In this document: positions 1 to 64,000 of the stretch, in pieces | Layout of the letters: each line of letters begins with the position of its first letter | How positions within the stretch are numbered: position 1 is the first letter of the stretch | Origin: Gryllotalpicola protaetiae | GTDB taxonomy: Bacteria; Actinomycetota; Actinomycetes; Actinomycetales; Microbacteriaceae | Assembly (NCBI RefSeq): GCF_003627055.1 | Contig: NZ_CP032624.1 | Span: 2,108,001 to 2,172,000 of the forward strand | Length of the DNA stretch: 64,000 bases | Direction: 5' to 3' | The notes under the pieces: generated by a model | What the model was told of the DNA's origin: nothing | What the model saw: only the letters and a program-made list of their open reading frames with translations | Databases searched by the model: none | Program-made: the position numbers and the translations under genes

Positions 1-1
1 C

Positions 2-328
2 GCAGGCTGGACCGCAATCGCCTTTAAATACCTCGCGGATGTGGCTGGAAGCCCATCGGCCGTGCTCGACAATCACACCAACCTGCTGCATCGCCTTCTG
101 CTCCAGCCCTGGCTGGGGCCATCTTCCCTTGTCTTCGTCGTCGATGCGGGGCATCGCGAAGCGGGGGCTTTATGGGGTGAGGCATTTGAACGGGGATTTC
201 GGCTGATGTTTTCCCAGATCGCCCAACAGATCGGACACGAATCTGCAGCGAATTACGCGCTCGGCCTGGTTGCGCAACTTGAGCCTCGTGACCGCCAGTT
301 GGCGCTTGCCGTCATTCTCAGTCCCTAG
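2..328 (+). CDS. Hypothetical protein, 5'-truncated by window edge
   Basis: The reading frame is open from the first bases of the window to a TAG at 326-328, so this is probably the C-terminal part of a longer gene; an internal GTG at 41 could also start it. The visible 108 residues are mildly hydrophobic and alpha-helical in character (for example SLVFVVDAG and FRLMFSQIAQQIGHE) without a motif I recognise. Codon use looks ordinary for the region. No function is proposed. Being cut by the window, its real start and partner genes are unknown. Confidence 0.4.
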   Translation, partial: AGWTAIAFKYLADVAGSPSAVLDNHTNLLHRLLLQPWLGPSSLVFVVDAGHREAGALWGEAFERGFRLMFSQIAQQIGHESAANYALGLVAQLEPRDRQLALAVILSP

Positions 329-353
329 ATAACTTCCGCATTGGAAGCCTGTC

Positions 354-497
354 GTGATTGCGGCGGGCTTCAAGCGCTCAATGCTCAAGTCCGGCGATCA
401 CCGCGTCGAGGTTCTTGTGGCACAGACGAAGGTCGCCGACGCTATCGAGCGGGCGATACGTGCAACAGCACCCTTCTCGGATGCTATTGGAGGGTGA
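354..497 (+). CDS. Possible small protein or gene fragment (47 aa)
   Basis: A short frame from GTG 354 to TGA 495-497 reads MIAAGFKRSMLKSGDHRVEV and continues with an amphipathic helix-like tail (TKVADAIERAIRATAPFSD). Its codon choice resembles real genes of the window, and the frame is open back to 333, so it may be the remnant of a larger gene rather than an independent one. No clear Shine-Dalgarno sequence precedes the GTG. The remaining DNA from 498 to 736 shows another open frame but nothing that supports a gene. Low confidence. Confidence 0.25.
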   Translation: MIAAGFKRSMLKSGDHRVEVLVAQTKVADAIERAIRATAPFSDAIGG

Positions 498-736
498 CGG
501 CGACGTTCGTAGTCCACCTCATGGCGGCGCCCAATTGGGAGGTGGGAAATGCGGCGTCAGCAATGTCCTGCAGGTCGACTTGACCGTACCCACTCTGCCG
601 CCCGAAGTGGCGTCTTGTGCGGTAGCGGCCGGTCGGGGAGTCTCACCGGAGGAAGCCGACGACGGGGTCCGTGCGCGGGGCGCAACCGAGAGTGAAGCAG
701 GTCGCGTCAATGCGGATCTATGAGAGGGGGACTACG

Positions 737-1054
737 TTGTCCGACCGGTACACGCAGCAGCAGTACTACTGCTACCCGCCGACTGTCATTGTGCAGACGC
801 GTCCGAAGGGCCGCTCGATCTCCGGCTTCGTGCTCGGGTTCGTGTCGTTCGGGTTCGGCTGGACGCTCATCGTCCCGGTGGTCGGCCTGATCCTGTCGGG
901 ACTTGGTCTCCAGCGAGAACCGTCAGGGAAGACGTTCGCCATTTGGGGTCTCGTTCTGAACGGACTCGCGGTGTTGGGATGGCTGATCGGCGTCATACTG
1001 ATCGTTGCCACATTTCAAGCGGCGCACGCCATCAGCTCGAGCTACGGGTACTGA
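737..1054 (+). CDS. Small membrane protein, DUF4190-like
   Basis: A 105-residue protein with a short polar Tyr/Gln-rich N-terminus (DRYTQQQYYCYPP) followed by two hydrophobic segments at about residues 34-57 and 71-95, separated by a short loop with a QREPSGK turn. This is the pattern of DUF4190-type actinobacterial membrane proteins. The TTG start at 737 is preferred because GAGAGGGGG lies 7 bases upstream; an in-frame ATG at 710 would add nine residues without a good ribosome-binding site. Its role is unknown; such proteins often sit near other membrane proteins of unknown function, as here with the convergent gene that follows. Confidence 0.6.
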   Translation: MSDRYTQQQYYCYPPTVIVQTRPKGRSISGFVLGFVSFGFGWTLIVPVVGLILSGLGLQREPSGKTFAIWGLVLNGLAVLGWLIGVILIVATFQAAHAISSSYGY

Positions 1055-1081
1055 GCGGTCCCGTATGCGGCCTGGCGATGC

Positions 1082-1837
1082 CTATCGGTCGACCACTTTG
1101 TTCGCGTCCGGGTCGACGCCGACCGCCATCCCGCTGACGGTGTCGCGCACGGTGAACGTGTAGGAGCCCGGCGTGACGCCGTACTCGACCGACATGTACG
1201 GCGCGATCTTGGCGTATGTCGCACCGGGCGACACGACGGTGCCGTCAGGCTCGACGCTGAGCACGGAGGGAAGCATCCCGTGCGCCTTGTCGTATTGCAG
1301 AACCGCGCCGAACTCGATCGCGACGTGCACAAGGTTCGCGTGAAGCTGGTTCGTCGGGTCGACGTCGGCACCGTCGAACGGAGCGACGACCCTAGCCGCG
1401 GGCGCGGGATTGACTGGACTCGGCGGTAGCGCGACAGGTATCGCTGGTGCGGATGCTGCGTTTGCGGTCTGCAGGTTCGGCATGGTCGGCACGTGACCGG
1501 GCAGATAGAAGGCGGCAAGCGACCAGAGGCACAGGATTGTGCCGACGACGCCGAGAGTGCCGCCCACGGCCGATAGGAAGAGCCCACCGCCCGCGTGCCG
1601 GTACCGCACGGCGAGGGCGACAGCGGAGATGCCAGCGGTGGTGATGACCCACCCGGTGTAGCCCGGCCTGGAAACCGCGAGCAGAGGAAGCGCTGTCGCG
1701 ATCAGTCCGAGCAGCACAGAGACGAGGCCATTCAGCGGTCGCGGCCTGACTCGGGTCAGGGTGTACACCGGACGGCTCGTGCGCGCCGGACTCTCGTCCC
1801 AGTAGCCAGCTGGCGACCAGTCTCTCGGACCGCTCAC
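1082..1837 (-). CDS. Membrane protein with pilin-like C-terminal region, unknown function
   Basis: A 251-residue protein. After a polar N-terminus (about 32 residues) there are three hydrophobic segments (about 34-55, 60-78 and 88-112), then a Pro/Ala-rich linker and a soluble domain of about 110 residues ending in a Thr/Val-rich beta-type stretch (GSYTFTVRDTVSGMAVGV). The GTG start at 1837 has a GAGGGGGA ribosome-binding site 8 bases upstream on the minus strand. The gene converges on the DUF4190-like gene, and both could be surface or envelope proteins. The resemblance of the C-terminus to pilin-like domains is an impression only. Confidence 0.5.
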   Translation of the reverse strand: MSGPRDWSPAGYWDESPARTSRPVYTLTRVRPRPLNGLVSVLLGLIATALPLLAVSRPGYTGWVITTAGISAVALAVRYRHAGGGLFLSAVGGTLGVVGTILCLWSLAAFYLPGHVPTMPNLQTANAASAPAIPVALPPSPVNPAPAARVVAPFDGADVDPTNQLHANLVHVAIEFGAVLQYDKAHGMLPSVLSVEPDGTVVSPGATYAKIAPYMSVEYGVTPGSYTFTVRDTVSGMAVGVDPDANKVVDR

Positions 1838-2081
1838 GTCTAGTTCCCCCTCAGATCAGCCATCCACTGTCTACGGGCTGCGTCAGGAACGAGGCGACCC
1901 CCAGTGAAGGAGGCATCCGCCGCGTCACAGCCTGCACATGGCGCGTCAGCGAATCACCTCGATGGCGGCGACCCCCTGACGCCGTGCGCGCGTTCTGCGC
2001 GCGACTTTCGCTCCGTCTGTGCAACGTGCAAGTAAGAGCGATTCCTGCTCAGGGGTCACCCGTTGCGAAAGGCGGAGACGG

Positions 2082-2531
2082 ATGAGTACTCGAGTTCACC
2101 TGGCGATCGAGGGCAGCCTCGCCGCCGACCCGATGCCGGGCGAATCGTCCAGCGGAACAAAATTCACGAGATTCATCGTCCAAGTCAGTGATCGCAAGCG
2201 GCAGGACGGCGAGTGGATCGACGGGGACACCGACGTGCACCACGTCATCGCGTTTGGTCGTATCGGCCAGAACGTGTGCGACAGCCCCGCGAAGGGCGAC
2301 ATGGCTATCGTCACCGGGGACCTCAAGTTCCGCCACGTGACGGATGCCAAGAGCGGGCGCCTCCGCGACGACACCGAGATCGTGGCTGACGCGGTCGCAC
2401 CCTCCCTTCGACACGTGCCCGCGCGCGCAGTGCGCGCGCCGCGGCCCGAAGTCGAGCCGGCCGCGGTTCGGGTGACCAGCTGGCCGGTGCGAGTGCCAGG
2501 GACTAACCGCACCGCGACGTCGCTGTCATGA
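2082..2531 (+). CDS. ssb: Single-stranded DNA-binding protein, mobile-element type
   Basis: The 149-residue protein has the OB-fold layout of SSB: an N-terminal strand (TRVHLAIEGSLAADP), KFTRFIVQVSDR, a DTDVHHVIAFGRIGQNVC segment and the GDLKFRHVTDAK loop. It binds single-stranded DNA in this family. Unlike chromosomal SSB it has no acidic tip; the C-terminus is short, basic and ends TNRTATSLS, so the usual docking tail for repair and replication partners is missing. Start ATG 2082 follows a GGCGGAG sequence. Short tail-less SSBs are common on plasmids and integrative elements, which agrees with the unknown genes around it. Confidence 0.75.
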   Translation: MSTRVHLAIEGSLAADPMPGESSSGTKFTRFIVQVSDRKRQDGEWIDGDTDVHHVIAFGRIGQNVCDSPAKGDMAIVTGDLKFRHVTDAKSGRLRDDTEIVADAVAPSLRHVPARAVRAPRPEVEPAAVRVTSWPVRVPGTNRTATSLS

Positions 2532-2554
2532 CCGCCGTTGTGACGGCCGAAGCC

Positions 2555-3016
2555 CTACTCGCCAGCGGCCTGCGCGAGAAGACGGGCGAGAAGGTGTCCG
2601 CGATCGGCCTCGAGCTGTGCGAGCGCCGCGTCGTCGCCGCGTGCGATCAGCGGACCTTCCGCCGCGACGGATTTGCCCCACGATGCAAGAAAATCCAGTG
2701 CGATCGCGTCGGCTTCGGATGCCTGGCGGGTGGGGTGTGCGCTCAGGATGGCATCCCGCAGCTGATCACAAGCGGCCTCCATGACAAGGTCGAGCACCGC
2801 ATCGAACTGAACGAGGTCAACCTTCATGGCCGCCGTCTCCACGCCAGCGGCACTGGAGATTCCGGCCGCAGCGAACGTTCGCGCGGCAACTCTCGCGTGG
2901 CGAAGCAGCACCTGCGAAGCATCCGATTCAAGTTCATTGATCTCGGTCACCTCGCCAGGATGGCAGACCTCGCGAGAGGCCACTTCCCGGCGACGCTCGA
3001 TGTGCAGAATCCCCAC
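2555..3016 (-). CDS. Hypothetical protein
   Basis: A 153-residue, mainly helical, Ala/Leu/Asp-rich protein with no family I recognise (segments such as QFDAVLDLVMEAACDQLRD). The minus-strand reading has natural codon use for this genome, whereas the plus-strand frames across the same DNA give Arg/Ser-rich nonsense-like proteins; that is why the minus strand was chosen. The start is uncertain: GTG at 3016, 2983 and 2950 are all possible, and the longest would lie only 20 bp from the divergent coiled-coil gene. It converges with ssb. Confidence 0.45.
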   Translation of the reverse strand: MGILHIERRREVASREVCHPGEVTEINELESDASQVLLRHARVAARTFAAAGISSAAGVETAAMKVDLVQFDAVLDLVMEAACDQLRDAILSAHPTRQASEADAIALDFLASWGKSVAAEGPLIARGDDAALAQLEADRGHLLARLLAQAAGE

Positions 3017-3036
3017 GCATCTTCGGAGGTGCCGCG

Positions 3037-4215
3037 GTGAGAACTGGAGACTCTGGCGATGAACGCGATCGATCGGACGCAGGCGATGAGGCGGCGCGAG
3101 CGAGCAGGAGGGCGGCGAAGGAACGTTGGCGGCGCAGTCCGGCGGGGAAGGCGTGGATCGCCCGTTACAACGCGGAGCATCGCGAGAAGCGACTCCAGCA
3201 GAATCGCGATTACAACCTTCGTCCAGACGTCATCGAACGCAAGGTGCGGAATCGAGTCGAAAACGCTGAGAACCTCGCCGCCCGGCGCCGCGAAATCGAG
3301 CAGAGACATCGGGCGCGGCTGGCCGCGCGAGATCTTGCCAACGCCAAGAAGCGGGCGAATTACCACGACGATCCAGAACCGGCGAAGGCCAGAGCGAAAG
3401 CCTGGGTCGAGGCCAACCCGGATCGCGTGAAGCAGATCAAGGCCGCGAGCCGGGAGCGGAATCGGGAAGCGCGTAGAGCGCGCGATCGCGAGCGATATGC
3501 GGCGGAGGCCGAGCAGCGCCGACAAGCCCAGCGCGAATACCGAGCTCGCCCGGAGAACCGGGAGAAGATCGCTGCGCAGAAGCGCGAGTCGGAACGGCGG
3601 CGGCGCTCGGCCGACCGCGATGCGTACGCCGCCTATCAGCGTGAGTACCGCGCCCGCGAGAAGCGGAGGCGCGAGCTGGGGCTTCCTCCGAGGCCGCTGC
3701 GTCGCAGCACCCGGGCGGAGGTGGAGGCGAACGAAGTCGCCGCATTCGATTTCTTTGTGAGTCGCCGCCGAGATGCCGTTGTGCGTGCGCTCAAGGCCGA
3801 GTCGCTCGCGGTCCATCGAGCTGCGACGGATGCTCCTGCCGAGTTAACCAGCGAGGCCGCGCTGCGCGATGCGCAGCGACTCATCGAGTTGATCGACAGG
3901 CGAGCGCAACGGGAGTCCGAGCGCTTCGCTGCGTTCATGGCCAGCCGGGCAGGCGATGAGTTGCGCGAGGAAGTGCAGATGGACAACGCGGCCCGCATTC
4001 ACTTCGGCAAGAAGCCGTATCCGGATGTCTTGGCCGAGGTGAATCGGCGAGCATCGGCGCTTCTCGAAGAGGAGACGCAGCGCCTTCGAAGCGAGCGCGC
4101 TCGGATCCTTGAAGCGCAGGCGCGTAGGGCCGCAACAGGACCGGAAACGGGCGGGCCAGGGTGGAACCCCGGTGCCGGCTATCGCCGGAGTCGGACGGGT
4201 CCCGCTCGGTCCTGA
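3037..4215 (+). CDS. Arg/Glu-rich repetitive coiled-coil protein
   Basis: A 392-residue, extremely basic and acidic protein, built largely of charged helix. From about residue 35 to 215 it carries imperfect repeats of the kind Y-x4-E/P-x-x-R/K (AEHREKRLQQNRDY, WVEANPDRVKQIKA, YRARPENREKIAAQ, YAAYQREYRARE). Similar repeats precede or follow DNA-binding or nuclease domains in some phage and homing-endonuclease-type proteins, but no nuclease motif is visible here. A more ordinary region follows (residues 225-365), and the last 25 residues (GPGWNPGAG and onward) look like unrelated read-through. The GTG start has a GGAGGT site 6 bases upstream. Confidence 0.55.
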   Translation: MRTGDSGDERDRSDAGDEAARASRRAAKERWRRSPAGKAWIARYNAEHREKRLQQNRDYNLRPDVIERKVRNRVENAENLAARRREIEQRHRARLAARDLANAKKRANYHDDPEPAKARAKAWVEANPDRVKQIKAASRERNREARRARDRERYAAEAEQRRQAQREYRARPENREKIAAQKRESERRRRSADRDAYAAYQREYRAREKRRRELGLPPRPLRRSTRAEVEANEVAAFDFFVSRRRDAVVRALKAESLAVHRAATDAPAELTSEAALRDAQRLIELIDRRAQRESERFAAFMASRAGDELREEVQMDNAARIHFGKKPYPDVLAEVNRRASALLEEETQRLRSERARILEAQARRAATGPETGGPGWNPGAGYRRSRTGPARS

Positions 4216-4314
4216 GCCCCATTGTGACTTGCGAACGCGAGCCACATGTTCTAACTTAACGACGTCGAATTCCGACTTAAATTCGTACACCTGTTCTCTT
4301 CGGAGGTGCCCCTG

Positions 4315-4572
4315 ATGTCCATGATTGCCCACGTGGGCGAGCCGGTTCGCCTTCTGCTCGATGCCGGCAGGCCGTCGCGTTTCTACTGGGGCGAGCGCTG
4401 GGTCGTAACCTCCGCCGAGCCTGATGGCTTTGACTATCTGGGCGACGAGACGCGGGTGGCATCCTGGCATGTTGCAGCTCAGACCGAAGATCAGAGCGAC
4501 GCCGCCGTCTTTGAATTGACGCGTGACTACGCGGCCGGCGGCTGGGTGCTCGACTCCATTGCGTATGCCTGA
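4315..4572 (+). CDS. Small DUF6504-like protein
   Basis: An 85-residue protein with the layout EPVRLLLDAGRPSRFYWGERW in the first 30 residues and a C-terminal GGWVLDSIAYA; this pattern (x-G-x-P-x-x-F-x-W-x-x-R-W, then W-x-L) resembles the small DUF6504 family of actinobacteria, which is often found near mutagenesis or repair genes. The start ATG 4315 is supported by GGAGG 8 bases upstream; an in-frame GTG at 4306 overlaps that site and is less likely. The next gene starts 2 bp after its stop, so the two are probably co-transcribed. Confidence 0.5.
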   Translation: MSMIAHVGEPVRLLLDAGRPSRFYWGERWVVTSAEPDGFDYLGDETRVASWHVAAQTEDQSDAAVFELTRDYAAGGWVLDSIAYA

Positions 4573-4574
4573 GC

Positions 4575-4934
4575 GTGGGCGGTCAGACCCGATATCCGTC
4601 GCGGCTCGACGCGGCGATCATACGCGGCCTGATTCGTCCGCTACCGGTCTCACTGCCCGAGCAAATTACCGGGCCGTTGCGCGACGTCTCGCACGTCAAG
4701 GTCTGGGTGCTGCTCGAGTTCCTCACGTGCAACGGGCCGGTCTGGGTTGAAGTCGAAGCAACGGCGGTCGCATGGAACGCCCGATTCGTGCGCGTCGAGA
4801 CCGTGCTGCCAGGCGGTGATGCGGTGACGGCGACAGTTTTCGCGTCGGCGTGCCGCCGCTACGACCTCGAGGAGGAGCGCGCGAAACGCCGTGCGGTGAT
4901 GGATGCCAATCGTCAAGGCATCCGCAGACCATAG
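4575..4934 (+). CDS. Hypothetical protein
   Basis: A 119-residue protein with a central beta-type stretch (VKVWVLLEFL, VWVEVEATAVAW, RFVRVETVLP) and a charged C-terminal helix (DLEEERAKRRAVMDANRQ). No family is recognised. The GTG at 4575 lies 2 bp after the stop of the DUF6504-like gene, which points to an operon of two. The function is unknown; plasmids and integrative elements of actinobacteria carry many such small proteins. Confidence 0.45.
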   Translation: MGGQTRYPSRLDAAIIRGLIRPLPVSLPEQITGPLRDVSHVKVWVLLEFLTCNGPVWVEVEATAVAWNARFVRVETVLPGGDAVTATVFASACRRYDLEEERAKRRAVMDANRQGIRRP

Positions 4935-5036
4935 GCCTGTCACCAGTTCGCGCCGCCTCGTCTCGTTGCGATGCAAGTTTCCACCGCCGCGAAGAACCTC
5001 CACCATTCGGCATCCGACGTTCGTAAACTCGGCACC

Positions 5037-6257
5037 ATGCACGGGTTCGGCGACCAGCTGACGACGGGGGAGCGTATCGCGCACTACCGTGCGCGTCGCG
5101 GACTGACGCAGTCGGTGTTGGCGAACCTCGTGGGTCGCACCGAGGACTGGCTGAGCAAGATCGAGCGCGGCGAGCGTGAGATTCGCCGTGTTGACGTGCT
5201 CGTCGATCTGGCTCGAGAGCTCAGGGTCACGCTGGGTGACCTAATCGGGCAGCCGGCGCTCGCCGAAGACGATCGACACGATGACGACGTGCCCGCGGTG
5301 CGGGAAGCGCTCATGTCGCCGCGTCTGCTGTCGCGCACTCTGTTTCGGCATCCGGCATCGTCACCGCCCGATATCGCTTCCGCGCGGAGACTCGCGACCT
5401 TTGCTTGGGATGACTACCAAGCGGGAAGACTCGGCCGTGTCACCGCCGCTCTGCCTGGACTGATCCTCACGGCGCAGGCCCTGGAGGACACTGCAGACAC
5501 GGCCGGCGACGCAGGCCAACACTTCGCGATCAGCGCTCGCATCCATCACCTGGCAACGACGACTTTGATGAAGTTTGGCGAGACCGACCTGGCATGGATC
5601 GCCGCCGAGCGTGCGCTACGGGCGTCGGATGCGTCCGGTGATCCGCTAGTCCTCGGATCTGCGGCTCGAGCTGGCACTCACGCTCTGCTCGGTCTCGGGC
5701 GGTATGCGGAGGCGATCGAGTTGGGCACGACGGCCGTTGAATGGATGCGAGCGCAGATCGAAGCATCCGACGACGTGGCGCTCAGCCTGAGCGGGATGCT
5801 TCAACTTCGGCTCGCTGTTGCAGCAGCACGACGGGCCGACAGGACGGCTTCAAGTGACTTTCTCGATCAGGCTGCCCGCGCCGCACGCAAGCTCGGCCGG
5901 GACGCGAACCTGTGGCACACGGGCTTCGGGCCGACGAACGTCGTGCTTCATCGAATGGCGGTTGCCCTGGACCTCGGTGACGTTGCGTTCCTTGTCGAGC
6001 ACGGCCCGCGGGTGAATGTGGATCACATGCCAGCCGAGCGCGCGACGTCGTTCCAGGTCGACCTGGCGCGCGGGCTGAGCCTCGCGGCGCGCGACGGCGA
6101 TGCGGTAGAACTGCTGTTGTCAGCCGAGCAGGTCTCACCGGGCATTGTGCGGCACAGTCCGCTTGCTCGCGAAGCCTTACGCGAGATGCACCGACGTGAC
6201 CGTGGTCGGAGCGAACTGCTGTCGGGCCTGGCTGAGCGTTGCCGAGTCGTGGCATGA
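5037..6257 (+). CDS. XRE-family helix-turn-helix regulator with TPR-like C-terminal domain
   Basis: A 406-residue protein. Residues 8-65 form a classic Cro/CI helix-turn-helix (GERIAHYRARRGLTQSVLAN, then EDWLSKIERGEREI). The remainder is a run of Ala/Leu-rich helices of TPR type, as in large Streptomyces XRE regulators that bind a ligand or peptide. The ATG 5037 is chosen because a TAAACT box ends 7 bases before it, giving a leaderless transcript; no Shine-Dalgarno is present. Its stop overlaps the flavoprotein start (ATGA), so the two proteins are translationally coupled and probably work together. Confidence 0.75.
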   Translation: MHGFGDQLTTGERIAHYRARRGLTQSVLANLVGRTEDWLSKIERGEREIRRVDVLVDLARELRVTLGDLIGQPALAEDDRHDDDVPAVREALMSPRLLSRTLFRHPASSPPDIASARRLATFAWDDYQAGRLGRVTAALPGLILTAQALEDTADTAGDAGQHFAISARIHHLATTTLMKFGETDLAWIAAERALRASDASGDPLVLGSAARAGTHALLGLGRYAEAIELGTTAVEWMRAQIEASDDVALSLSGMLQLRLAVAAARRADRTASSDFLDQAARAARKLGRDANLWHTGFGPTNVVLHRMAVALDLGDVAFLVEHGPRVNVDHMPAERATSFQVDLARGLSLAARDGDAVELLLSAEQVSPGIVRHSPLAREALREMHRRDRGRSELLSGLAERCRVVA

Positions 6258-6814
6258 CGGACTCTTCGCCCGTCGTCGCGGTGGTGGGGTGCGCCGCCGG
6301 GGGCCTTGAGGAACTTCGGCCGAAACTCGTCCAACCGCTACTCGCCAAGGGCTATCGGGTGGCGGTCACACTGACGCCGGTGGCTGGCGCGTGGTTCCGC
6401 GAATCCGGCGAAGCCGAGCGGATTGCGGATATTACGGGCTTGCCGGTGCGCAGCAACCCGAGGTTGCCGACGGATGCCAGCCCGCATCCGACATCCGATG
6501 TCGTAGTCGTCGCCCCGGCGACGGCGAATACTGTCGCGAAGCTGGCGCTCGGAATAGCAGACAACCAGGCGCTTACGGCGGTCAACGAGTCGATGGGTGT
6601 CGTCCCGGTGATCGTCTTTCCGCGCGTGAATGCCGCACATGCTCGGCACCCAGCGTGGCAGGGGCACCTCGCGGCATTGCGTGGAGGTGGCGTACACCTC
6701 GTTTATGGCGATGAGGTGTGGCCATTGCACGAGCCCCGCACGCGGCCCGGGCGTGAACTTCCTTGGGGGTCAATTCTCGTTGCCGTCGACCGGGCGCTGG
6801 CTGCCGTTCGATAG
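6254..6814 (+). CDS. Flavoprotein of the HFCD (CoaC/Dfp-like) family
   Basis: A 186-residue protein with the Rossmann-like HFCD fold: an N-terminal strand and glycine turn (VVAVVGCAAGGLEELRP), the S/T-rich middle, and the family signature region VVVVAPATANTVAKLALGIADNQ followed by a PVIVFPRVN strand. HFCD proteins bind FMN and usually decarboxylate or oxidise small thiol or peptide substrates. The partnership of an XRE/TPR regulator directly overlapping a flavoprotein of this type is common in actinobacteria. The substrate is unknown; the CoaBC ligase half is absent, so it is not simply the pantothenate-pathway enzyme. Confidence 0.7.
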   Translation: MTDSSPVVAVVGCAAGGLEELRPKLVQPLLAKGYRVAVTLTPVAGAWFRESGEAERIADITGLPVRSNPRLPTDASPHPTSDVVVVAPATANTVAKLALGIADNQALTAVNESMGVVPVIVFPRVNAAHARHPAWQGHLAALRGGGVHLVYGDEVWPLHEPRTRPGRELPWGSILVAVDRALAAVR

Positions 6815-6884
6815 AATCTGCTTCCGTCGGCAACCCGGACACTGTGTCCGGGCTGATCGGCCGCATCGCTCTGAGACTTGTGTC

Positions 6885-7217
6885 GTGAGCATCGCCGCGC
6901 CGGATCCCGGAGAGTTGAGGATCTTCATCCTCGATACGGGCGACCGCGACTCGGCGCTACGCGGCGGCCTCATTTGCGTGACGGGATCGGCAAATCCGAC
7001 ACCCGGGGAGAAAGCGGCGTGCGTCGACATTGTCAGCCGGTACGCAATGGACGGCTGGGCGGTCGCTGCCGATCCGCGCACATCGCTTGGTCGTCTCGCT
7101 GCCAGGACAGCGTTTTCAGCGAGAGTCCCGTTCCTGGCACTAACACGTGTCGCGGCCGTCGCCGCGAAGACAACGACTCCGGCAACGATTCGGCGGATCG
7201 TTGCCCGGGTCGACTGA
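6885..7217 (+). CDS. Small SLOG/DprA-like Rossmann protein (tentative)
   Basis: A 110-residue protein starting at GTG 6885, 70 bp after the flavoprotein. Its core (LICVTGSANPTPGEKAACVD, then YAMDGWAVAADPRTSLGRLA) follows the order strand, G-S/T loop, helix, D/G-W-x-V strand, R-x-x-LG seen in nucleotide-binding SLOG/DprA folds, but it is much shorter than DprA and lacks the rest of that protein. It could act as a nucleotide sensor with the flavoprotein and the XRE regulator. The assignment rests on pattern only; a plain hypothetical protein is the alternative. Confidence 0.4.
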   Translation: MSIAAPDPGELRIFILDTGDRDSALRGGLICVTGSANPTPGEKAACVDIVSRYAMDGWAVAADPRTSLGRLAARTAFSARVPFLALTRVAAVAAKTTTPATIRRIVARVD

Positions 7218-7248
7218 TGGGTGCCTCCGCCCGAATACGGCCGGCGAG

Positions 7249-7677
7249 TCAGCTGTAAGCCGATGGGAATCCATCCTTCGCCCACGTTTCTTCGGCTGTG
7301 GAACCGCCCGGCGGCGGAAATAACCCGTTGATCATCCACAACTGTTCGCTGGTCTCGTCGGCGTGGAACTCCCAGTGCACGTCGGGATAGTTGTTGAGCG
7401 TCGGCGCAATCATTCCCTTGATCCACTCAGCGTTCCTGCGGCGCGACTCAGCGTCCGAGGCATGACGCGCAATGTGATCGACTGAAATCCGAACCGCGGC
7501 GGACGATGGCTCGCCGCCGACATACATGTCTTCCGGCGACGTCTCGCGGAATACGGTCACTACATAAAAGCGTGGGAGCCCCACAGCCTCGTAGTGGTCG
7601 GCGATACGAGATGCCAGGTCTCGTTTTTCCTGGCCGTCGAGGAATCCTGGCGAATGGTAGATCGTCCACATGGGCAT
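7249..7677 (-). CDS. Tautomerase-superfamily protein, cis-CaaD-like (Tautomerase_3)
   Basis: A 142-residue protein beginning M-P, so removal of Met exposes the catalytic Pro1 of the tautomerase superfamily. The length, a His near position 27, the Arg-rich helix after VDHIAR and the C-terminal NGLFPPPGG match the cis-3-chloroacrylate dehalogenase-like branch, whose members are single long subunits of about 140-150 residues. Known relatives tautomerise or hydrate alpha/beta-unsaturated acids. Whether this one dehalogenates cannot be told. The gene stands alone, convergent with the preceding cluster. Confidence 0.7.
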   Translation of the reverse strand: MPMWTIYHSPGFLDGQEKRDLASRIADHYEAVGLPRFYVVTVFRETSPEDMYVGGEPSSAAVRISVDHIARHASDAESRRRNAEWIKGMIAPTLNNYPDVHWEFHADETSEQLWMINGLFPPPGGSTAEETWAKDGFPSAYS

Positions 7678-7831
7678 GACGGCTATTGCTCCGACCTCGC
7701 TAGCGGATAAGTTCCACCGTTGACCCTATGCCAGCTGACTATCGGAAGAGAAGCTAACGTTGCCCGGCGAAAGTCGCTGGCGCCCCCCGCAAGAGCTTTT
7801 AACCGCCTCTGGGTGGCGGGGAGTGCTGCGT

Positions 7832-7854
7832 CTGGCTATACTTTTGCAAGTTAG
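7832..7854. promoter_or_regulatory. Set-1 inverted repeat upstream of aldo/keto reductase
   Basis: CTGGCTA-N9-AAGTTAG fits the family CTRACTT-N9-AAGTYAG in 5 of 7 left and 7 of 7 right arm positions. A second symmetry, GCAAG-N6-CTTGC (7847-7862), overlaps it. It lies 72 bp upstream of the reductase GTG. Probable regulator-binding site; the likely binder is one of the HxlR proteins of this window. Confidence 0.5.
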
Positions 7855-7925
7855 GGCTTGCGAGCTGCGCCTTGCCGGCGCGATGGGCTGGACTCGCAGT
7901 TCGCGATCGAAAGGGAGGATCGCTA

Positions 7926-9020
7926 GTGCGGTACACGACTTTTGGCAGCAAATCTGGACTCCGCGTCTCGGAACTCGGTCTGGGAACGTCAAACTTCGGC
8001 ACGAAGTGGGCGACCGGCACGGACAAGGCCGGGTCACTGGCAATCCTCGATCGTTTCGGAAAGGCAGGCGGGACATTCATCGACACCGCCGACACCTACC
8101 AGCAGGGGGACTCCGAACTTTACCTAGCCGACTTCCTCGCAAACGACCGTGACCACTTCGGCGTGGCGAGCAAATTTACCTTCGGTACCGCGGGCCAGAC
8201 CGGGGTCGGCAAGACGGGCAACAGCCGGAAGGCGATGAAACAGTCGCTCGAGGCAACACTCCGGCGCCTGAGCACCGACTTCCTTGATCTCTATTGGGTG
8301 CATAGCCCCGACTTCGTGACCCCGATCGACGAGGTTGTCGAAGGCCTTGACGACCTTGTTCGGGCCGGCAAGATCCTCTACGGCGGGCTCTCGAACTTCC
8401 CTGCATGGCAGGTCGCCGAAGCCGTCACGGCGTCTCGCGCGTTCGGGCGCAACCCGATCATCGGAACACAGTTCGAGTACAGCCTGGCCGCGCGCGACGG
8501 CGAGCGGGATCTGATCCCGATGGCGGAGTCTCTGGGACTGGGCGCGGCCCTGTATTCACCGCTCGGTGGCGGCCTCCTGACGGGCAAGTACCGGCTCAGC
8601 CCAGAGGGACGGCTGACAACGCTGAACTCGATCATCCAGCGCGAAGACACGCAGCTGAAGACCGCGGTGGTGGACACCCTGCTCGCCCTCAGCGCAGAGA
8701 CCGGGCTGGAGCCGGCGGTGCTGGCCATCGCGTGGCTTCGGGCCCGGAACGTGCGATCCGCAACCGCGCTGGTTGCGATCGTCGGGCCTCGGACTCTCGC
8801 ACAACTGGACTCGTATCTGGCGGCGCTCGAGGTGGAGTTGGAGGACGAGCACTATCGCCGACTCGATGAGGCGAGCCGGCCCGTCCTCGGCATCCCGCAC
8901 GACTCGGGCATCGAGACCCGCAACGCAGTACTTGGCGGAATCGCCGCCGGATTCGTGTTGCCTGCCGGCCCTCGAGCGGTTCCCGCTGCGCGCGCAGATG
9001 AAGGGGCTCATGGTGCCTGA
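7926..9020 (+). CDS. Aldo/keto reductase
   Basis: A 364-residue (beta/alpha)8 oxidoreductase using NAD(P)H to reduce aldehydes or ketones. The catalytic tetrad is visible: Asp and Tyr in FIDTADTYQQG, Lys in VASKFTFG and His in DLYWVHSPD; the coenzyme-binding C-terminal part includes TALVAIVGPRT. Start GTG 7926 has AGGGAGG 7 bases upstream. The last 12 bases overlap the next gene's start region, which suggests an operon with the reductase homologue and the zinc-finger protein. It lies behind a set-1 inverted repeat, so induction by electrophiles is plausible. Confidence 0.9.
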   Translation: MRYTTFGSKSGLRVSELGLGTSNFGTKWATGTDKAGSLAILDRFGKAGGTFIDTADTYQQGDSELYLADFLANDRDHFGVASKFTFGTAGQTGVGKTGNSRKAMKQSLEATLRRLSTDFLDLYWVHSPDFVTPIDEVVEGLDDLVRAGKILYGGLSNFPAWQVAEAVTASRAFGRNPIIGTQFEYSLAARDGERDLIPMAESLGLGAALYSPLGGGLLTGKYRLSPEGRLTTLNSIIQREDTQLKTAVVDTLLALSAETGLEPAVLAIAWLRARNVRSATALVAIVGPRTLAQLDSYLAALEVELEDEHYRRLDEASRPVLGIPHDSGIETRNAVLGGIAAGFVLPAGPRAVPAARADEGAHGA

Positions 9021-10695
9021 CTTGGCTGCGGGGCACACCTCCGCGAGCTTCTCCGCGGAGCAGCTCGCACGGCTTCGCGGCTATGGAACCGCGCACGAGG
9101 TCGCCGCAGGGGAGGTGCTGTACGCGCCAGGGGATCCCGACTACGACCTGATCCTGGTGGATTCCGGCGAGGTCGAGGTCGTGCGTGTGGGGCGAGACGG
9201 CGGCCCCGATGAGGTCGTCGCCCACGAGCGGCAAGGCGGAATCCTGGGCGAGATGAGCCTGCTGAGCCGCCAGGCGGTCTATCTCACGGCGCGAGCCATC
9301 ACCGCGGGTGCGGTGTATCGAATCGACGGGCGGCAGCTTCGGCGGCTGATGTCCACGGATGCCGAGATTTCGGCGATCTTGCTGGATACCTTCATGAAGC
9401 GCCGCAACGAGTTGAAGGCCACCGCCGCGCGGTCGCTCGAACTGATCGGCGACGAACGCTCATCCGCGGCCCACGCGCTTCGCACCTATGCGGCTCGCCT
9501 ACAGCTGCCGCACCGCTGGCTCGATGCCGAGTCCGAAGACGGGCGCGCAGCACTTGGACGCGAGGAGATGGAGGTCGCGGACCTTCCGGTCGCCATCACC
9601 GCCTCAGGGGTGCTGCGCAGGGCTACTCCGGGCATGCTGGCTGAGCGGCTTGGATTGAGCTACCGACTCGGCGAGGAAACGACGAGTACCGACGTGGTGA
9701 TCGTGGGGGCGGGACCGGCTGGCCTCGCGGCTGCCGTCTACGCCGCGTCTGAGGGCCTTGCCACCGTGGTCCTCGACTCGGTCGGTCCCGGTGGGCAGGC
9801 TGCCGCGAGCTCTCGGATTGAGAACTATCTCGGCTTCCCCGCCGGGCTCAGCGGCGGAGACCTGTTGAGCCGGGCCCATACGCAGGCGCTGAAGTTCGGG
9901 GCGAGTGTCTTCAGCCCCTGTGAAGTGCAATCCCTGCGCAGTACCTCCACTGGCCACCGGGTCACACTGGGCGACGGCAACACGATCAAGGCTCGAGTGG
10001 TGATCTGTGCGTCCGGCGCCCGCTACCGCACACTGCCGCTGGAACGCTGGGCCGAGTTCGAGGGGGCCGGCATCTATTACGCCGCAACGGAGCTCGAGAC
10101 CAGGCGTCTGGACGGAAGCCCTGTGACCGTCGTCGGTGGCGCCAACTCGGCCGGCCAGGCGGCAATTTTCCTCGCCTCGAGGGGCTGCGAAGTCGATCTG
10201 GTCATCCGTGCGCCGCGCATCGGCGACGGCATGTCGGCCTACCTCGTCGACCGGATCCTCAGCGACAGCAGGATCGCGGTGCACACGTCAACGGAAGTGA
10301 CAGCGCTGCACGGAACAGGCTCCCTGGCGGCAGTGGACTTGACCAGCCGTGACGACGGCGATAGCCGCACGCACGAGAGCCGCGCACTGTTCTGCTTCAT
10401 CGGGGCCGTACCAGCGACGGAATGGATTGAGGGCGCCGCCAAGGATGAAGACGGTTTCGTCCTCACCGACAGCCAGATCCCCGCCGAAGAACTGCCGAGC
10501 GTCTGGGGCGCCCTCGGGTCGGGCCCTCTCCCTTTCGAGACGAGCATTCCGTCCGTTTTCGCAGTCGGCGATCTACGGCACGGCTCGATGAAGCGGGTCG
10601 CGGCCGCAGTCGGCGAAGGCGCTAGCGCTATCGCCTCAGCCCACCGCGCACTGACGCGGTTGGCCGCACTGAACGAGGAGGAGCAGCGCAGATGA
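9010..10695 (+). CDS. Cyclic-nucleotide-domain + thioredoxin-reductase-like FAD protein without CxxC
   Basis: A 561-residue fusion. Residues 8-135 are a cyclic-nucleotide-binding-type beta-barrel (LILVDSGEVEVV, GEMSLLS). A linker is followed by a pyridine-nucleotide disulfide reductase core: FAD motif VVIVGAGPAGLAAAVYA, NADPH motif VTVVGGANSAGQAAIFLA and the C-terminal VFAVGDLRHG. Where thioredoxin reductase has CATC, this protein has AATE (IYYAATELE), so both redox cysteines are gone and it cannot be a classical thioredoxin reductase. ATG 9010 is preferred for its AAGGGG site; ATG 8998 is possible. Its stop overlaps the zinc-finger gene. Confidence 0.85.
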   Translation: MVPDLAAGHTSASFSAEQLARLRGYGTAHEVAAGEVLYAPGDPDYDLILVDSGEVEVVRVGRDGGPDEVVAHERQGGILGEMSLLSRQAVYLTARAITAGAVYRIDGRQLRRLMSTDAEISAILLDTFMKRRNELKATAARSLELIGDERSSAAHALRTYAARLQLPHRWLDAESEDGRAALGREEMEVADLPVAITASGVLRRATPGMLAERLGLSYRLGEETTSTDVVIVGAGPAGLAAAVYAASEGLATVVLDSVGPGGQAAASSRIENYLGFPAGLSGGDLLSRAHTQALKFGASVFSPCEVQSLRSTSTGHRVTLGDGNTIKARVVICASGARYRTLPLERWAEFEGAGIYYAATELETRRLDGSPVTVVGGANSAGQAAIFLASRGCEVDLVIRAPRIGDGMSAYLVDRILSDSRIAVHTSTEVTALHGTGSLAAVDLTSRDDGDSRTHESRALFCFIGAVPATEWIEGAAKDEDGFVLTDSQIPAEELPSVWGALGSGPLPFETSIPSVFAVGDLRHGSMKRVAAAVGEGASAIASAHRALTRLAALNEEEQRR

Positions 10696-11057
10696 CTGGC
10701 GAATCAACGGAAACCGATGGTGGGATCAACCCGCATGTGCCTCCGAGCGGAGACGGCTGTGCCGAGTGCACGCAGAACGGCGGCTGGTGGCTCCACCTTC
10801 GCCGCTGCGCCGCGTGCGGGCACGTTGGTTGCTGCGACAACTCGCCCTCACAGCACGCAAGCGCTCACGCGGCGTCCACAGGCCACCCGGTAATCCAGAG
10901 CTTCGAGCCGGGTGAGGACTGGTTCTGGAACTACACCACTGAGGAATACGACTACGGCCCGAGGCTCGCCGACCCCCAGCACCACCCCCTCAGTCAGCCC
11001 ACTCCAGGCCCTGCCGGGCGCGTCCCGGCGAACTGGATGTCGCAGCTGCACCCCTGA
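10692..11057 (+). CDS. UBP-type zinc-finger protein
   Basis: A 121-residue protein with a ubiquitin-protease-type zinc finger: C-x2-C (CAECTQNGGWW), then LRRCAACGHVGCCDNSP and the His pair HASAHAASTGH, followed by FEPGEDWFWNYTTEEYD. In bacteria, which lack ubiquitin, this domain is found beside FAD reductases. Here its ATG overlaps the stop of the reductase homologue (ATGA), so the two are translationally coupled and very likely act as a pair, perhaps with the finger docking a partner to the flavoprotein. Confidence 0.85.
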   Translation: MTGESTETDGGINPHVPPSGDGCAECTQNGGWWLHLRRCAACGHVGCCDNSPSQHASAHAASTGHPVIQSFEPGEDWFWNYTTEEYDYGPRLADPQHHPLSQPTPGPAGRVPANWMSQLHP

Positions 11058-11062
11058 CCCCC

Positions 11063-11383
11063 ATGACCCCCATGACAGCCGATCAAGCATTCGACCTCGT
11101 CACCGCGTCGCTGAGCGACATGTCGATCCGGGAAGGGCGCATGTTCGGCTGCAGGACGCTGCTGAGCGGCCGAAAGATGTTCGCGGTGCTCTACGACCGT
11201 CGGCTTGCGGTCCGCCTCGGACGCGGATCGCAGCGAATGCACGAACTTGCAAGCTCGCCGGCCGCAGAGGAATGGGACCCAACCCGGCGGCACCAGCCAT
11301 TCCGCGACTGGGCACTCGTCTCATTCGAGCTGCATGACGAGTGGCCCGATCTCGCACGCGTCGCCTACGAGGCACTGCCCTAG
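11063..11383 (+). CDS. TfoX/Sxy N-terminal-like protein
   Basis: A 106-residue protein with the small alpha/beta fold of TfoX-N/MmcQ proteins: the signature MFGCRTLLSGRKMFAVLYDRR (shortened here to the core) leads into a helix and QPFRDWALVSFE near the end, as in the family. TfoX_N proteins of actinobacteria are common but of unknown role; competence control, known for Sxy in gamma-proteobacteria, should not be assumed. It begins 5 bp after the zinc-finger gene (ATG 11063, or ATG 11072) and closes the operon that starts with the aldo/keto reductase. Confidence 0.65.
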   Translation: MTPMTADQAFDLVTASLSDMSIREGRMFGCRTLLSGRKMFAVLYDRRLAVRLGRGSQRMHELASSPAAEEWDPTRRHQPFRDWALVSFELHDEWPDLARVAYEALP

Positions 11384-11422
11384 AGCTGACGCAAATCAGC
11401 TGAACGGACTACAGCGCGACAT

Positions 11423-11445
11423 CTGACTTTCGTAATGCAAGTCAG
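11423..11445. promoter_or_regulatory. Set-1 inverted repeat upstream of osmC, perfect arms
   Basis: CTGACTT-N9-AAGTCAG has perfect 7-bp arms and the same 9-nt spacer as the site at 29212. A TAACGT box (11451-11456) follows at 5 bp, so the repeat covers the -35 region and spacer of the osmC promoter. A second small repeat, CTAAC-N7-GTTAG (11450-11466), overlaps the -10. Confidence 0.7.
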
Positions 11446-11480
11446 TCGACTAACGTCTTGAGTTAGAAGAGGAAGGCACG

Positions 11481-11906
11481 ATGAAAGCTATCGGGACGTC
11501 ACATTGGGCTGGCACGTGGCGCGGCGGAGCCGGCACCATTTCCACGCAAAGCGACGCGCTCAGCGAAGTTCCGTACACGTACCAGACTCGGTTCGCGGAC
11601 GAGCATGGTGTAGCGCCGGAAGAACTCCTGGCCGCAGCTCATGCGTCGTGCTTCAACCAGGCTCTGGCGAACAACCTCGATCGCGCAGGGTTGGCGGCCT
11701 CGGCGATCGCCACCGTGGTCGAGGTGAGTTATGGGATCACGCCCGCCGGGCGGCCGACGATCGAGGGCTCGCACATCGCCGTCACGGCAACCGTTCCCAG
11801 CACCACCGACGCGGACTTCGCCGAGCTCGCGGAGCGGTCAGCTCGTGGCTGCGCGATCTCGCGCGTGCTGTCGTGCGACATCACAGTGACCGCCACGCTG
11901 CGCTGA
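11481..11906 (+). CDS. osmC: OsmC-family peroxiredoxin
   Basis: A 141-residue thiol peroxidase of the OsmC/Ohr superfamily. Both active cysteines are visible, one in AAHASCFNQAL and one in ARGCAISRVLSCD, together with the N-terminal WAGTWRGGAGTIST segment. OsmC enzymes detoxify organic and inorganic hydroperoxides using lipoylated or dithiol donors. ATG 11481 has a GAGGAAGG site. A perfect set-1 inverted repeat sits directly upstream of the -10, so this is a strong candidate target of an HxlR-type thiol-sensing regulator. It precedes an SDR gene by 62 bp. Confidence 0.85.
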   Translation: MKAIGTSHWAGTWRGGAGTISTQSDALSEVPYTYQTRFADEHGVAPEELLAAAHASCFNQALANNLDRAGLAASAIATVVEVSYGITPAGRPTIEGSHIAVTATVPSTTDADFAELAERSARGCAISRVLSCDITVTATLR

Positions 11907-11968
11907 ATCACCTCGGTAACCATCAGGGGCGTCGACGGGACGCTCTCAACATAAGAAGGATCGCGCCC

Positions 11969-12706
11969 ATGGCCATCGGGCTAGGAAACCAAACCGTCGT
12001 CGTGCTCGGGGGAACGTCGGGGATCGGCTACGAGGTTGCGCGGCAGGCGCACGCGGCCGGTGCCACGGTGCTGATCACCGGCCGCGACCAGAAGCGGCTC
12101 GACGCAGCTACGCGCTCCCTGCCCGGGACCACCGGCAGCCGCTTCGATGTCACGAACCGCGACGAGCTGGCAGCCTTCCTCGCCGCCGCGGAGGCACCCA
12201 TAGGGCACGTCTTCGTCGGAGCCGGATCGCCGTACTACGCCCTGCTCGCAGACCTCGACGCACACGAAGCTGCACACGCGGTAGGAGGAGCGCTCGAGCT
12301 GATGATCAACCTCGCACAACTCGCGGCGCCACGCATGGCCGAAGGCGGCACCCTGCTCTTCATGGGAGGGACGGCGGCGCGGCATCCCGCCCCCGGACTG
12401 ACCGCCATCGGTGCCTCTATCGGCGCGACAAGTGCCGCCGTGGCGAACCTTGCGCTCGAAATCGCTCCCGTGCGCATGAACCTCATCGCCGCAGGGTTCG
12501 TCGACACGCCGCTGTCCGCACGGCTCCTGGGAGAGAACCTTGAGGTCAGGCGGCAGGAGCTGCGCTCCACACTGCCGATTCGGCGCGTCGTACAGGCCAC
12601 CGACGTCGCCTCGCTCGCCATCCACCTGATGGAGAACACCGCCATCACCGGAGCGGTGATCGACATCGACGGCGGCCAGCAGCTGCTTCCTACCGTCGGC
12701 GCGTGA
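11969..12706 (+). CDS. SDR-family protein lacking the catalytic Tyr/Lys
   Basis: A 245-residue Rossmann-fold protein with the SDR coenzyme motif (VLGGTSGIGYEV) and the C-terminal GAVIDIDGGQQ. At the place of the Tyr-x3-Lys pair it reads LTAIGASIGATSAAVANLAL, so the usual catalytic residues are missing and so is the NNAG motif (it has VGAGSPYY). It may bind NAD(P)H without reducing a carbonyl, or use other residues. ATG 11969 has AAGAAGGA 10 bases upstream. It lies in a run of small redox genes between osmC and a second SDR. Confidence 0.75.
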   Translation: MAIGLGNQTVVVLGGTSGIGYEVARQAHAAGATVLITGRDQKRLDAATRSLPGTTGSRFDVTNRDELAAFLAAAEAPIGHVFVGAGSPYYALLADLDAHEAAHAVGGALELMINLAQLAAPRMAEGGTLLFMGGTAARHPAPGLTAIGASIGATSAAVANLALEIAPVRMNLIAAGFVDTPLSARLLGENLEVRRQELRSTLPIRRVVQATDVASLAIHLMENTAITGAVIDIDGGQQLLPTVGA

Positions 12707-12725
12707 ATGAAAGGGGAGAACCCGA

Positions 12726-13040
12726 ATGTACGAAGACAACCAATTCGAGCTCGTCGCACTGGAACGGGAAACCGACCCTGACCTCGACGTGGCTCGCGAC
12801 GGAGGAAGACTGTCCGTCCACGGTCGCGCCTTCATCGTCTACGCCAACGGAACACTTCTGGCAAACCTGCCGACCGTCCGCGCAACCGACCTGATCACAC
12901 GCGGCGTTGCCACAGCGGCGGCCGCCGTCGAGCCCGGGCCGGGGCGCTGGGTAGCGATCTCCGACACCGAGGATTGGTCGGAACTGGCAGAAGAGTCCCA
13001 CCAATTCGTCGGCGAACCGCCGGTCGGCCGGGCATCGTGA
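12726..13040 (+). CDS. Small MmcQ/TfoX-like protein
   Basis: A 104-residue acidic protein. The segment SVHGRAFIVYANGTLLANLP followed by helices and GRWVAISDTEDWSELAEES resembles the layout of the MmcQ/YjbR and TfoX-N folds (strand-strand-helix, then W-V-x(4)-D and a final helix). The ATG lies 19 bp after the SDR stop with AAGGGGAGA upstream. Its function is unknown; the fold assignment is tentative. Confidence 0.45.
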   Translation: MYEDNQFELVALERETDPDLDVARDGGRLSVHGRAFIVYANGTLLANLPTVRATDLITRGVATAAAAVEPGPGRWVAISDTEDWSELAEESHQFVGEPPVGRAS

Positions 13041-13101
13041 TCCGGAATCAACGAGAGCGCGCGGTCTCGCTGCGCCGCGACAGAAACTGAGGCACGCAAC
13101 A

Positions 13102-13800
13102 GTGAACATTGAAAACTCCGTCGTCCTAATCACGGGGGCCAACGGCGGGCTGGGGGCGGAGTTCGTAGAACAGGCGCTGAGCCGCGGCGCTCAGCGGGTA
13201 TACGCGAGCGCTCGGACCCCCCGCCCTTGGTCCAGTGGGCGGGTTGTGCCGCTCTCCTTGGATGTCACATCGCAGGAATCAATCGACAAGGCTGCTGCCA
13301 TCGCCACTGATGTCGACATCGTGATCAACAACGCCGGCCGAAACACCCGCCAAGGGCTCCTGGACAGCGAGCTCGAGACGACGCGCGCGATCTTCGAGAC
13401 GAACGTCTTCGGGCAGATTGCGGTCACGAAGGCCTTCGCCCCGGCGCTCGCGGCGCATGGAGGCGGCGCACTGGTCAATGTGCTTTCCGTGATGAGCTGG
13501 GTTCCACGCCGTGGCGCATACAACCCATCGAAGGCGGCGTTCTGGTCCGTCACGAACTCCCTCCGACTGGAGCTCGCCGCACAGAACACGCAGGTAGTGG
13601 GTGCGCATCTCAGCTTCACCGACACGCCCATGACCGCCGACCTGACGGTGCCGAAAGCGACCGCGGCCGACATCGTCCGGGCGATCTACGACGGCGTCCA
13701 GAACGGTGAGATCGAGGTGCTCGCGGACGAGCCGAGCCGAAACGTCAAGGCTCTTCTCGCCGGCGACGTGCGCAACCTCGAGGGCGCCCTCTTCACGTAG
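13102..13800 (+). CDS. SDR-family oxidoreductase
   Basis: A 232-residue classical short-chain dehydrogenase: TGANGGLG coenzyme loop at residues 11-18, NNAG at about 77-80, catalytic Ser in LSVMSW and the Tyr/Lys pair in AYNPSKAA. It should reduce or oxidise a carbonyl/hydroxyl with NAD(P)H; the substrate is unknown. It is a close paralogue of the SDR at 15991-16707 (same TGANGGLG, SARTP/TARTP, TDTPM/IDTPM landmarks). GTG 13102 is the only good start. Its 3' end overlaps the convergent MFS gene by 8 bp. Confidence 0.85.
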   Translation: MNIENSVVLITGANGGLGAEFVEQALSRGAQRVYASARTPRPWSSGRVVPLSLDVTSQESIDKAAAIATDVDIVINNAGRNTRQGLLDSELETTRAIFETNVFGQIAVTKAFAPALAAHGGGALVNVLSVMSWVPRRGAYNPSKAAFWSVTNSLRLELAAQNTQVVGAHLSFTDTPMTADLTVPKATAADIVRAIYDGVQNGEIEVLADEPSRNVKALLAGDVRNLEGALFT

Positions 13801-14995
13801 TCGTGTCGACCTCGTCTGGTGCCGGCTCCTGCCCGGGATGCATCTGGGCGGGGCCGTCGCGCCGAATGCGATAGGCGATCAGAGCAGCGACGACTCCGCC
13901 GGCCACGGCCACGACGGCCCCGAAGTAGGGCGTCGCTCCGACTCCGAACCAGTTGACGACACGACCTCCACCGAACGAGCCGGCGGCGATGCCGACGTTG
14001 AACGCGGAAACCGTCAGCGACGCCGCGATCTGAGGGATGTCCGGGGCTGCGGCTACGACGAGCAGTTGCAGGAATGTCGCCATCCCGAAACCGACCGCTC
14101 CCCAGAGCACCAGCGCGACGAGTGTGCCCGCGAGCGAATGAGCCACTGCGCCTACGAGGATCAGCGCGGCAGCGAGCCCGAACAGGCCACCGGCCGGACT
14201 GGACGATGGGAACCGGTCTCCGATCGGCCCCGCGGCAAAGGTGCCGGCGGCCGCGGCCGCCCCGAAGACGATCAGCACCGCGCTGACGGCGGACGGAGCG
14301 ACGTCGGTCACGCGGATGAGAAGGGGGCTGATGTACGTGTATGCGAGCAGGTTGGCGGCGAAGCCCAGCGCGGCCACAAGAAGGGCAACCAACAGCCGGG
14401 GGCGGACAGCAAGCCGCAACTGCCTCCCCAGACCCACCGAGGGTCCCGGCTGTACCGGCCTGAGCAGTGCCCAGTTGAGCACGAGGGCGAGGAACCCGAG
14501 GGCGGAGATCGCCACAAACGGGCTCCGCCATCCCCAATGGTCGCCAAGGAGTGCACCCAGCGGCACCCCGACGACGAGCGCCACCGTCAGGCCGCCGAAC
14601 AATACGGCGACGGCCTTTCCCCGGCGGTTCTCGTCGACCAGCCCGAGAGCTAGCGCGACGGCGGTCGCAACGAAGCTTGCGTGGCTGAATGAGGCCAGCA
14701 CGCGCGCAATGACCAGAATTCCGAAGCTCGGGGCGAACGCGGTCGCGAGATTAGCGAGGATGAAGATGCCCATCCAAAACAGCAGGAGTCGTTTCCGCTC
14801 GAAGCGACCGGTCACGGCCACAAGTACCGGCCCGGCGACGGCGATCCCGATCGCATAGGACGTCACAAGCAGTCCTGCTGTCGCGATCGGCACATGGAAG
14901 CTGCCGGAGATGTCCGGCAGGATCCCCACGACTACGAATTCGGTGGTGCCGATGGTGAACATGCTGAACGCCAGGGCAATGATGGCGGCGGGCAT
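13793..14995 (-). CDS. MFS exporter, AraJ/arabinose-efflux-permease type
   Basis: A 400-residue transporter with 12 predicted membrane helices. The N-terminal TTEFVVVGILPDISGSFHV signature and the loop-2/3 region typical of the DHA1 drug:H+ antiporter class are visible, as is a central cytosolic loop near RPVQPGPSVG. ATG 14995 is chosen since it has GGAGAC upstream and begins right before the first helix; longer GTG-led starts only add Arg-rich sequence. It probably exports a small hydrophobic compound. Its promoter lies between it and the hydrolase terminator. Confidence 0.8.
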   Translation of the reverse strand: MPAAIIALAFSMFTIGTTEFVVVGILPDISGSFHVPIATAGLLVTSYAIGIAVAGPVLVAVTGRFERKRLLLFWMGIFILANLATAFAPSFGILVIARVLASFSHASFVATAVALALGLVDENRRGKAVAVLFGGLTVALVVGVPLGALLGDHWGWRSPFVAISALGFLALVLNWALLRPVQPGPSVGLGRQLRLAVRPRLLVALLVAALGFAANLLAYTYISPLLIRVTDVAPSAVSAVLIVFGAAAAAGTFAAGPIGDRFPSSSPAGGLFGLAAALILVGAVAHSLAGTLVALVLWGAVGFGMATFLQLLVVAAAPDIPQIAASLTVSAFNVGIAAGSFGGGRVVNWFGVGATPYFGAVVAVAGGVVAALIAYRIRRDGPAQMHPGQEPAPDEVDTTT

Positions 14996-15039
14996 CTGTC
15001 TCCGTTCACGCGCCCCGGTTCCTCTGGACGCTGACTGGC

Positions 15040-15065
15040 GGTGGGCCGCCGGCGGGCGGCCCACC
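15040..15065 (-). terminator. Hairpin after the alpha/beta hydrolase gene
   Basis: An 11-bp perfect GC-rich stem (GGTGGGCCGCC with its complement) and a 4-nt loop lie 13 bp after the stop of the leftward hydrolase gene and before the MFS gene. There is no long U tract, as is usual in high-GC actinobacteria. Confidence 0.6.
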
Positions 15066-15077
15066 AGGGATTGCGAC

Positions 15078-15785
15078 TTATACCGTCGCGTGAACTGCGT
15101 CGAGGATCACTGCGGCGACCTCGTGCGAGCGTGAGAGGGCGATCGAGTGGGATCCGCCCTCCAGCTCGGTGAGCTTCGCGCCGACCTTCGCTGCCGCGGC
15201 GCGCTGGTAGGACGGGTCCGCCGCCTTGTCCTCAGTGCCGAGAACCCACCAGGAGGGGAGTCTGCGCCAGGCGGGCTCGACCGCCAGGGGCTCCCCGAGG
15301 CCGAGCGCCGATACCGGACGCTGGTTCACGGCTCCGGCCGCAGCCTCGTCGTCGGTCACGTCGGCGGCAAAAACCTCGCGGTAGCGCTCGGCCTGGATCG
15401 TCAGATCCGGGAGATCCGAGCCCGGCGCCGTCCAGGGCGCAAGAGCCTCGGTGAGCGGAGGGGCCGGGAAGTCAGCGCTGGAGCTCTGAGCGCTCTCGCC
15501 CTTGTCGATTCCGAACGCCCCGACGAAGACCAGCGCCTTCACGTTCTCAGCGCCGCTCGCCGCGTAGGTGATGACCGGGCCGCCATAGCTGTGGCCGACC
15601 AGCACCACGTCTCCCGGCGTTTGGGCGACGACGCTCGAGACGTACTCGCCGTCAGAGCTGAGACCACGCAGCGGGTTCGCCACAGTCCGCGCCTCCACTC
15701 CCTCGTCGCGCAAATGCGCAATCACCTTGTTCCATGAGGCGCCGTCCGTGAACGCGCCGTGCACCAGAAGCACAGTTGCCGACAT
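15078..15785 (-). CDS. Alpha/beta hydrolase
   Basis: A 235-residue cytoplasmic hydrolase. The nucleophile elbow is VLVGHSYGG (Ser66), the oxyanion region is LVHGAFTDGASW near the N-terminus, and the catalytic His is in GGSHSIALS close to the end. It belongs to the same short-lid esterase family as the secreted hydrolase at 26933-27808. The substrate is unknown, probably an ester or lactone. It is divergent from the SDR gene at 15991 across a set-1 site, so the two may be regulated together. Confidence 0.8.
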   Translation of the reverse strand: MSATVLLVHGAFTDGASWNKVIAHLRDEGVEARTVANPLRGLSSDGEYVSSVVAQTPGDVVLVGHSYGGPVITYAASGAENVKALVFVGAFGIDKGESAQSSSADFPAPPLTEALAPWTAPGSDLPDLTIQAERYREVFAADVTDDEAAAGAVNQRPVSALGLGEPLAVEPAWRRLPSWWVLGTEDKAADPSYQRAAAAKVGAKLTELEGGSHSIALSRSHEVAAVILDAVHATV

Positions 15786-15864
15786 GGCAGATTCCCTTTC
15801 GTTTTCGGCAAATTACGGCCCTCAGCGGGCTTGCTGTGCGCCGATGCCGCTGGCGCCGCACAAC

Positions 15865-15887
15865 CTGTCTAGCATTCTGCAAGTTAG
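15865..15887. promoter_or_regulatory. Set-1 inverted repeat between hydrolase and SDR
   Basis: CTGTCTA-N9-AAGTTAG: right arm perfect, left arm 4 of 7 positions. A TAGCAC box follows 2 bp downstream on the plus strand, the same placement as at the other set-1 promoters. It lies between two divergent genes and may control the SDR at 15991, the hydrolase, or both. Confidence 0.45.
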
Positions 15888-15990
15888 GGTAGCACTGCCG
15901 GTCTCCGCGACGGATGCCGCCGCCATATGAGGGCTGCAACACGGTGTCTGGTGGCCGCGCACCCCACTCCCACGATTTGAAAGAGGCATC

Positions 15991-16707
15991 ATGGTTTCTT
16001 TGAACAACGCCGTCGTTCTCGTCACCGGCGCGAATGGCGGCCTCGGGCGAGAGTTCGTCGCCCAAGCGCTGCAGCGAGGGGCTGCCAAGGTCTATGCCAC
16101 CGCGCGGACTCCGCAGGAGTGGAGAGATCCGCGAGTGGTCGCCTTGAGGTTGGACGTGACTGACTCCGAGTCGATTGCCGCGGCAGCGGCCGAGGCAGCT
16201 GACACCACCGTCGTGGTGAACAACGCCGGGATCTACCGCCTGGAGGACCATCTCATCTCCTCTACGACGGAAGAGATTCGGGCGATGTTCGAGACCAACT
16301 TCTTCGGTCCCGTCGAGGTGGTGCGCCGCTTCGCTCCGGTGCTGGCGCGCAACGGCGGTGGTGCTGTCCTAGACGTTCATTCCGTGCTGAGCTGGATCGG
16401 CCTGGCGGGCTCGTACAGTGCGGCGAAGGCGGCACTGTGGTCGGCGACCAACTCGTTCCGCCTGGAGCTGGCCGGCCAGGGCACCCATGTGACCGGACTC
16501 CACGTCGGATACATCGACACGCCGATGATCGCCGCCGTCGACGCCCCCAAGAACGACCCGGCCGACGTCGTCAAGGCAGCGCTGGATGGCGTCGAGGCTG
16601 AGGAGTACGAGGTACTTGCTGATGAGCTGACCGTCAACGTCAAGGCTGGGCTGTCCGCCCGAATCGAGGATCTCTACTCGGAGCTTGCGGCCACTCGCGC
16701 CAACTAG
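15991..16707 (+). CDS. SDR-family oxidoreductase
   Basis: A 238-residue classical SDR with TGANGGLG, NNAG (about residue 75), catalytic Ser in VHSVLSW and SYSAAKAA as the Tyr/Lys site. It is the nearest relative in the window of the SDR at 13102. It probably uses NADPH on a small carbonyl compound. ATG 15991 is preceded by GAAAGAGG. Its 3' end faces the convergent hxlR gene with only 3 bp between them, and its promoter holds a set-1 repeat, so it belongs to the proposed HxlR-controlled set. Confidence 0.85.
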   Translation: MVSLNNAVVLVTGANGGLGREFVAQALQRGAAKVYATARTPQEWRDPRVVALRLDVTDSESIAAAAAEAADTTVVVNNAGIYRLEDHLISSTTEEIRAMFETNFFGPVEVVRRFAPVLARNGGGAVLDVHSVLSWIGLAGSYSAAKAALWSATNSFRLELAGQGTHVTGLHVGYIDTPMIAAVDAPKNDPADVVKAALDGVEAEEYEVLADELTVNVKAGLSARIEDLYSELAATRAN

Positions 16708-16710
16708 CAG

Positions 16711-17235
16711 CTAAGCGCCATCGCGGTGCCGGGCCGGCGTCTCTTCTCCAGAGAGCGCCGACCCGGCTGGCGAAGGCGCGAACACCAGCGGGGAGTCCCC
16801 CGAGACCTCCCTGTTCGGCTCCACGAGCCCGAGAGCCACCGCCGCGCCAGTGCCGGCGTCGAGGACCGTCACAGGCCACTGGCCGGCAAGCATCTGCTCG
16901 GACCCCCATACCGCCAGGGCGAGCACCACGGGCAGCAGCGCCTCGCCGCGGGCGGTGAGCACGTACTCCTCCCGCCCCCGGCTCCCGGGCTCCCGATACG
17001 GCCTCGTGGCCAGGATCTGGGCCTGGACGAGCTCATGGAGGCGTGAGGCCACGACCGAGCCGGTGAGGCCTGTTCGACCGACGAAATCGTGGAACCGGGT
17101 CGTCCCATAGTGAGCCTCCCGGATGATCAGCATCGTCGGCCTTGTTCCGATGACGCTCACCGCCGCGTCGATCGGGCATCCCTCGTGGCGCCATGCGCCA
17201 TCGGGCTCCAGCCGCTCGTCGATGTGGATCGTCAT
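16711..17235 (-). CDS. HxlR-family winged-helix regulator with N-terminal cysteine
   Basis: A 174-residue HxlR/MarR-like DNA-binding protein. The HxlR winged helix spans about residues 17-110 (IGTRPTMLIIREA, RFHDFVGRTGLTGSVVASRL, YREPGSRGREEY). Cys20 (HEGCPIDAA) sits at the place where redox-sensing relatives such as YodB and HypR have theirs. A tail of about 65 residues follows. The ATG appears leaderless: a TAGCGT box ends 6 bases upstream and a half-conserved set-1 repeat lies directly before it, which fits autoregulation. It is divergent from a crotonase gene. Confidence 0.85.
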   Translation of the reverse strand: MTIHIDERLEPDGAWRHEGCPIDAAVSVIGTRPTMLIIREAHYGTTRFHDFVGRTGLTGSVVASRLHELVQAQILATRPYREPGSRGREEYVLTARGEALLPVVLALAVWGSEQMLAGQWPVTVLDAGTGAAVALGLVEPNREVSGDSPLVFAPSPAGSALSGEETPARHRDGA

Positions 17236-17249
17236 ATCCCGACGCTATC

Positions 17250-17272
17250 GTGGATATTGAAATGCAAGTCAG
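17250..17272. promoter_or_regulatory. Set-1 half site before hxlR
   Basis: The right arm AAGTCAG with the conserved GC before it is intact; the left arm (GTGGATA) matches poorly. It ends 2 bp from the TAGCGT -10 box of the leftward hxlR gene, the same placement as in the other set-1 promoters. Confidence 0.4.
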
Positions 17273-17300
17273 GCCGGCGCGCCCAGAATCTTTTGTTACG

Positions 17301-17323
17301 CTAGCTTGCGTTTTGATAGTCAG
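17301..17323. promoter_or_regulatory. Set-1 inverted repeat before crotonase gene
   Basis: CTAGCTT-N9-TAGTCAG matches the family at 6 of 7 left and 6 of 7 right positions. A TATTTA -10 box (17325-17330) follows at 1 bp, so a protein bound here would overlap the -35 region of the crotonase promoter. Confidence 0.6.
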
Positions 17324-17340
17324 CTATTTAGGCTGTGCCC

Positions 17341-18204
17341 ATGTCATTCCTCAACTCCTTCCGCCCCGAGCAGTTCCGGCTCACGGCTGAGTCCGACACG
17401 TTCTGGCGCGTCACATTCACGAACCCCCCGGTGAACGTCATCGGTCCCGCAATGATCCGCGAGCTCAAGGAGCTCCTGACCGAACTCGAGACCGACCCGG
17501 GCGTGAACGTCGTCGTCTTCGACAGCGACAACCCCGACTACTACCTCGCCCACTACGACCTCGTGGCGAACCCGGCCGAGGCCGAATCTCTGCCCAGTCC
17601 CACCGGCTTCGCGGCCTGGCCGGACGTCCTGGTGCGCCTCAGCAAGATCCCGGCGGTCACGATCAGCGCCATCCGTGGGATTGCTCGCGGCGCCGGGAGC
17701 GAGTTCGTACTCGCCACCGACATCCGCTTCGCCAGCCGGGAGAAGGCGATCCTCGGCCAGATGGAGGTCGGCTTCAGCGCCCTGCCGGGCGGGGGAGCGC
17801 AGGCCCGGCTCAGCCCACTGGTCGGCCGGGCCCGCAGCTTCGAGATCCTCCTGAGCGGGTCGGACTTCGACGGGGACCTCGCCGAGCGATACGGCTACGT
17901 GAACCGGGCCGTTCCCGATGCGTCGTTCACGCAGTTCGTCACAGACTGGGCGACCCGCGTCTCGAAGTGGGACCCCCGCGTCATCCGCGAGATTAAGGCG
18001 GCCGTCAACGCGGTCACACTGCCCGCGGACGCCCTGTTCCCGCCCCAGTCTGACGCGTTCTGGGCAGCGGCCGCCCAGCCTCGCTTCCAGGCGGTAAAGG
18101 ATGCCCTGGTCGCCCAGGGCCTCCAGCAGATCAGCGACATCGAGCTCAACCTCGGCGACCAGATCGCCGAGGTCGCCGAGAAGGCGTTTGCGGAGATCCA
18201 GTAA
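17341..18204 (+). CDS. Enoyl-CoA hydratase/isomerase (crotonase) family protein
   Basis: A 287-residue crotonase-fold protein. Both acidic residues that matter in enoyl-CoA hydratase are kept: Glu in ARGAGSEFVLATDIRFAS and Glu in LGQMEVGF, followed by PGGGAQARLSPLVG. The substrate may be a CoA thioester, but the sequence DSDNPDYYLAHYDL and the C-terminus differ from beta-oxidation enzymes and match a clade often linked to HxlR regulators. ATG 17341 (or GTG 17335) lies only a few bases after the -10, so the transcript is nearly leaderless. Paralogue of 25147-25992. Confidence 0.8.
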   Translation: MSFLNSFRPEQFRLTAESDTFWRVTFTNPPVNVIGPAMIRELKELLTELETDPGVNVVVFDSDNPDYYLAHYDLVANPAEAESLPSPTGFAAWPDVLVRLSKIPAVTISAIRGIARGAGSEFVLATDIRFASREKAILGQMEVGFSALPGGGAQARLSPLVGRARSFEILLSGSDFDGDLAERYGYVNRAVPDASFTQFVTDWATRVSKWDPRVIREIKAAVNAVTLPADALFPPQSDAFWAAAAQPRFQAVKDALVAQGLQQISDIELNLGDQIAEVAEKAFAEIQ

Positions 18205-18206
18205 CA

Positions 18207-18235
18207 GCGGGGCGGGGTCGAAAGGCCCCGCCCGC
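18207..18235 (+). terminator. Hairpin between crotonase and MFS genes
   Basis: A GGGCGGGG/CCCCGCCC stem with an 8-nt loop begins 3 bp after the crotonase stop. It may end or attenuate transcription before the MFS gene, whose start is 25 bp further on. Confidence 0.5.
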
Positions 18236-18259
18236 AACCGACCCTCGAAGGACCAGAAC

Positions 18260-19510
18260 GTGAGCTCCCACTCGACCTTGACCGGCACAACAGGACGTGA
18301 AGACCCGGCTCCGGCCGCGCAATACAGGAGCGGGCGACGCGCTCTGGCGTTCGTCGGCATGTCATGGGTATCGATCGCGTTCGTCGCGGCATCCGCGGCA
18401 CCGTCGCCGTTGTACGTCCTCTACCAGGCCGAGTGGCACTTCAGCTCATGGCTGCTCACGTTGGCGTTCTCCGTCTACGCGTTCACGCTCCTGATCGCGT
18501 TGCTCTTCGCGGGCTCGCTGTCCGACTACCTGGGCCGCCGACCCGTTCTTCTCGGCGCGATCACTCTGGAGCTGATCGCACTCGCAGGCCTCCTGTGGGC
18601 CGGAGACGTCGAATGGGTGATCCTCGCTCGCGCCCTCCAAGGCTTCGCGACCGGCGTTGCCACCGCCTCAGTATCGGCCGCGCTCACCGACTTGTCACCC
18701 CCTAGCAACCGACAGCTCGGCGCAACCGTCGCAAGCGTCACCCCGCTGGCGGGCCTGACCGTTGGTGCCCTCACAGCCGGAATCGTGATTCAGGCGACGC
18801 AGACACCGATCCGCAACGTATTCGCCGGGCTGATCGTCGCACTTGTCGTCGGCGGAGCATTTGTGCTCGTGTCGCCAGAAACAGTTGGCTACAGCCGTGG
18901 CGCGGCAGCGAGCATCGTCCCTCGGCTCGCCATCCCCCGCGCCTCGAGGCCGGCATTCATCGCCAGCTCATTCCTGAACGTCGCCGTGTGGCTGACGACG
19001 TCATTCGTCCTCGGGCTGCTCCCGCAGATCGACCGGACCGCCTTTGGCGTCAGCAGCGGGCTTGCCAACGGCGGCATCGTGGCGCTGCTGACCGCATCCG
19101 GTGCGACGGCCGTCGTGGTCTCGCGCAACCTCGCGCCTCGTCGCAGCGCATTAGTGGCCGCAACGGCCCTCGCCTCCGGGGCGGTCATCGACGCAATTGC
19201 GATCTTCAGTGGGCATCTGGGCCTCTTCATCGCGGGCTCGGTGGTCGCGGGCGCCGGCGTTGGCGTCGGCTTCGGGGGGTACATTCGCCTTGTCATGCAG
19301 ACCGCTGATGCTAGACACCGGAGCGGCCTGTTCTCCGCGATGTATGTGGTGAGCTATCTCACCTTCGGGCTGCCCGTTATCGTCGCGGGCCTCCTGGCCA
19401 GCACGTTCACAACGCCGGCGGTCGCCATCGCCTATTGCGCGCTGACAGTGGTCTTCTCCGCGCTCGGCCTCGTATCCATTAATAGGTACTCGCAACGCCG
19501 TCGGGCGTGA
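18260..19510 (+). CDS. MFS transporter
   Basis: A 416-residue 12-helix transporter of the DHA1 type: loop motif SDYLGRRPVLLGA between helices 2 and 3, ARALQGFATGVATA in helix 4 and a GLFSAMYVVSYLTFGLP helix near the end. It is related to the MFS protein at 53600-54859, which has the same SDYxGRRPVLxGA and SYLxFGxP elements. GTG 18260 has GAAGGA upstream and leaves a 35-residue cytosolic N-terminus. Following the crotonase gene, it may export the product or the toxic substrate handled there. Confidence 0.8.
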   Translation: MSSHSTLTGTTGREDPAPAAQYRSGRRALAFVGMSWVSIAFVAASAAPSPLYVLYQAEWHFSSWLLTLAFSVYAFTLLIALLFAGSLSDYLGRRPVLLGAITLELIALAGLLWAGDVEWVILARALQGFATGVATASVSAALTDLSPPSNRQLGATVASVTPLAGLTVGALTAGIVIQATQTPIRNVFAGLIVALVVGGAFVLVSPETVGYSRGAAASIVPRLAIPRASRPAFIASSFLNVAVWLTTSFVLGLLPQIDRTAFGVSSGLANGGIVALLTASGATAVVVSRNLAPRRSALVAATALASGAVIDAIAIFSGHLGLFIAGSVVAGAGVGVGFGGYIRLVMQTADARHRSGLFSAMYVVSYLTFGLPVIVAGLLASTFTTPAVAIAYCALTVVFSALGLVSINRYSQRRRA

Positions 19511-20730
19511 AACCCATGAGCGATCGCCATGCGCTTCGCGAGGGAACGCCAGACCCTGAGCGCGTGACGTATGTCGAGCTGTTCTTCGACCTCGTTTTCG
19601 CCTTCGCCATCACACAGGTCTCCGGCGTCCTCGGCCCCCACCCGATGCCAGAGCACCTCGCCGAGGCGCTCGTGATCACCCTGGCGGTCTGGTGGGTGTG
19701 GGTGTACACCACATGGGCGACGAACTGGCTGAACCCCGACCGGCGGCCGATCCTGTGGCTGCTGCTCATCCTCACCGCGATTGGTCTGGTCATCAGCGAA
19801 GCGATCCCCGAGGCATTCAACTCGAAGGCGCCGCTGTTCGTCGCGGGCTATCTTGCCTTCGGGGCTGTGCGCACCGTGGGGGTGATCGCAGCGACACGGC
19901 GGAGGGCCCCTGAGATCGCGCGCGGACAGCTGCGGATCCTCGCCTGGAGCGGGGCAGCCGCTGTCGCCTGGATCTCTGGGGCGCTGGCGCCCGACGAGCG
20001 CGGGCGCCTCCTCCTGTGGGCGCTTGCGGTACTTCTCGAGTACACCGGCCCCGCGTCGTTGTTCTGGGTCCCCGGCCGCGGGCGGTCCGGATGGGATTCG
20101 TGGAAGATCCGCGGCGGTCACTTCTCGGAGCGATCGGCCCTCTTCGTCATCATCGTCCTCGGCGAGTCGATCCTGGTCATCGGCCGAGCTCTCAGCGAAG
20201 AGCGCGCCGGTGCCGGCGTCGTGTCGGCCGCGTTCTGTGCTTTCGCCAGTGCCGTTCTAATGTGGTTCCTCTATTTCGCGCACGGTCAGGAATATGGGCG
20301 TCGATTCATCTCGGCCCGCCCGGTGACGGGCCCCGTCGCTCGGGTGTCGTACACGTACCTTCACGCGGTCCTGGTCGTCGGGCTCGTCTTCGCGACGCAC
20401 GGGTCGGAGCTCGCACTAGAGGCACCACGGGAGCCCGCGGACGCGATGTTCGACCTGCTCATGGTCGGAGGGACGGCCTTATATCTGCTCGGACTGCTGT
20501 CGTTCAAGGCGTCAGTTGGAGTGCGACTGCGCTCGGTCCCGGGTCACATCGTTGGCGCATTCCTGCTGCTGCCTGTCCTGCTCATCGCCGCTCTCGGATC
20601 CACCAAACCGAGCCGCCTTACGCTCGCGGTGAGCGTGACTGCGATCCTCGGCGCCGTCGTTGCCGCTGACGAGTACTTCTGGGTGCAGCGACAACGCCCC
20701 AGCCGAGAGACGACTACGGAGCATGGATAG
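19507..20730 (+). CDS. ltrA: Low-temperature-requirement A (LtrA) family membrane protein
   Basis: A 407-residue membrane protein with about 11 hydrophobic helices and the LtrA hallmarks YVELFFDLVFAFAITQVS near the N-terminus, W-V-W-V-Y-T-TWATNW, and GHFSERSALFVIIVLGESIL in the middle. The family was named from a Listeria cold-growth gene; its transport or sensing function is unproven. The start overlaps the MFS stop by 4 bp (ATGA), indicating translational coupling with the exporter. Confidence 0.85.
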   Translation: MKPMSDRHALREGTPDPERVTYVELFFDLVFAFAITQVSGVLGPHPMPEHLAEALVITLAVWWVWVYTTWATNWLNPDRRPILWLLLILTAIGLVISEAIPEAFNSKAPLFVAGYLAFGAVRTVGVIAATRRRAPEIARGQLRILAWSGAAAVAWISGALAPDERGRLLLWALAVLLEYTGPASLFWVPGRGRSGWDSWKIRGGHFSERSALFVIIVLGESILVIGRALSEERAGAGVVSAAFCAFASAVLMWFLYFAHGQEYGRRFISARPVTGPVARVSYTYLHAVLVVGLVFATHGSELALEAPREPADAMFDLLMVGGTALYLLGLLSFKASVGVRLRSVPGHIVGAFLLLPVLLIAALGSTKPSRLTLAVSVTAILGAVVAADEYFWVQRQRPSRETTTEHG

Positions 20731-20785
20731 CCGTGCACACTCGGGTGGCATCAGGTTGGCAGAGGCTTCGGGAGTTTCCGGGCGA

Positions 20786-21238
20786 TCACCATGTCCCGGC
20801 AACTTGGTGCACTGCGACGTTGAGACGGTTCCAGACGTTGATGCTTGCAATGGTGACGAGGAGGCCGGCGAGCTCGGACTCAGTGAAATTGTCGGCTGCC
20901 GCCTGCCAGATGGAGTCAGGCACGGGGTCGGGGCGGTCGCTGAGGCGCGTGACGGCCTCGGAGAGCGCGAGCGCAGCGCGCTCCGCACCGGTGAAATGCG
21001 GTGCATCCCGCCAGGCGGCGACAGCGAATATCCGGTCATCGCTTTCACCGGCGTTCTTCAGCCTCGTTGAGTGGTCAAGTACGCAGAAACTGCAGCCATT
21101 GACCTGGCTTGCGCGCAGGCTCACAAGCTCTCTGAGCTGCGATGAGAGGCCGGCGTTCTCGGCAGACATTGACAGCGCCTGTAACGCCTTGAGGGCACCC
21201 GGCAACGTCGCCACGGGATGCTTGATTCGGGGTTCCAT
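20786..21238 (-). CDS. Carboxymuconolactone decarboxylase/AhpD-like protein
   Basis: A 150-residue all-helical protein with the AhpD redox signature NGCSFCVLDHS (CxxC followed by His) and the C-terminal IASINVWNRLNVA. Such proteins reduce peroxides or act as thiol relays. In actinobacteria a CMD-family protein is often encoded beside a SigJ-type ECF sigma factor, exactly as here with the divergent gene at 21325. A perfect palindrome lies in the shared promoter region. Confidence 0.85.
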   Translation of the reverse strand: MEPRIKHPVATLPGALKALQALSMSAENAGLSSQLRELVSLRASQVNGCSFCVLDHSTRLKNAGESDDRIFAVAAWRDAPHFTGAERAALALSEAVTRLSDRPDPVPDSIWQAAADNFTESELAGLLVTIASINVWNRLNVAVHQVAGTW

Positions 21239-21282
21239 GAGATTCGCGTCCTTTTGTTTTCGTCACACCCACGGTTTGCCGG

Positions 21283-21301
21283 GGGTCATTACGTATGACC
21301 C
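21283..21301. promoter_or_regulatory. Perfect palindrome between CMD and sigJ genes
   Basis: GGGTCAT-N5-ATGACCC: 7-bp arms, spacer TACGT, located 24 bp upstream of the sigJ ATG and 45 bp upstream of the divergent CMD start. It is unlike the other operator families in this window and may bind a separate regulator of this pair. Confidence 0.55.
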
Positions 21302-21324
21302 GCCATTGCAAGGAGATGTGACCG

Positions 21325-22194
21325 ATGACAGAGACATTCCTCTCTGACCAGTTCAGACAGCACCGGAAACGATTGCACGGCATCGCCTATCGGATGCTCG
21401 GCACCGCATCGGACGCGGACGATGCCGTACAGGAGACTTGGCTCAGGCTCGACAGCTCCGATGTGGCCTCGATCGACAACTTAGCCGGCTGGCTCACGAC
21501 CGTGACCGCTCGGATATGCCTGAACATGCTGCGCTCGCGCGCAGCGCGGAGGGAAGAATCATTGGACGCCCACATTCCTGATCCGATCTTGCAAAGGGCG
21601 ACGGCGAGCGATCCTGAAGGTGAGGCAGTCCTCGCGGATTCTGTGGGACTTGCACTGCTCCTCGTCCTCGATACGTTGACCCCGGCTGAGCGACTTGCCT
21701 TTGTGCTTCACGACGTATTCGCTGTCCCCTTCGACGAGCTCGCCGCGTTGCTCGACCGAACGCCGGATGCGACACGCCAGCTCGCAAGCCGAGCCCGTCG
21801 CCGCGTACGGGTGGCGACCGTCCCAGATTCCGATCGTGGCCGTCAGCGGGAGGTCGTCGAGGCCTTCTTCGCTGCCGCGCGCGGAGGCGACATCGGGCCG
21901 CTTCTGGCGGTCCTCGACCCTGAGGCGGTAATGCGCGTAGACGGAGGACCGACGCTCCCCTCGGGGGTTACACGCGGCGCGAACGTGATTGCTCGACGGG
22001 CCATGATGTTCGCCCGGCCAGACGCAGTCCTGGTACCGGTCCTCGCGACCGGTAGCCCCGCTGTCGTCGTCGTTGTGGGCGGCGAGGTCAGGTCGATCAT
22101 GAGCTTTACCGTGATGCAAGGCAGGATCACCGCTATCGACGCGCTCAACGACCCGGACCGCATCCGGCATGTCGATCTCTCCGAGCTAGCGTGA
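21325..22194 (+). CDS. sigJ: ECF sigma factor, SigJ type (ECF41-like)
   Basis: A 289-residue sigma factor. Region 2 is clear (AYRMLGTASDADDAVQETWLR), region 4 follows (PAERLAFVLHDVFAVPFDEL), and residues 175-289 form the SnoaL/NTF2-like C-terminal domain typical of SigJ/ECF41, which replaces a conventional anti-sigma factor. Near its end ALNDPDR carries the DPDK-like motif of the family in modified form. ECF41 factors usually control an adjacent COE, CMD or oxidoreductase gene; here the divergent AhpD-like gene is the obvious target. SD AAGGAG precedes ATG 21325. Confidence 0.9.
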   Translation: MTETFLSDQFRQHRKRLHGIAYRMLGTASDADDAVQETWLRLDSSDVASIDNLAGWLTTVTARICLNMLRSRAARREESLDAHIPDPILQRATASDPEGEAVLADSVGLALLLVLDTLTPAERLAFVLHDVFAVPFDELAALLDRTPDATRQLASRARRRVRVATVPDSDRGRQREVVEAFFAAARGGDIGPLLAVLDPEAVMRVDGGPTLPSGVTRGANVIARRAMMFARPDAVLVPVLATGSPAVVVVVGGEVRSIMSFTVMQGRITAIDALNDPDRIRHVDLSELA

Positions 22195-22305
22195 CGGAGA
22201 TGACCCACGATGGCCCGAACAGACCGACGTCGTGCTGCATCGTGCCTCGTTGCACGGACGTCGTACCGCGTCGAAACCGTACATCACACCCGGTCGGCTA
22301 AGCAG

Positions 22306-23148
22306 ATGAGGCACGGCGAGAGTCTCCCACCGGACGAAGTGATTGAGGTACCGCCGTCCTCGCCGCCGCGCTCAGTGTTGGACGCGTTCGGCCTTGTGGA
22401 GCCACCACGGCTGCTTTCGGGCGGTCAGGGCGCCTCATGGCTCTCAGGCGGTCTCGTTCTCAAGCCGGAGAGCGGTGCGATTCACGACTGGTTTGCGACA
22501 GTCGCTTCGACGATCAGTCCCCAGGGTTTCCGCCTCGCCACCCCCTTGCAGTCAGGCTTCGGCACATGGAGCGTCGACGGCTGGTCAGCAACCACCTGGC
22601 TCCCTGGCAGCCCGCCTGACCTGTCGACGTCGATGGGATGGGCAACGGTTCTCGCAGCTGGACGGGCATTCCACGCGAGCACCAGTTCTTTGTCGCGGCC
22701 GTCTGTCTTGTCCACCCGGACGGATCGCTGGGCCGCTGCCGATCGGATGGCATGGGGCGAGCAGAACGGGGAGCTGCGCCCCGAGTTTGCAGATGTCGCT
22801 CGGCGACTCGGCCCTCTACTGATGCCTCTCGGCGAGCCGCAGATCGTGCACGGGGATCTTACGCTCAACGTCCTGCTCGAGCCGGGTCTGGCCCCGGCGA
22901 TCATTGACGTCTCGCCGTATTGGCGCCCGACCGCGTATGCCGAGGGGGTCATCGTCGCCGACGCGTTGTGCTGGCACGGAGCAGACCGCTCACTCGTTGA
23001 GCAGCTCGGCGTCCCCGCCCCGGCCATCGCACGTGCGCTGCTGTTTCGGATGCTCACCACCGCTCAGTCTCCTGAGCGGGCCGTGACCGGTTCGCTCAGC
23101 GACGAACTCCAGCGTTACGAGCGCGCCGCGACAGTGCTGGGCACTTGA
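22306..23148 (+). CDS. Aminoglycoside-phosphotransferase-like protein (actinobacterial TIGR02569 type)
   Basis: A 280-residue kinase-fold protein. The N-lobe has LLSGGQGASWLSGGLVLKPE, with the Lys expected to bind ATP, and GFRLATPLQSGFGTWSVDGW; the C-lobe has VHGDLTLNVLLEP and a downstream IIDVSPYW in place of the more usual D-F/W. This arrangement matches a small actinobacterial family of unknown substrate. An upstream GTG-led extension to 22210 is Arg-rich and unlikely. No metal-binding Asp directly follows IID as in true antibiotic kinases, so resistance should not be inferred. Confidence 0.65.
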   Translation: MRHGESLPPDEVIEVPPSSPPRSVLDAFGLVEPPRLLSGGQGASWLSGGLVLKPESGAIHDWFATVASTISPQGFRLATPLQSGFGTWSVDGWSATTWLPGSPPDLSTSMGWATVLAAGRAFHASTSSLSRPSVLSTRTDRWAAADRMAWGEQNGELRPEFADVARRLGPLLMPLGEPQIVHGDLTLNVLLEPGLAPAIIDVSPYWRPTAYAEGVIVADALCWHGADRSLVEQLGVPAPAIARALLFRMLTTAQSPERAVTGSLSDELQRYERAATVLGT

Positions 23149-23312
23149 TTCAGCAGGAACTCTGTGCCCTGGATCGCGCTTGTGCCCGGTCGCCGACGGG
23201 GCTTCAACGGTCGGAAACACGCGCCTCGTGTTGGCGTGCTCGCTTCTCTGTGACGAGGCCGCCCCCCCAGGCCGTCGGTTGTCTTGTGCTTTCGTGTCCG
23301 ACTATAGATATA

Positions 23313-23331
23313 CATATATAATAAATATATG
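23313..23331. promoter_or_regulatory. AT-rich leaderless promoter and palindrome before SDR-marR
   Basis: Positions 23300-23331 are almost pure A/T in a high-GC setting. A perfect TATAAT (23317-23322) ends 6 bases before the ATG, so the transcript is probably leaderless. The palindrome CATATA-N7-TATATG spans the -10 and the start codon and is a good candidate for binding by the MarR protein encoded downstream. Confidence 0.6.
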
Positions 23332-24114
23332 AACGCAAGCAGTGTTGCCGGCGACCTCGAGAACGTACGTGCGTTCGTGACTGGGGGGTCGAGCGGTCTT
23401 GGTCGCGCGATGGCGCACGCCTTGGTACATGCAGGTGCTCGTGTGGCGGTGTCGAGCCGCTACGAGCAACGAGCTCGTGCCGCCGCCGATGAGCTTGGCC
23501 CTGGAGCGGTGGGCGTGCCTCTGGACGTGCAGGACGTCGAGTCGGTGTCGGCTGCCATCGATGCGGTCTACGAGACCCTCGGTGGTATCGATCTCTTGGT
23601 GAACAACGCCGGGATCGGAATGAGGTTTGTTAACCCACGCTTCATGACCGAGCCGCAGCCGTTCTGGAAGGTCTCCGATACCGGTTTTCGTGAGGTGGTC
23701 ACGACGAAGCTCGTCGGAACCTTCTTGGTCAGCCAGGCAGTTGTGCCACGCATGCTCGCTGACGGCTCCGGGAGGATAGTCACAGTCTCGATGAGCGAGA
23801 CCACAATGACTCGCCGCGGCTTTGCCCCGTATGGACCGTCCGGGGCGGCCGTCGAAGCTCTCGCAAGAGTGATGGCCGCCGACCTTGAGGGCACCCCACT
23901 CACGGCAAACATCCTCTTGCCAGGAGGGGCGACAGCGACGGGCATGGTGCCCGATGAAATTGACGAGGAGGCACGCGCTCGGCTGTTGGACCCGGCAATC
24001 ATGGGGCCCCCGATCGTCTGGCTCGCCTCCGCCGCGGCCGCGGGCGTCCACGACGAGCGCATCGTCGCGCGCAGCTTCGCCGCGTGGTTGAACGCTCGCG
24101 GGCAAAAGGCCTAA
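23329..24114 (+). CDS. SDR-family protein with altered catalytic Lys
   Basis: A 261-residue Rossmann-fold protein with TGGSSGLGRAMA, NNAG and VSMSETT (Ser). At the active site it reads FAPYGPSGAAV: Tyr is kept but the Lys four residues later is Gly, so activity as a normal dehydrogenase is doubtful. There is also an insertion (RFMTEPQPFWKVSDTGF) before helix E. It sits behind an AT-rich leaderless promoter and its stop overlaps the marR start (TAATG), so the two form a self-regulated unit. Confidence 0.8.
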   Translation: MNASSVAGDLENVRAFVTGGSSGLGRAMAHALVHAGARVAVSSRYEQRARAAADELGPGAVGVPLDVQDVESVSAAIDAVYETLGGIDLLVNNAGIGMRFVNPRFMTEPQPFWKVSDTGFREVVTTKLVGTFLVSQAVVPRMLADGSGRIVTVSMSETTMTRRGFAPYGPSGAAVEALARVMAADLEGTPLTANILLPGGATATGMVPDEIDEEARARLLDPAIMGPPIVWLASAAAAGVHDERIVARSFAAWLNARGQKA

Positions 24115-24551
24115 TGGCTGGCGACGACGACGCTGCACTGACGCGGCGCGCCTGGCGAGCGATGTCCGAGCTCGCACTAGACCGTGAACGCAAAGTCGCG
24201 GCGGCTGAAGCCTTGGGGGTCAGTTGGACGCGGGTGCTCGCGCTACGGTGGCTCGCCCTAGGTCCGCAGACCCAGCGCGAACTCGCGGACCGCCTGAGCG
24301 CCGACCAGCCGTACGTCACATTGATGCTCGACGACCTCGAGAAGCTGGGGCTGCTCGAGCGCCGGCCCCACCCGACCGACCGCAGAGCCAAGATTGTGGA
24401 ATTGACCGATTCGGGCCGCGCGGCGGCGGCGCGAGCCGACGCGGTCCTTGACGAGCCGCCCGCAGAACTGATCGGCGCATCGCCTGCCGATCTAGAAGCA
24501 GTGCTTCGCGTACTGGATCGGCTCAGGCCCGCGAGACGCACCGCCCACTAG
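24114..24551 (+). CDS. MarR-family regulator
   Basis: A 145-residue winged-helix repressor: recognition region TQRELADRLSADQPYVTLML, the wing with RRPHPTDRRAKIVELTDSG, and dimer helices at both ends. MarR proteins release DNA on binding phenolic or oxidising compounds. Its ATG overlaps the stop of the SDR gene, and the AT-rich palindrome at 23313-23331 is the expected operator. The ATG at 24114 is preferred over upstream GTG 24084, which lies inside the SDR. Confidence 0.85.
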   Translation: MAGDDDAALTRRAWRAMSELALDRERKVAAAEALGVSWTRVLALRWLALGPQTQRELADRLSADQPYVTLMLDDLEKLGLLERRPHPTDRRAKIVELTDSGRAAAARADAVLDEPPAELIGASPADLEAVLRVLDRLRPARRTAH

Positions 24552-24600
24552 CGCGGCCCCGAGGCCGTCTGGGCGACACAAATCCCGTCTCCAAGGGCGG

Positions 24601-25068
24601 CTACTGCGGGTAGGTAGAGGTGCGCACCCACTGGATGTTGTCCACCGGTCGCAGCGCCTTGACATCCTCGACGAAGCCCACGCGCACCGGGCGGTGGCCG
24701 TCAGCGCTGACGCGCAGCTGGGTCGCGCCCGCGGGATACGGGACGTAGTCGTCGCCCCACTGCTGCAAGGCCGCCAGCACGACGAGCAGCTGCTTGCCCG
24801 CTTCGGTCGGGTGATAGCTCATGCGAGGTCGCCCGCCGGGCTCGCGGTACTCCCGCTTCTCCAAGACGCCCGCCTCCGTCAAGGTCGCCAGCCGACTCGT
24901 CAAGATGTTCGGGGCGATCCCCAGCGCGTCGCTGAATTCGCTGAACCGGGTCGCCCCCTCGATGAGAGCCTCTCTCAGGATCAGGAACGTCCAGCGCTCA
25001 CCGACCACACCAAGCGTCCGTTCGATCGAGCAAAACGCATCCGCGGCCGGAGTTGTGATTTCACTCAT
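24601..25068 (-). CDS. HxlR-family regulator with N-terminal cysteine
   Basis: A 155-residue HxlR protein: FCSIERTLGVVGERWTFLIL at the N-terminus with the single Cys in the sensing position, the winged helix (FSEFSDALGIAPNILTSRL, KREYREPGGRPRMSYH) and a C-terminal helix plus short tail. It resembles the HxlR protein at 16711. ATG 25068 looks leaderless, with TATTGT 7 bases upstream; GTG 25077 lies inside that -10 box. A degenerate set-1 repeat directly precedes the promoter, and the next leftward gene upstream of it is a crotonase. Confidence 0.85.
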   Translation of the reverse strand: MSEITTPAADAFCSIERTLGVVGERWTFLILREALIEGATRFSEFSDALGIAPNILTSRLATLTEAGVLEKREYREPGGRPRMSYHPTEAGKQLLVVLAALQQWGDDYVPYPAGATQLRVSADGHRPVRVGFVEDVKALRPVDNIQWVRTSTYPQ

Positions 25069-25083
25069 AGCCGCCACAATAGG

Positions 25084-25106
25084 CTGAGTTGCTTAGTGAA
25101 AGCTAC
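25084..25106. promoter_or_regulatory. Degenerate set-1 inverted repeat before second hxlR
   Basis: CTGAGTT-N9-AAGCTAC matches at 6 of 7 left and 4 of 7 right positions. It begins 2 bp from the TATTGT box of the hxlR promoter, the same placement as the other set-1 sites. Confidence 0.45.
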
Positions 25107-25146
25107 AAGCGTTCCGTTTTCGCAGTGATCCGTGTCGTTGCGGGCG

Positions 25147-25992
25147 CTACCTGCCTACCGCCGGCGGCGGGGCGATAGCTGCCAGCCGCGCGCCGAGGTT
25201 GAGTTCGGTCGGCCCGTACTCCTGCAGCCCGTCGGCGAGAAGCTCTCCCGCTCGAGCTTGGGTCTCGGGCCTGGAGACCGACCGCCAGAATGCATCCATC
25301 TGAGCCGGGAATTCGTCATCGGGCGGGAGTGAGACAGCGTTCACAAACTGCTTGACCTCGTGCAGTGCGCGTACATCGAATTTCGAGACCCGCTCGGCGA
25401 ACTCGTTCACGAAGCCGTCGAGTTCCTCATCCGGGAGGGAGCGGTTCACGTAGCCGTACCGCTCCGCGATCTCGCCGTCGAAGTCGCCCCCGGTCACGAG
25501 GATCTCCAGGGCGCGCCCTCGCCCGACGAGGCGGGGGAGTCGCGACGAGGGTCCCCCGCCGGGGACCGCGCCTGTCCCGATCTCGAATTGCCCGAGGATC
25601 GCCTTCTCCCGGCTGGCGAAGCGGATGTCCGTCGCGAGTACGAACTCGCTGCCGGCCCCACGCGCCCGGCCTCTGATCGAGCTCACCGTGACCGCCGGCA
25701 GGCGGCTCAGCCGGATCAGGATGTCAACCCAGGGGTGGTAGCCCGTAGGGCCTGGCGGCAGATCGCCCACCAAGGCTGGATCCGCGGCGATATCCCAGTG
25801 CGCCAGAAAGAAATCCGGATTGGCGGTCTCGAACACGACCACCGCAACGTACCGATCTTTTTCCAGATCCTCAAGCAGTGCCCTCATCTCCCGCACCATC
25901 TGCGGACCGATGAGGTTGATCGGCGGGGCATCGAAAGTCACGCGCCACAGTGCGGCCGAATCCCGCACAACTCGTAGCTGTTCTTGTTCCAC
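25147..25992 (-). CDS. Enoyl-CoA hydratase/isomerase (crotonase) family protein
   Basis: A 281-residue crotonase with the two key acidic residues kept (RGAGSEFVLATDIRFAS and LGQFEIG) and PGGGPSSRLPRLVG. It is a clear paralogue of 17341-18204, sharing for example WRVTF and RGAGSEFVLATDIRFASREK. GTG 25992 is preferred: TACTGT ends 7 bases upstream and a set-1 repeat covers the -35. A longer TTG-led frame to 26028 would place the operator inside the gene. It precedes the second hxlR in the same direction with a 78-bp gap. Confidence 0.8.
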   Translation of the reverse strand: MEQEQLRVVRDSAALWRVTFDAPPINLIGPQMVREMRALLEDLEKDRYVAVVVFETANPDFFLAHWDIAADPALVGDLPPGPTGYHPWVDILIRLSRLPAVTVSSIRGRARGAGSEFVLATDIRFASREKAILGQFEIGTGAVPGGGPSSRLPRLVGRGRALEILVTGGDFDGEIAERYGYVNRSLPDEELDGFVNEFAERVSKFDVRALHEVKQFVNAVSLPPDDEFPAQMDAFWRSVSRPETQARAGELLADGLQEYGPTELNLGARLAAIAPPPAVGR

Positions 25993-26010
25993 ACGACGAA
26001 CAGTACGACT

Positions 26011-26033
26011 CTGACTTGCGTAACACAAGCCAG
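26011..26033. promoter_or_regulatory. Set-1 inverted repeat before second crotonase gene
   Basis: CTGACTT-N9-AAGCCAG matches at 7 of 7 left and 6 of 7 right positions. It lies 5 bp from the TACTGT -10 box of the leftward crotonase promoter and covers its -35 region. Confidence 0.65.
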
Positions 26034-26062
26034 CATGAGATATCCGCGCGCTATGCCGAGAA

Positions 26063-26107
26063 CGCCCGGTCCGTCACCAGGGGACTCTCCTGGTGACGGA
26101 CCGGGCG
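26063..26107 (-). terminator. Strong hairpin after the hydrolase operon
   Basis: A 19-bp perfect stem (starting CGCCCGGTCCGTCACC) with a 7-nt loop lies 24 bp after the stop of the leftward hydrolase gene and before the crotonase promoter. It should isolate the two transcription units. Confidence 0.8.
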
Positions 26108-26131
26108 TCGATCTTGGCCGAGGCTATTGGA

Positions 26132-26923
26132 CTATGCCTTGACCTGGCGCTGGATCCATTCGAGGGTCAGGTCAGCGACGGTGCGCCAGCCGCTGTCGAA
26201 GACGAGCGAGTGGCCGCGGGCCGCGATCTTCCGATACTCGGTGCGGGTTCCTCCCGCGTAGAGGGCCGCGGCCTGGCGTGCGACGACCTCGGGGATGGTG
26301 TGATCCTTCTCGCCGCCGATGATCAGCAGCGGGCCGCGCTCGCGCCCGGCGGTGTCGACGATGGTGGGGGAGTTGGCATCCTTCTTTGCCGCGGTCAGCT
26401 CGAAGACGGGCCGCCCGGGGCCGGGGATGGCGAATCGGTCGAAGAGTTCGTTCGACTCCGCCTTGGACAGGGTGTTGCCGAAGCCGTACCGGAACTGGCC
26501 GCGCTTGAGGCTGACCGCCTTGGTGAAGTTCGACTTGCTCTTCACGACAGGCAGCGCAGACCGGATCTGCGCGAGCGGCAGGGCCTTGACGCCCTTGATG
26601 GGCGCCGGGTCGATCGCAACTGCTGCGGCGGCGAGCCGCGAGGACAGCAGCTTCTGGGCCACCAGGCCGCCGAAGGAGTGCCCGACCACGATCGGACGCT
26701 CGGACAGCTTGGCGATCTCTCGCTCGTAGTGGGCTGTGATCTCTGCGATCCCGATCCCGGCGACGCGCTCCGGGTGCTGCCTGCTTTCGGCCACGGTCGG
26801 GCTGTCGCCCGGCCAGTCGATCGCCGCAGCGTTGAAGCCGGCCTTAGTGAACTTCTGGACCCAGGGCTCCCACGCGGAGGAGTGCACCCACAGGCCATGG
26901 ATGAAGATGACGGGAGGAGTCAT
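26132..26923 (-). CDS. Alpha/beta hydrolase
   Basis: A 263-residue cytoplasmic hydrolase with VIFIHGLWVHSSAWEPW as oxyanion region, nucleophile elbow IVVGHSFGGLVA and a C-terminal catalytic His in AARGHSLVFD. Probable esterase or lipase-like enzyme of unknown substrate. It lies 9 bp after the secreted hydrolase gene and ends at a strong hairpin, so both are one operon, divergent from the tetR gene at 27941. Confidence 0.8.
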   Translation of the reverse strand: MTPPVIFIHGLWVHSSAWEPWVQKFTKAGFNAAAIDWPGDSPTVAESRQHPERVAGIGIAEITAHYEREIAKLSERPIVVGHSFGGLVAQKLLSSRLAAAAVAIDPAPIKGVKALPLAQIRSALPVVKSKSNFTKAVSLKRGQFRYGFGNTLSKAESNELFDRFAIPGPGRPVFELTAAKKDANSPTIVDTAGRERGPLLIIGGEKDHTIPEVVARQAAALYAGGTRTEYRKIAARGHSLVFDSGWRTVADLTLEWIQRQVKA

Positions 26924-26932
26924 GTCGCTGCC

Positions 26933-27808
26933 TTACTTGTTGTGCGTGGTCGACGAGGCGGCGCGCTCGATCAGCGATGCGATCGCTTTCGGCTGCTCGA
27001 GCATGGACAGGTGATCGGCCTTGCCCGTCACGATGGTGCCGTGCGCGCGCTGAGCCATGGCGACCTGCTCCGCGGTGGGGATGACCTTGTCGTCGGTTCC
27101 GATGTAGAACCAGCTCGGGAGGGTCTTCCATGCGGCACCCGTGGCGGGCTCGTTCAGCGCACCAACGGAGATCGCCGACTCGGTAGCGGCCAGACCCGCG
27201 GCTTCCTGCTTGGGGAGGTCGGCGCCGAAGATACCGGCGAACAGCGAGCGCTTGATGTAGACGTCGACGTCGCCCGCGGGCTGCGCAGGGTCCTGCACGA
27301 AGTCGAAGATCGACGTCGGGTCGGCCGCCAGCGCCGAGCCGGGCTTAGCGCCTGCCAGATCAACGATGGTCTCGCCGGTAGCCGGCGCGAACGCATCCAC
27401 GTAGACGAGGCCCTTCACGGTCGGAGCGGAGAGGGCGGCCTCGCTGATCACGGCGCCGCCGTAGGAGTGGCCGACGAGGATCACAGGGCCGGAGGTGGCC
27501 TGGTTCACGAACGCCGCGACCGAGGCGGAGTCCGACGCGAGCCCGCGAAGCGGGGTCGGCGCGCTGAGCACCGTGTAGCCGTCTGCGATCAGGCGCGAGG
27601 TGATAGGGGCGAAGCTCGAGGCATCCGCCCAAGCTCCGTGAACGAGGACGATCGTCGGCTTAGGTGCCAGGTGGCTGGGAGCCTGCGCGTGATGCGCCGC
27701 GTGATCGGTGTTGGCGAACGCGGTCGTCGCGGGGATCAGTGCGGCCGTAGCGGTAGCCGCGGCGATGCCGATGGTGAGGGCCAGACGGCGACGGGGGGTG
27801 CGAGACAT
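26933..27808 (-). CDS. Secreted alpha/beta hydrolase
   Basis: A 291-residue protein with a typical export signal (basic SRTPRRRL, hydrophobic LTIGIAAATATAALIP, cleavage expected after TAFA) and a mature alpha/beta hydrolase: LVHGAWADASSF and nucleophile VILVGHSYGG. The catalytic His is in GKADHLSMLEQP. It is a relative of the cytoplasmic hydrolase at 15078. A compound could thus be hydrolysed outside by this enzyme and inside by its partner at 26132. ATG 27808 begins the signal peptide; the frame upstream contains the operator. Confidence 0.85.
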   Translation of the reverse strand: MSRTPRRRLALTIGIAAATATAALIPATTAFANTDHAAHHAQAPSHLAPKPTIVLVHGAWADASSFAPITSRLIADGYTVLSAPTPLRGLASDSASVAAFVNQATSGPVILVGHSYGGAVISEAALSAPTVKGLVYVDAFAPATGETIVDLAGAKPGSALAADPTSIFDFVQDPAQPAGDVDVYIKRSLFAGIFGADLPKQEAAGLAATESAISVGALNEPATGAAWKTLPSWFYIGTDDKVIPTAEQVAMAQRAHGTIVTGKADHLSMLEQPKAIASLIERAASSTTHNK

Positions 27809-27835
27809 TGCTGCTCCGAATTCAATAGAGAAGAA

Positions 27836-27849
27836 AGAACGTTCGTTCT
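27836..27849. promoter_or_regulatory. TetR-type operator, copy 1
   Basis: Perfect palindrome AGAACG-TT-CGTTCT lying 27 bp upstream of the secreted hydrolase gene. The same motif recurs at 27909 with 17 of 19 positions shared around it. The binder should be the divergent TetR protein at 27941. Confidence 0.7.
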
Positions 27850-27908
27850 GACAGGTGTGAACTAAACCAGAAAACAGGTGCGATGTCAACCAGAAATGCA
27901 AAACAGAA

Positions 27909-27922
27909 AGAACGGTCGTTCC
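27909..27922. promoter_or_regulatory. TetR-type operator, copy 2
   Basis: AGAACG-GT-CGTTCC, 18 bp upstream of the tetR GTG. Together with copy 1 it would let one repressor shut both the hydrolase operon and its own gene. Confidence 0.65.
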
Positions 27923-27940
27923 GCGTGCTATTTTTTTGGT

Positions 27941-28513
27941 GTGCCAGATACCAAAAAGGTCGTTCCCCGGCCCCGCGACCGCCTCCTCGATGTCGCTAGC
28001 GGCCTGTTCTACCGGGAGGGCATCACTTCGATCGGAGTCGACCGGATCCTGCTGGAAGCGAACGTGACCCGCACGACGCTCTATCGCCACTTCGGCGGCA
28101 AGGAAGGCCTGATCGTCGCCTATCTCAAGCGTGAAGACGAGCAACTGCGCGAGGCCTTTGCCGCCGCAGAGAACGGTGCCGAGTCACCAGGTCAGCTGCT
28201 CGCACTTGCTATCGACGGCATCGCCCTCGATGCGGCAAGACATCACACCCGCGGGTGCCCATTTATCAATGCGGCCGCGGAATACCCCGAAGCAGCCGGT
28301 CCAGTACGTCAGGTCGTCGCCGATCACCGGGAGTGGTTCCGCGCCTCACTCGAGCGCTACCTCACCGCGGGCGGACGGGCGGATGCCGCTGAAAAGGCGG
28401 ACGAACTCGTCATGTTGCGCGACGCCGTCCTCGTGGGCAGCTATCTCGATCAAGCCGAAACGGTGCAGCAGACCTATGGGAGGCTTGCCCGCTCGGTTGC
28501 GGGGCTTAGCTGA
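27941..28513 (+). CDS. TetR-family repressor
   Basis: A 190-residue TetR protein: helix-turn-helix in the first 55 residues (RDRLLDVASGLFYREGITSI, then TRTTLYRHFGGKEGLI) and a ligand-binding domain with the GCPFINAAAE motif that carries a conserved Cys. GTG 27941 follows a T-rich GCTATTTTTT stretch without Shine-Dalgarno, suggesting a leaderless start; the operator palindrome is 18 bp upstream. It most likely represses the divergent hydrolase operon and itself. Its 3' end overlaps the convergent tetR gene by 8 bp. Confidence 0.85.
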   Translation: MPDTKKVVPRPRDRLLDVASGLFYREGITSIGVDRILLEANVTRTTLYRHFGGKEGLIVAYLKREDEQLREAFAAAENGAESPGQLLALAIDGIALDAARHHTRGCPFINAAAEYPEAAGPVRQVVADHREWFRASLERYLTAGGRADAAEKADELVMLRDAVLVGSYLDQAETVQQTYGRLARSVAGLS

Positions 28514-29156
28514 CGGCGCCGCTCGTTGCGTACGACCGTAGGAGCGCCATGAACATCTCGAGCGCGTCCGCAAGCGGCGTCACGCTTCGAGTGGCCTGCG
28601 ACAGCACGGCTCCGCCCTCGAGCGCCGCCAGTGCGCTCGTCGCGAGTTTCTCTGCGCCGGCGGTTCTAGAGATCAGCCCTCGCTCCTGCATCACTCGAAT
28701 TCCCACCACGATCGGCTCCCGCCACCGCTCGAATCCCTCGCCGACTAGCTGGCGCCACTCGTCGTCCACCTCGGCAACCTGTCCAACAAGCGATCCGACT
28801 GGGCAACCCCCAACGCACGCATTCCGGAGCTGCACGCCGACCTGGTACTCACACCAGTGCTCGAACGCGTCAAACGAAGTGAGGTTGGACAGCAACGGCT
28901 CCTGCGCGTCAATCGTGGATTCGATCAGCTCATTGATCACAGCCGTGACGAGCTCCCGCCGATCGCCGAAATAATGCGTCAACTGCGATGGGCTGGCATT
29001 CGCCGCCGCTCTGAGTTCTTCAATGGTTGAGCTGGCGATGCCGTGCGCGTGCACGTAACTGGCTGCGAGCTCGACGATCCGCGTTCGAGTGGCGCGGCCC
29101 TTTGGGGTCAGATCCTCGGGACTGGGCGCTTGTCTGCGAACCGCTTGACTGCTCAC
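28506..29156 (-). CDS. TetR-family regulator
   Basis: A 216-residue TetR protein with a basic N-terminus (GRATRTRIVELAASYVHAHG), recognition helix SPSQLTHYFGDRRELV and a C-terminal domain containing CVGGCPVGSLVGQV, a motif shared with the TetR at 63160 (GGCAYGSLAGQL). GTG 29156 is chosen because TACGAT ends 6 bases before it; a second -10-like TAAAGT lies directly next to the set-1 repeat at 29212. Target genes are not certain; the divergent small protein gene is nearest. Confidence 0.8.
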   Translation of the reverse strand: MSSQAVRRQAPSPEDLTPKGRATRTRIVELAASYVHAHGIASSTIEELRAAANASPSQLTHYFGDRRELVTAVINELIESTIDAQEPLLSNLTSFDAFEHWCEYQVGVQLRNACVGGCPVGSLVGQVAEVDDEWRQLVGEGFERWREPIVVGIRVMQERGLISRTAGAEKLATSALAALEGGAVLSQATRSVTPLADALEMFMALLRSYATSGAVS

Positions 29157-29211
29157 GGCGACATCGTATGCGCGCCAAAGTGCCGGGCTGCGTTCCCCAA
29201 TCGACTTTAGC

Positions 29212-29234
29212 CTAACTTCTAATCCGCAAGTTAG
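29212..29234. promoter_or_regulatory. Set-1 inverted repeat between tetR and small isomerase-like gene, perfect arms
   Basis: CTAACTT-N9-AAGTTAG has perfect 7-bp arms and the 9-nt spacer. A TAAAGT box lies 2 bp beyond it in the tetR direction, and the divergent small gene starts 43 bp to the right. This and the osmC site are the best members of the family. Confidence 0.7.
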
Positions 29235-29277
29235 CATTGCGATTGGCCACGAAACACCGTGCCCAGGAGAGGCAGCC

Positions 29278-29544
29278 ATGAATACGTTCGTCGCAACAGG
29301 CGAGATCCTTGACCCATCACGCGTCACAGACGGGCTCAGGGCTGAAGAAGACAAAGTTCTCGCCGATCTACACGAGGCAGGCATCGTTCGAAACGCGTAC
29401 CTTCACGAGGACCATAGAAGCGTGACGCTCGTTCTCACGCTGCCTGACTTCAGCGCGGCGTCTGCTGCGATGAGCCGGCTGCCCTTTGTTCAACTGGGAA
29501 TCATCAAGTTCAGCTACGCGACGGTGCGGAGCATTCTGCCGTGA
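29278..29544 (+). CDS. Small YCII/muconolactone-isomerase-like protein
   Basis: An 88-residue protein with the ferredoxin-like alpha/beta layout of YciI and muconolactone isomerase-type proteins: two short helices around residues 20-35, strands IVRNAYLHEDHRSVTLVLTL and a C-terminal VQLGIIKFSYATV. Catalytic function unknown. ATG 29278 has AGGAGAGG 7 bases upstream. It lies divergent to tetR behind a perfect set-1 repeat. Confidence 0.6.
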   Translation: MNTFVATGEILDPSRVTDGLRAEEDKVLADLHEAGIVRNAYLHEDHRSVTLVLTLPDFSAASAAMSRLPFVQLGIIKFSYATVRSILP

Positions 29545-29574
29545 TGTAGATCCCGGTTGAATGACGCCTAGACA

Positions 29575-29597
29575 CGGGTTCGAGTCCAGATTCAGCT
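29575..29597 (+). repeat. Degenerate tRNA 3'-end fragment
   Basis: CGGGTTCGAGTCC followed four bases later by TCAGCT repeats the T-arm and acceptor strand of the att repeat at 29886 with a few changes and no gap. It may be an older attachment scar. The rest of 29545-29885 shows no gene that I can support. Confidence 0.35.
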
Positions 29598-29885
29598 GGG
29601 GCACATGGGCACTGGGACGCGGCCGAAGTGCCGCGCGCCGCACGAGATTCGGACCGCGATGTGGGTTCAGATCACACCGACACCTCAGGCAGAGCGATGT
29701 TCGCAGGAGAGAACCTCGATGCCCGTTGGCGGTCGCCCAATTGTTGTAGTCTGCAGCCCGATGACCCCGCACTTACCCCGCAGATTGGGCGCAGGCCAGT
29801 GACAGCATGTGAAGCCCTCTGACCTCGAAATCGGTTATGAGAGCGGCTATTCGAATTGTTGGGGACCGTACGCGGCTTACCTATG

Positions 29886-29926
29886 CATAATCGTGAGGTC
29901 GCGGGTTCGAGTCCCGCCTCAGCTAC
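29886..29926 (+). repeat. Island attachment-site-like repeat, copy 1 (3' end of tRNA-CAT)
   Basis: This 41-bp stretch starts in the anticodon loop (CAT), and contains half the anticodon stem, the variable loop, the complete T-arm (GCGGG-TTCGAGT-CCCGC) and the acceptor 3' strand CTCAGCT. No D-arm or acceptor 5' strand precedes it, so it is not a functional tRNA. An identical 41-bp copy lies at 47098-47138. Integrases commonly recombine at such tRNA 3' ends. Confidence 0.8.
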
Positions 29927-29948
29927 AACAGGTGAGAACGCTGGGAAG

Positions 29949-29970
29949 AAGGCCCCTCACGGGGCCTTTC
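29949..29970 (+). terminator. Rho-independent terminator after the tRNA fragment
   Basis: AAGGCCCC-TCAC-GGGGCCTT followed by a T-rich TCTCTTT run. It sits just after the tRNA fragment, where the terminator of an intact tRNA gene would be expected, so it may have travelled with the tRNA end. Confidence 0.75.
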
Positions 29971-30026
29971 TCTTTGCCTTCGGAGCGGCGGCGCCGGCCG
30001 CTCGAGGCGCCTGCGAGTATTGCGGC

Positions 30027-31202
30027 GTGAGCCACTTGCGATCTGAGCGGATCGGCGCCGCGCTGCTGCTGGGAGCCGCCGCGTTGGGCCTGCTGCTGGC
30101 GAACCTGCCGGGCATCGGCGCCGCGCTGGTCGCGTTCGCGAACTGGCACCCGCACGTGGCGATCCCCGGCCTCGATCTCTCCCCGAAGCACTGGGTGAGC
30201 GACGGCCTGCTCGCGCTGTTCTTCTTCGCGGTCTCGGTCGAGCTTCGCCGCGAGCTCGCGGTCGGCGAGCTGAACTCGCCGCGAAAGGCCGCACTGCCGG
30301 CGATCGCCGCCCTCGGCGGCGTCATCGCGCCCGCGCTCGTGTACGTCGCCATCGCCGGGCACGATTTCTCGCAGGGGTGGCCGATCCCGACGGCAACCGA
30401 CATCGCGTTCGCCCTCGGGATCCTGGGGCTGTTCGGCCGGAGCATCCCGAATCATGTCCGCGTGTTCCTGCTCGCGCTCGCGGTCATCGACGACCTGATC
30501 GCGATTCTGATCATCGCGTTCTTCTTCACGCAGTCCGTGCAACTGCCATGGCTGGGCGGCGCAGCGTCGTGCCTGCTGGTCTTCGCGTGGATGAGCCGTC
30601 TGCTGGCGCCGCGGTCGTCCTATGTGCTGGCGCGACGGCGGCAGTGGCCGGTCGTCACCGTGTTGTGGGTGCTGGCGGTGCTGACCTGGTGGTTCGTGCT
30701 GATGAGCGGCGTGCACGCGACGATCGCGGGTGTCGCGCTCGGCTTTGTGATTGCCAGGCAGCCCGGTGGCCGGATCCGCGCGATGCTCGAGCCGGTCACC
30801 AACGGCATCGTGCTGCCGCTGTTCGCGTTCGCGGCGGCGGCCGTCGCGTTCCCGACGGTCGGCGCAGGCGGACTGCACGCTGAGTTCTGGGCGATCGTGG
30901 TCGCCCTGCCGCTCGGGAAGCTGATCGGCATCGTGATCGCGGGTTGGGTGGGCGGTCGGGCTCTGCGCACCAGCTCGGGCGTGGCGCGCAGCCCGGTGGA
31001 TCTGTTGATGATCGGATGCCTGGGCGGGGTCGGCTTCACCGTGTCGCTGCTGCTCAACGAGCTCGCCTTCCGCGGCTCGCCTGAGATCGCGGACGAGGGC
31101 ACGCTGGCGGTGCTCACGGGCTCGGCGTTCGCGATCGTGTGCTCAGCGGTCTTCGTCGCACTGCGGTCGCGCCACTATGGGGCGCGCGGCGCGCGCGGTT
31201 GA
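30027..31202 (+). CDS. nhaA: Na+/H+ antiporter NhaA
   Basis: A 391-residue membrane protein with about 12 helices. The NhaA core is plain: FFFAVSVELRRELAVGEL, the TDIAFALGILGLFG helix and the paired aspartates in LALAVIDDLIAILIIAFFF, which bind Na+/H+ in E. coli NhaA, and GCLGGVGFTVSLLLNELAF near the C-terminus. It exports Na+ or Li+ in exchange for protons across the cell membrane. GTG 30027 starts just before the first helix; upstream in-frame codons run through the terminator. First gene inside the att-bounded block. Confidence 0.9.
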   Translation: MSHLRSERIGAALLLGAAALGLLLANLPGIGAALVAFANWHPHVAIPGLDLSPKHWVSDGLLALFFFAVSVELRRELAVGELNSPRKAALPAIAALGGVIAPALVYVAIAGHDFSQGWPIPTATDIAFALGILGLFGRSIPNHVRVFLLALAVIDDLIAILIIAFFFTQSVQLPWLGGAASCLLVFAWMSRLLAPRSSYVLARRRQWPVVTVLWVLAVLTWWFVLMSGVHATIAGVALGFVIARQPGGRIRAMLEPVTNGIVLPLFAFAAAAVAFPTVGAGGLHAEFWAIVVALPLGKLIGIVIAGWVGGRALRTSSGVARSPVDLLMIGCLGGVGFTVSLLLNELAFRGSPEIADEGTLAVLTGSAFAIVCSAVFVALRSRHYGARGARG

Positions 31203-31389
31203 GCGAGGGCAGGCTCGGGCCCGCCCCTCGGCTTCGCTCGACTTCTCGGCGCCGGCGAGCGGCTCCAGCCCGAAGACCGCGACGGCCACGGTCGTGGGGG
31301 AACAGCTTCTCTGCAACGCAGCCGATCTCGATGATCGCGCCTTCTGCTCATCCCTGGCAGCGCCGCGCATGCGGCGGTACCGTTCGCGC

Positions 31390-31791
31390 ATGAGCGGCGG
31401 AACCAAAGACGACCCGTGGCAGTTGACGACCGCGCCGGGCACCTCGAGCTACACGATGTACCGCGACGACTCGGTCGACCCGCCCCTTCTGGTCTGCCAG
31501 GTCGGCGCGACGAAGCTCACGTATCTCGCGCGCGCGATCGACGACCTGCATGCCTGGCTCGTCGAGCAGGGCGACTGGGTACCGCTCGGGGCGGCCGACG
31601 AGCAGAAGGCCGCCGCCGACGGCGCGGTCGAAGCGTGGGGCCGCGCTGAGGACAACCCGGTCGGGGGCTGGTACGGCACCCGCAAGGGTTATCGGGGGCG
31701 ATTCGGCATGTACCTGCCGCCGCTGCTCGAACAGCTCGGCCTCGCCGAGCTCACCCACGACGCACGGAACAACAAGGTGCGTGCCGCCTGA
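31390..31791 (+). CDS. Conserved hypothetical protein (DUF6855-like)
   Basis: A 133-residue soluble protein with W/G-rich conserved-looking segments (DDPWQLTTAPGTSSYTMYRD, WLVEQGDWVPLGAADEQ, NPVGGWYGTRKGYRGRFGMY). The pattern matches a widespread actinobacterial family of unknown function that I believe is catalogued as DUF6855. ATG 31390 is used; the longer frame upstream is Arg-rich and unlikely. The 187 bp between nhaA and this gene show no other feature. Confidence 0.65.
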   Translation: MSGGTKDDPWQLTTAPGTSSYTMYRDDSVDPPLLVCQVGATKLTYLARAIDDLHAWLVEQGDWVPLGAADEQKAAADGAVEAWGRAEDNPVGGWYGTRKGYRGRFGMYLPPLLEQLGLAELTHDARNNKVRAA

Positions 31792-31813
31792 GGCTCTCGC
31801 GGCGGTTTCCGGC

Positions 31814-32824
31814 TCAACCGTGCACCGCGGCCGGCCGCCGCGTCGAGATGGACTCATAGGCGGCCAGCACCACCTCGAGCGCCCGAAGCCCGTCGACGCC
31901 GCTCGGCGTCGGCGCTCGGCCCTCGGCAACCGCATTGAGGAATTCGTCGAGCATCGCGGCATCCAGATCGGTGCCGTACGGAAGCCAGAGCGGCGCATTC
32001 TCGGCATCGCCGAACCCGTCGATGCGCGCGGCGAACGGGGCGAGCTCTGCGATGCCCTGCTCTGCGATCACACGGATGGTCAGGCCGCCCCAGGTGGGGT
32101 AGTGGTCGGGCACGGACCAGCTGCAGTCGATCGTCACGGTCACGCCGTTCGAGTACCGGATCGACACGAGCCCTGCGGTCTCGGCCGCGCGCTCGGGGTG
32201 CAGCTGGTGGTTCGCGACCGCGAACACCTCCTCGGCGGCGATACCGGGGAAGAGCCCGAAGACCAGGTCGGCGATGTGCACGGTGTGGTCGGCGACCGCG
32301 CCGCCGCCGGCCAGGGCCGGGTCGGCGAACCAGGCGCGCTCGCTCGGGAGCTTTCCGTTGTTCGCCCCGCTGATGCTGAGCACCCTGCCCAGGGCGCCCG
32401 CGCGCACGTGGTCCCTCAGCTGCGCGTACTCGGGGGTGAAGCGCACGGGGAAGGCCGTCATCAGCACGACGCCGGCCTGCTCGCACGCCTCGATGATCCG
32501 ATGGGCGTCCTCGCGGGTCGTGGCCAGCGGCTTCTCGCAGAGCACGTTGGCCCCGGCCGCGGCGGCTAGGACCGCGTAGTCGGCGTGCCTCGCGTTCTCC
32601 GAGCAGACGATCACGGCATCCGGATGCCAGTCCAGCAGCGCTTCGACGGTGTCGACATAGCCGATGCCGAGCTTCTCCGCGAGTTCGCGGCCGCCGGATT
32701 CGCCTGCGGGACGCGACGCGAAGTCGGGGTCGGTGGCAAGGCATTCCACGTCTGGCCGGTCGCGCAGGATCTGAGCGTATGAGCTTGCGTGCGTGTGCGC
32801 GAACGAGATGATCCCGACTCTCAC
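31814..32824 (-). CDS. Gfo/Idh/MocA-family oxidoreductase
   Basis: A 336-residue NAD(P)-dependent sugar or inositol-type dehydrogenase. Rossmann N-terminus (RVGIISFAHTHASSYAQ), the family signature CEKPLATT with the active-site Lys, and the C-terminal beta-sheet domain with DHTVHIADL. Last gene of an eight-gene leftward operon with a Dpp-type ABC transporter; it overlaps the preceding Gfo/Idh gene by 4 bp. It probably modifies the imported compound. Its opening SFAHTH differs from the usual G-x-G-x-x-G, so coenzyme binding may be unusual. Confidence 0.85.
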   Translation of the reverse strand: MRVGIISFAHTHASSYAQILRDRPDVECLATDPDFASRPAGESGGRELAEKLGIGYVDTVEALLDWHPDAVIVCSENARHADYAVLAAAAGANVLCEKPLATTREDAHRIIEACEQAGVVLMTAFPVRFTPEYAQLRDHVRAGALGRVLSISGANNGKLPSERAWFADPALAGGGAVADHTVHIADLVFGLFPGIAAEEVFAVANHQLHPERAAETAGLVSIRYSNGVTVTIDCSWSVPDHYPTWGGLTIRVIAEQGIAELAPFAARIDGFGDAENAPLWLPYGTDLDAAMLDEFLNAVAEGRAPTPSGVDGLRALEVVLAAYESISTRRPAAVHG

Positions 32825-33798
32825 GGCGTCTCCTCCACGGTGACCTCCGCGTTCTGCGCGAGCGAGCGGTTCACGGCGGCCGCGATGCGCACCGCGTGCA
32901 GGCCGTCGTCGGCAGAGACGCGCGCGGGGCCGCCATCGCGGATCGCGGCGGCGAAGTCCGCGAGCTCCGCGGTGTACGGGCTGGTCGCGGCGCTCACAGG
33001 GGGAAGGTAGGCCGGCCCCCCGGCATCCGCTCGCCCGTGCAGTTGGAGAATCGGATGCCTGAGCGAATCATGTTCGAGCAGCCAACCCGGCCCGGCTGCC
33101 GAGAACCCGGTGTGGAAGTCGAGCGTCTCAGCGCCCCACACGCCGTTCACGTGGGTGATGGCGCCCGAGCGGTGGCGCAGCATCGCCTGGACGGTGGTCG
33201 ACGTCGTCGTCTCGTCGCCGGACTGCGTCGCGAACACCGCCTCGACCTCACCGACGATCCAGCGCGCCTGATCGAAGTCGTGGATCATCTGATCCATCGC
33301 GATGCCGCCCGATCGGGCCCGATCGAGATACCAGGGCGTCTGCGGCCTGGCGCCGATGCGGAAGAACCGCTGCACGGCGGGCGCCGAGACGCGCCCGCTC
33401 GCGACGGCCTCGTGCAGGGCAGCGTATGCCGGGAAATAGCGCACGACGTGCGCGGGGAACAGCCGCACCCCTGCCCGCTCGCACGCCGCGATCATCGCCG
33501 CGGCATCGGCCGCCGTCAGCGCGAGGGGCTTCTCGCAGACGATGTGCCGGCCGGCCGCCGCCGCGCGTTCGACGAGCTCGCGGTGCGCGCCGGTCGGCGT
33601 GACGACGTCGACGATGTCGGCACGCTCCAGCAGCTCGTCCAGCGAGGCGGCGACCCGGCCGCCCAAGCGCCCGGTGAGCTCGGGCGCGTTGCCGTCGAGC
33701 GAGTGTACGACCACCTCGAACCCCAGAGACAGCCAACCGGGCAGATGCACCTGAGCGATGCCGCCCGCCCCGATGAGCCCGATGACCGGCGCGGTCAC
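32821..33798 (-). CDS. Gfo/Idh/MocA-family oxidoreductase
   Basis: A 325-residue dehydrogenase with a canonical GLIGAGGIAQVHLPGW Rossmann motif, VCEKPLALT active-site segment and a substrate domain with MDQMIHDFDQARW (the conserved D-x-x-x-H/D region). The GTG 33798 start overlaps the acyltransferase stop by 4 bp. Two different Gfo/Idh enzymes in one operon often perform an oxidation and a later reduction on a sugar, as in sugar-epimerising pathways; that role is inferred. Confidence 0.85.
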   Translation of the reverse strand: MTAPVIGLIGAGGIAQVHLPGWLSLGFEVVVHSLDGNAPELTGRLGGRVAASLDELLERADIVDVVTPTGAHRELVERAAAAGRHIVCEKPLALTAADAAAMIAACERAGVRLFPAHVVRYFPAYAALHEAVASGRVSAPAVQRFFRIGARPQTPWYLDRARSGGIAMDQMIHDFDQARWIVGEVEAVFATQSGDETTTSTTVQAMLRHRSGAITHVNGVWGAETLDFHTGFSAAGPGWLLEHDSLRHPILQLHGRADAGGPAYLPPVSAATSPYTAELADFAAAIRDGGPARVSADDGLHAVRIAAAVNRSLAQNAEVTVEETP

Positions 33799-34697
33799 GC
33801 GTGCACCGCCCGGAACGGCGCCTGCGGGGTGGTGCCGCTCCACAGCGCCCAGTGGCCGCCGGCATCGATCTTGTCGAGGATCGCCCGTTGCAGTGTGGTG
33901 TCGCGGGGGAGCGTGCTGCGGTCGACGTCGCCGCGCCGCCGGAACACGAAGAAGATCGCGTCGGCGTCGCCGGGGCCGACTTCCTCCTCGAGGTTCCAGC
34001 GCTGCTGGAACCGCACCATGTTCGAGTCGGGCTTCAGCACCTGGGCGAGCTGAGGGTCGAGCAGCCATGAGCCGCAATGGAACAGCTCGGTGGGGTAGTC
34101 GGGAAAGTGCGCGGCGAAGAACGCCGAGGCCTCGCGGAAGGAGTCGTCGACCGCCTCGGGCGTGAGCGGCCCGGACTCGGGGATGTGCGTCGACAGCACC
34201 CAGCCGTCGGAACGGTGCACCAGATTGAACTGCAGCCGCCCAAGCCAGTACAGGTTGCCGCTGAAGGCCGTGACGAGCCACGCGTAGGTATGCACGCCGA
34301 ACGTGCCATAGGTGCGACGGTGCACCCAGGCCTGCTGCCCGAGGTCCGACAGCGAGCGGTTGGAGATCTCGGGTGGGACCCCGCGCGAGCGGTGGAACGC
34401 CCGCACATCGTCTGCGACCGCGAGCAGCGCCAGCATGGGCGTGACCCCGACGCCTCGCCAGTCGCTCGCGGCGGCAGGCACGTCGAAGGCATCCGTCTCG
34501 CGATCGATGCGGCCGATGGCCACGCGCAGCCGGTCGGCCAGCAGCTGGATCTCGGCCATCCGCTCGCGGTCGGCGAGTGCGGCCGCGAGCGCCAGCTTGA
34601 CGTCGTCACGGTCGTCGTTGCGGAACCCGAGGGCGGCGAGGGCCCCGTCGTCGGCGGCAGCGGAGAGCCGCGCAGCGAGCTCGGCGCCGCCGGTCAT
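33795..34697 (-). CDS. GNAT-like acyltransferase (NAT_N/GNAT_C type)
   Basis: A 300-residue protein recognised by its C-terminal half: TYGTFGVHTYAWLVTAFSG, YWLGRLQFNLVH, VLSTHIPESGPL and the FFAAHFPDYP helix, a pattern of the two-part acyltransferase family (N-terminal helical domain, C-terminal GNAT-like domain). The substrate is unknown. Both ends overlap neighbours by 4 bp, so it is translationally coupled with the ABC ATPase and the Gfo/Idh gene and may acylate the transported sugar or peptide derivative. Confidence 0.7.
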   Translation of the reverse strand: MTGGAELAARLSAAADDGALAALGFRNDDRDDVKLALAAALADRERMAEIQLLADRLRVAIGRIDRETDAFDVPAAASDWRGVGVTPMLALLAVADDVRAFHRSRGVPPEISNRSLSDLGQQAWVHRRTYGTFGVHTYAWLVTAFSGNLYWLGRLQFNLVHRSDGWVLSTHIPESGPLTPEAVDDSFREASAFFAAHFPDYPTELFHCGSWLLDPQLAQVLKPDSNMVRFQQRWNLEEEVGPGDADAIFFVFRRRGDVDRSTLPRDTTLQRAILDKIDAGGHWALWSGTTPQAPFRAVHA

Positions 34698-35713
34698 GCG
34701 GCCGCGCCGACCGACACGGACTCGGCGCCGCGCCCGACGCTCTCGGCCGCGACGTGGCAGGCGACCGTGTGCGCCGGCTCGAGGGCGAGCAGCGGCGGCG
34801 TCACCCGCCGGCACACCTCTTTTGCGAGTGGGCACCGGTCGGCGAAGCGGCAGCCGGGCGTCGGGTCGATCACCTTGGGCGGCTCGCCCGCGGCTCGCTC
34901 TGCGCTCACGGCCAGCGGCGCGCGCGGGTCGGGTACAGCGGCGACCAGCAGCTGGGTGTACGGATGCCGCGGCGCCTGCAGCACCTCGTCGACCGGGCCC
35001 GACTCGACCACCCGCCCCGCGTACATCACCATCATGCGATCGGCGATGTAGCGCGCGCTCGCGATGTCGTGCGTGATGTAGAGGAGTGAGACGCCCTCTT
35101 CGTCGCGCAGCTTTGCCATGACGTTCAGCAGACCGATGCGGATCGAGATGTCGAGCATCGACACCGGTTCGTCGGCGAGGATCACCTTCGGGCGGTATGC
35201 CAGCGCCTGGGCGAATCCGATGCGCTGGCGCTGGCCGCCCGACATCTCGTGCGGGTACTTCTCGAGCGCCTCCCGCGCCGGGGTCAGGCCGACGACCTCG
35301 GTGACGCGCTCGGCCTCGGCGCGGCGCGCCGCCGCGTCCAGCTCGGGGCGGTGCAGCTTCAGTCCGCGCAGGATGCCGTGAGAGACCGGGTACGACGGGT
35401 TGAGGGAGCTGAACGGGTCCTGGAACACCATCGGCACGGCGGCACGGTACCGCATCTGGTCGCGGCGGCTCGTCAACGACGACAGCGGCGCGCCCTCGAA
35501 CAGGATCTCGCCGGAGCTCGGCCGGTAGACCTGCGCGAGCAGGCGCGCGATCGTCGACTTCCCGCTGCCGCTCTCGCCGACCAGCGCGACGATCTCGGAC
35601 TCGTTGATCACGAAATCGGCGTCGTCGACGGCGTGCAGGTCGTGTCGATCGGCGAACCCGCCGACGCGGAACACCCGGGTCAGCCCTCGCGTCTCGAGGA
35701 TCGGCGTGCTCAT
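34694..35713 (-). CDS. ABC transporter ATP-binding protein, DppF/OppF type
   Basis: A 339-residue ATPase: Walker A GESGSGKST, Q-loop VFQDPFSSLNP, signature MSGGQRQRIG, Walker B VILADEPVSML and the H-loop YITHD. The C-terminal oligopeptide-transporter extension has GCRFADRCPLAKEVC with four Cys typical of the Dpp/Opp class (iron-sulphur-type region). ATG 35713 overlaps the previous stop by 4 bp; a longer frame upstream is read-through. It powers uptake with the other ATPase and two permeases. Confidence 0.9.
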   Translation of the reverse strand: MSTPILETRGLTRVFRVGGFADRHDLHAVDDADFVINESEIVALVGESGSGKSTIARLLAQVYRPSSGEILFEGAPLSSLTSRRDQMRYRAAVPMVFQDPFSSLNPSYPVSHGILRGLKLHRPELDAAARRAEAERVTEVVGLTPAREALEKYPHEMSGGQRQRIGFAQALAYRPKVILADEPVSMLDISIRIGLLNVMAKLRDEEGVSLLYITHDIASARYIADRMMVMYAGRVVESGPVDEVLQAPRHPYTQLLVAAVPDPRAPLAVSAERAAGEPPKVIDPTPGCRFADRCPLAKEVCRRVTPPLLALEPAHTVACHVAAESVGRGAESVSVGAAA

Positions 35714-36738
35714 TCCACGTTCTCCTTCTGGCGTCCGGCGATGGTGCGATCGGAGGCGGGGGGCCGATGATCCGGTGAGTACAGAAGGCATCGCGCCAGG
35801 ACGTCGTCGACCGCGTAGAGCGCTGGCTCGACGCTGGTGCAGTCGGCGTACGCGAGCGGGCAGCGTGGCGCATAGCGGCAGCCGTGCGGCATGGCCGACA
35901 GCGCAGGCGGGGACCCGGGGATGCCGACGAGCGGCACCTTCGGGCCGCGGATCGAGGGGAACGCCTCGAGCAGGCCCTTCGAGTACGGGTGCGCCGGGGC
36001 GTCGAACACGGCGCGGGTGTCGCCGAACTCGACCACGCGCCCGGCGTACATGACGAGCAGCCGGTCGGAGAAATGGCTCACGAGTGACATGTCATGCGTG
36101 ACGAACAGCACAGCGAAGCCGAGCTTGCGCTGCAGCTCCTTGATCTGAAGCATCAGCGAGCGCTGGGCCACGACGTCGAGCGCCGAGGTCGGCTCGTCCA
36201 TGATGATCAGCTCGGGAGTGAAGAGCAGCGCCATCGCTATCATCGCGCGCTGGCGCATGCCGCCGGAGAGCTGATGCGGGTAGCTCTCGAGGTGGATCCT
36301 GTCGATCCCGACGAGCGCGAGCACCTCCTCGGAGCGCTTCCGGATCTCCGCCTTGTCCCGCGTCCCGTGCGCCTTCATGGTGTCGGCGTATTGCGCGCCG
36401 ATCCGCTTTACGGGGTTGAGTGCGTTCATCGCAGACTGCATGACGACGGAGAGGTTCTGCCAGCGCACCGGCGCGAGCTGCGCGTCGTTCATAGCGACCA
36501 GGTTCTGCCCGCGGAAGACCACCTCGCCTCCGCCGATGCGCGCAGGCCGGGACAGGAGCTGCGCGATGCCGAAGAGCATCGTCGACTTGCCGCAGCCGGA
36601 TTCGCCGACGACGGCGACGAACTCGCCGCGCTTCACCGTCAGATCGACCTCGTCGACGGCGGTGACCGGCCCGGATGCAGTGTCGTACACCACGCTCAGG
36701 CCGCGGACGTCGAGCAGGGGCGCATCAGTTTCCGCCAC
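35710..36738 (-). CDS. ABC transporter ATP-binding protein, DppD/OppD type
   Basis: A 342-residue ATPase with Walker A GESGCGKSTM, Q-loop VVMQSAMNALNP, signature LSGGMRQRAMIA, Walker B LIIMDEPTSAL and VTHDMSLV. The C-terminal GCRYAPRCPLAYADC segment again marks the Dpp/Opp family. It overlaps the permease gene by 14 bp and the next ATPase by 4 bp. Both ATPases are of different type, so they form a heterodimer as in dipeptide and oligosaccharide importers. Confidence 0.9.
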   Translation of the reverse strand: MAETDAPLLDVRGLSVVYDTASGPVTAVDEVDLTVKRGEFVAVVGESGCGKSTMLFGIAQLLSRPARIGGGEVVFRGQNLVAMNDAQLAPVRWQNLSVVMQSAMNALNPVKRIGAQYADTMKAHGTRDKAEIRKRSEEVLALVGIDRIHLESYPHQLSGGMRQRAMIAMALLFTPELIIMDEPTSALDVVAQRSLMLQIKELQRKLGFAVLFVTHDMSLVSHFSDRLLVMYAGRVVEFGDTRAVFDAPAHPYSKGLLEAFPSIRGPKVPLVGIPGSPPALSAMPHGCRYAPRCPLAYADCTSVEPALYAVDDVLARCLLYSPDHRPPASDRTIAGRQKENVE

Positions 36739-37672
36739 GGTTCCTCCTGTTCCGGTGCACCGGCCGCAGGGCCGGGTTGGAGATCTCGTCGAATGCGTAG
36801 TTCAGCAGTGCGAACGCCGCGCCGAGTGCTGCGATGCACAGGCCAGGGGCGACGACCCACCAGGCCTGGTCGGTCTGCAGGGCCTCGGCGGACTGCGCCC
36901 AGTGCAGCATCGTGCCCCAGCTGACGGAACTCGGGCTGCCGAGGCCGATGAACTGCAGGCCGGCCGCCGTGAGGACGGCGTAAAGGGCGGCGCCGAGGAA
37001 GTTCGCCGCGATCAGCGACACCATGGTCGGCAGGATCTCGCAGACGACGATGTAGAACCAGCCTTCGCCGCGTACGCGCGCGGATTCGAGGAAGTCGCGT
37101 CTGCGCAGCGAGAGCGCCTGGGCTCTCAGCTGGCGGGCGCCGTATGACCACCCTGTGACGACGAGCACCGCGACGATGATCGCGAGATTCCCGCCGTTCG
37201 CATACGCGGCGATCACGATGATCAGCGGGAACGCCGGGATGACGAGGAACACGTCGATCAGGAGCGAGAGGATGTCGTCGGCAACGCCGCCCAGGTAGGC
37301 GGCCGCCACGCCGATCAGCACGGACAGCACGCTGGCCAGCGCGCCGGCGATCACGGCGACGAACAACGTCTGGCGGGTTCCCCAGACGAGTTGCGCCCAG
37401 ATGTCCTGCCCGTAGGAGGTCGTCCCGAGCAGGTGGCTCGCGCTGGGCGGCAGGCTCAGCCCGTAGGCGCGCGCGCCCGGGTTCGTGACGTGCGTGAAGA
37501 GGTTCGGAAAGATGGCCGCGACGAGGAAGATCACCAGCATGATCGCGCCGGTGAGCGCTTTTCCGCTGCCGCGAAGCGCGCGCCAGAGCGTCGCGCCGAC
37601 ACCCCTGCGCCGCGCCTTGGCGCGCGCGGCGGGCCGGACGCCGGCATCCGTCGTGTTCACAGAAGCAGTCAT
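36725..37672 (-). CDS. ABC transporter permease, DppC/OppC type
   Basis: A 315-residue inner membrane protein with six predicted helices. It shows the DppC N-terminal cytosolic tail, the HLLGTTSYGQDIWAQLVWG segment and the EAA-type loop near SARVRGEGWFYIVVCEILP. It forms the transport pore with the permease at 37676. The two genes are separated by 3 bp. Family members carry dipeptides, nickel, or plant oligosaccharides; the neighbouring Gfo/Idh and ROK genes favour a sugar-like substrate. Confidence 0.9.
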   Translation of the reverse strand: MTASVNTTDAGVRPAARAKARRRGVGATLWRALRGSGKALTGAIMLVIFLVAAIFPNLFTHVTNPGARAYGLSLPPSASHLLGTTSYGQDIWAQLVWGTRQTLFVAVIAGALASVLSVLIGVAAAYLGGVADDILSLLIDVFLVIPAFPLIIVIAAYANGGNLAIIVAVLVVTGWSYGARQLRAQALSLRRRDFLESARVRGEGWFYIVVCEILPTMVSLIAANFLGAALYAVLTAAGLQFIGLGSPSSVSWGTMLHWAQSAEALQTDQAWWVVAPGLCIAALGAAFALLNYAFDEISNPALRPVHRNRRNRGGN

Positions 37673-37675
37673 GTC

Positions 37676-38671
37676 TCACGCCTCCGTTCGTGCGCGCGGG
37701 TCGAGCAGGACGGTCAAGAAGTCGCAGATCAGGATCGCGACGAGCACCGTCACCGTGATCATGACGAACATCGCCTGCATGAGCGGGTAGTCCTCGTTGT
37801 TGACCGCCTGGAGCAGCATGTACCCGATGCCGGGGTAGTTGAAGGTGTACTCGACGAGGATCGAGCCGGAGACGACGAAGCCGAGCGACATCGCGAAGCC
37901 GGCGAGGTTCGGCAGGATCGCGTTGCGGGCCGCGTACCCGTACATGATCGTGGTGTTCGAGAGGCCCTTGGCCCGCGCCATCTTGATGTAGTCGTCCGTG
38001 AGGATGGTCACGACGTTGTTGCGCATCGTCAGGATCCAGCCGCCGATCGAGATGACGAGGATCGTCACGGCCGGCAGGATCGCGTGGGTCAGGACGCTGC
38101 CGATGAACTCGCCGTTGAAGCCGGGCGTGAGCGTGACGTCGAATGCACCGTCGTTCGGCAGGACGCTCAGCGTCACCGAGAAGGCCAGCACCAGGAGCAG
38201 CCCGACCCAGAAGAAGGGGAGCGCACTAGTGATCACGAACACCGGTGGCAGAAGGCTGTCGAGCACACCGCCTCGCCGCCAGCCGGCGACCAGGCCGATC
38301 AGCGTTCCCGCGGCGAACGCGATGATCGTCGTCAGGCCCACCAGCCCGAGGGTCCAGGGGAGGGCCTGCGCGAGCACCGTGCCGACGGACTGCGGGAAGA
38401 AGGTCAGCGAGGTGCCGAAGTGGCCGGTGAGGGTGTTGCCGAGGTACTCGAGGTATTGCACGAGCAACGGCTTCTGCGTGTTGATGCCGAAGGCCGCCTC
38501 GAGCGCTTTCAGCGCGGCCGGGTTCACCCTGCCGCGGAACCGCGCCATCATCGCCTCGGCCGGATTTCCGGGCATCAGCCGCGGGATGAAGAAGTTGACG
38601 GTCAGCGCGACCCACAGCGTGATCATGAACAGCACGAGCCGTCGCAGAACGTACCTCACGATGTGCTCCAA
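37676..38671 (-). CDS. ABC transporter permease, DppB/OppB type
   Basis: A 331-residue, six-helix permease with the DppB N-terminal helix (LRRLVLFMITLWVALTVNFF) and PRLMPGNPAEAM, and the conserved loop ARAKGLSNTTIMYGYAARNAILP that contacts the ATPases. It lies 108 bp downstream of the solute-binding protein gene, with a hairpin between them, the usual arrangement that makes more binding protein than permease. Confidence 0.9.
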   Translation of the reverse strand: MEHIVRYVLRRLVLFMITLWVALTVNFFIPRLMPGNPAEAMMARFRGRVNPAALKALEAAFGINTQKPLLVQYLEYLGNTLTGHFGTSLTFFPQSVGTVLAQALPWTLGLVGLTTIIAFAAGTLIGLVAGWRRGGVLDSLLPPVFVITSALPFFWVGLLLVLAFSVTLSVLPNDGAFDVTLTPGFNGEFIGSVLTHAILPAVTILVISIGGWILTMRNNVVTILTDDYIKMARAKGLSNTTIMYGYAARNAILPNLAGFAMSLGFVVSGSILVEYTFNYPGIGYMLLQAVNNEDYPLMQAMFVMITVTVLVAILICDFLTVLLDPRARTEA

Positions 38672-38716
38672 GGCCGAGTCACGTCGGCTCCTCTCTCGAT
38701 GACCGGGCGAATGTGA

Positions 38717-38772
38717 GGTCGGATGCCCGCGCGGGCTCCACTGCGGGAGCGAGTGCGTGCGGGCATCCGACC
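38717..38772 (-). terminator. Long-stem hairpin between binding-protein and permease genes
   Basis: GGTCGGATGCCCGC pairs perfectly with GCGGGCATCCGACC over a 28-nt loop. It starts 7 bp after the binding-protein stop. It probably attenuates transcription or protects the upstream mRNA. Confidence 0.6.
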
Positions 38773-38779
38773 GGGTCGC

Positions 38780-40441
38780 CTACTTGCCGGGCTTCAGCCC
38801 GAGCAGCACCTGCTCGTTGTCCGGCACGTTGTACGGCGCGGGAAGCGCGTACGGGTCCGACTTCGTCGGCCAGCCGGTGAATGACTTGGTGTTGTACTGG
38901 TACCAGCTCACGTTCTCGGTCGTCGGGATGACGGGCACCTCCGTGAGCATGACCTTCTGCAGCTGACTCACGATCGAGTGCTGCTCGTCGTCGCTGGCGC
39001 TCGCGTAGGAGTTGATGAGCGCGTCCACGGACGGGTCCTCGAACCGCATGTAGTTCGTCGCGGCGTTCTGACCGAGGGGGGCGGAGTTGCCGCTGTAGAG
39101 CAGCTGACGCAGCTCGTAGTACGGCGCGGGTCCGCCGGTCTCGGCCATGTAGGCCAGGTCGAAGTCGCCCGTGTAGAGCCGTGAGTCGTAGGTCTGGCCG
39201 GCGAGGTCCTGCACGGTGAGCTCGACGCCCACCTTCGCGAGCTGCTGCTTGATCTCGCCGAGAGACGCGTCCCAGTCGGTGTAGCCGCTGACCGTGATGA
39301 CGCTGAGCTTGAGCGGGTTGCTGTCGGAGTATCCGGCGGACGCGAGCAGCGACTTCGCCTTGTCGAGGTTCTGCGTGTAGTCGTACTGCGACGCGAGGTC
39401 CTTGTCGACCCACGAGTCGTACGTCGGCGTGACGATCCCCGATTGGTTGGCCCCCGGCTGGTAGCCGTTCTCACCCACCTTCGAGATGTCGTCGCGGTTC
39501 AGTGCGTACGCGATCGCCTGGCGCACCTCGACCTTGCCCGTCACATCGTGCTTGAGGTTGAAGGCGAGGTTGACGTTCGTGGTCGGCGGGAACCAGTAGT
39601 GGTTGTTCGCCTTGTCCTTCGCGACGTAGTACTTGTCGATGCTCGGAATGAACTGGCCGCCCCACTGCGCCTTGCCGCTCGCGAGGTCCTGGTTGGCGGG
39701 GGAATTGTCGGTGTACGACGGGTAGTCGACCGTCTTGACCTGCGGCTTGCCCGGCTGCCAGTAGCTGCCGTTCGCCGTGTACTTGATGTTCTGCGGCGAG
39801 CAGCTCGCGACCGTGTAGGGGCCCGTGCCGACGGGTTTCGGGTCGTTGAACTTCACGGGGTCGCTGCCGGCGCTGCCCGTCGACCAGACGTGCTCGGGGA
39901 CGATCGGGGTCTGGTCCGCGATGTAGTAGAAGTACGGCTGCGCGGCGGAGCTGAAGGTGAAGACGACCTGATCGCTGCCCGACGTGGCGACCGACTGGAG
40001 GCCCGACGACCAGATCGCGTTGAGGTCGAGGCCCGGGTGCTTCTTCAGCAGGTTGAAGGTGAATGCGACGTCAGCGGCGCTGAACGGCTTGCCGTCACTC
40101 CATTTCACGCCGTCGCGGATCGTGAAGGTCAGCGTCTTGTAGTCGGCTGACCACGCGGCGCTCTTGGCGAGCATCGGGGTCTGCGCGCTGTTCTTCAGCG
40201 CGTTGACGTAGATGAGCGGTTCGTAGGCGAACCCGAACGACTCCTGGTTGACGGCCGGGTTGAACGGGTTGAAGCCGCAGGTCCAGGTCGCGCCGCCCAC
40301 GTTCGCGATGGTCAGGGCCGAGCCGGCAGCCGACGTGGATGCGCCGCCTGAGCTGCAACCGGCGATCACCACAGCGGTCGCGGCGAGCGCCGCGACCGTG
40401 GCGCCGAATCGGCGCCACCTGGAGGTATGAGAACTGTTCAT
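38780..40441 (-). CDS. Extracellular solute-binding lipoprotein, family 5
   Basis: A 553-residue lipoprotein. Signal peptide with basic SRWRRF, a hydrophobic stretch and the lipobox VIAGC, so Cys is lipidated and the protein is anchored outside the membrane. The mature part follows the family-5 pattern: TFTIRDGVKWSDGKPFSAAD, GTGPYTV, and a late VPVIPTTEN segment. It captures the substrate and hands it to the DppB/DppC permease. The promoter region (40442-40571) is shared with no other gene; 40530-40575 is AT-rich and may hold the ROK operator (CGAA-N6-TTCG). Confidence 0.9.
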   Translation of the reverse strand: MNSSHTSRWRRFGATVAALAATAVVIAGCSSGGASTSAAGSALTIANVGGATWTCGFNPFNPAVNQESFGFAYEPLIYVNALKNSAQTPMLAKSAAWSADYKTLTFTIRDGVKWSDGKPFSAADVAFTFNLLKKHPGLDLNAIWSSGLQSVATSGSDQVVFTFSSAAQPYFYYIADQTPIVPEHVWSTGSAGSDPVKFNDPKPVGTGPYTVASCSPQNIKYTANGSYWQPGKPQVKTVDYPSYTDNSPANQDLASGKAQWGGQFIPSIDKYYVAKDKANNHYWFPPTTNVNLAFNLKHDVTGKVEVRQAIAYALNRDDISKVGENGYQPGANQSGIVTPTYDSWVDKDLASQYDYTQNLDKAKSLLASAGYSDSNPLKLSVITVSGYTDWDASLGEIKQQLAKVGVELTVQDLAGQTYDSRLYTGDFDLAYMAETGGPAPYYELRQLLYSGNSAPLGQNAATNYMRFEDPSVDALINSYASASDDEQHSIVSQLQKVMLTEVPVIPTTENVSWYQYNTKSFTGWPTKSDPYALPAPYNVPDNEQVLLGLKPGK

Positions 40442-40571
40442 TGCCGTGCCTTTCCGGGCTCGTGCCGACCAGTCGTGCGGCGCGAGAGATCTACGTGATG
40501 ACTCCTACGGGTGGGTTGGTTCTAGAGGTGCATGCCGAGTTTAGTCGAACATTATTTCGAATGTGTTACAT

Positions 40572-41723
40572 TTACGATGCCCTGATGTCACGAGCGTTGT
40601 CGAAGACCGCCTGTCGCAGCCGTTCGAGCGCGTCGTCCAGGGCACCCTGCCGCACCGCGTTCGCATGGCCCGTGCCGGCTACGACGCGCGGCCTCAGGGC
40701 GAGCAGCTCGTGCAGGCGGTTCCGCACCAGCTCGGCGAGGTCGGCGCCTCCTGCGACGCCGATCTCACCGCCGAGAATGACGAGCTCGGGGTCGATCAGC
40801 GCGACCGGCGGCGCGAGGACGTCGACGATGCGGCCGGCGAACGCGGTGAGGAATCCGCCGATGGCCTCGGCGCGGTTCTCGGCGCCGCGAGCCGACTCGA
40901 GCAGCTCCACCGGATCGCTCGCCCACAGTCCGTGCGAACGCGCCAGCTCGAGCACGCCCTCCGTCGCGAGCAGCCGCCCGGCGAACGGCCCGTCGGGGCC
41001 GACCCTGACGAACGTCATCTCCCCGGCGCTGCCGTGGAAGCCCCGCTGCAGTCGGCCGCCCGTGATCGCGGCGATCGAGATGCCGTGCCCCATCCAGAGC
41101 AGCAGCACCTCGTCGCAGCCGACCGCTCTGCCGCGGCGCGCCTCGTCGCTGAGCACCAGCTTGACGTCGTTCTCGACGGTGACCGGCACGCCGAGCGTCT
41201 CGGACAGCCGGGCGGCGACGTCGAACCCGGTCCACTCCGCGATGTGCTCGGCGTGGCTCAGCGTGCCGCTCTCTGGATCGACGGATCCGCTGATGCCGAC
41301 CGCGACCTGCCGGATCTCCGAGCGGCGGATGCCTGCGCGCCTGGCCGTCGCGGTGAGCAGCCGCTTGACCGCGTGCACAGGGTCCTCGCCCGGCTCGACG
41401 GTGGTCTTCGCCTCGCCGAGCGGAGTGCCCCCCAAGTCGGAGATCACGGCGTCCAGCCCGGTGTCGCTCACGTCGACGCCGGCGGCGAACGCGGCGCGCT
41501 CGTTGATCGTCCAGAGCTGCGCCTGCGGCCCTGGGCCGCCCGGGCGGTGGCCGGCGCGGCGCGCTAGCCCGGATTCCTCGAGGCGGCGCAGCAGCTCAGC
41601 GGCGGCCGGGCGGGAGACGCTGGCAGCCGATTCGAGCTCATGGCGCGACAGTGGGCCCGACTCGAGCAGCGCGTACAGCGCGACCCGGTCATTCAGCTTG
41701 CGTAGCGCACTGGGGCTGCCCAC
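40572..41723 (-). CDS. ROK-family transcriptional regulator
   Basis: A 383-residue ROK repressor: N-terminal winged helix (ALLESGPLSRHELESAASVS) and a sugar-kinase-fold domain with AAGVDVSDTG, the ENDVKLVLSDEA segment and GHGISIAAITGGRL. The Cys-rich zinc motif of NagC-type ROK proteins is degenerate here, consistent with a dedicated regulator rather than a kinase. It probably senses the sugar imported by the ABC system to its left and controls that operon and the divergent epimerase operon at 41882. Confidence 0.85.
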   Translation of the reverse strand: MGSPSALRKLNDRVALYALLESGPLSRHELESAASVSRPAAAELLRRLEESGLARRAGHRPGGPGPQAQLWTINERAAFAAGVDVSDTGLDAVISDLGGTPLGEAKTTVEPGEDPVHAVKRLLTATARRAGIRRSEIRQVAVGISGSVDPESGTLSHAEHIAEWTGFDVAARLSETLGVPVTVENDVKLVLSDEARRGRAVGCDEVLLLWMGHGISIAAITGGRLQRGFHGSAGEMTFVRVGPDGPFAGRLLATEGVLELARSHGLWASDPVELLESARGAENRAEAIGGFLTAFAGRIVDVLAPPVALIDPELVILGGEIGVAGGADLAELVRNRLHELLALRPRVVAGTGHANAVRQGALDDALERLRQAVFDNARDIRAS

Positions 41724-41881
41724 TCGTCTCCCTCGTTCACGCGCCAGGCCGTCCGGCTTGAAGAGGAAGCTAGCGCATCGACGCAGAATCGTCTAGAAAG
41801 TTCTCAGTTCGTCTTTGCGAGTGCGCTCGACCCTGCACCTGCGCGACGGATTCCTTCGACCACTGCGATGAGAGGACCACC

Positions 41882-42775
41882 GTGGCGAACCGGATCGCTC
41901 TCGGCGTGAGCTCATACAGCTTTCAGCAGCGACTCGCGAGCGGCGACATGGACCTGTTCGATGTGATCGAGTGGGTCGCGCACAGCCGCGCGGAACACCT
42001 TGAGCTGGCGGTGCTCGCCGATGATCCGGCATCGCCGATCCCCAACCTGGCGTCGGACCCTGGTTATGTCGACCGGGTGCGCGCCGCTGCGGAATCCGCC
42101 GGCGTCGACCTGTCGAACCTCGCGATGCACGCCGAATTCTGGGCGCCGGGCGGCGCCGACGTGGGGGCGGCGGTCGCGCGGGTCGAAGCATACGTCGACC
42201 TCGCCGAACGCCTCGGGATCACGCGCCTGCGGCACGACGTGGTGGCGCACGGCGCGCTGCCGGGCGACGACACCCCGCTGTTCGAGGCCGCCATCGAGCC
42301 GATCGTCGCCGGATCGAAGCAGGTCGCGCGGTATGCGGCGACCAAGGGCGTGGCCACCAGCGTCGAGAACCACGGATTCTTCGTGCAGTCGGCTGACCGC
42401 ATCCGCCGCATCGTGCACGCCGTGGACGAGCCGAACTTCCTCACGACCCTCGACGTCGGCAACTTCGTCTGCGTCGACGAGGACCCCGCCGTCGTCGTGC
42501 CCCAGAACCTGCCGTACGCGATGGTCATCCACCTCAAGGACTTCTACGTCCGCGACGTCGACCCGGGCGAGGGCTGGTTCCGCAGCAGGGGCGGCCGCTA
42601 TCTGCGCGGTGCGATCGTCGGCAACGGCGATCTCGACCTCGGGTCGGTGGCGCGGTCGATCACGGAGGCCGGCTACGAGGGCTATGCGTCGATCGAGTTC
42701 GAAGGCGCCGAGGACTGCCTGCTCGGCATCGAGCGCGGCCTCGCGAACGCCGCGCGTCTGCTCGCTGCGGCCTGA
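41882..42775 (+). CDS. Sugar-phosphate isomerase/epimerase (xylose-isomerase-like TIM barrel)
   Basis: A 297-residue TIM-barrel protein: N-terminal LGVSSYSFQQRLASG, metal-ligand segments VATSVENHGFF, TLDVGNFV and HLKDFYV, and the C-terminal YEGYASIEFEG with the last metal-binding Glu. Enzymes of this family epimerise or isomerise sugars and inositols. GTG 41882 with GAGAGGACC upstream is the start. It is followed by a Gfo/Idh gene, and together they resemble inositol or rare-sugar catabolic pairs. Confidence 0.85.
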   Translation: MANRIALGVSSYSFQQRLASGDMDLFDVIEWVAHSRAEHLELAVLADDPASPIPNLASDPGYVDRVRAAAESAGVDLSNLAMHAEFWAPGGADVGAAVARVEAYVDLAERLGITRLRHDVVAHGALPGDDTPLFEAAIEPIVAGSKQVARYAATKGVATSVENHGFFVQSADRIRRIVHAVDEPNFLTTLDVGNFVCVDEDPAVVVPQNLPYAMVIHLKDFYVRDVDPGEGWFRSRGGRYLRGAIVGNGDLDLGSVARSITEAGYEGYASIEFEGAEDCLLGIERGLANAARLLAAA

Positions 42776-42833
42776 ACCGTGACGGCAGTCCCGGCATCCG
42801 TCACCCCATCACTGCAACGGAAAGGACGACCAC

Positions 42834-43892
42834 GTGACCCGCGTGAACATCGGCGTGATCGGCACGGGTGCGATCGCGCAAGCGCATCTCACCGCCTACT
42901 CGGCGAACCCTGAGGCCGAACTCGTCGCGGTCAGCGATCTGAATCTCGATCGCGCGCAATCCGCGGCCGACACCTACGGCGTGCGCCGGGCGTACGGCGA
43001 CCCCAACGAGCTGCTCGCCGACCCCGAGGTCGACGCCGTGAGCATCTGCACCTGGAACGACAGCCACGCGCGCTGGGCCATCGCCGCCCTCGAGGCGGGG
43101 AAGCATGTGCTCGTCGAGAAGCCGATGAGTCGCAGCTACGCCGAAGCCATCCAGATGGAGCGCGCGGTGGCAGCGAGCGGCCGCGTGCTGCAGGTCGGCT
43201 TCGTGCGCAGGCACTCGCCGAATGCGGAGGTGCTGAAGTCGTTCATCGACAACGGCGATCTCGGCGATATCTACTACGCCCGCGCCAGCGTCATTCGCCG
43301 TGTCGGCAACCCGGGCGGCTGGTTCGCCGACAAGGCGATCTCCGGCGGCGGTCCCCTGATCGACATCGGCATCCACGTGATCGACCTGTGCTGGTATCTG
43401 ATGGGCGCGCCCAATGCGATCTCGGTGAGCGCCAACCTTTACAGTCGCCTGGGGAACCGCGCTCACATCACGACACTGCCGCGCTGGCAGGTCTCGGACT
43501 ACGACCCCGAGGCGAACGGCGTGGAGGACATGGTGAACGCGCTGGTCAGATTCGACAACGGTGCATCGATGCTCGTCGAGGCGAGCTACTCGCTGCACGC
43601 CGTGAGGGATTCGATCGGCGTCTCCGTGTTCGGCGAGAAGGGCGGTGCGGAGCTCGAGCCGCAGCTCGAGATCGCGACCGAGAAGTACGGCTCGGTCGTC
43701 AACCTCGTCCCGCAGATCTCATCGCTGACCTTCGAGGGCGACCGGGCGTTCGCCAATGAGATCGGGAACTTCATCGACGCCATCCAGGGGAAGGCCGAGA
43801 GCATCGCACCGGTGTCGCACGGGGCCGAGCTGACGAAGATCCTCGAGAGCATCTACGCCTCCGCCGAGTCGGGGCAGGAAATCCGGCTCTGA
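42834..43892 (+). CDS. Gfo/Idh/MocA-family oxidoreductase
   Basis: A 352-residue sugar dehydrogenase with NIGVIGTGAIAQAHL, the active-site LVEKPMSRS and the C-terminal GGGPLIDIGIHVIDLCWYLMG signature. The GTG at 42834 is preceded by GGAAAGGA. It lies 58 bp after the epimerase gene and overlaps the next gene's likely CTG start, so all three are one operon. The substrate is probably the same class of polyol as for the two Gfo/Idh enzymes in the divergent operon. Confidence 0.9.
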   Translation: MTRVNIGVIGTGAIAQAHLTAYSANPEAELVAVSDLNLDRAQSAADTYGVRRAYGDPNELLADPEVDAVSICTWNDSHARWAIAALEAGKHVLVEKPMSRSYAEAIQMERAVAASGRVLQVGFVRRHSPNAEVLKSFIDNGDLGDIYYARASVIRRVGNPGGWFADKAISGGGPLIDIGIHVIDLCWYLMGAPNAISVSANLYSRLGNRAHITTLPRWQVSDYDPEANGVEDMVNALVRFDNGASMLVEASYSLHAVRDSIGVSVFGEKGGAELEPQLEIATEKYGSVVNLVPQISSLTFEGDRAFANEIGNFIDAIQGKAESIAPVSHGAELTKILESIYASAESGQEIRL

Positions 43893-45067
43893 CCGCACCG
43901 CGACTCCGCAGCAGGCGCATCGCCGTCATCGTCGTCTTCGCGATCGCGGGCTGCGGCCTGACCAGCTGGCTGTCGCGTGTGCCGAGCGCGCGCGAACAGC
44001 TCGGTGCGTCGACGGCGGAGATGGGATTCCTCGCGCTCGGCATCGCCGTGGGCTCGATCGTCGGATTCCTGGTCGGCAGTCGCGCGGGGGTGCGCTTCCC
44101 CGCATGGATCGTGATGATGACCTCGCTCGTCGGCACGTCGGCCGGCGTCCTGATCGTGGGCGTCGCGACCGGGTTCGCCCCCGACATCCGGATCGCGTTC
44201 TTCGGCGTGCTGCTGATCGGAGCGGGCAACGGATGCTGCAACGTGGTCATGAACGTCGAGGCTGCCGCCGTGGAGACGGCGTCCGGCAGGCCGCAGATGC
44301 CGTGGTTCCACGCCTCGTACAGCGTGGGCGGCGTGCTCGGGGCGCTCACTGGCGCCGCGGCCGCGTCCGCCGGGGTCGGCGCTGGGCCGCAGCTGACGGT
44401 CGCCGCCGTCGTGCTCGCCGTGGCCGCGGTGATCGCGACGGGCTCGCTCGCGCGCGATGAACCGGTCGTCGCACCGCGGCCGACCGATCATCGGCGCGAC
44501 CGACCGGGCTCGGCGTGGCGCGAGCCGCGCACCCTCGCGATCGGCATCGTCGTTCTCGGAATGTCCTTCGCGAACGGCTCGGCCAACGACTGGCTCGCGC
44601 TCGGCATGGTCGACGGCCATGGGGCCCGCGTGGGGACGGCGGCACTCGCGACGACCGTGTTCACGCTCGCGATCGTGGTCGCCCGCCTGTTCGGCGTTCC
44701 CGTGGTCGGGCTGCTCGGGCGCGAGGCGGCCGTGCGCGCGTCCGCGGGTCTGGCCGTCGCCGGCATCCTGATCTTCATCCTCGTGCCGGACGTCTGGGCC
44801 GCATTCGCCGGGTCGGTGCTGTGGGGGCTGGGGGTCGCACTCGGGTTCCCCGTGGCAATGTCGGCGGCCGGCGACAGCGCCGAGCGTGCGGCCGCGCGCA
44901 TCGCGGTAGTCGCCGCGATCGGCTACGCGGGCTCCCTGGTCGGCCCTCCCGTCATCGGCTTCCTGGCCGAGCGGGTCGGGATCCTGCACTCCCTGCTGAT
45001 CGTCCTGGTGATGGTCGCGTTCTCGGGGCTGGTCGCCTCGGCCCTGCGCCCGGCCTCTTCCCAGTAA
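43889..45067 (+). CDS. MFS transporter, probable CTG start
   Basis: A 392-residue 12-helix transporter of the fucose-permease/YbjJ-like class. The first helix (RRIAVIVVFAIAGCGLTSWL) and the loop SRVPSAREQLGAS precede the first ATG/GTG/TTG in frame (43979), so the true start lies earlier. The only reasonable candidate is CTG 43889, which overlaps the TGA of the Gfo/Idh gene (CTGA) and has AGGA 9 bases upstream. Start at 43979 would delete helix 1. Probably exports or imports the sugar handled by the operon. Confidence 0.7.
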   Translation: MTAPRLRSRRIAVIVVFAIAGCGLTSWLSRVPSAREQLGASTAEMGFLALGIAVGSIVGFLVGSRAGVRFPAWIVMMTSLVGTSAGVLIVGVATGFAPDIRIAFFGVLLIGAGNGCCNVVMNVEAAAVETASGRPQMPWFHASYSVGGVLGALTGAAAASAGVGAGPQLTVAAVVLAVAAVIATGSLARDEPVVAPRPTDHRRDRPGSAWREPRTLAIGIVVLGMSFANGSANDWLALGMVDGHGARVGTAALATTVFTLAIVVARLFGVPVVGLLGREAAVRASAGLAVAGILIFILVPDVWAAFAGSVLWGLGVALGFPVAMSAAGDSAERAAARIAVVAAIGYAGSLVGPPVIGFLAERVGILHSLLIVLVMVAFSGLVASALRPASSQ

Positions 45068-45083
45068 GGGTTGCCTAACCTAT
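45065..45083 (+). promoter_or_regulatory. DtxR/IdeR-like iron box
   Basis: The 19 bases match the DtxR consensus (TTAGGTTAGGCTAACCTAA) at 14 positions, with a perfect right half CTAACCTA. They overlap the -10 (TATGCT, 45081-45086) of the SIP gene, so iron-loaded DtxR should repress it. Confidence 0.65.
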
Positions 45084-45093
45084 GCTCATGTAC

Positions 45094-45552
45094 ATGGGTT
45101 CCCGTCACCGCGCTCGCTTGCGTGACCGTGTGTTCATCGCCGGCGACCTCGCCGATCTGACGGCGATCCAGCATGTGCTCGCGCTGCTGCCCGACGATGC
45201 GTACGGTCAGGTGTACATCGAGGTGCTCGACGAGCGCGACGTCACCCCGCTCGATGCCCCGAGCCGCGTCACGGTGACGTGGTTGCCCCGTGTGCTGCGG
45301 TCGAGCGCGATCCGCCCGCTGGCGTTCGCGGCGCACGGCGAGGCGCTCGCAACAGCGGTCGCCGGGTGGGTGGGCGAATGGATGCCGGGGGCGGCGGGTG
45401 TTGAAGGGGGATCTTCCCAGGCATCCGATCAATCGGTCATCATGTGGGTGGGCTGCGCAGGCAGCGCGCACATCACTGCTCTCTACGACGTCCTGCAGTC
45501 CCGCCTTGCCGGGCTGAACGCTTTGCCTGACCTTTCGCATCACGTGAGTTGA
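45094..45552 (+). CDS. Siderophore-interacting-protein (SIP) C-terminal-domain protein
   Basis: A 152-residue single-domain protein resembling the NAD(P)H-binding half of siderophore-interacting ferric reductases: FIAGDLADLTAIQHVL, YGQVYIEVLDERDV and a GCAGSAHITALYDVL near the end. The FAD domain is absent, so it is not a complete reductase. ATG 45094 is chosen, since TATGCT ends 7 bases before it (leaderless); ATG 45082 and 45088 lie in the promoter and iron box. It is followed 14 bp later by dps, so both answer to iron. Confidence 0.75.
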   Translation: MGSRHRARLRDRVFIAGDLADLTAIQHVLALLPDDAYGQVYIEVLDERDVTPLDAPSRVTVTWLPRVLRSSAIRPLAFAAHGEALATAVAGWVGEWMPGAAGVEGGSSQASDQSVIMWVGCAGSAHITALYDVLQSRLAGLNALPDLSHHVS

Positions 45553-45566
45553 ACGAAGGAGAACCG

Positions 45567-46061
45567 ATGTCCACCGAGACCCCCGTTTCCGCGCAGGCGG
45601 CCGGCGCCACCACGCCTGAGCTCGCCGCCGGTGTCGCGCAGTTCCTCGCCCCCGTCGTCATCGATCTGGAGGCGCTCGTCGTGAACGGCAAGCAGGCGCA
45701 CTGGAATGTGCGGGGCGCCGATTTCATCGCGATCCATGAGTTGCTCGACCAGCTCGTCGATCATGCGCAGGAGTTCGCGGATGACTCGGCCGAGCGCGTT
45801 GTCGCTTTGGGCCTCCCGGTGGATTCCCGTTTGGAGACCGTCGCCGCGAAGGCGACGCTGCCCGCGTTGAGCGATGGCTTCCAGGACTGGAAGGTCACGG
45901 TGACGCAGGTCGTCGCCCAGATCGACGCCGCACTGGTGACCGTGCGTGCTGCGGTCGAGGGGCTCGACGAGGTCGACCTCAACAGCCAGGACATCGTGAT
46001 CGGCATCGAGCGCGGTCTCGTCAAGGACCGTTGGCTGCTGCAGTCGCACCTCGCCGCCTGA
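45567..46061 (+). CDS. dps: Dps-family DNA-binding ferritin
   Basis: A 164-residue mini-ferritin. The ferroxidase motif is clear: GKQAHWNVRGADFIAIHELL (His) followed by QLVDHAQEFADDSAERV (Asp/Glu). It oxidises and stores iron as a dodecamer and protects DNA against peroxide. ATG 45567 with AAGGAGAA upstream is preferred over GTG-led 45549. The gene closely follows the SIP gene behind the iron box. Confidence 0.9.
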   Translation: MSTETPVSAQAAGATTPELAAGVAQFLAPVVIDLEALVVNGKQAHWNVRGADFIAIHELLDQLVDHAQEFADDSAERVVALGLPVDSRLETVAAKATLPALSDGFQDWKVTVTQVVAQIDAALVTVRAAVEGLDEVDLNSQDIVIGIERGLVKDRWLLQSHLAA

Positions 46062-46074
46062 GCGGCCGCGTCGG

Positions 46075-46640
46075 CTACGACGCCTGGAGCGCCGCGAGGT
46101 GCGCCCGCAGCTCGGCCGCGACCGTGTCGAACGGATCGATGCTCTTCTCGGCCCGGCTCAGCACGACGGCGCCCTCTGCCCCTGCGATGAGCAGCACGGC
46201 GAACGGCTCTGCGGCCGGGGGCTCGAGCCCGGCATCCGCCAGCCGCTGCGCGAGACTCGCGCGCCACTCGCGGAAGATCTCGGCCGCGCGCTCGAGGACG
46301 TCCGGCGAGTTCGCCGAGACGGTGACGCCGAGCACCGAGCAGCCGGCACCGCAATCCGTCTGCACGAGCAGTTGGCGCCACATCTCGAGGAAGGCGTCGG
46401 CGACGTCGGTGGGCGTCGTGCCGCCGACGGCCGTCAGGGCGGCCGCCGCGTTCGCCTCGGCGAGGTCAAGCGCCGCGATGACGAGCTCGTCCTTGCCGCC
46501 GGGGAAGTGGTGGTAGATCGAGCCGCGCGGGGCGCCGGTCAGCTTGAGAACGTTCGAGAACGACGTGGCCTGGAATCCGCCGGTCGCGAGCAGGCGCAGG
46601 GCGCCCGCATCAAGGGCTGCCCGGCCGGGTCGCTCCGCAG
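46075..46640 (-). pseudogene. TetR-family regulator, 5' end lost
   Basis: The minus-strand frame from about 46640 to 46075 reads through a normal TetR domain: RAALDAGALRLLATGGFQAT, the recognition part TGAPRGSIYHHFPGGKDELV, and a C-terminal domain ending LRAHLAALQAS. But there is no ATG, GTG or TTG in frame before 46383, which lies after the DNA-binding domain. Where the start should be, the plus strand reads as the tail of an IS481 transposase. So the gene has lost its start to an insertion and should make no intact repressor. It may once have regulated its neighbours. Confidence 0.7.
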
Positions 46641-47003
46641 CAGGCGTGGGAGGCCGCGCCGAAGGTCGCAGCTCCGCGGCCGGTCGCGCCCTTGGCGCCG
46701 GTCGTGGCGCTCTCGGACGAGATCCGGGTGAAGAAGAAGACGAACATCGGCGCCGTCGAGTTCCGCGGCACCCGCTTGGGCATCGGCCGAGCTCACGCCG
46801 AAGAGATGGTCGCCGCCATGGACTCCGGACCCTCAGTCATGATCTTCGACCTGAAAGACACGCTCCTGATCGAGCCCCCCTGGCCCGACGCCGGCGTCAA
46901 GCACGTCAGCAACGGCAGGCCTCTCGGCCCCATCCGCCGGTGCCTCTGAGCGGCGAAGTGTCAGCGATGTCCTGACACATCAACTGTCAGGCATGTCCTG
47001 ATG
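46640..47003 (+). mobile_element. IS481-family insertion sequence remnant (transposase C-terminus and end)
   Basis: The plus-strand frame ending at 46949 reads TPQQAWEAAPK-like PQQAWEAAPK, then VVALSDEIRVKKKTNIGAVE, FRGTRLGIGRAHA and a short tail: the C-terminal beta domain of IS481-type transposases, without the catalytic core. After its stop come TGTCAGCGATGTCCTGAC and TGTCAGGCATGTCCTGA, the tandem end sequence common for actinobacterial IS481 elements. The left part of the element is missing. It interrupts the adjacent tetR. The extent of the right end (about 47003) is approximate. Confidence 0.6.
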
Positions 47004-47097
47004 CAGAACTGATCTCCTGTCATCAGGAAGGCCCAAAACTCCGCGGCTTCTTGCGCGCAGGCCTGGATTTCCGGGCTAGCGACTGGCGCGCACGACT

Positions 47098-47138
47098 CAT
47101 AATCGTGAGGTCGCGGGTTCGAGTCCCGCCTCAGCTAC
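47098..47138 (+). repeat. Island attachment-site-like repeat, copy 2 (3' end of tRNA-CAT)
   Basis: It is identical over 41 bp to 29886-29926. Here the anticodon stem is more complete (GCGCACGA before CTCATAA) and ACCA follows at the 3' end. Still no D-arm or matching acceptor 5' strand (expected AGCTGAG) exists upstream, so this is a tRNA fragment left by recombination. The DNA from 47004 to 47097 holds nothing else that I can name. Confidence 0.8.
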
Positions 47139-50058
47139 CAAGACCCCCGGAATCATGCGGATCCGGGGGTTTCGTCTGTCTGGCCGACTCGAGAGCCTCG
47201 AGATGGGCGAGCTCGACGCGGGACTTGATGGAGAGCTTCGCGAAGGCGTTGCGGAGGTGTGCCGCGACGGTGTGCACAGAGAGATACAGGCGCTCTGCGA
47301 CCTCCCGGTTCGTCAACCCTCGCGCCACGAGGCGGACGACCGCGACTTCGGACTCCGTGAGCCCTTCCCATCCCGACGCAGGCCGCGTGGCGGTGTTCAA
47401 GCGGCGGCGGACGCCGAGCCCGCGCAGCAGCCCGCGCGCTCGCGCCGCATCGCTGGAGGCGCCGTGGTCGGCGTAGAGCCGAAGCGCCCTGCTGAGTGAG
47501 TCCACGGCCAGGTCGGCCCAGCCCTGACTCATCGCAAGCCGGCCCGCGTCTTCCAGTGCCGACGCCAGCGCGAGCGGGCGCGGGCATCCCTCGAGGTGGG
47601 CGACGGCCGCATCGAGCGCCTCGCGGTCGCCGTGGCGCAGGCCCTGGCAGTGCGCAGCAATCCCGACGATCGTCGCCACTCCCGGGTTCCGGCGCGCCCG
47701 GTCCTGGGCGGCGGTGAGCGCGCGGTCGGCGAGTTCTGTGTCGCCGCAGGCGAGGCCGATGCGCATCAGGTTGACCTCGTCCGTCACGTCGAGAGGCAGC
47801 CGGGACTCCATCCAGTCGCGGTCCGATCCGCCGAGTTCGAGGGCCTCGAGGTGGGCCCGGCCGACGTCGCCCTGGGAGATCGCGGCGAGCGCCGAGAGCC
47901 AGGCGGCGTGACGCTTCACCGCCGGCGTTCCGTCGCGCCGAAGGTGCTCGGTGAAGGCCAGGCACTGCGCGAGACGTGCGCTGTCGCCAGTGTGCAGGGC
48001 GACCTGGCCGAGCGCCGCCGCCGCGGCGGCGTCGAGAACGCTGGACTGGGAGACGTGCTCGGCGACTTCGACCGCCGGTTCGAGCGCGGCCGCGGCATCC
48101 TCGAGACGGCCGACCTGAAAGAGATGGCGCCCGAGTCCGCCCTCGAACAGGAACGAGCCCCAGACCTGCCGGTCGTTCTGGGCCGCGGTCAGAGCCCCCG
48201 AAGTGAGCGACAGCGCGTCATCGTGTCGGTCGAGCACGCTCCAGACCTCGGCGCACCAGTACTGAACGAGCACGGTCCGGCTGGGCTCGGCGAGGTCGGC
48301 GCTGGTTCGAACGCACGCCTCGATCCAGCGACAGGCGTCGCTGAAGTCGCTCTTGAGGTAGTGCAGACCGCTTTCCACGAGCTCGAGCGCGTATCGGGCC
48401 GGCACATCGCCCATGCGCTTGACCGCCGCGCGCAACTCAGGCATCAGGGCGGCGGCTTCCTCCGGCCGCCCGCCGGTGGTGCGGTTGTGCGCGAGGTATG
48501 CGAGATGCCGGGTCCGCAGCCTGTCCGGCAGGTCGGGCAGGGCGAGCGCCCGAACGCCGGCTTCCGCTCGAAGGTCGGCCGAGAGCCCGTACATGTTGGC
48601 GATGCCGAGGAGCACCTCCGCTTCCTGCTCGGCCGTCAGCGCCTGCCGCAGGACGTCGTCGGCGAACGCCTTGCCCTCGCGAACGCGCCCAGCGGCGTGA
48701 AGATGCAGCACCGTCTGCGTGACGAGCGCGACCCGAGCAGGATGCCGCGGCCCGGCAAGCTCGAGCGCCCGCCGGCTGAGATCGGCCGCGGCGTCCGGGT
48801 CCGACCTCGCGAGCGCACTCGCCGCGCTTTGCAGGGTCTCGACTGCGACATAGTCGCCCGGCTCCGCGCTGGCCGCAAGCTGCGCCGCGATCTCCACGGC
48901 GGGTGAGCCGGCCGCCAGCAACACGTCGACGGCCTGGCGCTCGAGGGCCCGCAGCGCGCTCGCCGGCAGGGCGCCCCGAACCGCCTCGCGGAGCAGGTCG
49001 TGTCCGAACGCGAGTCGATCCCCGGACTCCGCGAGGACATCCGCTGCCAGCAGCTCGTCCACAGGGGCCAGCAGCGATACTGCGCTCTCACCCGTCATTG
49101 CCGAGAGTTGCCCGACGGTGAGCGTCCTTCCGAGCACCGAGGCGGCGCGCGCCACCTTGCGCGTCAGCTCGGGCATGCGGGCCAGTCGCTCGCGCATGCT
49201 CTCACCGATGCGGGCCGGCAGGCGGTCCTCCAGGAGCCGCACGCGGTCTGCCTCGACTCGGATGAGTGCTTCCTCTTCGAGACCGCGGATCAGCTGGATG
49301 AGCAGAAACGGGATGCCGTGCGTGAGTGCCGCCATCTGCATCAGCGCGGAGTCCGGTCCGGCCCCCGTGAGGTCGGCGATCACTTGCCCCATAGCGGGCT
49401 CGTCGAGAGGTCCGAGGACGACCCGCGATGCGCCGTCGCTCACGAGGCTGTCGATGAGCGATCGCAGCTCGGGCGAGATCTCCGTCGAGCGAAACGCCAG
49501 CACCCACACGATCGGCACGCTGGCCAGTCGGGTGGGCAGCGTTCTGAGCGCCAGGAGCGTTCCGCTGTCTGCCCATTGCAGATCGTCGAGCACGAGGACG
49601 AGCGGGCGGTTCAACGCGCTGCGCTCGAACAGCGACTCCAGCTCGTCCAGGAGCCAATAGCGCTGCTCCGGCAGGTAGCGCAGTCGCGCCCGCTCGCCGA
49701 GGCCGATCAGCGGACTGGGCCCTTCGAAGAGCGCGGCGAACAGCGGGCCCATCGGAATCGTCTGCGCACCCGGCACCGCACGACCGACGCCGACCTGCAG
49801 CCCGGCGTGCGCTGCGAGCTCCGCCGCGGCCCTCAGGGCACGGGTCTTCCCGATTCCGGCGCCACCCTCGAGCACGAGGACCGAGCTGCTCCCGGCGCGT
49901 ACCGCCTCAAGGCGCCTGCGAAAGATCGACAGCAGGGCGTCACGGCCCCGCAGCGGCTCCGGCGAGGTCGGACCGACCGCGAAGCCGTTCTCAGGCGGTG
50001 CGCCCACGAGCGCGGCGTCGGAGGGCATTTGCCCGACTGGCTCCGTCGTGGGGTCCAA
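47131..50058 (-). CDS. Large LuxR-family (LAL) regulator with AAA ATPase domain
   Basis: A 975-residue regulator: Walker A LEGGAGIGKT near residue 67, Walker B LVLVLDDLQWAD near 160, a long TPR-like helical region, and a C-terminal LuxR helix-turn-helix (GLTESEVAVVRLVARGLTNR, then VHTVAAHLRNAF). LAL proteins activate catabolic or secondary-metabolite genes after binding ATP and an inducer. TTG 50058 is preferred, with AGGAG 8 bases upstream. The stop codon lies inside the tRNA fragment, so the last 15 residues come from att DNA. Divergent to the MFS gene at 50288. Confidence 0.8.
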   Translation of the reverse strand: MDPTTEPVGQMPSDAALVGAPPENGFAVGPTSPEPLRGRDALLSIFRRRLEAVRAGSSSVLVLEGGAGIGKTRALRAAAELAAHAGLQVGVGRAVPGAQTIPMGPLFAALFEGPSPLIGLGERARLRYLPEQRYWLLDELESLFERSALNRPLVLVLDDLQWADSGTLLALRTLPTRLASVPIVWVLAFRSTEISPELRSLIDSLVSDGASRVVLGPLDEPAMGQVIADLTGAGPDSALMQMAALTHGIPFLLIQLIRGLEEEALIRVEADRVRLLEDRLPARIGESMRERLARMPELTRKVARAASVLGRTLTVGQLSAMTGESAVSLLAPVDELLAADVLAESGDRLAFGHDLLREAVRGALPASALRALERQAVDVLLAAGSPAVEIAAQLAASAEPGDYVAVETLQSAASALARSDPDAAADLSRRALELAGPRHPARVALVTQTVLHLHAAGRVREGKAFADDVLRQALTAEQEAEVLLGIANMYGLSADLRAEAGVRALALPDLPDRLRTRHLAYLAHNRTTGGRPEEAAALMPELRAAVKRMGDVPARYALELVESGLHYLKSDFSDACRWIEACVRTSADLAEPSRTVLVQYWCAEVWSVLDRHDDALSLTSGALTAAQNDRQVWGSFLFEGGLGRHLFQVGRLEDAAAALEPAVEVAEHVSQSSVLDAAAAAALGQVALHTGDSARLAQCLAFTEHLRRDGTPAVKRHAAWLSALAAISQGDVGRAHLEALELGGSDRDWMESRLPLDVTDEVNLMRIGLACGDTELADRALTAAQDRARRNPGVATIVGIAAHCQGLRHGDREALDAAVAHLEGCPRPLALASALEDAGRLAMSQGWADLAVDSLSRALRLYADHGASSDAARARGLLRGLGVRRRLNTATRPASGWEGLTESEVAVVRLVARGLTNREVAERLYLSVHTVAAHLRNAFAKLSIKSRVELAHLEALESARQTKPPDPHDSGGLGS
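47143..47170 (+). terminator. Hairpin after tRNA fragment
   Basis: ACCCCCGGA and TCCGGGGGT form a 9-bp stem with a 10-nt loop and a short T run, 5 bp after copy 2 of the att repeat. It overlaps the last codons of the LuxR gene on the other strand, another sign that the gene's end was joined to tRNA-flank DNA. Confidence 0.6.
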
Positions 50059-50187
50059 TATCACCGCTCCTGTTCTCAGGCACGGGCCGATGGCGGAACG
50101 GTCGGGAAACCGACGCCATCGCATCTGCGGGTGGGTTCCCTGGGGTGGGAACACCTGAAGCCTAGTGCCTGGTGAACGGCCGTCTCA

Positions 50188-50207
50188 GCTAACGAATAGT
50201 TCGTTCA
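50188..50207. promoter_or_regulatory. Set-3 operator upstream of MFS/divergent LuxR
   Basis: GCTAACGAATAGTTCGTTCA, containing the perfect palindrome AACGAA-TAG-TTCGTT. It differs in only one of 20 bases from the site at 56673 (opposite strand). Location: 81 bp upstream of the MFS start and 130 bp from the LuxR start. Confidence 0.7.
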
Positions 50208-50287
50208 AGGGATGCCGTGCGTCCCCCGAACGCGGGACGGTGAAGCTCCGGCAGTGCAGACGACGCGAGCAAGGAGAGCGAGGGGTC

Positions 50288-51601
50288 ATGACCACTCCCA
50301 TGAGCATGGACGGCGGCGCGGAGTCAGGCGGATCGAGTAACGAGATGACGGGCACGATCGCCGTCGTCATCGGCGCGCCGTGCTCGGGCATCGGGCAGGC
50401 AGCTGCGATGAAGCGGCCTGTGGCGAGGCGGGCGGGGCTGCCGTGGGTGCAGCTCCTGGCGCTGTTCACCGCGGGCCTCATCGGCATGCTCATCGAGACG
50501 CTGCCAGCCGGAATCCTGCCGCAGTTCAGCGCCGACATGGGCGTCACACCTTCCCTCGCTGGGCAGATCCTGACCGTCTACGCCCTCGGCTCGGCGCTCG
50601 CGGCGATCCCGATCAACCAACTGCTCGCGAAATGGAAGCGCCGCGACGTCGTCATCGCGGCGCTCGGCACGTTTGCGATCGCGAACGCGGTCACGGCGGC
50701 TTCCGCGAATTTCGACGTGACGCTCGTCGCACGATTCGTCGCCGGAGTCGGCGCTGCTCTCGTGTACGCGAATGTGGGCGGGATCGCGGCTCGGATCTCT
50801 CCTGCGGGCGCCCAGGCGCGCGCCGTCACGATCGCGCTGGGAGGCGCGCCGGTCGCGCTGACCATCGGCGTGCCCATCGGGACGTTCGTGGCCACTCGAC
50901 TCGACTGGCGCTGGAACTTCTGGGGCGTCGTCGTCATGTCCGTCGGCCTGATCGTATGGATGCTCGCGACGGTCCCGAATCTTGACCCGGCAGCCGCGCC
51001 CGGCGAGAAGCCGTCGGTGCGCCGCACCCTGGCTCACCCGGGCGTCGTCATCGTCCTCCTGGTCCTTGCCGGATGGGTGATCGTGCACAACGAGCTGTAC
51101 ACCTACATCGCCAACTATCTGATCGGCTTCCACTACGGGCAGGCGTTGACCGGCGTCCTCTTCACCTTCGGCGTCGGCTCGCTCGTCGCGCTTCTCGCCG
51201 TCGGCGCCCTCATCGACCTGCACCATCGCAAACTCGTCGTGGCCGCCATGGTGCTGTTCACCGTCACCGCGATCGGATTGGCCGTCGGCTTCGAATCGCT
51301 GGCCGTCGTGTACATCTCCTCGGCACTGTGGGGACTCGCATTCGGCGGCTCCACCTCCCTCTTCATCACCGCGGCCACCCGCTCCGCCGACAAGGACGGC
51401 GACACCGCGATGGCGCTCGTCGTCACCGTCTTCAATCTGGGAATCGCGGTCGGCGGGATCGTGGGGGGCCTGGCGCTCGCCGGCGCCGGGTCGGAGGGGC
51501 TGGCGATCACCGGAGTCATCCTGATGATCCCGACCGTGATCGCCACCCTCTTCGCCCGAAAGTACGCGTTCGTTCCGGATCGCAAGCCGGCTCCCGCGTA
51601 A
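50288..51601 (+). CDS. MFS exporter
   Basis: A 437-residue DHA1-type transporter with 12 helices, including MLIETLPAGILPQFSADMGV in helix 1 region and LLAKWKRRDVVIAALG at the loop 2/3. ATG 50288 has GAGGGG upstream and gives a polar 40-residue N-terminus; ATG 50408 lies directly before helix 1 and is the alternative. A set-3 operator lies upstream. It begins a four-gene rightward run with two hydrolases, suggesting uptake or efflux linked to hydrolysis. Confidence 0.8.
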   Translation: MTTPMSMDGGAESGGSSNEMTGTIAVVIGAPCSGIGQAAAMKRPVARRAGLPWVQLLALFTAGLIGMLIETLPAGILPQFSADMGVTPSLAGQILTVYALGSALAAIPINQLLAKWKRRDVVIAALGTFAIANAVTAASANFDVTLVARFVAGVGAALVYANVGGIAARISPAGAQARAVTIALGGAPVALTIGVPIGTFVATRLDWRWNFWGVVVMSVGLIVWMLATVPNLDPAAAPGEKPSVRRTLAHPGVVIVLLVLAGWVIVHNELYTYIANYLIGFHYGQALTGVLFTFGVGSLVALLAVGALIDLHHRKLVVAAMVLFTVTAIGLAVGFESLAVVYISSALWGLAFGGSTSLFITAATRSADKDGDTAMALVVTVFNLGIAVGGIVGGLALAGAGSEGLAITGVILMIPTVIATLFARKYAFVPDRKPAPA

Positions 51602-51662
51602 GCGGCCGCGACGCACGTCATCCCATCCGCAATCCGGCTCACCCCGCGCAAGAGGACACGAA

Positions 51663-52718
51663 ATGGTTGTCGAGAACCCCTATTACACCGAGGCCGTGCA
51701 CGGGCCTTTCCAGCTCGCGGGCATCGGCGACCTGGAGCTCGAGAGCGGCGTGACCCTGTCGAACGTGGAGCTCGCGTATCAGACCGTCGGAGAGCTCAAC
51801 CCGGCGAAAGACAACGTGGTGCTGATCCCCACCTGGTTCTCCGGGACCCACGGGGTGATGCGTGACGCGTACGTCGGTGCCGGGCGGGCTCTGGACCCCG
51901 AGAAGTATTTCATCGTGCTGGTGAACCAGATCGGCAGCGGGCTGGGAACGTCGCCCCATAACCGCGCTGGCGCGTTCCCACTGGTCAGCATCGGCGACGA
52001 CGTGGTCGCTCAGGAACGGCTGCTGCGCGACAACCTCGGCGTCGAGCGCATCGCCCTCGTCTTCGGCGCCTCCATGGGGGCGATGCAGGCCTATGAGTGG
52101 GCCGTGCGGTACCCCGAGCGCGTCGAGCGGCTCGGCGTCATCGCGGGAACCGCACGCGTCCTCCCGCGGCAGATCATCTGGACTCAGGTGATGACCGACG
52201 CGCTGACATCCGATGTGACGTACGCGAACGGCGATTACGTCGGCGCGGATGCCGTGAAGGAGGGCCTCAGTCGCCTTTCGTGGCTGTTCGGGCTCCAGCT
52301 GGTGGGGCGGGAGGTCTGGCTGAAGGAGCACTGGCGCGGCTTCGGCTTCGACTCGTTCCAGGGTTTCCTGTCAGGGTTCCTGGGCGCATCCCTCGCCCCC
52401 ATGGATGCGAACGACCTGATCAGCCAGGCCAGCAAGTGGAGCCGCGCCGACGTCAGCCGTCACACGGACGGCGACCTCGCGGCAGCGCTGGGACGGGTCA
52501 GCGCCGCCACCACGGTGATGGCGATCAGAAGCGACATGATGTTCCCGCCGGTCGAGGTCGAGCCGCAGGGCGCGCTGGTGCCGGGCAGCCGCTTCCTCGA
52601 GATCGACGACGACTTCGGCCACGCGAGCCTCTTCGGACTCACTCCGAGCTGCAACGCGCAGATCGACGCGGCACTCGGCGAGCTCCTCGAACGCGACCGA
52701 GGCGCCGCGCAGCCATGA
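51663..52718 (+). CDS. MetX-like alpha/beta hydrolase (homoserine O-acetyltransferase family)
   Basis: A 351-residue alpha/beta protein with VFGASMGAMQAYEWAVRYPE, the nucleophile region of the homoserine acetyltransferase family (Ser in G-A-S-M-G), and a late Asp/His pair (SDMMFPP, DDFGHASLFGLTP). N-terminal ELAYQTVGELNPAKDN is also typical. Family members of this subtype are often hydrolases rather than transacetylases. ATG 51663 has AAGAGGACA upstream. Lies between an MFS gene and an epoxide-hydrolase-like gene; not part of a methionine cluster. Confidence 0.75.
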   Translation: MVVENPYYTEAVHGPFQLAGIGDLELESGVTLSNVELAYQTVGELNPAKDNVVLIPTWFSGTHGVMRDAYVGAGRALDPEKYFIVLVNQIGSGLGTSPHNRAGAFPLVSIGDDVVAQERLLRDNLGVERIALVFGASMGAMQAYEWAVRYPERVERLGVIAGTARVLPRQIIWTQVMTDALTSDVTYANGDYVGADAVKEGLSRLSWLFGLQLVGREVWLKEHWRGFGFDSFQGFLSGFLGASLAPMDANDLISQASKWSRADVSRHTDGDLAAALGRVSAATTVMAIRSDMMFPPVEVEPQGALVPGSRFLEIDDDFGHASLFGLTPSCNAQIDAALGELLERDRGAAQP

Positions 52719-52779
52719 TGCGTGCCATCGACCGGATCGGCTTCGCGCCCCCACACGCACCGAGAGAAAGGCAGACGCC

Positions 52780-53643
52780 ATGTCAATGACCGAGGCCGGG
52801 ATGGACCAGATCCCGATGCCGTCCGAGGCCGAACGGATCGAGATAGACGGACTCTCGATCCGCTACGTGCGAGGCGGCAGTCCTGCGGGAGTGCCGCTGG
52901 TGCTCCTCAGCCCGTGGCCGGAGAGCATCTACGCATACGCGCCCTCGTGGCCCTACCTGACCGGGCACTTCTCGATCACGGCCATCGACCTGCCGGGCTT
53001 CGGCCTCTCGGACGGGCGGGCCGATCTCTACAGCCCGCGTGCCGTCGGCGAATTCCTGCAACTCGTCACCGACGCGCTCGGCATCTGGAAGGCGCACGCC
53101 GTGGGCCCCGACATCGGAACGGCGGCTCTCCTGTTCGCTGAAGCGCTGCACCCCGGGACGTTCACGAGCATCCAGGTCGGGGGCGGCGCGGCTGCGTTCC
53201 CGCTGCGGGTGACCGGACTCCTCAAGGACTTCATCGACGCGCCCTCCCTTGAGGCCTTCGCCGGCGCGGACCCCGCCGAGATCGTCAGTGGCGCGGTCAG
53301 AGGCATCCCCGGCTACGACGTCCCGGATTTCGTGGTCGACGACTACGTGGCCTCATATGCGGGTCGTCGGTTCGTCGACTCGATCGCGTACGTCCGGCGC
53401 TACCCGGAAGAGCTTGAAGAGCTCAGCGGTCTGCTGCCGGATATTCAGACGCCGGTGCAGTTCCTCGCGGCCAAGAACGACCCGTACCTTTCGCTCGAAG
53501 ATCCGCACGCGGTGGCCGCTGCCCTTCCGCACGCGCGGGTCGTCGAGCTCGAGAACTCGCACAACGCGTGGGAGGAATCCCCGAAGGCATATGCCGCCCT
53601 CATTGCGGCGTGGGCGCTCGGCGGCCACGCCGTGGTGTCCTAG
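52780..53643 (+). CDS. Alpha/beta hydrolase with Asp nucleophile (epoxide hydrolase/dehalogenase-like)
   Basis: A 287-residue hydrolase whose nucleophile elbow reads AVGPDIGTAA, so the nucleophile is Asp as in epoxide hydrolases and haloalkane dehalogenases, rather than Ser. AIDLPGFGLSDG (after strand 4) and a late LENSHNAWEE with His support the fold. The oxyanion region is LLSPWPESIYAY. ATG 52780 has GAGAAAGGCA upstream. The substrate could be an epoxide or an activated ester. Its 3' end overlaps the convergent MFS gene by 44 bp. Confidence 0.75.
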   Translation: MSMTEAGMDQIPMPSEAERIEIDGLSIRYVRGGSPAGVPLVLLSPWPESIYAYAPSWPYLTGHFSITAIDLPGFGLSDGRADLYSPRAVGEFLQLVTDALGIWKAHAVGPDIGTAALLFAEALHPGTFTSIQVGGGAAAFPLRVTGLLKDFIDAPSLEAFAGADPAEIVSGAVRGIPGYDVPDFVVDDYVASYAGRRFVDSIAYVRRYPEELEELSGLLPDIQTPVQFLAAKNDPYLSLEDPHAVAAALPHARVVELENSHNAWEESPKAYAALIAAWALGGHAVVS

Positions 53644-54859
53644 CGGCTCCGGGCTCGCCGGCGCGAGAGGTGACGGCGAGCCCTGCGGCCGCGAGCACGG
53701 CGATGACCGAGGCCAGCACCACGACGACCGGCATCAGGCCGAAGACGCCGGCGAGTCGGCCGGAGACGATGGTCGGCACCCCGAACGCGAGATACGACAC
53801 CGTGTAGATCGCGGCGAACACTCCGGCGCGACGCTGCGCGGGCGTGCCAGGGATGGTGGATCGGATCGCAGCGGCCATCGAGGCGCCGAAGCCGACCCCG
53901 CCGACGAGCCCCGCCACGTCGAGCAACCACAGCGCGCCGGCCGCCAGCCCGGCGAGGAAGACGACGGCGCCGAGGGAGGTCGTCACCGCGGCCGCCCGCA
54001 GCAGCGTCCTCGGCGCGAAGCGAGCGCTGAGCAGCGTCGCCGCGGCTGCGGCCGCGGGTTCGAGGAACGCCGTGGCGCCGTCGACGAAGGTGCTCCGGAT
54101 TCCGAACGCGGCTCCCAGGATCGTGGGCACGAGCCCCATGTAGAGCGCCGCCATCATCCAGGCAGCCACAAGGGTCGGGGCCGCCCGCCGGAACGGCGCA
54201 CGGACGTCGGCAGGAAGGCTGATCGTCGGGCGCAGCGAGTCGAGGGCACCGCGCCTCGGTGCGATCGTCTCCGGGGAGGCGGACATCGCCACCGCGCCGA
54301 GCACCGTCACTATCGCCAGCCCGCCCCACATGATCGCGTCGGGGCGCGCGCTCCAGCGGGCGAGCGCGCCGGCCACCAGGGCACCAAGGCCGAGGCCGCC
54401 CGCGGGGGCGGCGCTGACGACGGATGCCGCGATCGCGCGTGCACGGGGCGGGGCGAGCTCGAACACCGCGCTGCTGAACGCACTGGTCGCCGCGCCGGTG
54501 GCGATGCCCTGGATCAGCCGGGCGACCACGACCGCTTCGATGCCGGTCGCGGCCAGCATCACCATGAACGCGACCGTCTCCAGCACGAGCGCGCCGATGA
54601 GCACCGGTCGGCGTCCGACATAGTCGGAGAGGCCGCCGACGGTGAGCAGGGCGAGCAGCAGCCCGATCGCGTAGATGCCGAACGCCAGGGTCAGGGATGC
54701 CGACGAGAATCCCCACTGCCGCTGCTCGACGATGAGCAACGGCGTCGGAGCGCCCGCGGCCATGAAGAACGCCGCGAAGCTCGCGATGGCGGCCGCGAAG
54801 GCAGCCGGCGCGGGAAGCGTGCGCCGCACGCTCTGACTGCTTCGTGACAGCATCGACAT
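53600..54859 (-). CDS. MFS transporter (cassette A)
   Basis: A 419-residue, 12-helix transporter with LSDYVGRRPVLIGALVLE at loop 2/3 and ARLIQGIATGAATSAF in helix 4; closest in this window to 18260-19510. ATG 54859. It is the last gene of a leftward set with a hydrolase and an SDR, a set that recurs at 58234-61177 with a different MFS subtype. A 45-bp gap separates it from the hydrolase upstream. Probable efflux pump for the compound processed by the two enzymes. Confidence 0.8.
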   Translation of the reverse strand: MSMLSRSSQSVRRTLPAPAAFAAAIASFAAFFMAAGAPTPLLIVEQRQWGFSSASLTLAFGIYAIGLLLALLTVGGLSDYVGRRPVLIGALVLETVAFMVMLAATGIEAVVVARLIQGIATGAATSAFSSAVFELAPPRARAIAASVVSAAPAGGLGLGALVAGALARWSARPDAIMWGGLAIVTVLGAVAMSASPETIAPRRGALDSLRPTISLPADVRAPFRRAAPTLVAAWMMAALYMGLVPTILGAAFGIRSTFVDGATAFLEPAAAAAATLLSARFAPRTLLRAAAVTTSLGAVVFLAGLAAGALWLLDVAGLVGGVGFGASMAAAIRSTIPGTPAQRRAGVFAAIYTVSYLAFGVPTIVSGRLAGVFGLMPVVVVLASVIAVLAAAGLAVTSRAGEPGAARTPRRGRRAPTPQ

Positions 54860-54904
54860 CCCCTCGCGTCCGGCCGGCGGCCCGTTCGGGGCGCAGGCGG
54901 CGTG

Positions 54905-55768
54905 TCAGCGGTCCAGAAACTCGAGAACGGTCGCCGCGAATCGCTCGTGGTACTGGAAGTGCGCCCCGTGGTTGGAGTCCGGGTAGATCACGAGCTCGGC
55001 ATTCGGCAGCTCCTGCTGCAGCAGGAAGGAGTTCACCGTCGGGATGATCACGTCCTCGCTGCCGTTGACGACGAGCACGGGGTGGGTGATCCGCTGCAGG
55101 TAGTCGCGTCGCTGGTACGGTCGGCCCCATTCCGCGGCCGCGGCGGCATGCGCCATCGCCGTCTCGGCGCTGACGTCGGAGTCGCGGTCGGTGCGCGCGC
55201 GGATGCGCTTCAGGTAGGCACGGCCGGCGGCCTGGCCCGCCTCCGAGCCGGAGAACTGGATCGGGATCCACATGAGGTCGGCCGGCTCGAACGGGATCGT
55301 GAACAGGCTCAGTGCGTAGTCGCTCATCCGGACCATGTCGGTGCCGCCGCGCGGACCTGTGCCCACGAGAATCAGCTTGCGGACCAGGCTGGGGCGCGTG
55401 GCGGCGAGCTGCTGGGCGACCTGACCGCCCATCGAATGGGCCAGCACGTCGACCTGGGCCAGGCCGAGTGCCAGGACGAAGCGCGCCGTGTCTGCTGCCA
55501 TTCCCGCGATCGTGTTGGGGGCCTTCCCCGTTGAGGCGCCGACTCCGACGTTGTCGAACAGGATCACCTCCCGGCTCGCGGCCAGGGCGTCGGTGATCGC
55601 GGGATCGAAGTTGTCGAGGTTTCCGCGGAAGTGCTGGATGAACAGCACAGGCGGCTCACCCGGAAGCCCGAACCGGCGGTAGGCGAAGGTATTGTCGCCG
55701 GCTTCGACGAACCGGGTCGGAGCGGTGTTGTGCGTGTCGGCCGCGGCGGGCGCATCGAGTTGAGTCAT
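54905..55768 (-). CDS. Alpha/beta hydrolase (cassette A)
   Basis: A 287-residue hydrolase with LFIQHFRGNLDNFDP as oxyanion region, nucleophile elbow VLAHSMGGQVAQQL, VNGSEDVIIP (Asp) and YPDSNHGAHFQYHERF (His). It is paralogous to 59504-60352: both share FRR/RRFG, GNLD-FDP, SMGGQVAQQ and NHGAH. ATG 55768 has AAAGGAACTG upstream. It lies between SDR and MFS genes of the same operon, 46 bp after the SDR stop. Confidence 0.85.
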   Translation of the reverse strand: MTQLDAPAAADTHNTAPTRFVEAGDNTFAYRRFGLPGEPPVLFIQHFRGNLDNFDPAITDALAASREVILFDNVGVGASTGKAPNTIAGMAADTARFVLALGLAQVDVLAHSMGGQVAQQLAATRPSLVRKLILVGTGPRGGTDMVRMSDYALSLFTIPFEPADLMWIPIQFSGSEAGQAAGRAYLKRIRARTDRDSDVSAETAMAHAAAAAEWGRPYQRRDYLQRITHPVLVVNGSEDVIIPTVNSFLLQQELPNAELVIYPDSNHGAHFQYHERFAATVLEFLDR

Positions 55769-55814
55769 GGCAGTTCCTTTCAGATTGAATGACGTGTGTC
55801 GCCGGCGGGCGAGG

Positions 55815-56588
55815 TCACACGGCGGTGTAGCCGCCGTCCGCTGACAGGATCGCGCCGGTGACGTACGCGGCTTCGGGTGAGGCGAGGAACGCGATGACGT
55901 CGGCGATCTCGTCCGGTTTGCCTCCGCGGGCCAGCGGCGTGCGGCTTCCGAGCGCGCTGGTCTCCGCCTCCGACTGGATGGGCGTGAAGATCGGCCCGGG
56001 TGCGACCGCGTTCACGCGGACGCCGGCTGGGGCGAGTTCCGCCGCCCACGACTGGGTGAACGAGTGCAGGGCGGCTTTGGTGGCGCCGTAGGCGGCCCCG
56101 CCGACCATCCCGATCTTGCCCGCCATGCTGCCGACGTTGACGATCGTGCCGCGGGTGCGGATCAGACCGGGCAGGAGTGCGGCGGTGATCAAGAACGTCG
56201 CCCGCACGTTCGCGTCGAAGAGCCGGTCGAGATCGGCGGCGGGCATCTCGGCGGTGGGCCCGTACCAGACGGTTCCTGCGTTGTTGACGAGGATGTCGAC
56301 ATCGCCGACCTGGGCTGCCAGCTTGGTGATCTCGTCCGCATCGGCGAGGTCGGCCTGCACGAAGTGCGCCGTTCCGCCCGCCGCCTCGATGTCGCCGACA
56401 ACGATGGTCCCGCGCGCCCTGTCGCGGCCATGGACCAATACCGTCGCCCCGAGCTCCGCGAGGCGGACCGCCGCGGCACGGCCGATCCCCGAGGTCGCTC
56501 CGGTGACAAGAGCTGTTCTTCCCGCGAGCCCGGCGTGCGGCCCCTCAAACATCGGTCCTGCCGGTTCGGATCCCGTGAGGTTCGTCAT
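55815..56588 (-). CDS. SDR-family oxidoreductase (cassette A)
   Basis: A 257-residue classical SDR: TGATSGIGRAAA, NNAG, Ser in VGSMAGKIG and AYGATKAAL, ending LSADGGYTAV. It is paralogous to 60449-61177 with long identical stretches (ALGSRTPLARGGKP). ATG 56588 is preferred over 56615, having AGGAG 7 bases upstream. First gene of the leftward cassette A; its promoter region holds the set-3 operator at 56673 and possibly the set-2 site at 56801. Confidence 0.9.
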   Translation of the reverse strand: MTNLTGSEPAGPMFEGPHAGLAGRTALVTGATSGIGRAAAVRLAELGATVLVHGRDRARGTIVVGDIEAAGGTAHFVQADLADADEITKLAAQVGDVDILVNNAGTVWYGPTAEMPAADLDRLFDANVRATFLITAALLPGLIRTRGTIVNVGSMAGKIGMVGGAAYGATKAALHSFTQSWAAELAPAGVRVNAVAPGPIFTPIQSEAETSALGSRTPLARGGKPDEIADVIAFLASPEAAYVTGAILSADGGYTAV

Positions 56589-56672
56589 CGCCTGCCTGCT
56601 CCTCGTGCAGCTCATTCGCGCGGTTCCCGTGCAGCTTCACGGTCCCGCGTGCCGCAACCGGGGGACATCCCC

Positions 56673-56692
56673 TGAACGGACTATTCGTTAGC
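56673..56692. promoter_or_regulatory. Set-3 operator upstream of cassette A
   Basis: Read on the minus strand it is GCTAACGAATAGTCCGTTCA, one base different from the site at 50188. It lies 85 bp upstream of the SDR start, so cassette A and the MFS gene at 50288 should share a regulator. The interval 56589-56885 has no gene. Confidence 0.7.
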
Positions 56693-56800
56693 CGACCCCT
56701 TGAGGTCGACCCGAAGAGTGCCTAGCTTCCTCGGAGGTGCGGGCCCCTCGACCGGCCGCAGGACGCGGCCGGCGGGTTGAGCCCGTTGCCCGGCCACTTA

Positions 56801-56819
56801 TTGAACAAATCTGTCTAAA
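56801..56819. promoter_or_regulatory. Set-2 operator upstream of SDR 56886
   Basis: TTGAACAAATCTGTCTAAA matches the site at 61230 (minus strand) at 16 of 18 positions and that at 63875 (minus strand) at 15 of 19. It lies 67 bp upstream of the GTG of the SDR gene. Confidence 0.6.
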
Positions 56820-56885
56820 TATGTGCAAGACTGGCATCCGCGTCCGACGCCGCCTGACGGCGTCGGCAGAGATTGGGGAGCGGCC

Positions 56886-57623
56886 GTGACCATCGACCGA
56901 ACAGCTCTGACCGGCCTGACTGCGCTGGTCACCGGGGCCACCTCGGGCATCGGCCGGGCCGCAGCGATTCAGCTGGCCGCGCAGGGCGCTCGGGTGATCG
57001 TGCACGGCCGCGACGCGGATCGTGGTGCGCAGGTGCTCGACGACATCGCCGCAGCCGGCGGCACCGGCCGATTCGTCGCGGCGGACCTGTCCCAGACGCT
57101 CGAGCTGGTCGATTTCCCCGAGGCGGTCGGCGAGGCGATGGACATCCTGGTCAACAACGCCGGGCGGTCGTGGTTCGGCCCCAGCGACGCATTGGGCACG
57201 ACCCCGTTCGACGGGCTGTTCGCGACGAACGTGCGCACGGTGTTCTGGCTGACGACGTCATTCGCCAAGGCGATGGCGCGCCGGGGATCGGGGAGCATCG
57301 TGAACGTCTCGAGCATGGCCGGGACGATCGGCCTGGCATCCGGGGTCGCCTACGGCGGCACGAAGCAGGCGGTCGTGGGCATGACTCGGTCGTTCGCGGC
57401 CGAGTTCGGGCCGCAGGGCGTGCGCGTGAACGCGGTGGCGCCGGGGCCGGTGTACACCTCGGCCGATCCGGCGCGCACGGATGCCCTCGGGAAGACGACC
57501 CTGCTCGGCCGCGCCGCGCAGCCAGAGGAGATCGCACGGGTGATCGGCTTCGTCGCCTCGCCGGCCGCGAGCTACATCACCGGCGCGGTGATCCCGGTCG
57601 ACGGCGGCCGCACCGCGGTCTGA
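56886..57623 (+). CDS. SDR-family oxidoreductase
   Basis: A 245-residue classical SDR with TGATSGIGRAAA, NNAGRSWFGP, Ser in VSSMAGTIG and AYGGTKQAV, ending VIPVDGGRTAV. It is related to both cassette SDRs but more distant from each than they are from one another. GTG 56886 has GGGGAG 6 bases upstream; the longer frame to 56823 covers the promoter. Followed 50 bp later by a deazaflavin-type oxidoreductase, probably co-transcribed. Confidence 0.85.
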   Translation: MTIDRTALTGLTALVTGATSGIGRAAAIQLAAQGARVIVHGRDADRGAQVLDDIAAAGGTGRFVAADLSQTLELVDFPEAVGEAMDILVNNAGRSWFGPSDALGTTPFDGLFATNVRTVFWLTTSFAKAMARRGSGSIVNVSSMAGTIGLASGVAYGGTKQAVVGMTRSFAAEFGPQGVRVNAVAPGPVYTSADPARTDALGKTTLLGRAAQPEEIARVIGFVASPAASYITGAVIPVDGGRTAV

Positions 57624-57673
57624 ACCGGTCGCCGCGCACTACCTGACCGCTAGAAAGAACTGAGGACACGAAG

Positions 57674-58153
57674 ATGACTGACACGGTTGACATCGCCGCC
57701 GGTGCGGCGCTGCTCGATGGGGACTACGAGGCCTCGCCGGACCCGCGCATCCGCGACCAGGTCGCCGGTTACGAGGCCAGCGGGGGCACGGAGCACAACA
57801 CGCTGGAGGACCGGCCGGTGGTGATCCTGACGACGGTCGGCGCGAAGTCGCTGAAGGTGCGCAAGAACCCCCTGATGCGGATGTTCGAGGGCGACGTCTA
57901 CGTCGTCGTCGCCTCCGCCGGCGGCGCGCCTGCCCACCCTCAGTGGTACCGCAACCTCACCGCGCATCCCGTCGTGCGGCTGCAGGACGGAGCGACCACG
58001 CAGCTGCGGGTCGCCCGCGAGGTCCACGGCGACGAGAAGGCGCACTGGTGGGAGGTCGCCGAGTCGTTCTGGCTGCACTTCCCCGAGTACCGGGAGCGCA
58101 CGGACGGCATCCGCGAGATCCCCGTCGTCGTGCTCGAACCGATCGCGAGCTGA
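57674..58153 (+). CDS. Deazaflavin (F420)-dependent nitroreductase-family protein
   Basis: A 159-residue split-barrel protein of the Ddn/F420H2-dependent family: GTEHNTLEDRPVVILTTVGAKS, KVRKNPLMRM and YVVVASAGGAPAHPQWYRNL with the characteristic P-x-W-Y-x-N-L. It reduces activated double bonds or nitro groups with F420H2. It occurs almost only in F420-producing actinobacteria and so supports the taxonomic reading. It ends before a strong bidirectional hairpin. Confidence 0.9.
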   Translation: MTDTVDIAAGAALLDGDYEASPDPRIRDQVAGYEASGGTEHNTLEDRPVVILTTVGAKSLKVRKNPLMRMFEGDVYVVVASAGGAPAHPQWYRNLTAHPVVRLQDGATTQLRVAREVHGDEKAHWWEVAESFWLHFPEYRERTDGIREIPVVVLEPIAS

Positions 58154-58158
58154 GAGCA

Positions 58159-58200
58159 CGTATGAGGGGCCGGATGCCTGGGCATCCGGCCCCTCATACG
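58159..58200. terminator. Perfect bidirectional terminator hairpin
   Basis: A 20-bp perfect inverted repeat (arm CGTATGAGGGGCCGGATGCC) with a 2-nt centre lies between the convergent F420-type gene and the MFS gene. It should end transcription from both sides. Confidence 0.85.
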
Positions 58201-58233
58201 TTGTGCGGAAGCGTTGCAGCGTCGGGCGCGCGA

Positions 58234-59448
58234 CTACGCGTCGCCGGCGCGCCGCGACCGCGATCGGCCGAACCCAACGAGCGGCGCCGAGACGAGCGCG
58301 AGGAGCGCGCCGGAGAGGACGGCCGTGAGGTCGCCGCCGACGAGGACGAGAGCGGCGCCGAGCACTGAGCCGATGGCGATCGACCCCTGGAACGCCGTGA
58401 TATAGATCGGCGCACCGCTGTCAAAGGCCGCCGGGTCGCTGTGACGCACCAATGTCTGCATCGCGATCGGGACCGCCCCGTATGCGGCTCCCCAGCCGGC
58501 CATCGTGATGGTGAGAACGAATTCGGCGGGGGCCACGGCGGCGGACGCCGCCGCTGCGATCGCGATCGCGGCTGCCAGCGCCGCCGCGGCGGCCACCGCC
58601 CGGCCGCGCAGGAGCGGGCTCGCGCCGAAGTTGCCGACGAGCCCGGCCAGGCCGTAGACGAGCAGAAGCCATGCGACGGTGCGCGGCTCGAGGCCTCGGT
58701 CACGCTGCAGGAAGTCGACGAGGTACGTGAAGGCGACGAACTGCCCGGTGATGAGCACGACCGTGGCCAGAAGGGCCCGGCGCGCTCGCGCCCCGCGCAG
58801 CAGCCGAAGGGCGGGCCCCCACCCCGAGCGTCCCTGCGGAGCGAGCTTGGGCAGCGTTGCCAGCTGGCCGAGCAGCGCGACGGCGCCGACGATCGCGGTC
58901 GCGAGGAACGCGGCGCGCCAGCCGAGCGCCTGCCCAAGGGCCGTGCCGGCCGGGACTCCGACGATGCTCGCGACGGAGATGCCCCCGAAGATGAGCGCCG
59001 TGGCGCGGCCGCCGTGGCGCGGCCCGACGAGGCTCGGGCCGACGGTGCCGCCGATGGCCCAGAATCCGCCGATGCCGAGTCCGAACGCGAGCCGGGCGCC
59101 GATCAGCGCAAGGAGGTTGGGCGCGGCCGCTGAGACGAGATCGGCCGCGATGAAGAGCGCGGTCATGCCGAGGAGGATGAGGCGGCGGTCGACCCGGCCG
59201 AGCAGGACCGCGACGCTGGGCGCGGCGACCGCGGCCACCATAGCCGGAGCGGTGACCAGAAGCCCGGCGGATGCCGTGGCGACGTGCAGGCTGTCAGAGA
59301 TCTGAGGCAGCAGCCCGACGGGCAGGAACTCGTTGGTGACGAGAATGAACGTGCCGAGCGCGACCCCGCCTACTGCCGCCCACCGCCGCACGGCCGGCGC
59401 GGGGCCCGAGCCTGTCTCGTCGATGGTGTCGACGTCGCTGCCTGTCAC
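58234..59448 (-). CDS. MFS transporter (cassette B)
   Basis: A 404-residue, 12-helix transporter of the AraJ-like DHA1 type: TNEFLPVGLLPQISDSLHV in helix 1 region and LLGRVDRRLILLGMTALF at loop 2/3; it is closer to the MFS at 13793 than to its counterpart in cassette A. ATG 59448 has AAGGGAACCGC upstream. A strong hairpin separates it from the hydrolase upstream, so it may have its own promoter or be expressed by read-through. Confidence 0.8.
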   Translation of the reverse strand: MTGSDVDTIDETGSGPAPAVRRWAAVGGVALGTFILVTNEFLPVGLLPQISDSLHVATASAGLLVTAPAMVAAVAAPSVAVLLGRVDRRLILLGMTALFIAADLVSAAAPNLLALIGARLAFGLGIGGFWAIGGTVGPSLVGPRHGGRATALIFGGISVASIVGVPAGTALGQALGWRAAFLATAIVGAVALLGQLATLPKLAPQGRSGWGPALRLLRGARARRALLATVVLITGQFVAFTYLVDFLQRDRGLEPRTVAWLLLVYGLAGLVGNFGASPLLRGRAVAAAAALAAAIAIAAAASAAVAPAEFVLTITMAGWGAAYGAVPIAMQTLVRHSDPAAFDSGAPIYITAFQGSIAIGSVLGAALVLVGGDLTAVLSGALLALVSAPLVGFGRSRSRRAGDA

Positions 59449-59470
59449 TGCGGTTCCCTTCAGACCGGAA

Positions 59471-59496
59471 GGCCCGGACCCTTTCGGGTCCGGGCC
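59471..59496 (-). terminator. Hairpin between hydrolase and MFS genes of cassette B
   Basis: GGCCCGGACCC-TTTC-GGGTCCGGGCC, an 11-bp perfect stem with a 4-nt loop, starts 7 bp after the hydrolase stop on the leftward transcript. Confidence 0.75.
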
Positions 59497-59503
59497 GGTG
59501 TGC

Positions 59504-60352
59504 CTACTCGACGTCCAGGAAGTACTGGAGCTCGCGGGCGAAGTGGCGGTTGTTCTCGTAATGCGCCCCGTGGTTGCCGTCGGGGTAGAGGACCAGTCGC
59601 GCGTTCGGGATCGCCTGGAACATCAGGTACGAGTTGATCGTCGGGATGACGATGTCGTTGCTTCCGTTGACGATGAGCGTCGGCTGCGTGATCTTCGTGA
59701 GGTACTCCTGGCTCTGGCCGGGCGCGCCCCAGCCGGCTGCAGCCTCACCGTGTGCCTGAGCGACGGCCGCAGAGACGGGTGCATCGCGGTCGGTGCGCTC
59801 ACGCGTGCGGGTGAGGTAATCGCGCGCGGCCGCCTTGCCCTTGTCGGAGTCGCTGAAGAACACGGGTCCCCACAGCTCGTCCGCCGGCTCCCAGTCGGTG
59901 CGCAGGAACAGCGCGAGCGTCGACGCGGTCATCTGCTTCATACCCTCGCCTGCGCGCGGGCCGGTGCCGGCGAGCACGAGCTTGCGCACGAGCTCGGGGC
60001 GGTCGACGACGATCTGCTGCGCCACCTGGCCGCCCATCGAGAAGCCGATCAGGTCGTACTGGCCGTGGCCGAGTGCGTCGAGGAACGCCTCGGCGTCGGC
60101 GGCCATGCCCTCGAGGCTGTTCTTCGGCTCGCCGCTGGAGCCGGCGACTCCGGCGTTGTCGAACAGGATGACCTGCCGGCCCTTCGCCAGTTCGTCGGTC
60201 ACTGCGGGGTCGAAGGTGTCGAGGTTTCCGCGGTAGTGGTTGATGAAGACGAGCGGGGTGCCGCTCGGGGTGCCGAAGCGGCGGAACGCGAACTCGATTC
60301 CGTTGGCGGCGGTGACGCGCTCGGTCGGCGCGGTGTTGTGCGTGTAAGACAC
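59504..60352 (-). CDS. Alpha/beta hydrolase (cassette B)
   Basis: A 282-residue hydrolase with FINHYRGNLDTFDP, nucleophile elbow LIGFSMGGQVAQQI, VNGSNDIVIPT and YPDGNHGAHYENNRHF, all matching the paralogue 54905-55768. GTG 60352 is preferred since AAGGAG lies 8 bases upstream; a longer frame to 60436 is Pro/Arg-rich and unlikely. It follows the SDR gene by 96 bp in the same direction. Substrate unknown, probably an ester or lactone. Confidence 0.85.
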   Translation of the reverse strand: MSYTHNTAPTERVTAANGIEFAFRRFGTPSGTPLVFINHYRGNLDTFDPAVTDELAKGRQVILFDNAGVAGSSGEPKNSLEGMAADAEAFLDALGHGQYDLIGFSMGGQVAQQIVVDRPELVRKLVLAGTGPRAGEGMKQMTASTLALFLRTDWEPADELWGPVFFSDSDKGKAAARDYLTRTRERTDRDAPVSAAVAQAHGEAAAGWGAPGQSQEYLTKITQPTLIVNGSNDIVIPTINSYLMFQAIPNARLVLYPDGNHGAHYENNRHFARELQYFLDVE

Positions 60353-60448
60353 GGTGGTGCTCCTTGTGGGATGTGGCGGTGTGGCGATGGGGAATGAAGG
60401 ACGGCGCGGATGCCGTGCGGGGTTCTCGCGCGGCATCCGGATCAGCCG

Positions 60449-61177
60449 TCAGACGGCGGTGTAGCCGCCGTCTGCTGACAGGACTGCGCCGGTGACGTAG
60501 CCGGCCGCGGGCGAGACGAGGAAGGCGATCGTGTCAGCGATCTCCTCGGGCTTGCCGCCGCGCGCCAGCGGCGTGCGGCTGCCGAGTGCGCTGGTGCTCT
60601 CGTCCGACACGATCGGCGTGAAGATCGGGCCGGGCGCCACCGCGTTGACGCGCACGCCCTGGGGCGCGAGCTCCGCGGCCCAGGCCTGCGTGAACGAGTG
60701 GAGTGCGGCCTTCGTGGCGCCGTACGCGGCGCCGCCGCTCATGCCGATCTTGCCCGCCATGCTGCCGACGTTCACAACCGCTCCGCCCTTGCGGACGAGG
60801 CCGGGGATGAGGGCGGCGGTGACGAGGTAGGTAGCGCGGACGTTCGCGTTGAACAGGTTGTCGTACTCGGCGACCGAGATGTCGGGCGTCGGGCCGAACC
60901 AGACCGTGCCTGCGTTGTTCACGAGGATGTCGACGTCGCCGATCTTCTCCGCCAGCGCCTCAATCTCCTCGGGGTTGGCGAGGTCGGCCTGCACGAACCG
61001 GGCCTTGCCGCCCGAGGTCTCGATGTCCTCGACGACCGCGGCGCCGCGTGCGGCGTCACGACCGTGAACGAGGACCTCGGCCCCCTGCTCCGCCAGGCGG
61101 ACGGCCGCTGCGCGGCCGATACCCGAAGTGGCGCCGGTGACGAGAGCCGTCTTGCCGGCAAGTTGCGCGGTACTCAT
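60449..61177 (-). CDS. SDR-family oxidoreductase (cassette B)
   Basis: A 242-residue classical SDR: TGATSGIGRAAA, NNAG, VGSMAGKIG and AYGATKAAL, ending LSADGGYTAV. It is the paralogue of 55815-56588. ATG 61177 has GGAGAAG 7 bases upstream. Two set-2 operators lie 24 and 53 bp upstream, so it is probably repressed by a TetR protein, most simply the one at 63160. First gene of cassette B. Confidence 0.9.
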   Translation of the reverse strand: MSTAQLAGKTALVTGATSGIGRAAAVRLAEQGAEVLVHGRDAARGAAVVEDIETSGGKARFVQADLANPEEIEALAEKIGDVDILVNNAGTVWFGPTPDISVAEYDNLFNANVRATYLVTAALIPGLVRKGGAVVNVGSMAGKIGMSGGAAYGATKAALHSFTQAWAAELAPQGVRVNAVAPGPIFTPIVSDESTSALGSRTPLARGGKPEEIADTIAFLVSPAAGYVTGAVLSADGGYTAV

Positions 61178-61200
61178 GATGCTTCTCCAAGTCTTCATTT

Positions 61201-61218
61201 TTGGACTGATCTGTCCAG
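61201..61218. promoter_or_regulatory. Set-2 operator, palindromic form
   Basis: TTGGACTGATCTGTCCAG contains the perfect palindrome TGGAC-N6-GTCCA, 24 bp upstream of the cassette B SDR start. It matches the site at 56801 at 13 of 18 positions. Confidence 0.6.
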
Positions 61219-61229
61219 TGATCCAAACA

Positions 61230-61247
61230 TTAGACAGATGGGTTCAA
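61230..61247. promoter_or_regulatory. Set-2 operator
   Basis: On the minus strand it reads TTGAACCCATCTGTCTAA, 16 of 18 positions shared with 56801. It is the second of two sites before the cassette B SDR. The stretch from 61248 to 61369 holds no gene I can support. Confidence 0.6.
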
Positions 61248-61369
61248 AAAAGCAAGGAGAAAGTGCATTGTTCGCCCTGGGCGGATCACAGAGCCGTCGC
61301 CAGGCACGGGCCCGCGCGCTCACGGAGACGCGATGGCACGGCGCGTCGGGCCGGTAGCGCGCCGGCGGC

Positions 61370-61459
61370 CTAGCGGCCGACGAAGACCAGCAGGCCGTAT
61401 GCGACGACGGCGGTGGCGGCTGCCAGGACCGCGAGCCCCACCCATCCGAGTGCCTTCAT
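61370..61459 (-). CDS. 29-residue single-helix membrane microprotein
   Basis: The frame reads MKALGWVGLAVLAAATAVVA and nine further residues, one short cytosolic end and one membrane helix. Its ATG overlaps the TGA of the esterase gene (ATGA), the same coupling seen for real partner genes in this window. Such tiny membrane proteins often modulate a membrane neighbour. It could still be a chance frame, since GC-rich DNA gives hydrophobic Ala/Val stretches. Confidence 0.4.
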   Translation of the reverse strand: MKALGWVGLAVLAAATAVVAYGLLVFVGR

Positions 61460-62502
61460 CGCGTACCGGTCCTCTGCTGCAGGAAGGCGAGGGTGCGGCT
61501 GAACGCCGTTCGCGCCTGAGGTGTGGAGTAGTCGAACTGGTACTCGTGCCCGAGGCCGGCGCCCGAGCCGTCCCAGAACAGCGTGTCCGTCGGGACGCCG
61601 TGCGCGGTCAGCGCGCGATCCAGATCGTGGCCCTGACCGTCGAACGGGTCCTTGTCGCCGACCGTGATGAAGGTCGGCGGGTAGTCGGATGTGACGTTCT
61701 TGGCGGTCGAGAGGGAGCCGACGTTCGGTGCCCGCAGCCAGTCGCGGCTTCCGGTGTAGGCCCAGAGGTACGTGCGCAGACCCGGGAACCCGGTCTCGGC
61801 GACGTCGGTCACGTCGTACAGGCCGCAGTACAGCACGACTGCGGCGAGCCCGTCGGGGGCGGCCGGAGTGACGCCGTCTGCGGAGGCGACGACCGGGTTC
61901 GTCTGCGCCGCGGCGACCTCGCTGGCGATCTGAGCGCCGGCCGAGTCGCCACCGATGACGAGCCGGCCGGCGTCGCCGCCGTACGCGGCCGCGTTCTTCT
62001 TCGCGAACGCGAGGGCGGCGTTCGCCTGGCGCACCGGAACCGGGTGCTTGGCACCCGGCGCCAGGGTGTAGTCGAGGCTCGCGACGGTGTAGCCGGCGTC
62101 CGCGAGCATGATCGCGAAGTCGGCGACGGTCTCCGTCGAGCTCGAGATGAACCCGCCGCCATGAATCCACAAGACGATCGGGCGCGGGCCGGCCTGGTCC
62201 TTGGGGGTGTAGAGCACGAGGCTGCCGGGCGGGGCGCCTGCCGCTGGGACTGAGACGGCGGGCCACACCTTCACGGCGGCGCGCCTGGTCGCGAAGTCGG
62301 TCGGCGGTGTGACCTCAGGGCCTGCCTCGAAGATGGACTTCACAATGCCTGCGCCCGGTTCCACGTCGACGTGGTACCAGGTGAACCCGACGAGCCCGCC
62401 GACCACCAGGGCGGCGGCGACGCGGACCAGTCGCCTGAAGACGGCGTGGCGCCGCCACGGCCCTACGGGCTTCGCGTCGTCGGGTGACCCGGTGTTCGAC
62501 AC
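61456..62502 (-). CDS. HSL-family esterase/lipase, membrane-anchored
   Basis: A 348-residue enzyme. Residues 22-43 form a membrane anchor (VRVAAALVVGGLVGFTWYHV), so the catalytic domain is probably outside. The hormone-sensitive-lipase signatures are clear: oxyanion HGGGFISSS and nucleophile GGDSAGAQIA; Asp in VGDKDPFDGQ and a late His in GLGHEYQF. GTG 62502. It acts on short-chain esters in known relatives. It stands next to the tetR gene at 62506, separated by only 3 bp, and may be under its control. Confidence 0.85.
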   Translation of the reverse strand: MSNTGSPDDAKPVGPWRRHAVFRRLVRVAAALVVGGLVGFTWYHVDVEPGAGIVKSIFEAGPEVTPPTDFATRRAAVKVWPAVSVPAAGAPPGSLVLYTPKDQAGPRPIVLWIHGGGFISSSTETVADFAIMLADAGYTVASLDYTLAPGAKHPVPVRQANAALAFAKKNAAAYGGDAGRLVIGGDSAGAQIASEVAAAQTNPVVASADGVTPAAPDGLAAVVLYCGLYDVTDVAETGFPGLRTYLWAYTGSRDWLRAPNVGSLSTAKNVTSDYPPTFITVGDKDPFDGQGHDLDRALTAHGVPTDTLFWDGSGAGLGHEYQFDYSTPQARTAFSRTLAFLQQRTGTR

Positions 62503-62505
62503 GTC

Positions 62506-63114
62506 CTACTTCGCCGCCGCGAGCTCGGTGCGCGGCTGCCAGGCGGGTGAGGAGTCCAGCAGGGTGACGGCGATCGACTTCGCCAGCGCGCCCGGCGCGT
62601 AGCTCGCGTGGTCGGGCTCGGAGCCGACGGCGCCGTCGTACAGCAGGACTAGCTGGCGGCCAACGAGCTTCGGGTCAGCGACCGCGGCGTCGCGGGCGAG
62701 ACCGTAGAACAGATCGTCGAGCCACGTGCGGAAGGCCTCGTTGCCCAGCTGCTCGACGCTGCCCTCTTCGGATTCGGCTGCGGCCCGCTGGAACGCGCAG
62801 CCGTGGTAGTCGGGCTCGGCGAACAGCTCATCGAGCGCGTCGAACACCGCCAGCATCCGATCGGTCGGGTCGACTGCCCGCTCGACGTGCTCTTCGACGC
62901 GCCGCGTCCAATTCCCGTGGCGGTTCTCGAGGTACGCCTTCACCAGCTCGTCCTTGCTGCCGAAGATGTAGTACAGCGATCCCTTGGCGACGCCGGCCTT
63001 CTCGATGATCCTGTCGATCCCGACCGTGTGGATGCCCTCGGTGTAGAACAGCTCGTCGGCGGCCTCGAGCAGGCGCGCTCGAGCCTCGCCCTTCTTGGAA
63101 GATGATCTGGCCAC
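62506..63114 (-). CDS. TetR-family regulator
   Basis: A 202-residue TetR repressor: RARLLEAADELFYTEGIHTV, recognition helix AKGSLYYIFGSKDELV and a ligand domain with the Cys-containing YHGCAFQRAAAES. GTG 63114 is leaderless: TATGAT ends 6 bases upstream, with TCGACT at 17-bp spacing, and the palindrome GACTAGTC lies in the spacer. It is co-directional with the esterase gene and the microprotein, so the three form a self-controlled operon. Confidence 0.9.
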   Translation of the reverse strand: MARSSSKKGEARARLLEAADELFYTEGIHTVGIDRIIEKAGVAKGSLYYIFGSKDELVKAYLENRHGNWTRRVEEHVERAVDPTDRMLAVFDALDELFAEPDYHGCAFQRAAAESEEGSVEQLGNEAFRTWLDDLFYGLARDAAVADPKLVGRQLVLLYDGAVGSEPDHASYAPGALAKSIAVTLLDSSPAWQPRTELAAAK

Positions 63115-63120
63115 GCCGAT

Positions 63121-63149
63121 ATCATAACGACTAGTCAGTACAAAGTCGA
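63121..63149 (-). promoter_or_regulatory. Leaderless tetR promoter with operator in the spacer
   Basis: On the minus strand: TCGACT (-35), 17 bp, TATGAT (-10), then 6 bp to the GTG. GACTAGTC (63129-63136), an 8-bp perfect palindrome, lies in the spacer and is a likely TetR autoregulatory site. It is unlike sets 1-3. Confidence 0.65.
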
Positions 63150-63159
63150 GGATTCCCAG

Positions 63160-63774
63160 CTAAGCGGCTGCGATGCGCCCAGCCTGCGGCGTCAGCGCCG
63201 CGATCCGGTCGAGGGCCTGGTCCAGCGCGATCTCGAGCGACTCCGAGCTCTGGGTGACGACCGCGAGCAGCATTCCGCCCTGAGTGGCGGCCAGGAGTCC
63301 GATCGCGAGCTCGTGGGGGGAGGCCGCCTCGACAAGCTCCCCGCGGCGGTGCATCGCCTCGAGGCCCGATTCGACGCGCGCGAGCCAGCCGCCGAATCCG
63401 TCGACGAGCTGCTCGCGGAACTCGGGGTGTCCGGTTCCGAGCTGACCGGCCAGCGAGCCGTAGGCACACCCGCCCATCGCGTCGCCGCCGCGCTGCTGTT
63501 CGACGCGCTCCCGCGCCCACGCGCGCAGCTCGACCATCGAGTCCAGCCTGCCGGCCGGGCCCAGGCGCTGCGATTGGAAGTCGACCACCGCGGCGATCAG
63601 CCCGCGCTTGTCGCCGAAGTAGTGGTACACCTGCGACGCGTTGACGCGCGCGGCCGAGCACACCTGCTCCACGCTCGTCTCAGCCACGCCGTTCTCGAAC
63701 ATGACGCGCGCGGCCGTCTCGATGATGCGCGCACGTGTCGCCGTGCCCTTCGCGGTCTTCTGTCCTGGTTTCAT
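63160..63774 (-). CDS. TetR-family regulator
   Basis: A 204-residue TetR protein with RARIIETAARVMFENGVAET, recognition helix NASQVYHYFGDKRGLI and the C-terminal motif MGGCAYGSLAGQLG, similar to the TetR at 28506. ATG 63774 has GAAAGG upstream. It is divergent to the gene at 63935 with two set-2-like operators between them, so it is the simplest candidate for the set-2 regulator that would also act at cassette B and at 56801. Confidence 0.85.
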   Translation of the reverse strand: MKPGQKTAKGTATRARIIETAARVMFENGVAETSVEQVCSAARVNASQVYHYFGDKRGLIAAVVDFQSQRLGPAGRLDSMVELRAWARERVEQQRGGDAMGGCAYGSLAGQLGTGHPEFREQLVDGFGGWLARVESGLEAMHRRGELVEAASPHELAIGLLAATQGGMLLAVVTQSSESLEIALDQALDRIAALTPQAGRIAAA

Positions 63775-63790
63775 CGGCCCTTTCCTTTCT

Positions 63791-63809
63791 TTGGACTAGC
63801 CGTCCCAAA
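63791..63809. promoter_or_regulatory. Set-2-like operator, degenerate
   Basis: TTGGACTAGCCGTCCCAAA has the GGAC-N5-GTCC symmetry of the set-2 site at 61201 but a spacer shorter by one base. It lies 16 bp upstream of the tetR ATG at 63774. Confidence 0.45.
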
Positions 63810-63874
63810 AAAATCCGAATTTGTACTTGCCATTCTAAAAATGTCGGGCTACTGTACAACTCGTTCCAAAAAAC

Positions 63875-63894
63875 TTTAGACCGGATGGTTCAAA
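63875..63894. promoter_or_regulatory. Set-2 operator
   Basis: On the minus strand it reads TTTGAACCATCCGGTCTAAA, 15 of 19 positions shared with 56801. It lies 40 bp upstream of the ATG at 63935. Confidence 0.5.
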
Positions 63895-63934
63895 CAATCC
63901 ACCCGGATTAGGAATCCTCAAAGGGAAGAACAAA

Positions 63935-64000
63935 ATGACCTCCACCGCAGAGCTCGGACTGACCAGTTCGCTGCCCGTCACCAAGGAGCGCGGCCTGCCC
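63935..64000 (+). CDS. Unknown protein, cut by the right window edge
   Basis: An ATG with AAGGGAAG 7 bases upstream opens a frame MTSTAELGLTSSLPVTKERG that runs off the window. Twenty-two residues are too few for a family call. Being divergent from a tetR gene with shared operators, it is probably an enzyme or transporter repressed by that TetR protein. Confidence 0.55.
   Translation, partial: MTSTAELGLTSSLPVTKERGLP

What the first reader, a model, noticed from the sequence alone, without database searches (positions are those of the whole stretch)
7832..29234. One inverted-repeat family marks eight promoters and predicts an HxlR-type redox regulon
CTRACTT-N9-AAGTYAG, or degenerate forms with the same 9-nt spacer, occurs at 7832, 11423, 15865, 17250, 17301, 25084, 26011 and 29212. 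The arms are perfect at 11423 (osmC) and 29212 (tetR/YCII-like). In seven of the eight a TANNNN -10-like box begins 1-5 bp after the repeat, so the placement as well as the sequence is conserved. Two sites lie at the promoters of the two hxlR genes themselves, both of which keep the single N-terminal Cys of thiol-sensing HxlR proteins. The targets (OsmC, aldo/keto reductase, SDR, crotonases) fit electrophile or peroxide stress. I do not know this exact motif as a described operator.
Basis: partly seen in the sequence, partly recalled or inferred. Interest (0 to 1): 0.8.

Follow-up and report, generated by a model that had tools for sequence, protein, structure and literature searches.

The report
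Mobile HxlR regulon with shared operator
Nine similar DNA sites at the promoters of detoxification-type genes are very probably docking sites of HxlR-type regulators made in the same cluster, and the cluster sits on a piece of DNA that has inserted itself into the chromosome.

Summary
All eight repeats are in place; the pattern gives 9 hits in the window against 1.4 in shuffles, and each left-out site ranks within the top nine of the window. A ninth, weaker site (7735) precedes a tautomerase gene. A strict form occurs five times in the 3.68-Mb genome, all in this cluster.

HxlR as binder is well supported, without a binding experiment. A rearranged version of the cluster in another genus (G063) has 11 strict sites, all within 22 kb. 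Herbiconiux keeps sites at the hxlR and crotonase promoters. Crotonase genes carry a site almost only where an HxlR gene is near (12/22 against 1/55). A generic form precedes 38 of 80 HxlR genes of the clade holding both window HxlRs.

New: the cluster is cargo of a ~58-kb integrative conjugative-like element in tRNA-Met, with integrase, relaxase, coupling protein, 41-bp border repeats and an empty site in a relative.

Open: which HxlR binds which site, the inducer, repression or activation. Redox sensing is plausible, not shown.

The parts
7735..7757 (-). ninth, weaker operator-like site, before the tautomerase gene
   Evidence: matrix score 18.0, ninth in the window
7249..7677 (-). Tautomerase_3 family protein
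   Evidence: PF14832, 2.6e-45
7832..7854 (+). operator, upstream of an aldo/keto reductase; no -10-like box after it
7923..9020 (+). aldo/keto reductase (start codon assumed)
   Evidence: PF00248; the 75% identical Herbiconiux gene also has a site (L087 9961)
11423..11445 (+). operator with perfect arms, upstream of osmC
11481..11906 (+). OsmC-family peroxiredoxin
   Evidence: PF02566, TIGR03562
15078..15785 (-). alpha/beta hydrolase, divergent from the SDR
   Evidence: PF12697
15865..15887 (.). operator between the divergent hydrolase and SDR genes
   Evidence: SDR homologue in G063 also has a site (L195 10310)
15991..16707 (+). short-chain dehydrogenase
   Evidence: PF00106
16711..17235 (-). 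HxlR1, regulator, 174 aa, single Cys (C20)
   Evidence: PF01638, 49.8 bits against cut-off 20.8
17250..17272 (-). operator at the hxlR1 promoter, 14 nt before the ATG
   Evidence: not among the 3-mismatch hits
17301..17323 (+). operator at the ech1 promoter, 17 nt before the ATG
17341..18204 (+). ECH1, crotonase-fold protein (ATG chosen by likeness to relatives; an in-frame GTG lies 6 nt before it)
   Evidence: PF00378; PDB relative 3h0u
18266..19510 (+). MFS transporter (start assumed), probably in one unit with ech1 and ltrA
   Evidence: PF07690; same order in Herbiconiux, 65% and 59% identical
19507..20730 (+). LtrA-family membrane protein
   Evidence: PF06772, 4.4e-79
24601..25077 (-). HxlR2, regulator, 158 aa, single Cys (C16)
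   Evidence: PF01638, 66.4 bits
25084..25106 (-). weak operator at the hxlR2 promoter, 15 nt before the ATG
   Evidence: similar asymmetric arms in Herbiconiux (L087 13928)
25147..25992 (-). ECH2, crotonase-fold protein (GTG start assumed)
   Evidence: PF00378
26011..26033 (-). operator at the ech2 promoter, 18 nt before the assumed GTG
28506..29156 (-). TetR-family regulator (start assumed inside ORF 28506-29384)
   Evidence: PF00440 and PF21993
29212..29234 (.). operator with perfect arms between tetR and the 88-aa gene
29278..29544 (+). 88-aa protein of no known family
   Evidence: no Pfam or NCBIfam match
29886..29926 (+). attR-like 41-bp copy of the tRNA-Met 3' end: right border of the integrated element

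Best explanation
The repeats are operators of the cluster's own HxlR regulators. A winged-helix HxlR dimer would bind the two ACTTGC cores, 11 bp apart, of CTNACTTGC-N5-GCAAGTNAG. The operator covers the stretch where the -35 and the spacer should lie; a TA-starting -10-like box follows, and at the crotonase and hxlR genes of the window the start codon comes 14-18 nt after the repeat, so these transcripts are probably leaderless. Bound HxlR would block RNA polymerase and repress its own gene, the crotonases, OsmC, reductases and hydrolases. Modification of the single N-terminal Cys by an electrophile or oxidant would release it. The genes travel as cargo of an integrative conjugative-like element in tRNA-Met. 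Shown by sequence: motif, placement, conservation, link to HxlR genes, element borders. Inferred: binding, repression, leaderless start, redox switch, inducer.
For: Motif and placement. Strict CTRRCTW-N9-WAGYYAG without mismatch: G000 5 of 5 places in the cluster, G063 11 of 11 in C1:176333-197912, Herbiconiux G322 3 of 3 in one 6.4-kb stretch; control 0, 0 and 3; none in same-genus G001-G003 (control 0, 0, 1) or G024 (control 0). Sites before related genes: ech1, hxlR1 and ech2 in window, G063 and Herbiconiux; hxlR2 in window and Herbiconiux; osmC and SDR in window and G063; AKR in window and Herbiconiux. Crotonase genes with a site of score 16 or more upstream: 12 of 22 with an HxlR within 3 kb against 1 of 55 without (Fisher 2e-7; 77 loci scored; the exception has an HxlR 3.9 kb away); at cut-offs 14, 18 and 20: 14, 11, 9 of 22 against 2, 1, 1 of 55. 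Generic repeat before 39 of 111 HxlR genes against 0.012 expected per region; 38 of 80 in the clade with both window HxlRs, 1 of 25 in the short canonical clade, 0 of 6 others. Cys in 80 of 80 of that clade. TA 0-7 nt after the site in 19 of 21 chosen promoters. In DNA-bound B. subtilis HxlR the recognition helices are 34.8 A apart (passages of PMC7835342), about one turn, which fits cores 11 bp apart.
Against: No binding or expression data. The matrix comes from the sites themselves and the cut-offs were chosen after seeing the data. Related genomes are not independent. 42 of 80 clade HxlRs lack the generic repeat by my rule, among them the window's own two, whose sites are degenerate. In 299 family genomes the CTNACTTGC form is rare and no commoner than its control (4 against 6 genomes). 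Herbiconiux has as many control hits as strict hits (3 and 3). Both HxlRs are present in window, G063 and Herbiconiux, so they cannot be told apart there; the own genome has seven PF01638 matches in all, two of them partial, and the others are not excluded. The Cys is also present in 22 of 31 HxlRs outside the clade, so it is no special mark. Site 7832 lacks a -10 box. HxlR-family proteins can activate (B. subtilis HxlR; HypR marked as activator in a table of PMC10458429).
Confidence: 0.75

Rival explanations
1. The sites belong to another regulator of the cluster (one of two TetR proteins, the MarR protein at 24084, or the ECF-type sigma factor at 21325), and the HxlR genes are merely fellow targets.
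For: These genes lie in the same cluster, and one TetR promoter carries a perfect site (29212).
Against: Of 14 HxlR/crotonase loci that I chose out of 25 with an HxlR, 13 show HxlR homologues but none of these four other regulators at E<1e-8; L091 has a TetR27878 homologue. The generic repeat follows one HxlR clade across many loci. A palindrome does not suit a sigma factor.
Confidence: 0.1
2. HxlR binds, but as an activator or as a ligand-responsive switch that is not redox-controlled.
For: B. subtilis HxlR is activated by formaldehyde and turns its target on (passages of PMC7835342); no inducer is known here; crotonases, hydrolases and transporters also fit breakdown or export of a xenobiotic.
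Against: The site overlaps the -35/spacer region, which suits a repressor; the Cys is invariant in 80 of 80; OsmC and reductases fit electrophile stress. The Cys-x-Lys pair of the formaldehyde sensor is absent (C-P-I and C-S-I).
Confidence: 0.3
3. The repeats are a promoter or composition by-product, or a dispersed repeat element, with no regulator.
For: Left arms resemble -35 boxes; promoters are AT-rich.
Against: Symmetric arms with varying spacer, scrambled matrices give 0.085 hits, strict sites absent elsewhere in the genome, kept position in distant genera.
Confidence: 0.03

Closest known systems
YodB/CatR/HypR of Bacillus subtilis (MarR/DUF24 = HxlR family thiol sensors)
   Same: Small winged-helix dimers with a reactive N-terminal Cys; regulons of reductases and detoxification enzymes; two paralogues on one promoter (CatR and YodB on catDE; PMC6212828, passages)
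   Different: Window HxlRs are 158-174 aa, nearest in PDB by sequence to 4gcv and PA1607 (2f2e) rather than YodB; the short canonical clade lacks the CT...AG repeat in 24 of 25 cases. Operator sequences of YodB, CatR and HypR were not compared: papers not held
QorR of Corynebacterium glutamicum
   Same: Redox-sensing regulator of a quinone oxidoreductase (so named in PMC6306002 and its reference list, passages); in G063 a site lies before a zinc-binding-dehydrogenase/quinone-oxidoreductase-like gene (L080 2413; PF00107; the quinone name is my reading)
   Different: Paper not held, so its operator was not compared; its HxlR/DUF24 membership is recalled
HxlR of Bacillus subtilis, formaldehyde sensor
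   Same: Same Pfam family; conserved Cys
   Different: Uses Cys11-x-Lys13; the window proteins have Cys-Pro-Ile and Cys-Ser-Ile
Actinobacterial integrative and conjugative elements in tRNA genes (kind recalled)
   Same: Tyrosine integrase beside the tRNA, relaxase, coupling protein, direct repeats at both ends
   Different: Carries a multi-promoter HxlR regulon as cargo; transfer not tested

Membership tests
HxlR (PF01638) regulators | HxlR-type winged-helix domain | tested here: met
   49.8 and 66.4 bits against cut-off 20.8
HxlR thiol sensors (YodB/CatR/HypR/QorR type) | conserved Cys near the N-terminus | tested here: met
   C20 and C16, the only Cys of each; same column Cys in 80 of 80 clade members, and in 22 of 31 others
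HxlR thiol sensors (YodB/CatR/HypR/QorR type) | operator in the regulator's own promoter | tested here: met
   by sequence only: 17250 and 25084; also L087 8798 and 13928, L080 9728
HxlR thiol sensors (YodB/CatR/HypR/QorR type) | DNA binding changed by oxidants, quinones or HOCl | not testable with these tools
   needs protein
HxlR thiol sensors (YodB/CatR/HypR/QorR type) | same operator sequence as YodB, CatR or QorR | not tested
   source papers not held
formaldehyde-sensing HxlR | Cys-x-Lys pair on helix 1 | tested here: not met
   C-P-I and C-S-I against the FNCEKEL peptide of B. subtilis HxlR
integrative and conjugative element | tyrosine integrase beside a tRNA and direct repeats at both borders | tested here: met
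   PF00589 at L202 2894-4033 next to tRNA-Met; 41-bp exact repeat 58.4 kb apart
integrative and conjugative element | relaxase and coupling protein | tested here: met
   PF08751 TrwC (L203 3668-6547) and PF12696 TraG-D_C (L202 12370-14175)
integrative and conjugative element | empty site in a relative | tested here: met
   in 1 of 6 relatives with the repeat: in G003 the tRNA-Met runs on into sequence that matches window 29927-29978 at 46 of 52 bases; the other five matched only at the repeat; G002 had no match
integrative and conjugative element | excision and transfer | not testable with these tools
   needs cells

The most novel reading that the evidence does not exclude
A portable regulon: a mobile element brings a detoxification cluster of about nine operator-bearing promoters together with its own HxlR regulators and a private operator that the host chromosome hardly uses, so the circuit can work in a new host without touching host genes. 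The operator is one version of a 23-bp repeat (CT...T...A...AG with paired arms) used by a whole clade of longer actinobacterial HxlR proteins.
Probability: 0.45. Interest if true: 0.65.

Novelty: new variant of a known kind. Interest (0 to 1): 0.5.

Why it matters
HxlR proteins are common in the genomes looked at (5 to 12 Pfam matches in each of six), but the listings of nine paper searches in an open-licence library showed me no operator described for this longer clade. A 23-bp repeat that can be recognised by eye would make target prediction possible for many of them. The cluster is also a case of a mobile element that carries a multi-promoter stress-type regulon together with its own regulators, and it points to a crotonase-OsmC gene pair (12 of 17 ECH1-type loci, Actinobacteria and Proteobacteria) whose role is unknown to me.

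Tried and rejected
Looser consensus CTNRCTTGC-N5-GCAAGYNAG with 3 mismatches in the own genome: 28 places against 61 for the control, useless. CTNACTTGC-N5-GCAAGTNAG with 1 mismatch in 299 family genomes: 4 genomes with a match (G000, G220, G224, G307) against 6 with a control match; this form is not spread through the family. HxlR2 homologues in 59 relatives: 31 with a match at 1e-10; HxlR1 homologues in 299 family genomes: 33 with a match at 1e-20. A first look for palindromes before HxlR genes counted arm symmetry only and mixed in GC-rich hits; replaced. An attempt to split HxlR subtypes by regular expression was poor (33 of 73 against 6 of 38); replaced by a tree. Search for residues that go with operator base 5: best z 3.9, several columns near 3, relatedness not removed; inconclusive. 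I hoped G063 would separate HxlR1 from HxlR2, but it holds both. Nine proteins of the window's mobile element were sought around the G063, Herbiconiux and G024 clusters (about 130, 100 and 60 kb): no match, so no copy of this element was seen there. Papers on QorR, CatR/YodB and HypR operators are not held. Structure prediction was not used.
Full report
OBSERVATION. With up to three mismatches CTRACTT-N9-AAGTYAG matches the window nine times (seven of the eight, 7735, and 329 outside the cluster); 100 shuffles average 1.44 and reach 5 at most. A symmetric matrix built from the eight puts those eight first among all window positions, then 7735 at 18.0 and the next at 14.6. This is circular, so each site was left out in turn: ranks were 8, 1, 6, 8, 3, 9, 4 and 7, and the only other position that outranked a left-out site was 7735. 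Scrambling the columns of the matrix while keeping the symmetry gave 0.085 hits on average in 200 trials against 9. The consensus reads CTNACTTGC-N5-GCAAGTNAG. Site 7735 lies before a Tautomerase_3 gene and is probably a ninth member.

PLACEMENT. TA begins within 0-5 nt of the repeat, in a gene's direction, in 7 of 8 sites (7% of random positions). For four genes the start codon follows at once: 17 nt at ech1 and 14, 15 and 18 nt at hxlR1, hxlR2 and ech2 (sequences; I chose the start codons, so the 'first ATG/GTG' column differs in places). I then laid out 21 crotonase and hxlR promoters from the window and thirteen other loci; three of these sites score under 18 (L091 15.1, L094 17.0, L099 14.6). 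TA begins 0-7 nt after the site in 19 of the 21. The ech1 match begins 16-17 nt after the site in Herbiconiux, in five mycobacterial loci with a score of 15 or more and one at 14.6, in Lentzea and in Actinoplanes; three further ech1 loci with an HxlR near (L100, L102, L103) have no site there. Such promoters are best read as site, -10 box, leaderless start. The -35 would then fall in the left arm (TTGCNN); this is inference.

GENOME. The strict form CTRRCTW-N9-WAGYYAG without mismatch occurs at 5 places in the 3.68-Mb genome, all in this cluster; at 11 places in G063, all between 176333 and 197912 of one contig; at 3 places in Herbiconiux daphne, all in one 6.4-kb stretch. Controls: 0, 0 and 3. 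Three same-genus genomes and G024 have none (controls 0, 0, 1 and 0). Degenerate sites elsewhere cannot be excluded: with two mismatches there are two further places in the own genome, and 3077000 and 3079755 score 16. Not every result pointed this way: the CTNACTTGC form with one mismatch is found in 4 of 299 family genomes against 6 for the control, so the regulon in this form is rare in the family. The family itself is unnamed in the tools; Microbacteriaceae is my guess.

CONSERVATION. G063 holds most of the cluster in another order: ECH1 (81% identical), HxlR1 (46%), OsmC (59%), the SDR at 11.8 kb (59%), the alpha/beta hydrolase at 15 kb (67%), and next to these ECH2 (73%), HxlR2 (57%), SDR (64%), LtrA (51%), MFS (48%) and the two hydrolases of 26-28 kb (60% and 67%). 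Matrix scores of 21 or more occur at 16 places there, 8 in L080 and 8 in L195, among them ech1, hxlR1, osmC, ech2 and SDR promoters. Herbiconiux (L087) has five of 22 or more: hxlR1, the divergent akr/ech1, hxlR2, ech2 and a hydrolase. The asymmetric weak site of hxlR2 is similar in both (GTAGCTTTC on one arm, GCAACTCAG or GCAATTCAG on the other).

WHO BINDS. Crotonase relatives were collected from genomes of 84,980 species: 115 stretches encoded a relative, the best 80 were kept, 78 distinct loci; 77 could be scored (L136 has no upstream DNA). A site of score 16 or more lies within 160 bp upstream in 12 of 22 loci with an HxlR gene within 3 kb and in 1 of 55 without; that one has an HxlR 3.9 kb away. 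Other cut-offs (14, 18, 20) give 14, 11 and 9 of 22 against 2, 1 and 1 of 55. The loci are related to one another. Scanning upstream of 111 distinct HxlR genes for a generic CT...T...A...AG repeat with at least 5 of 7 arm pairs found 39, with 0.012 expected per region from 873,428 other positions. On a tree 38 of these are in the 80-member clade that contains HxlR1 and HxlR2, 1 among 25 short canonical HxlRs, none in 6 others. The 111 were gathered by likeness to HxlR1/HxlR2, by the Pfam model in six genomes, or by lying in the crotonase loci, so they are not a random sample. In 13 of 14 loci chosen from the 25 with an HxlR, none of the window's TetR, MarR and sigma proteins has a homologue. 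Both HxlRs occur in all three rich clusters. In G024 and Streptomyces galbus (L108) an HxlR2-like protein (66% and 63%) sits with a site at ech2, so HxlR2 probably reads ech2 sites; the rest is open. The own genome has seven PF01638 matches, two of them partial; the HxlRs outside the cluster are not excluded.

HOW IT WORKS. Most likely repression by occlusion, released by modification of the single Cys. The Cys is invariant in the clade (80 of 80) and common outside it (22 of 31). In B. subtilis HxlR bound to DNA the recognition helices are 34.8 A apart (PMC7835342, passages), about one DNA turn, as for cores 11 bp apart. The formaldehyde switch of that protein needs Cys-x-Lys, which is absent here. 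The inducer is unknown; OsmC, reductases, a tautomerase and, in G063, a zinc-binding-dehydrogenase/quinone-oxidoreductase-like gene point to electrophiles or organic peroxides, but crotonases, hydrolases and transporters would also fit breakdown of a xenobiotic. ECH1-type crotonases have an OsmC gene within about 2 kb in 12 of 17 loci, ECH2-type in 0 of 60.

THE CARRIER. G+C is 0.655 for window 1-29926 and 0.695 for the rest (profile with dips on both sides). At 29886-29926 lies a 41-bp exact copy of the 3' end of a tRNA-Met whose intact gene is 58.4 kb to the left (G000 C1:2079496-2079572). Near that gene stands a tyrosine integrase, then a TraG-type coupling protein; a TrwC relaxase lies further right. 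In same-genus G003 the tRNA-Met runs directly into sequence that in the window lies beyond 29926 (46 of 52 bases; 93.5% over 92 bp if the repeat is counted); the other five relatives with the repeat matched only at the repeat, and G002 had no match. The cluster is therefore cargo at the right end of an integrated element. None of nine element proteins was found around the G063, Herbiconiux or G024 clusters, so the cluster is not tied to this element. A third copy of the repeat at 47 kb is unexplained.

LITERATURE. The listings of nine paper searches (the lists of 16, 38, 39 and 56 were cut) showed no paper that by title or abstract describes this operator or an operator for this HxlR clade. 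The library holds open-licence papers only, and the papers on QorR, CatR/YodB and HypR that I asked for are not in it. I read passages, not whole texts, of PMC8063818, PMC6212828, PMC10458429, PMC6306002, PMC6943732 and PMC7835342.

VERDICT. A real operator family, very probably of HxlR regulators, in a known kind of system, with a clade-wide form of the operator and a mobile carrier that were not in the finding. Binding, sign of control and signal remain to be tested.

Noticed in passing
window 47088-47154: A third copy of the tRNA-Met 3' end, 67 bp of identity that runs on into the sequence after the intact tRNA gene; with the copy at 29886 it frames a 17-kb stretch. Perhaps the remains of another insertion.
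   Followed up: partly
window 29576-29587: A second, degenerate tRNA T-arm-like stretch (GGGTTCGAGTCC) left of the attR-like repeat.
   Followed up: no
L202 16467-18779 (G000 C1 2094467-2096779), minus strand: Element gene with an nSTAND3 domain and a restriction-endonuclease-like (Mrr) domain: looks like an anti-phage defence gene on the same element.
   Followed up: no
L087-L103: ECH1-type crotonase genes have an osmC gene within about 2 kb in 12 of 17 loci, in Actinobacteria and Proteobacteria, also where no HxlR was found in the locus.
   Followed up: partly
L087 13977-14276: Herbiconiux has a further HxlR-like frame between ech2 and hxlR2 (37% to HxlR2).
   Followed up: no
G000 C1 3077000 and 3079755: The same operator-like 23-mer occurs twice, 2.75 kb apart; the flanking matrix hits are also the same, so this looks like a repeated stretch.
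   Followed up: no
window 20786-22194: Carboxymuconolactone-decarboxylase-like gene divergent from an ECF-type sigma factor gene inside the cluster, without an operator-like site between them.
   Followed up: no
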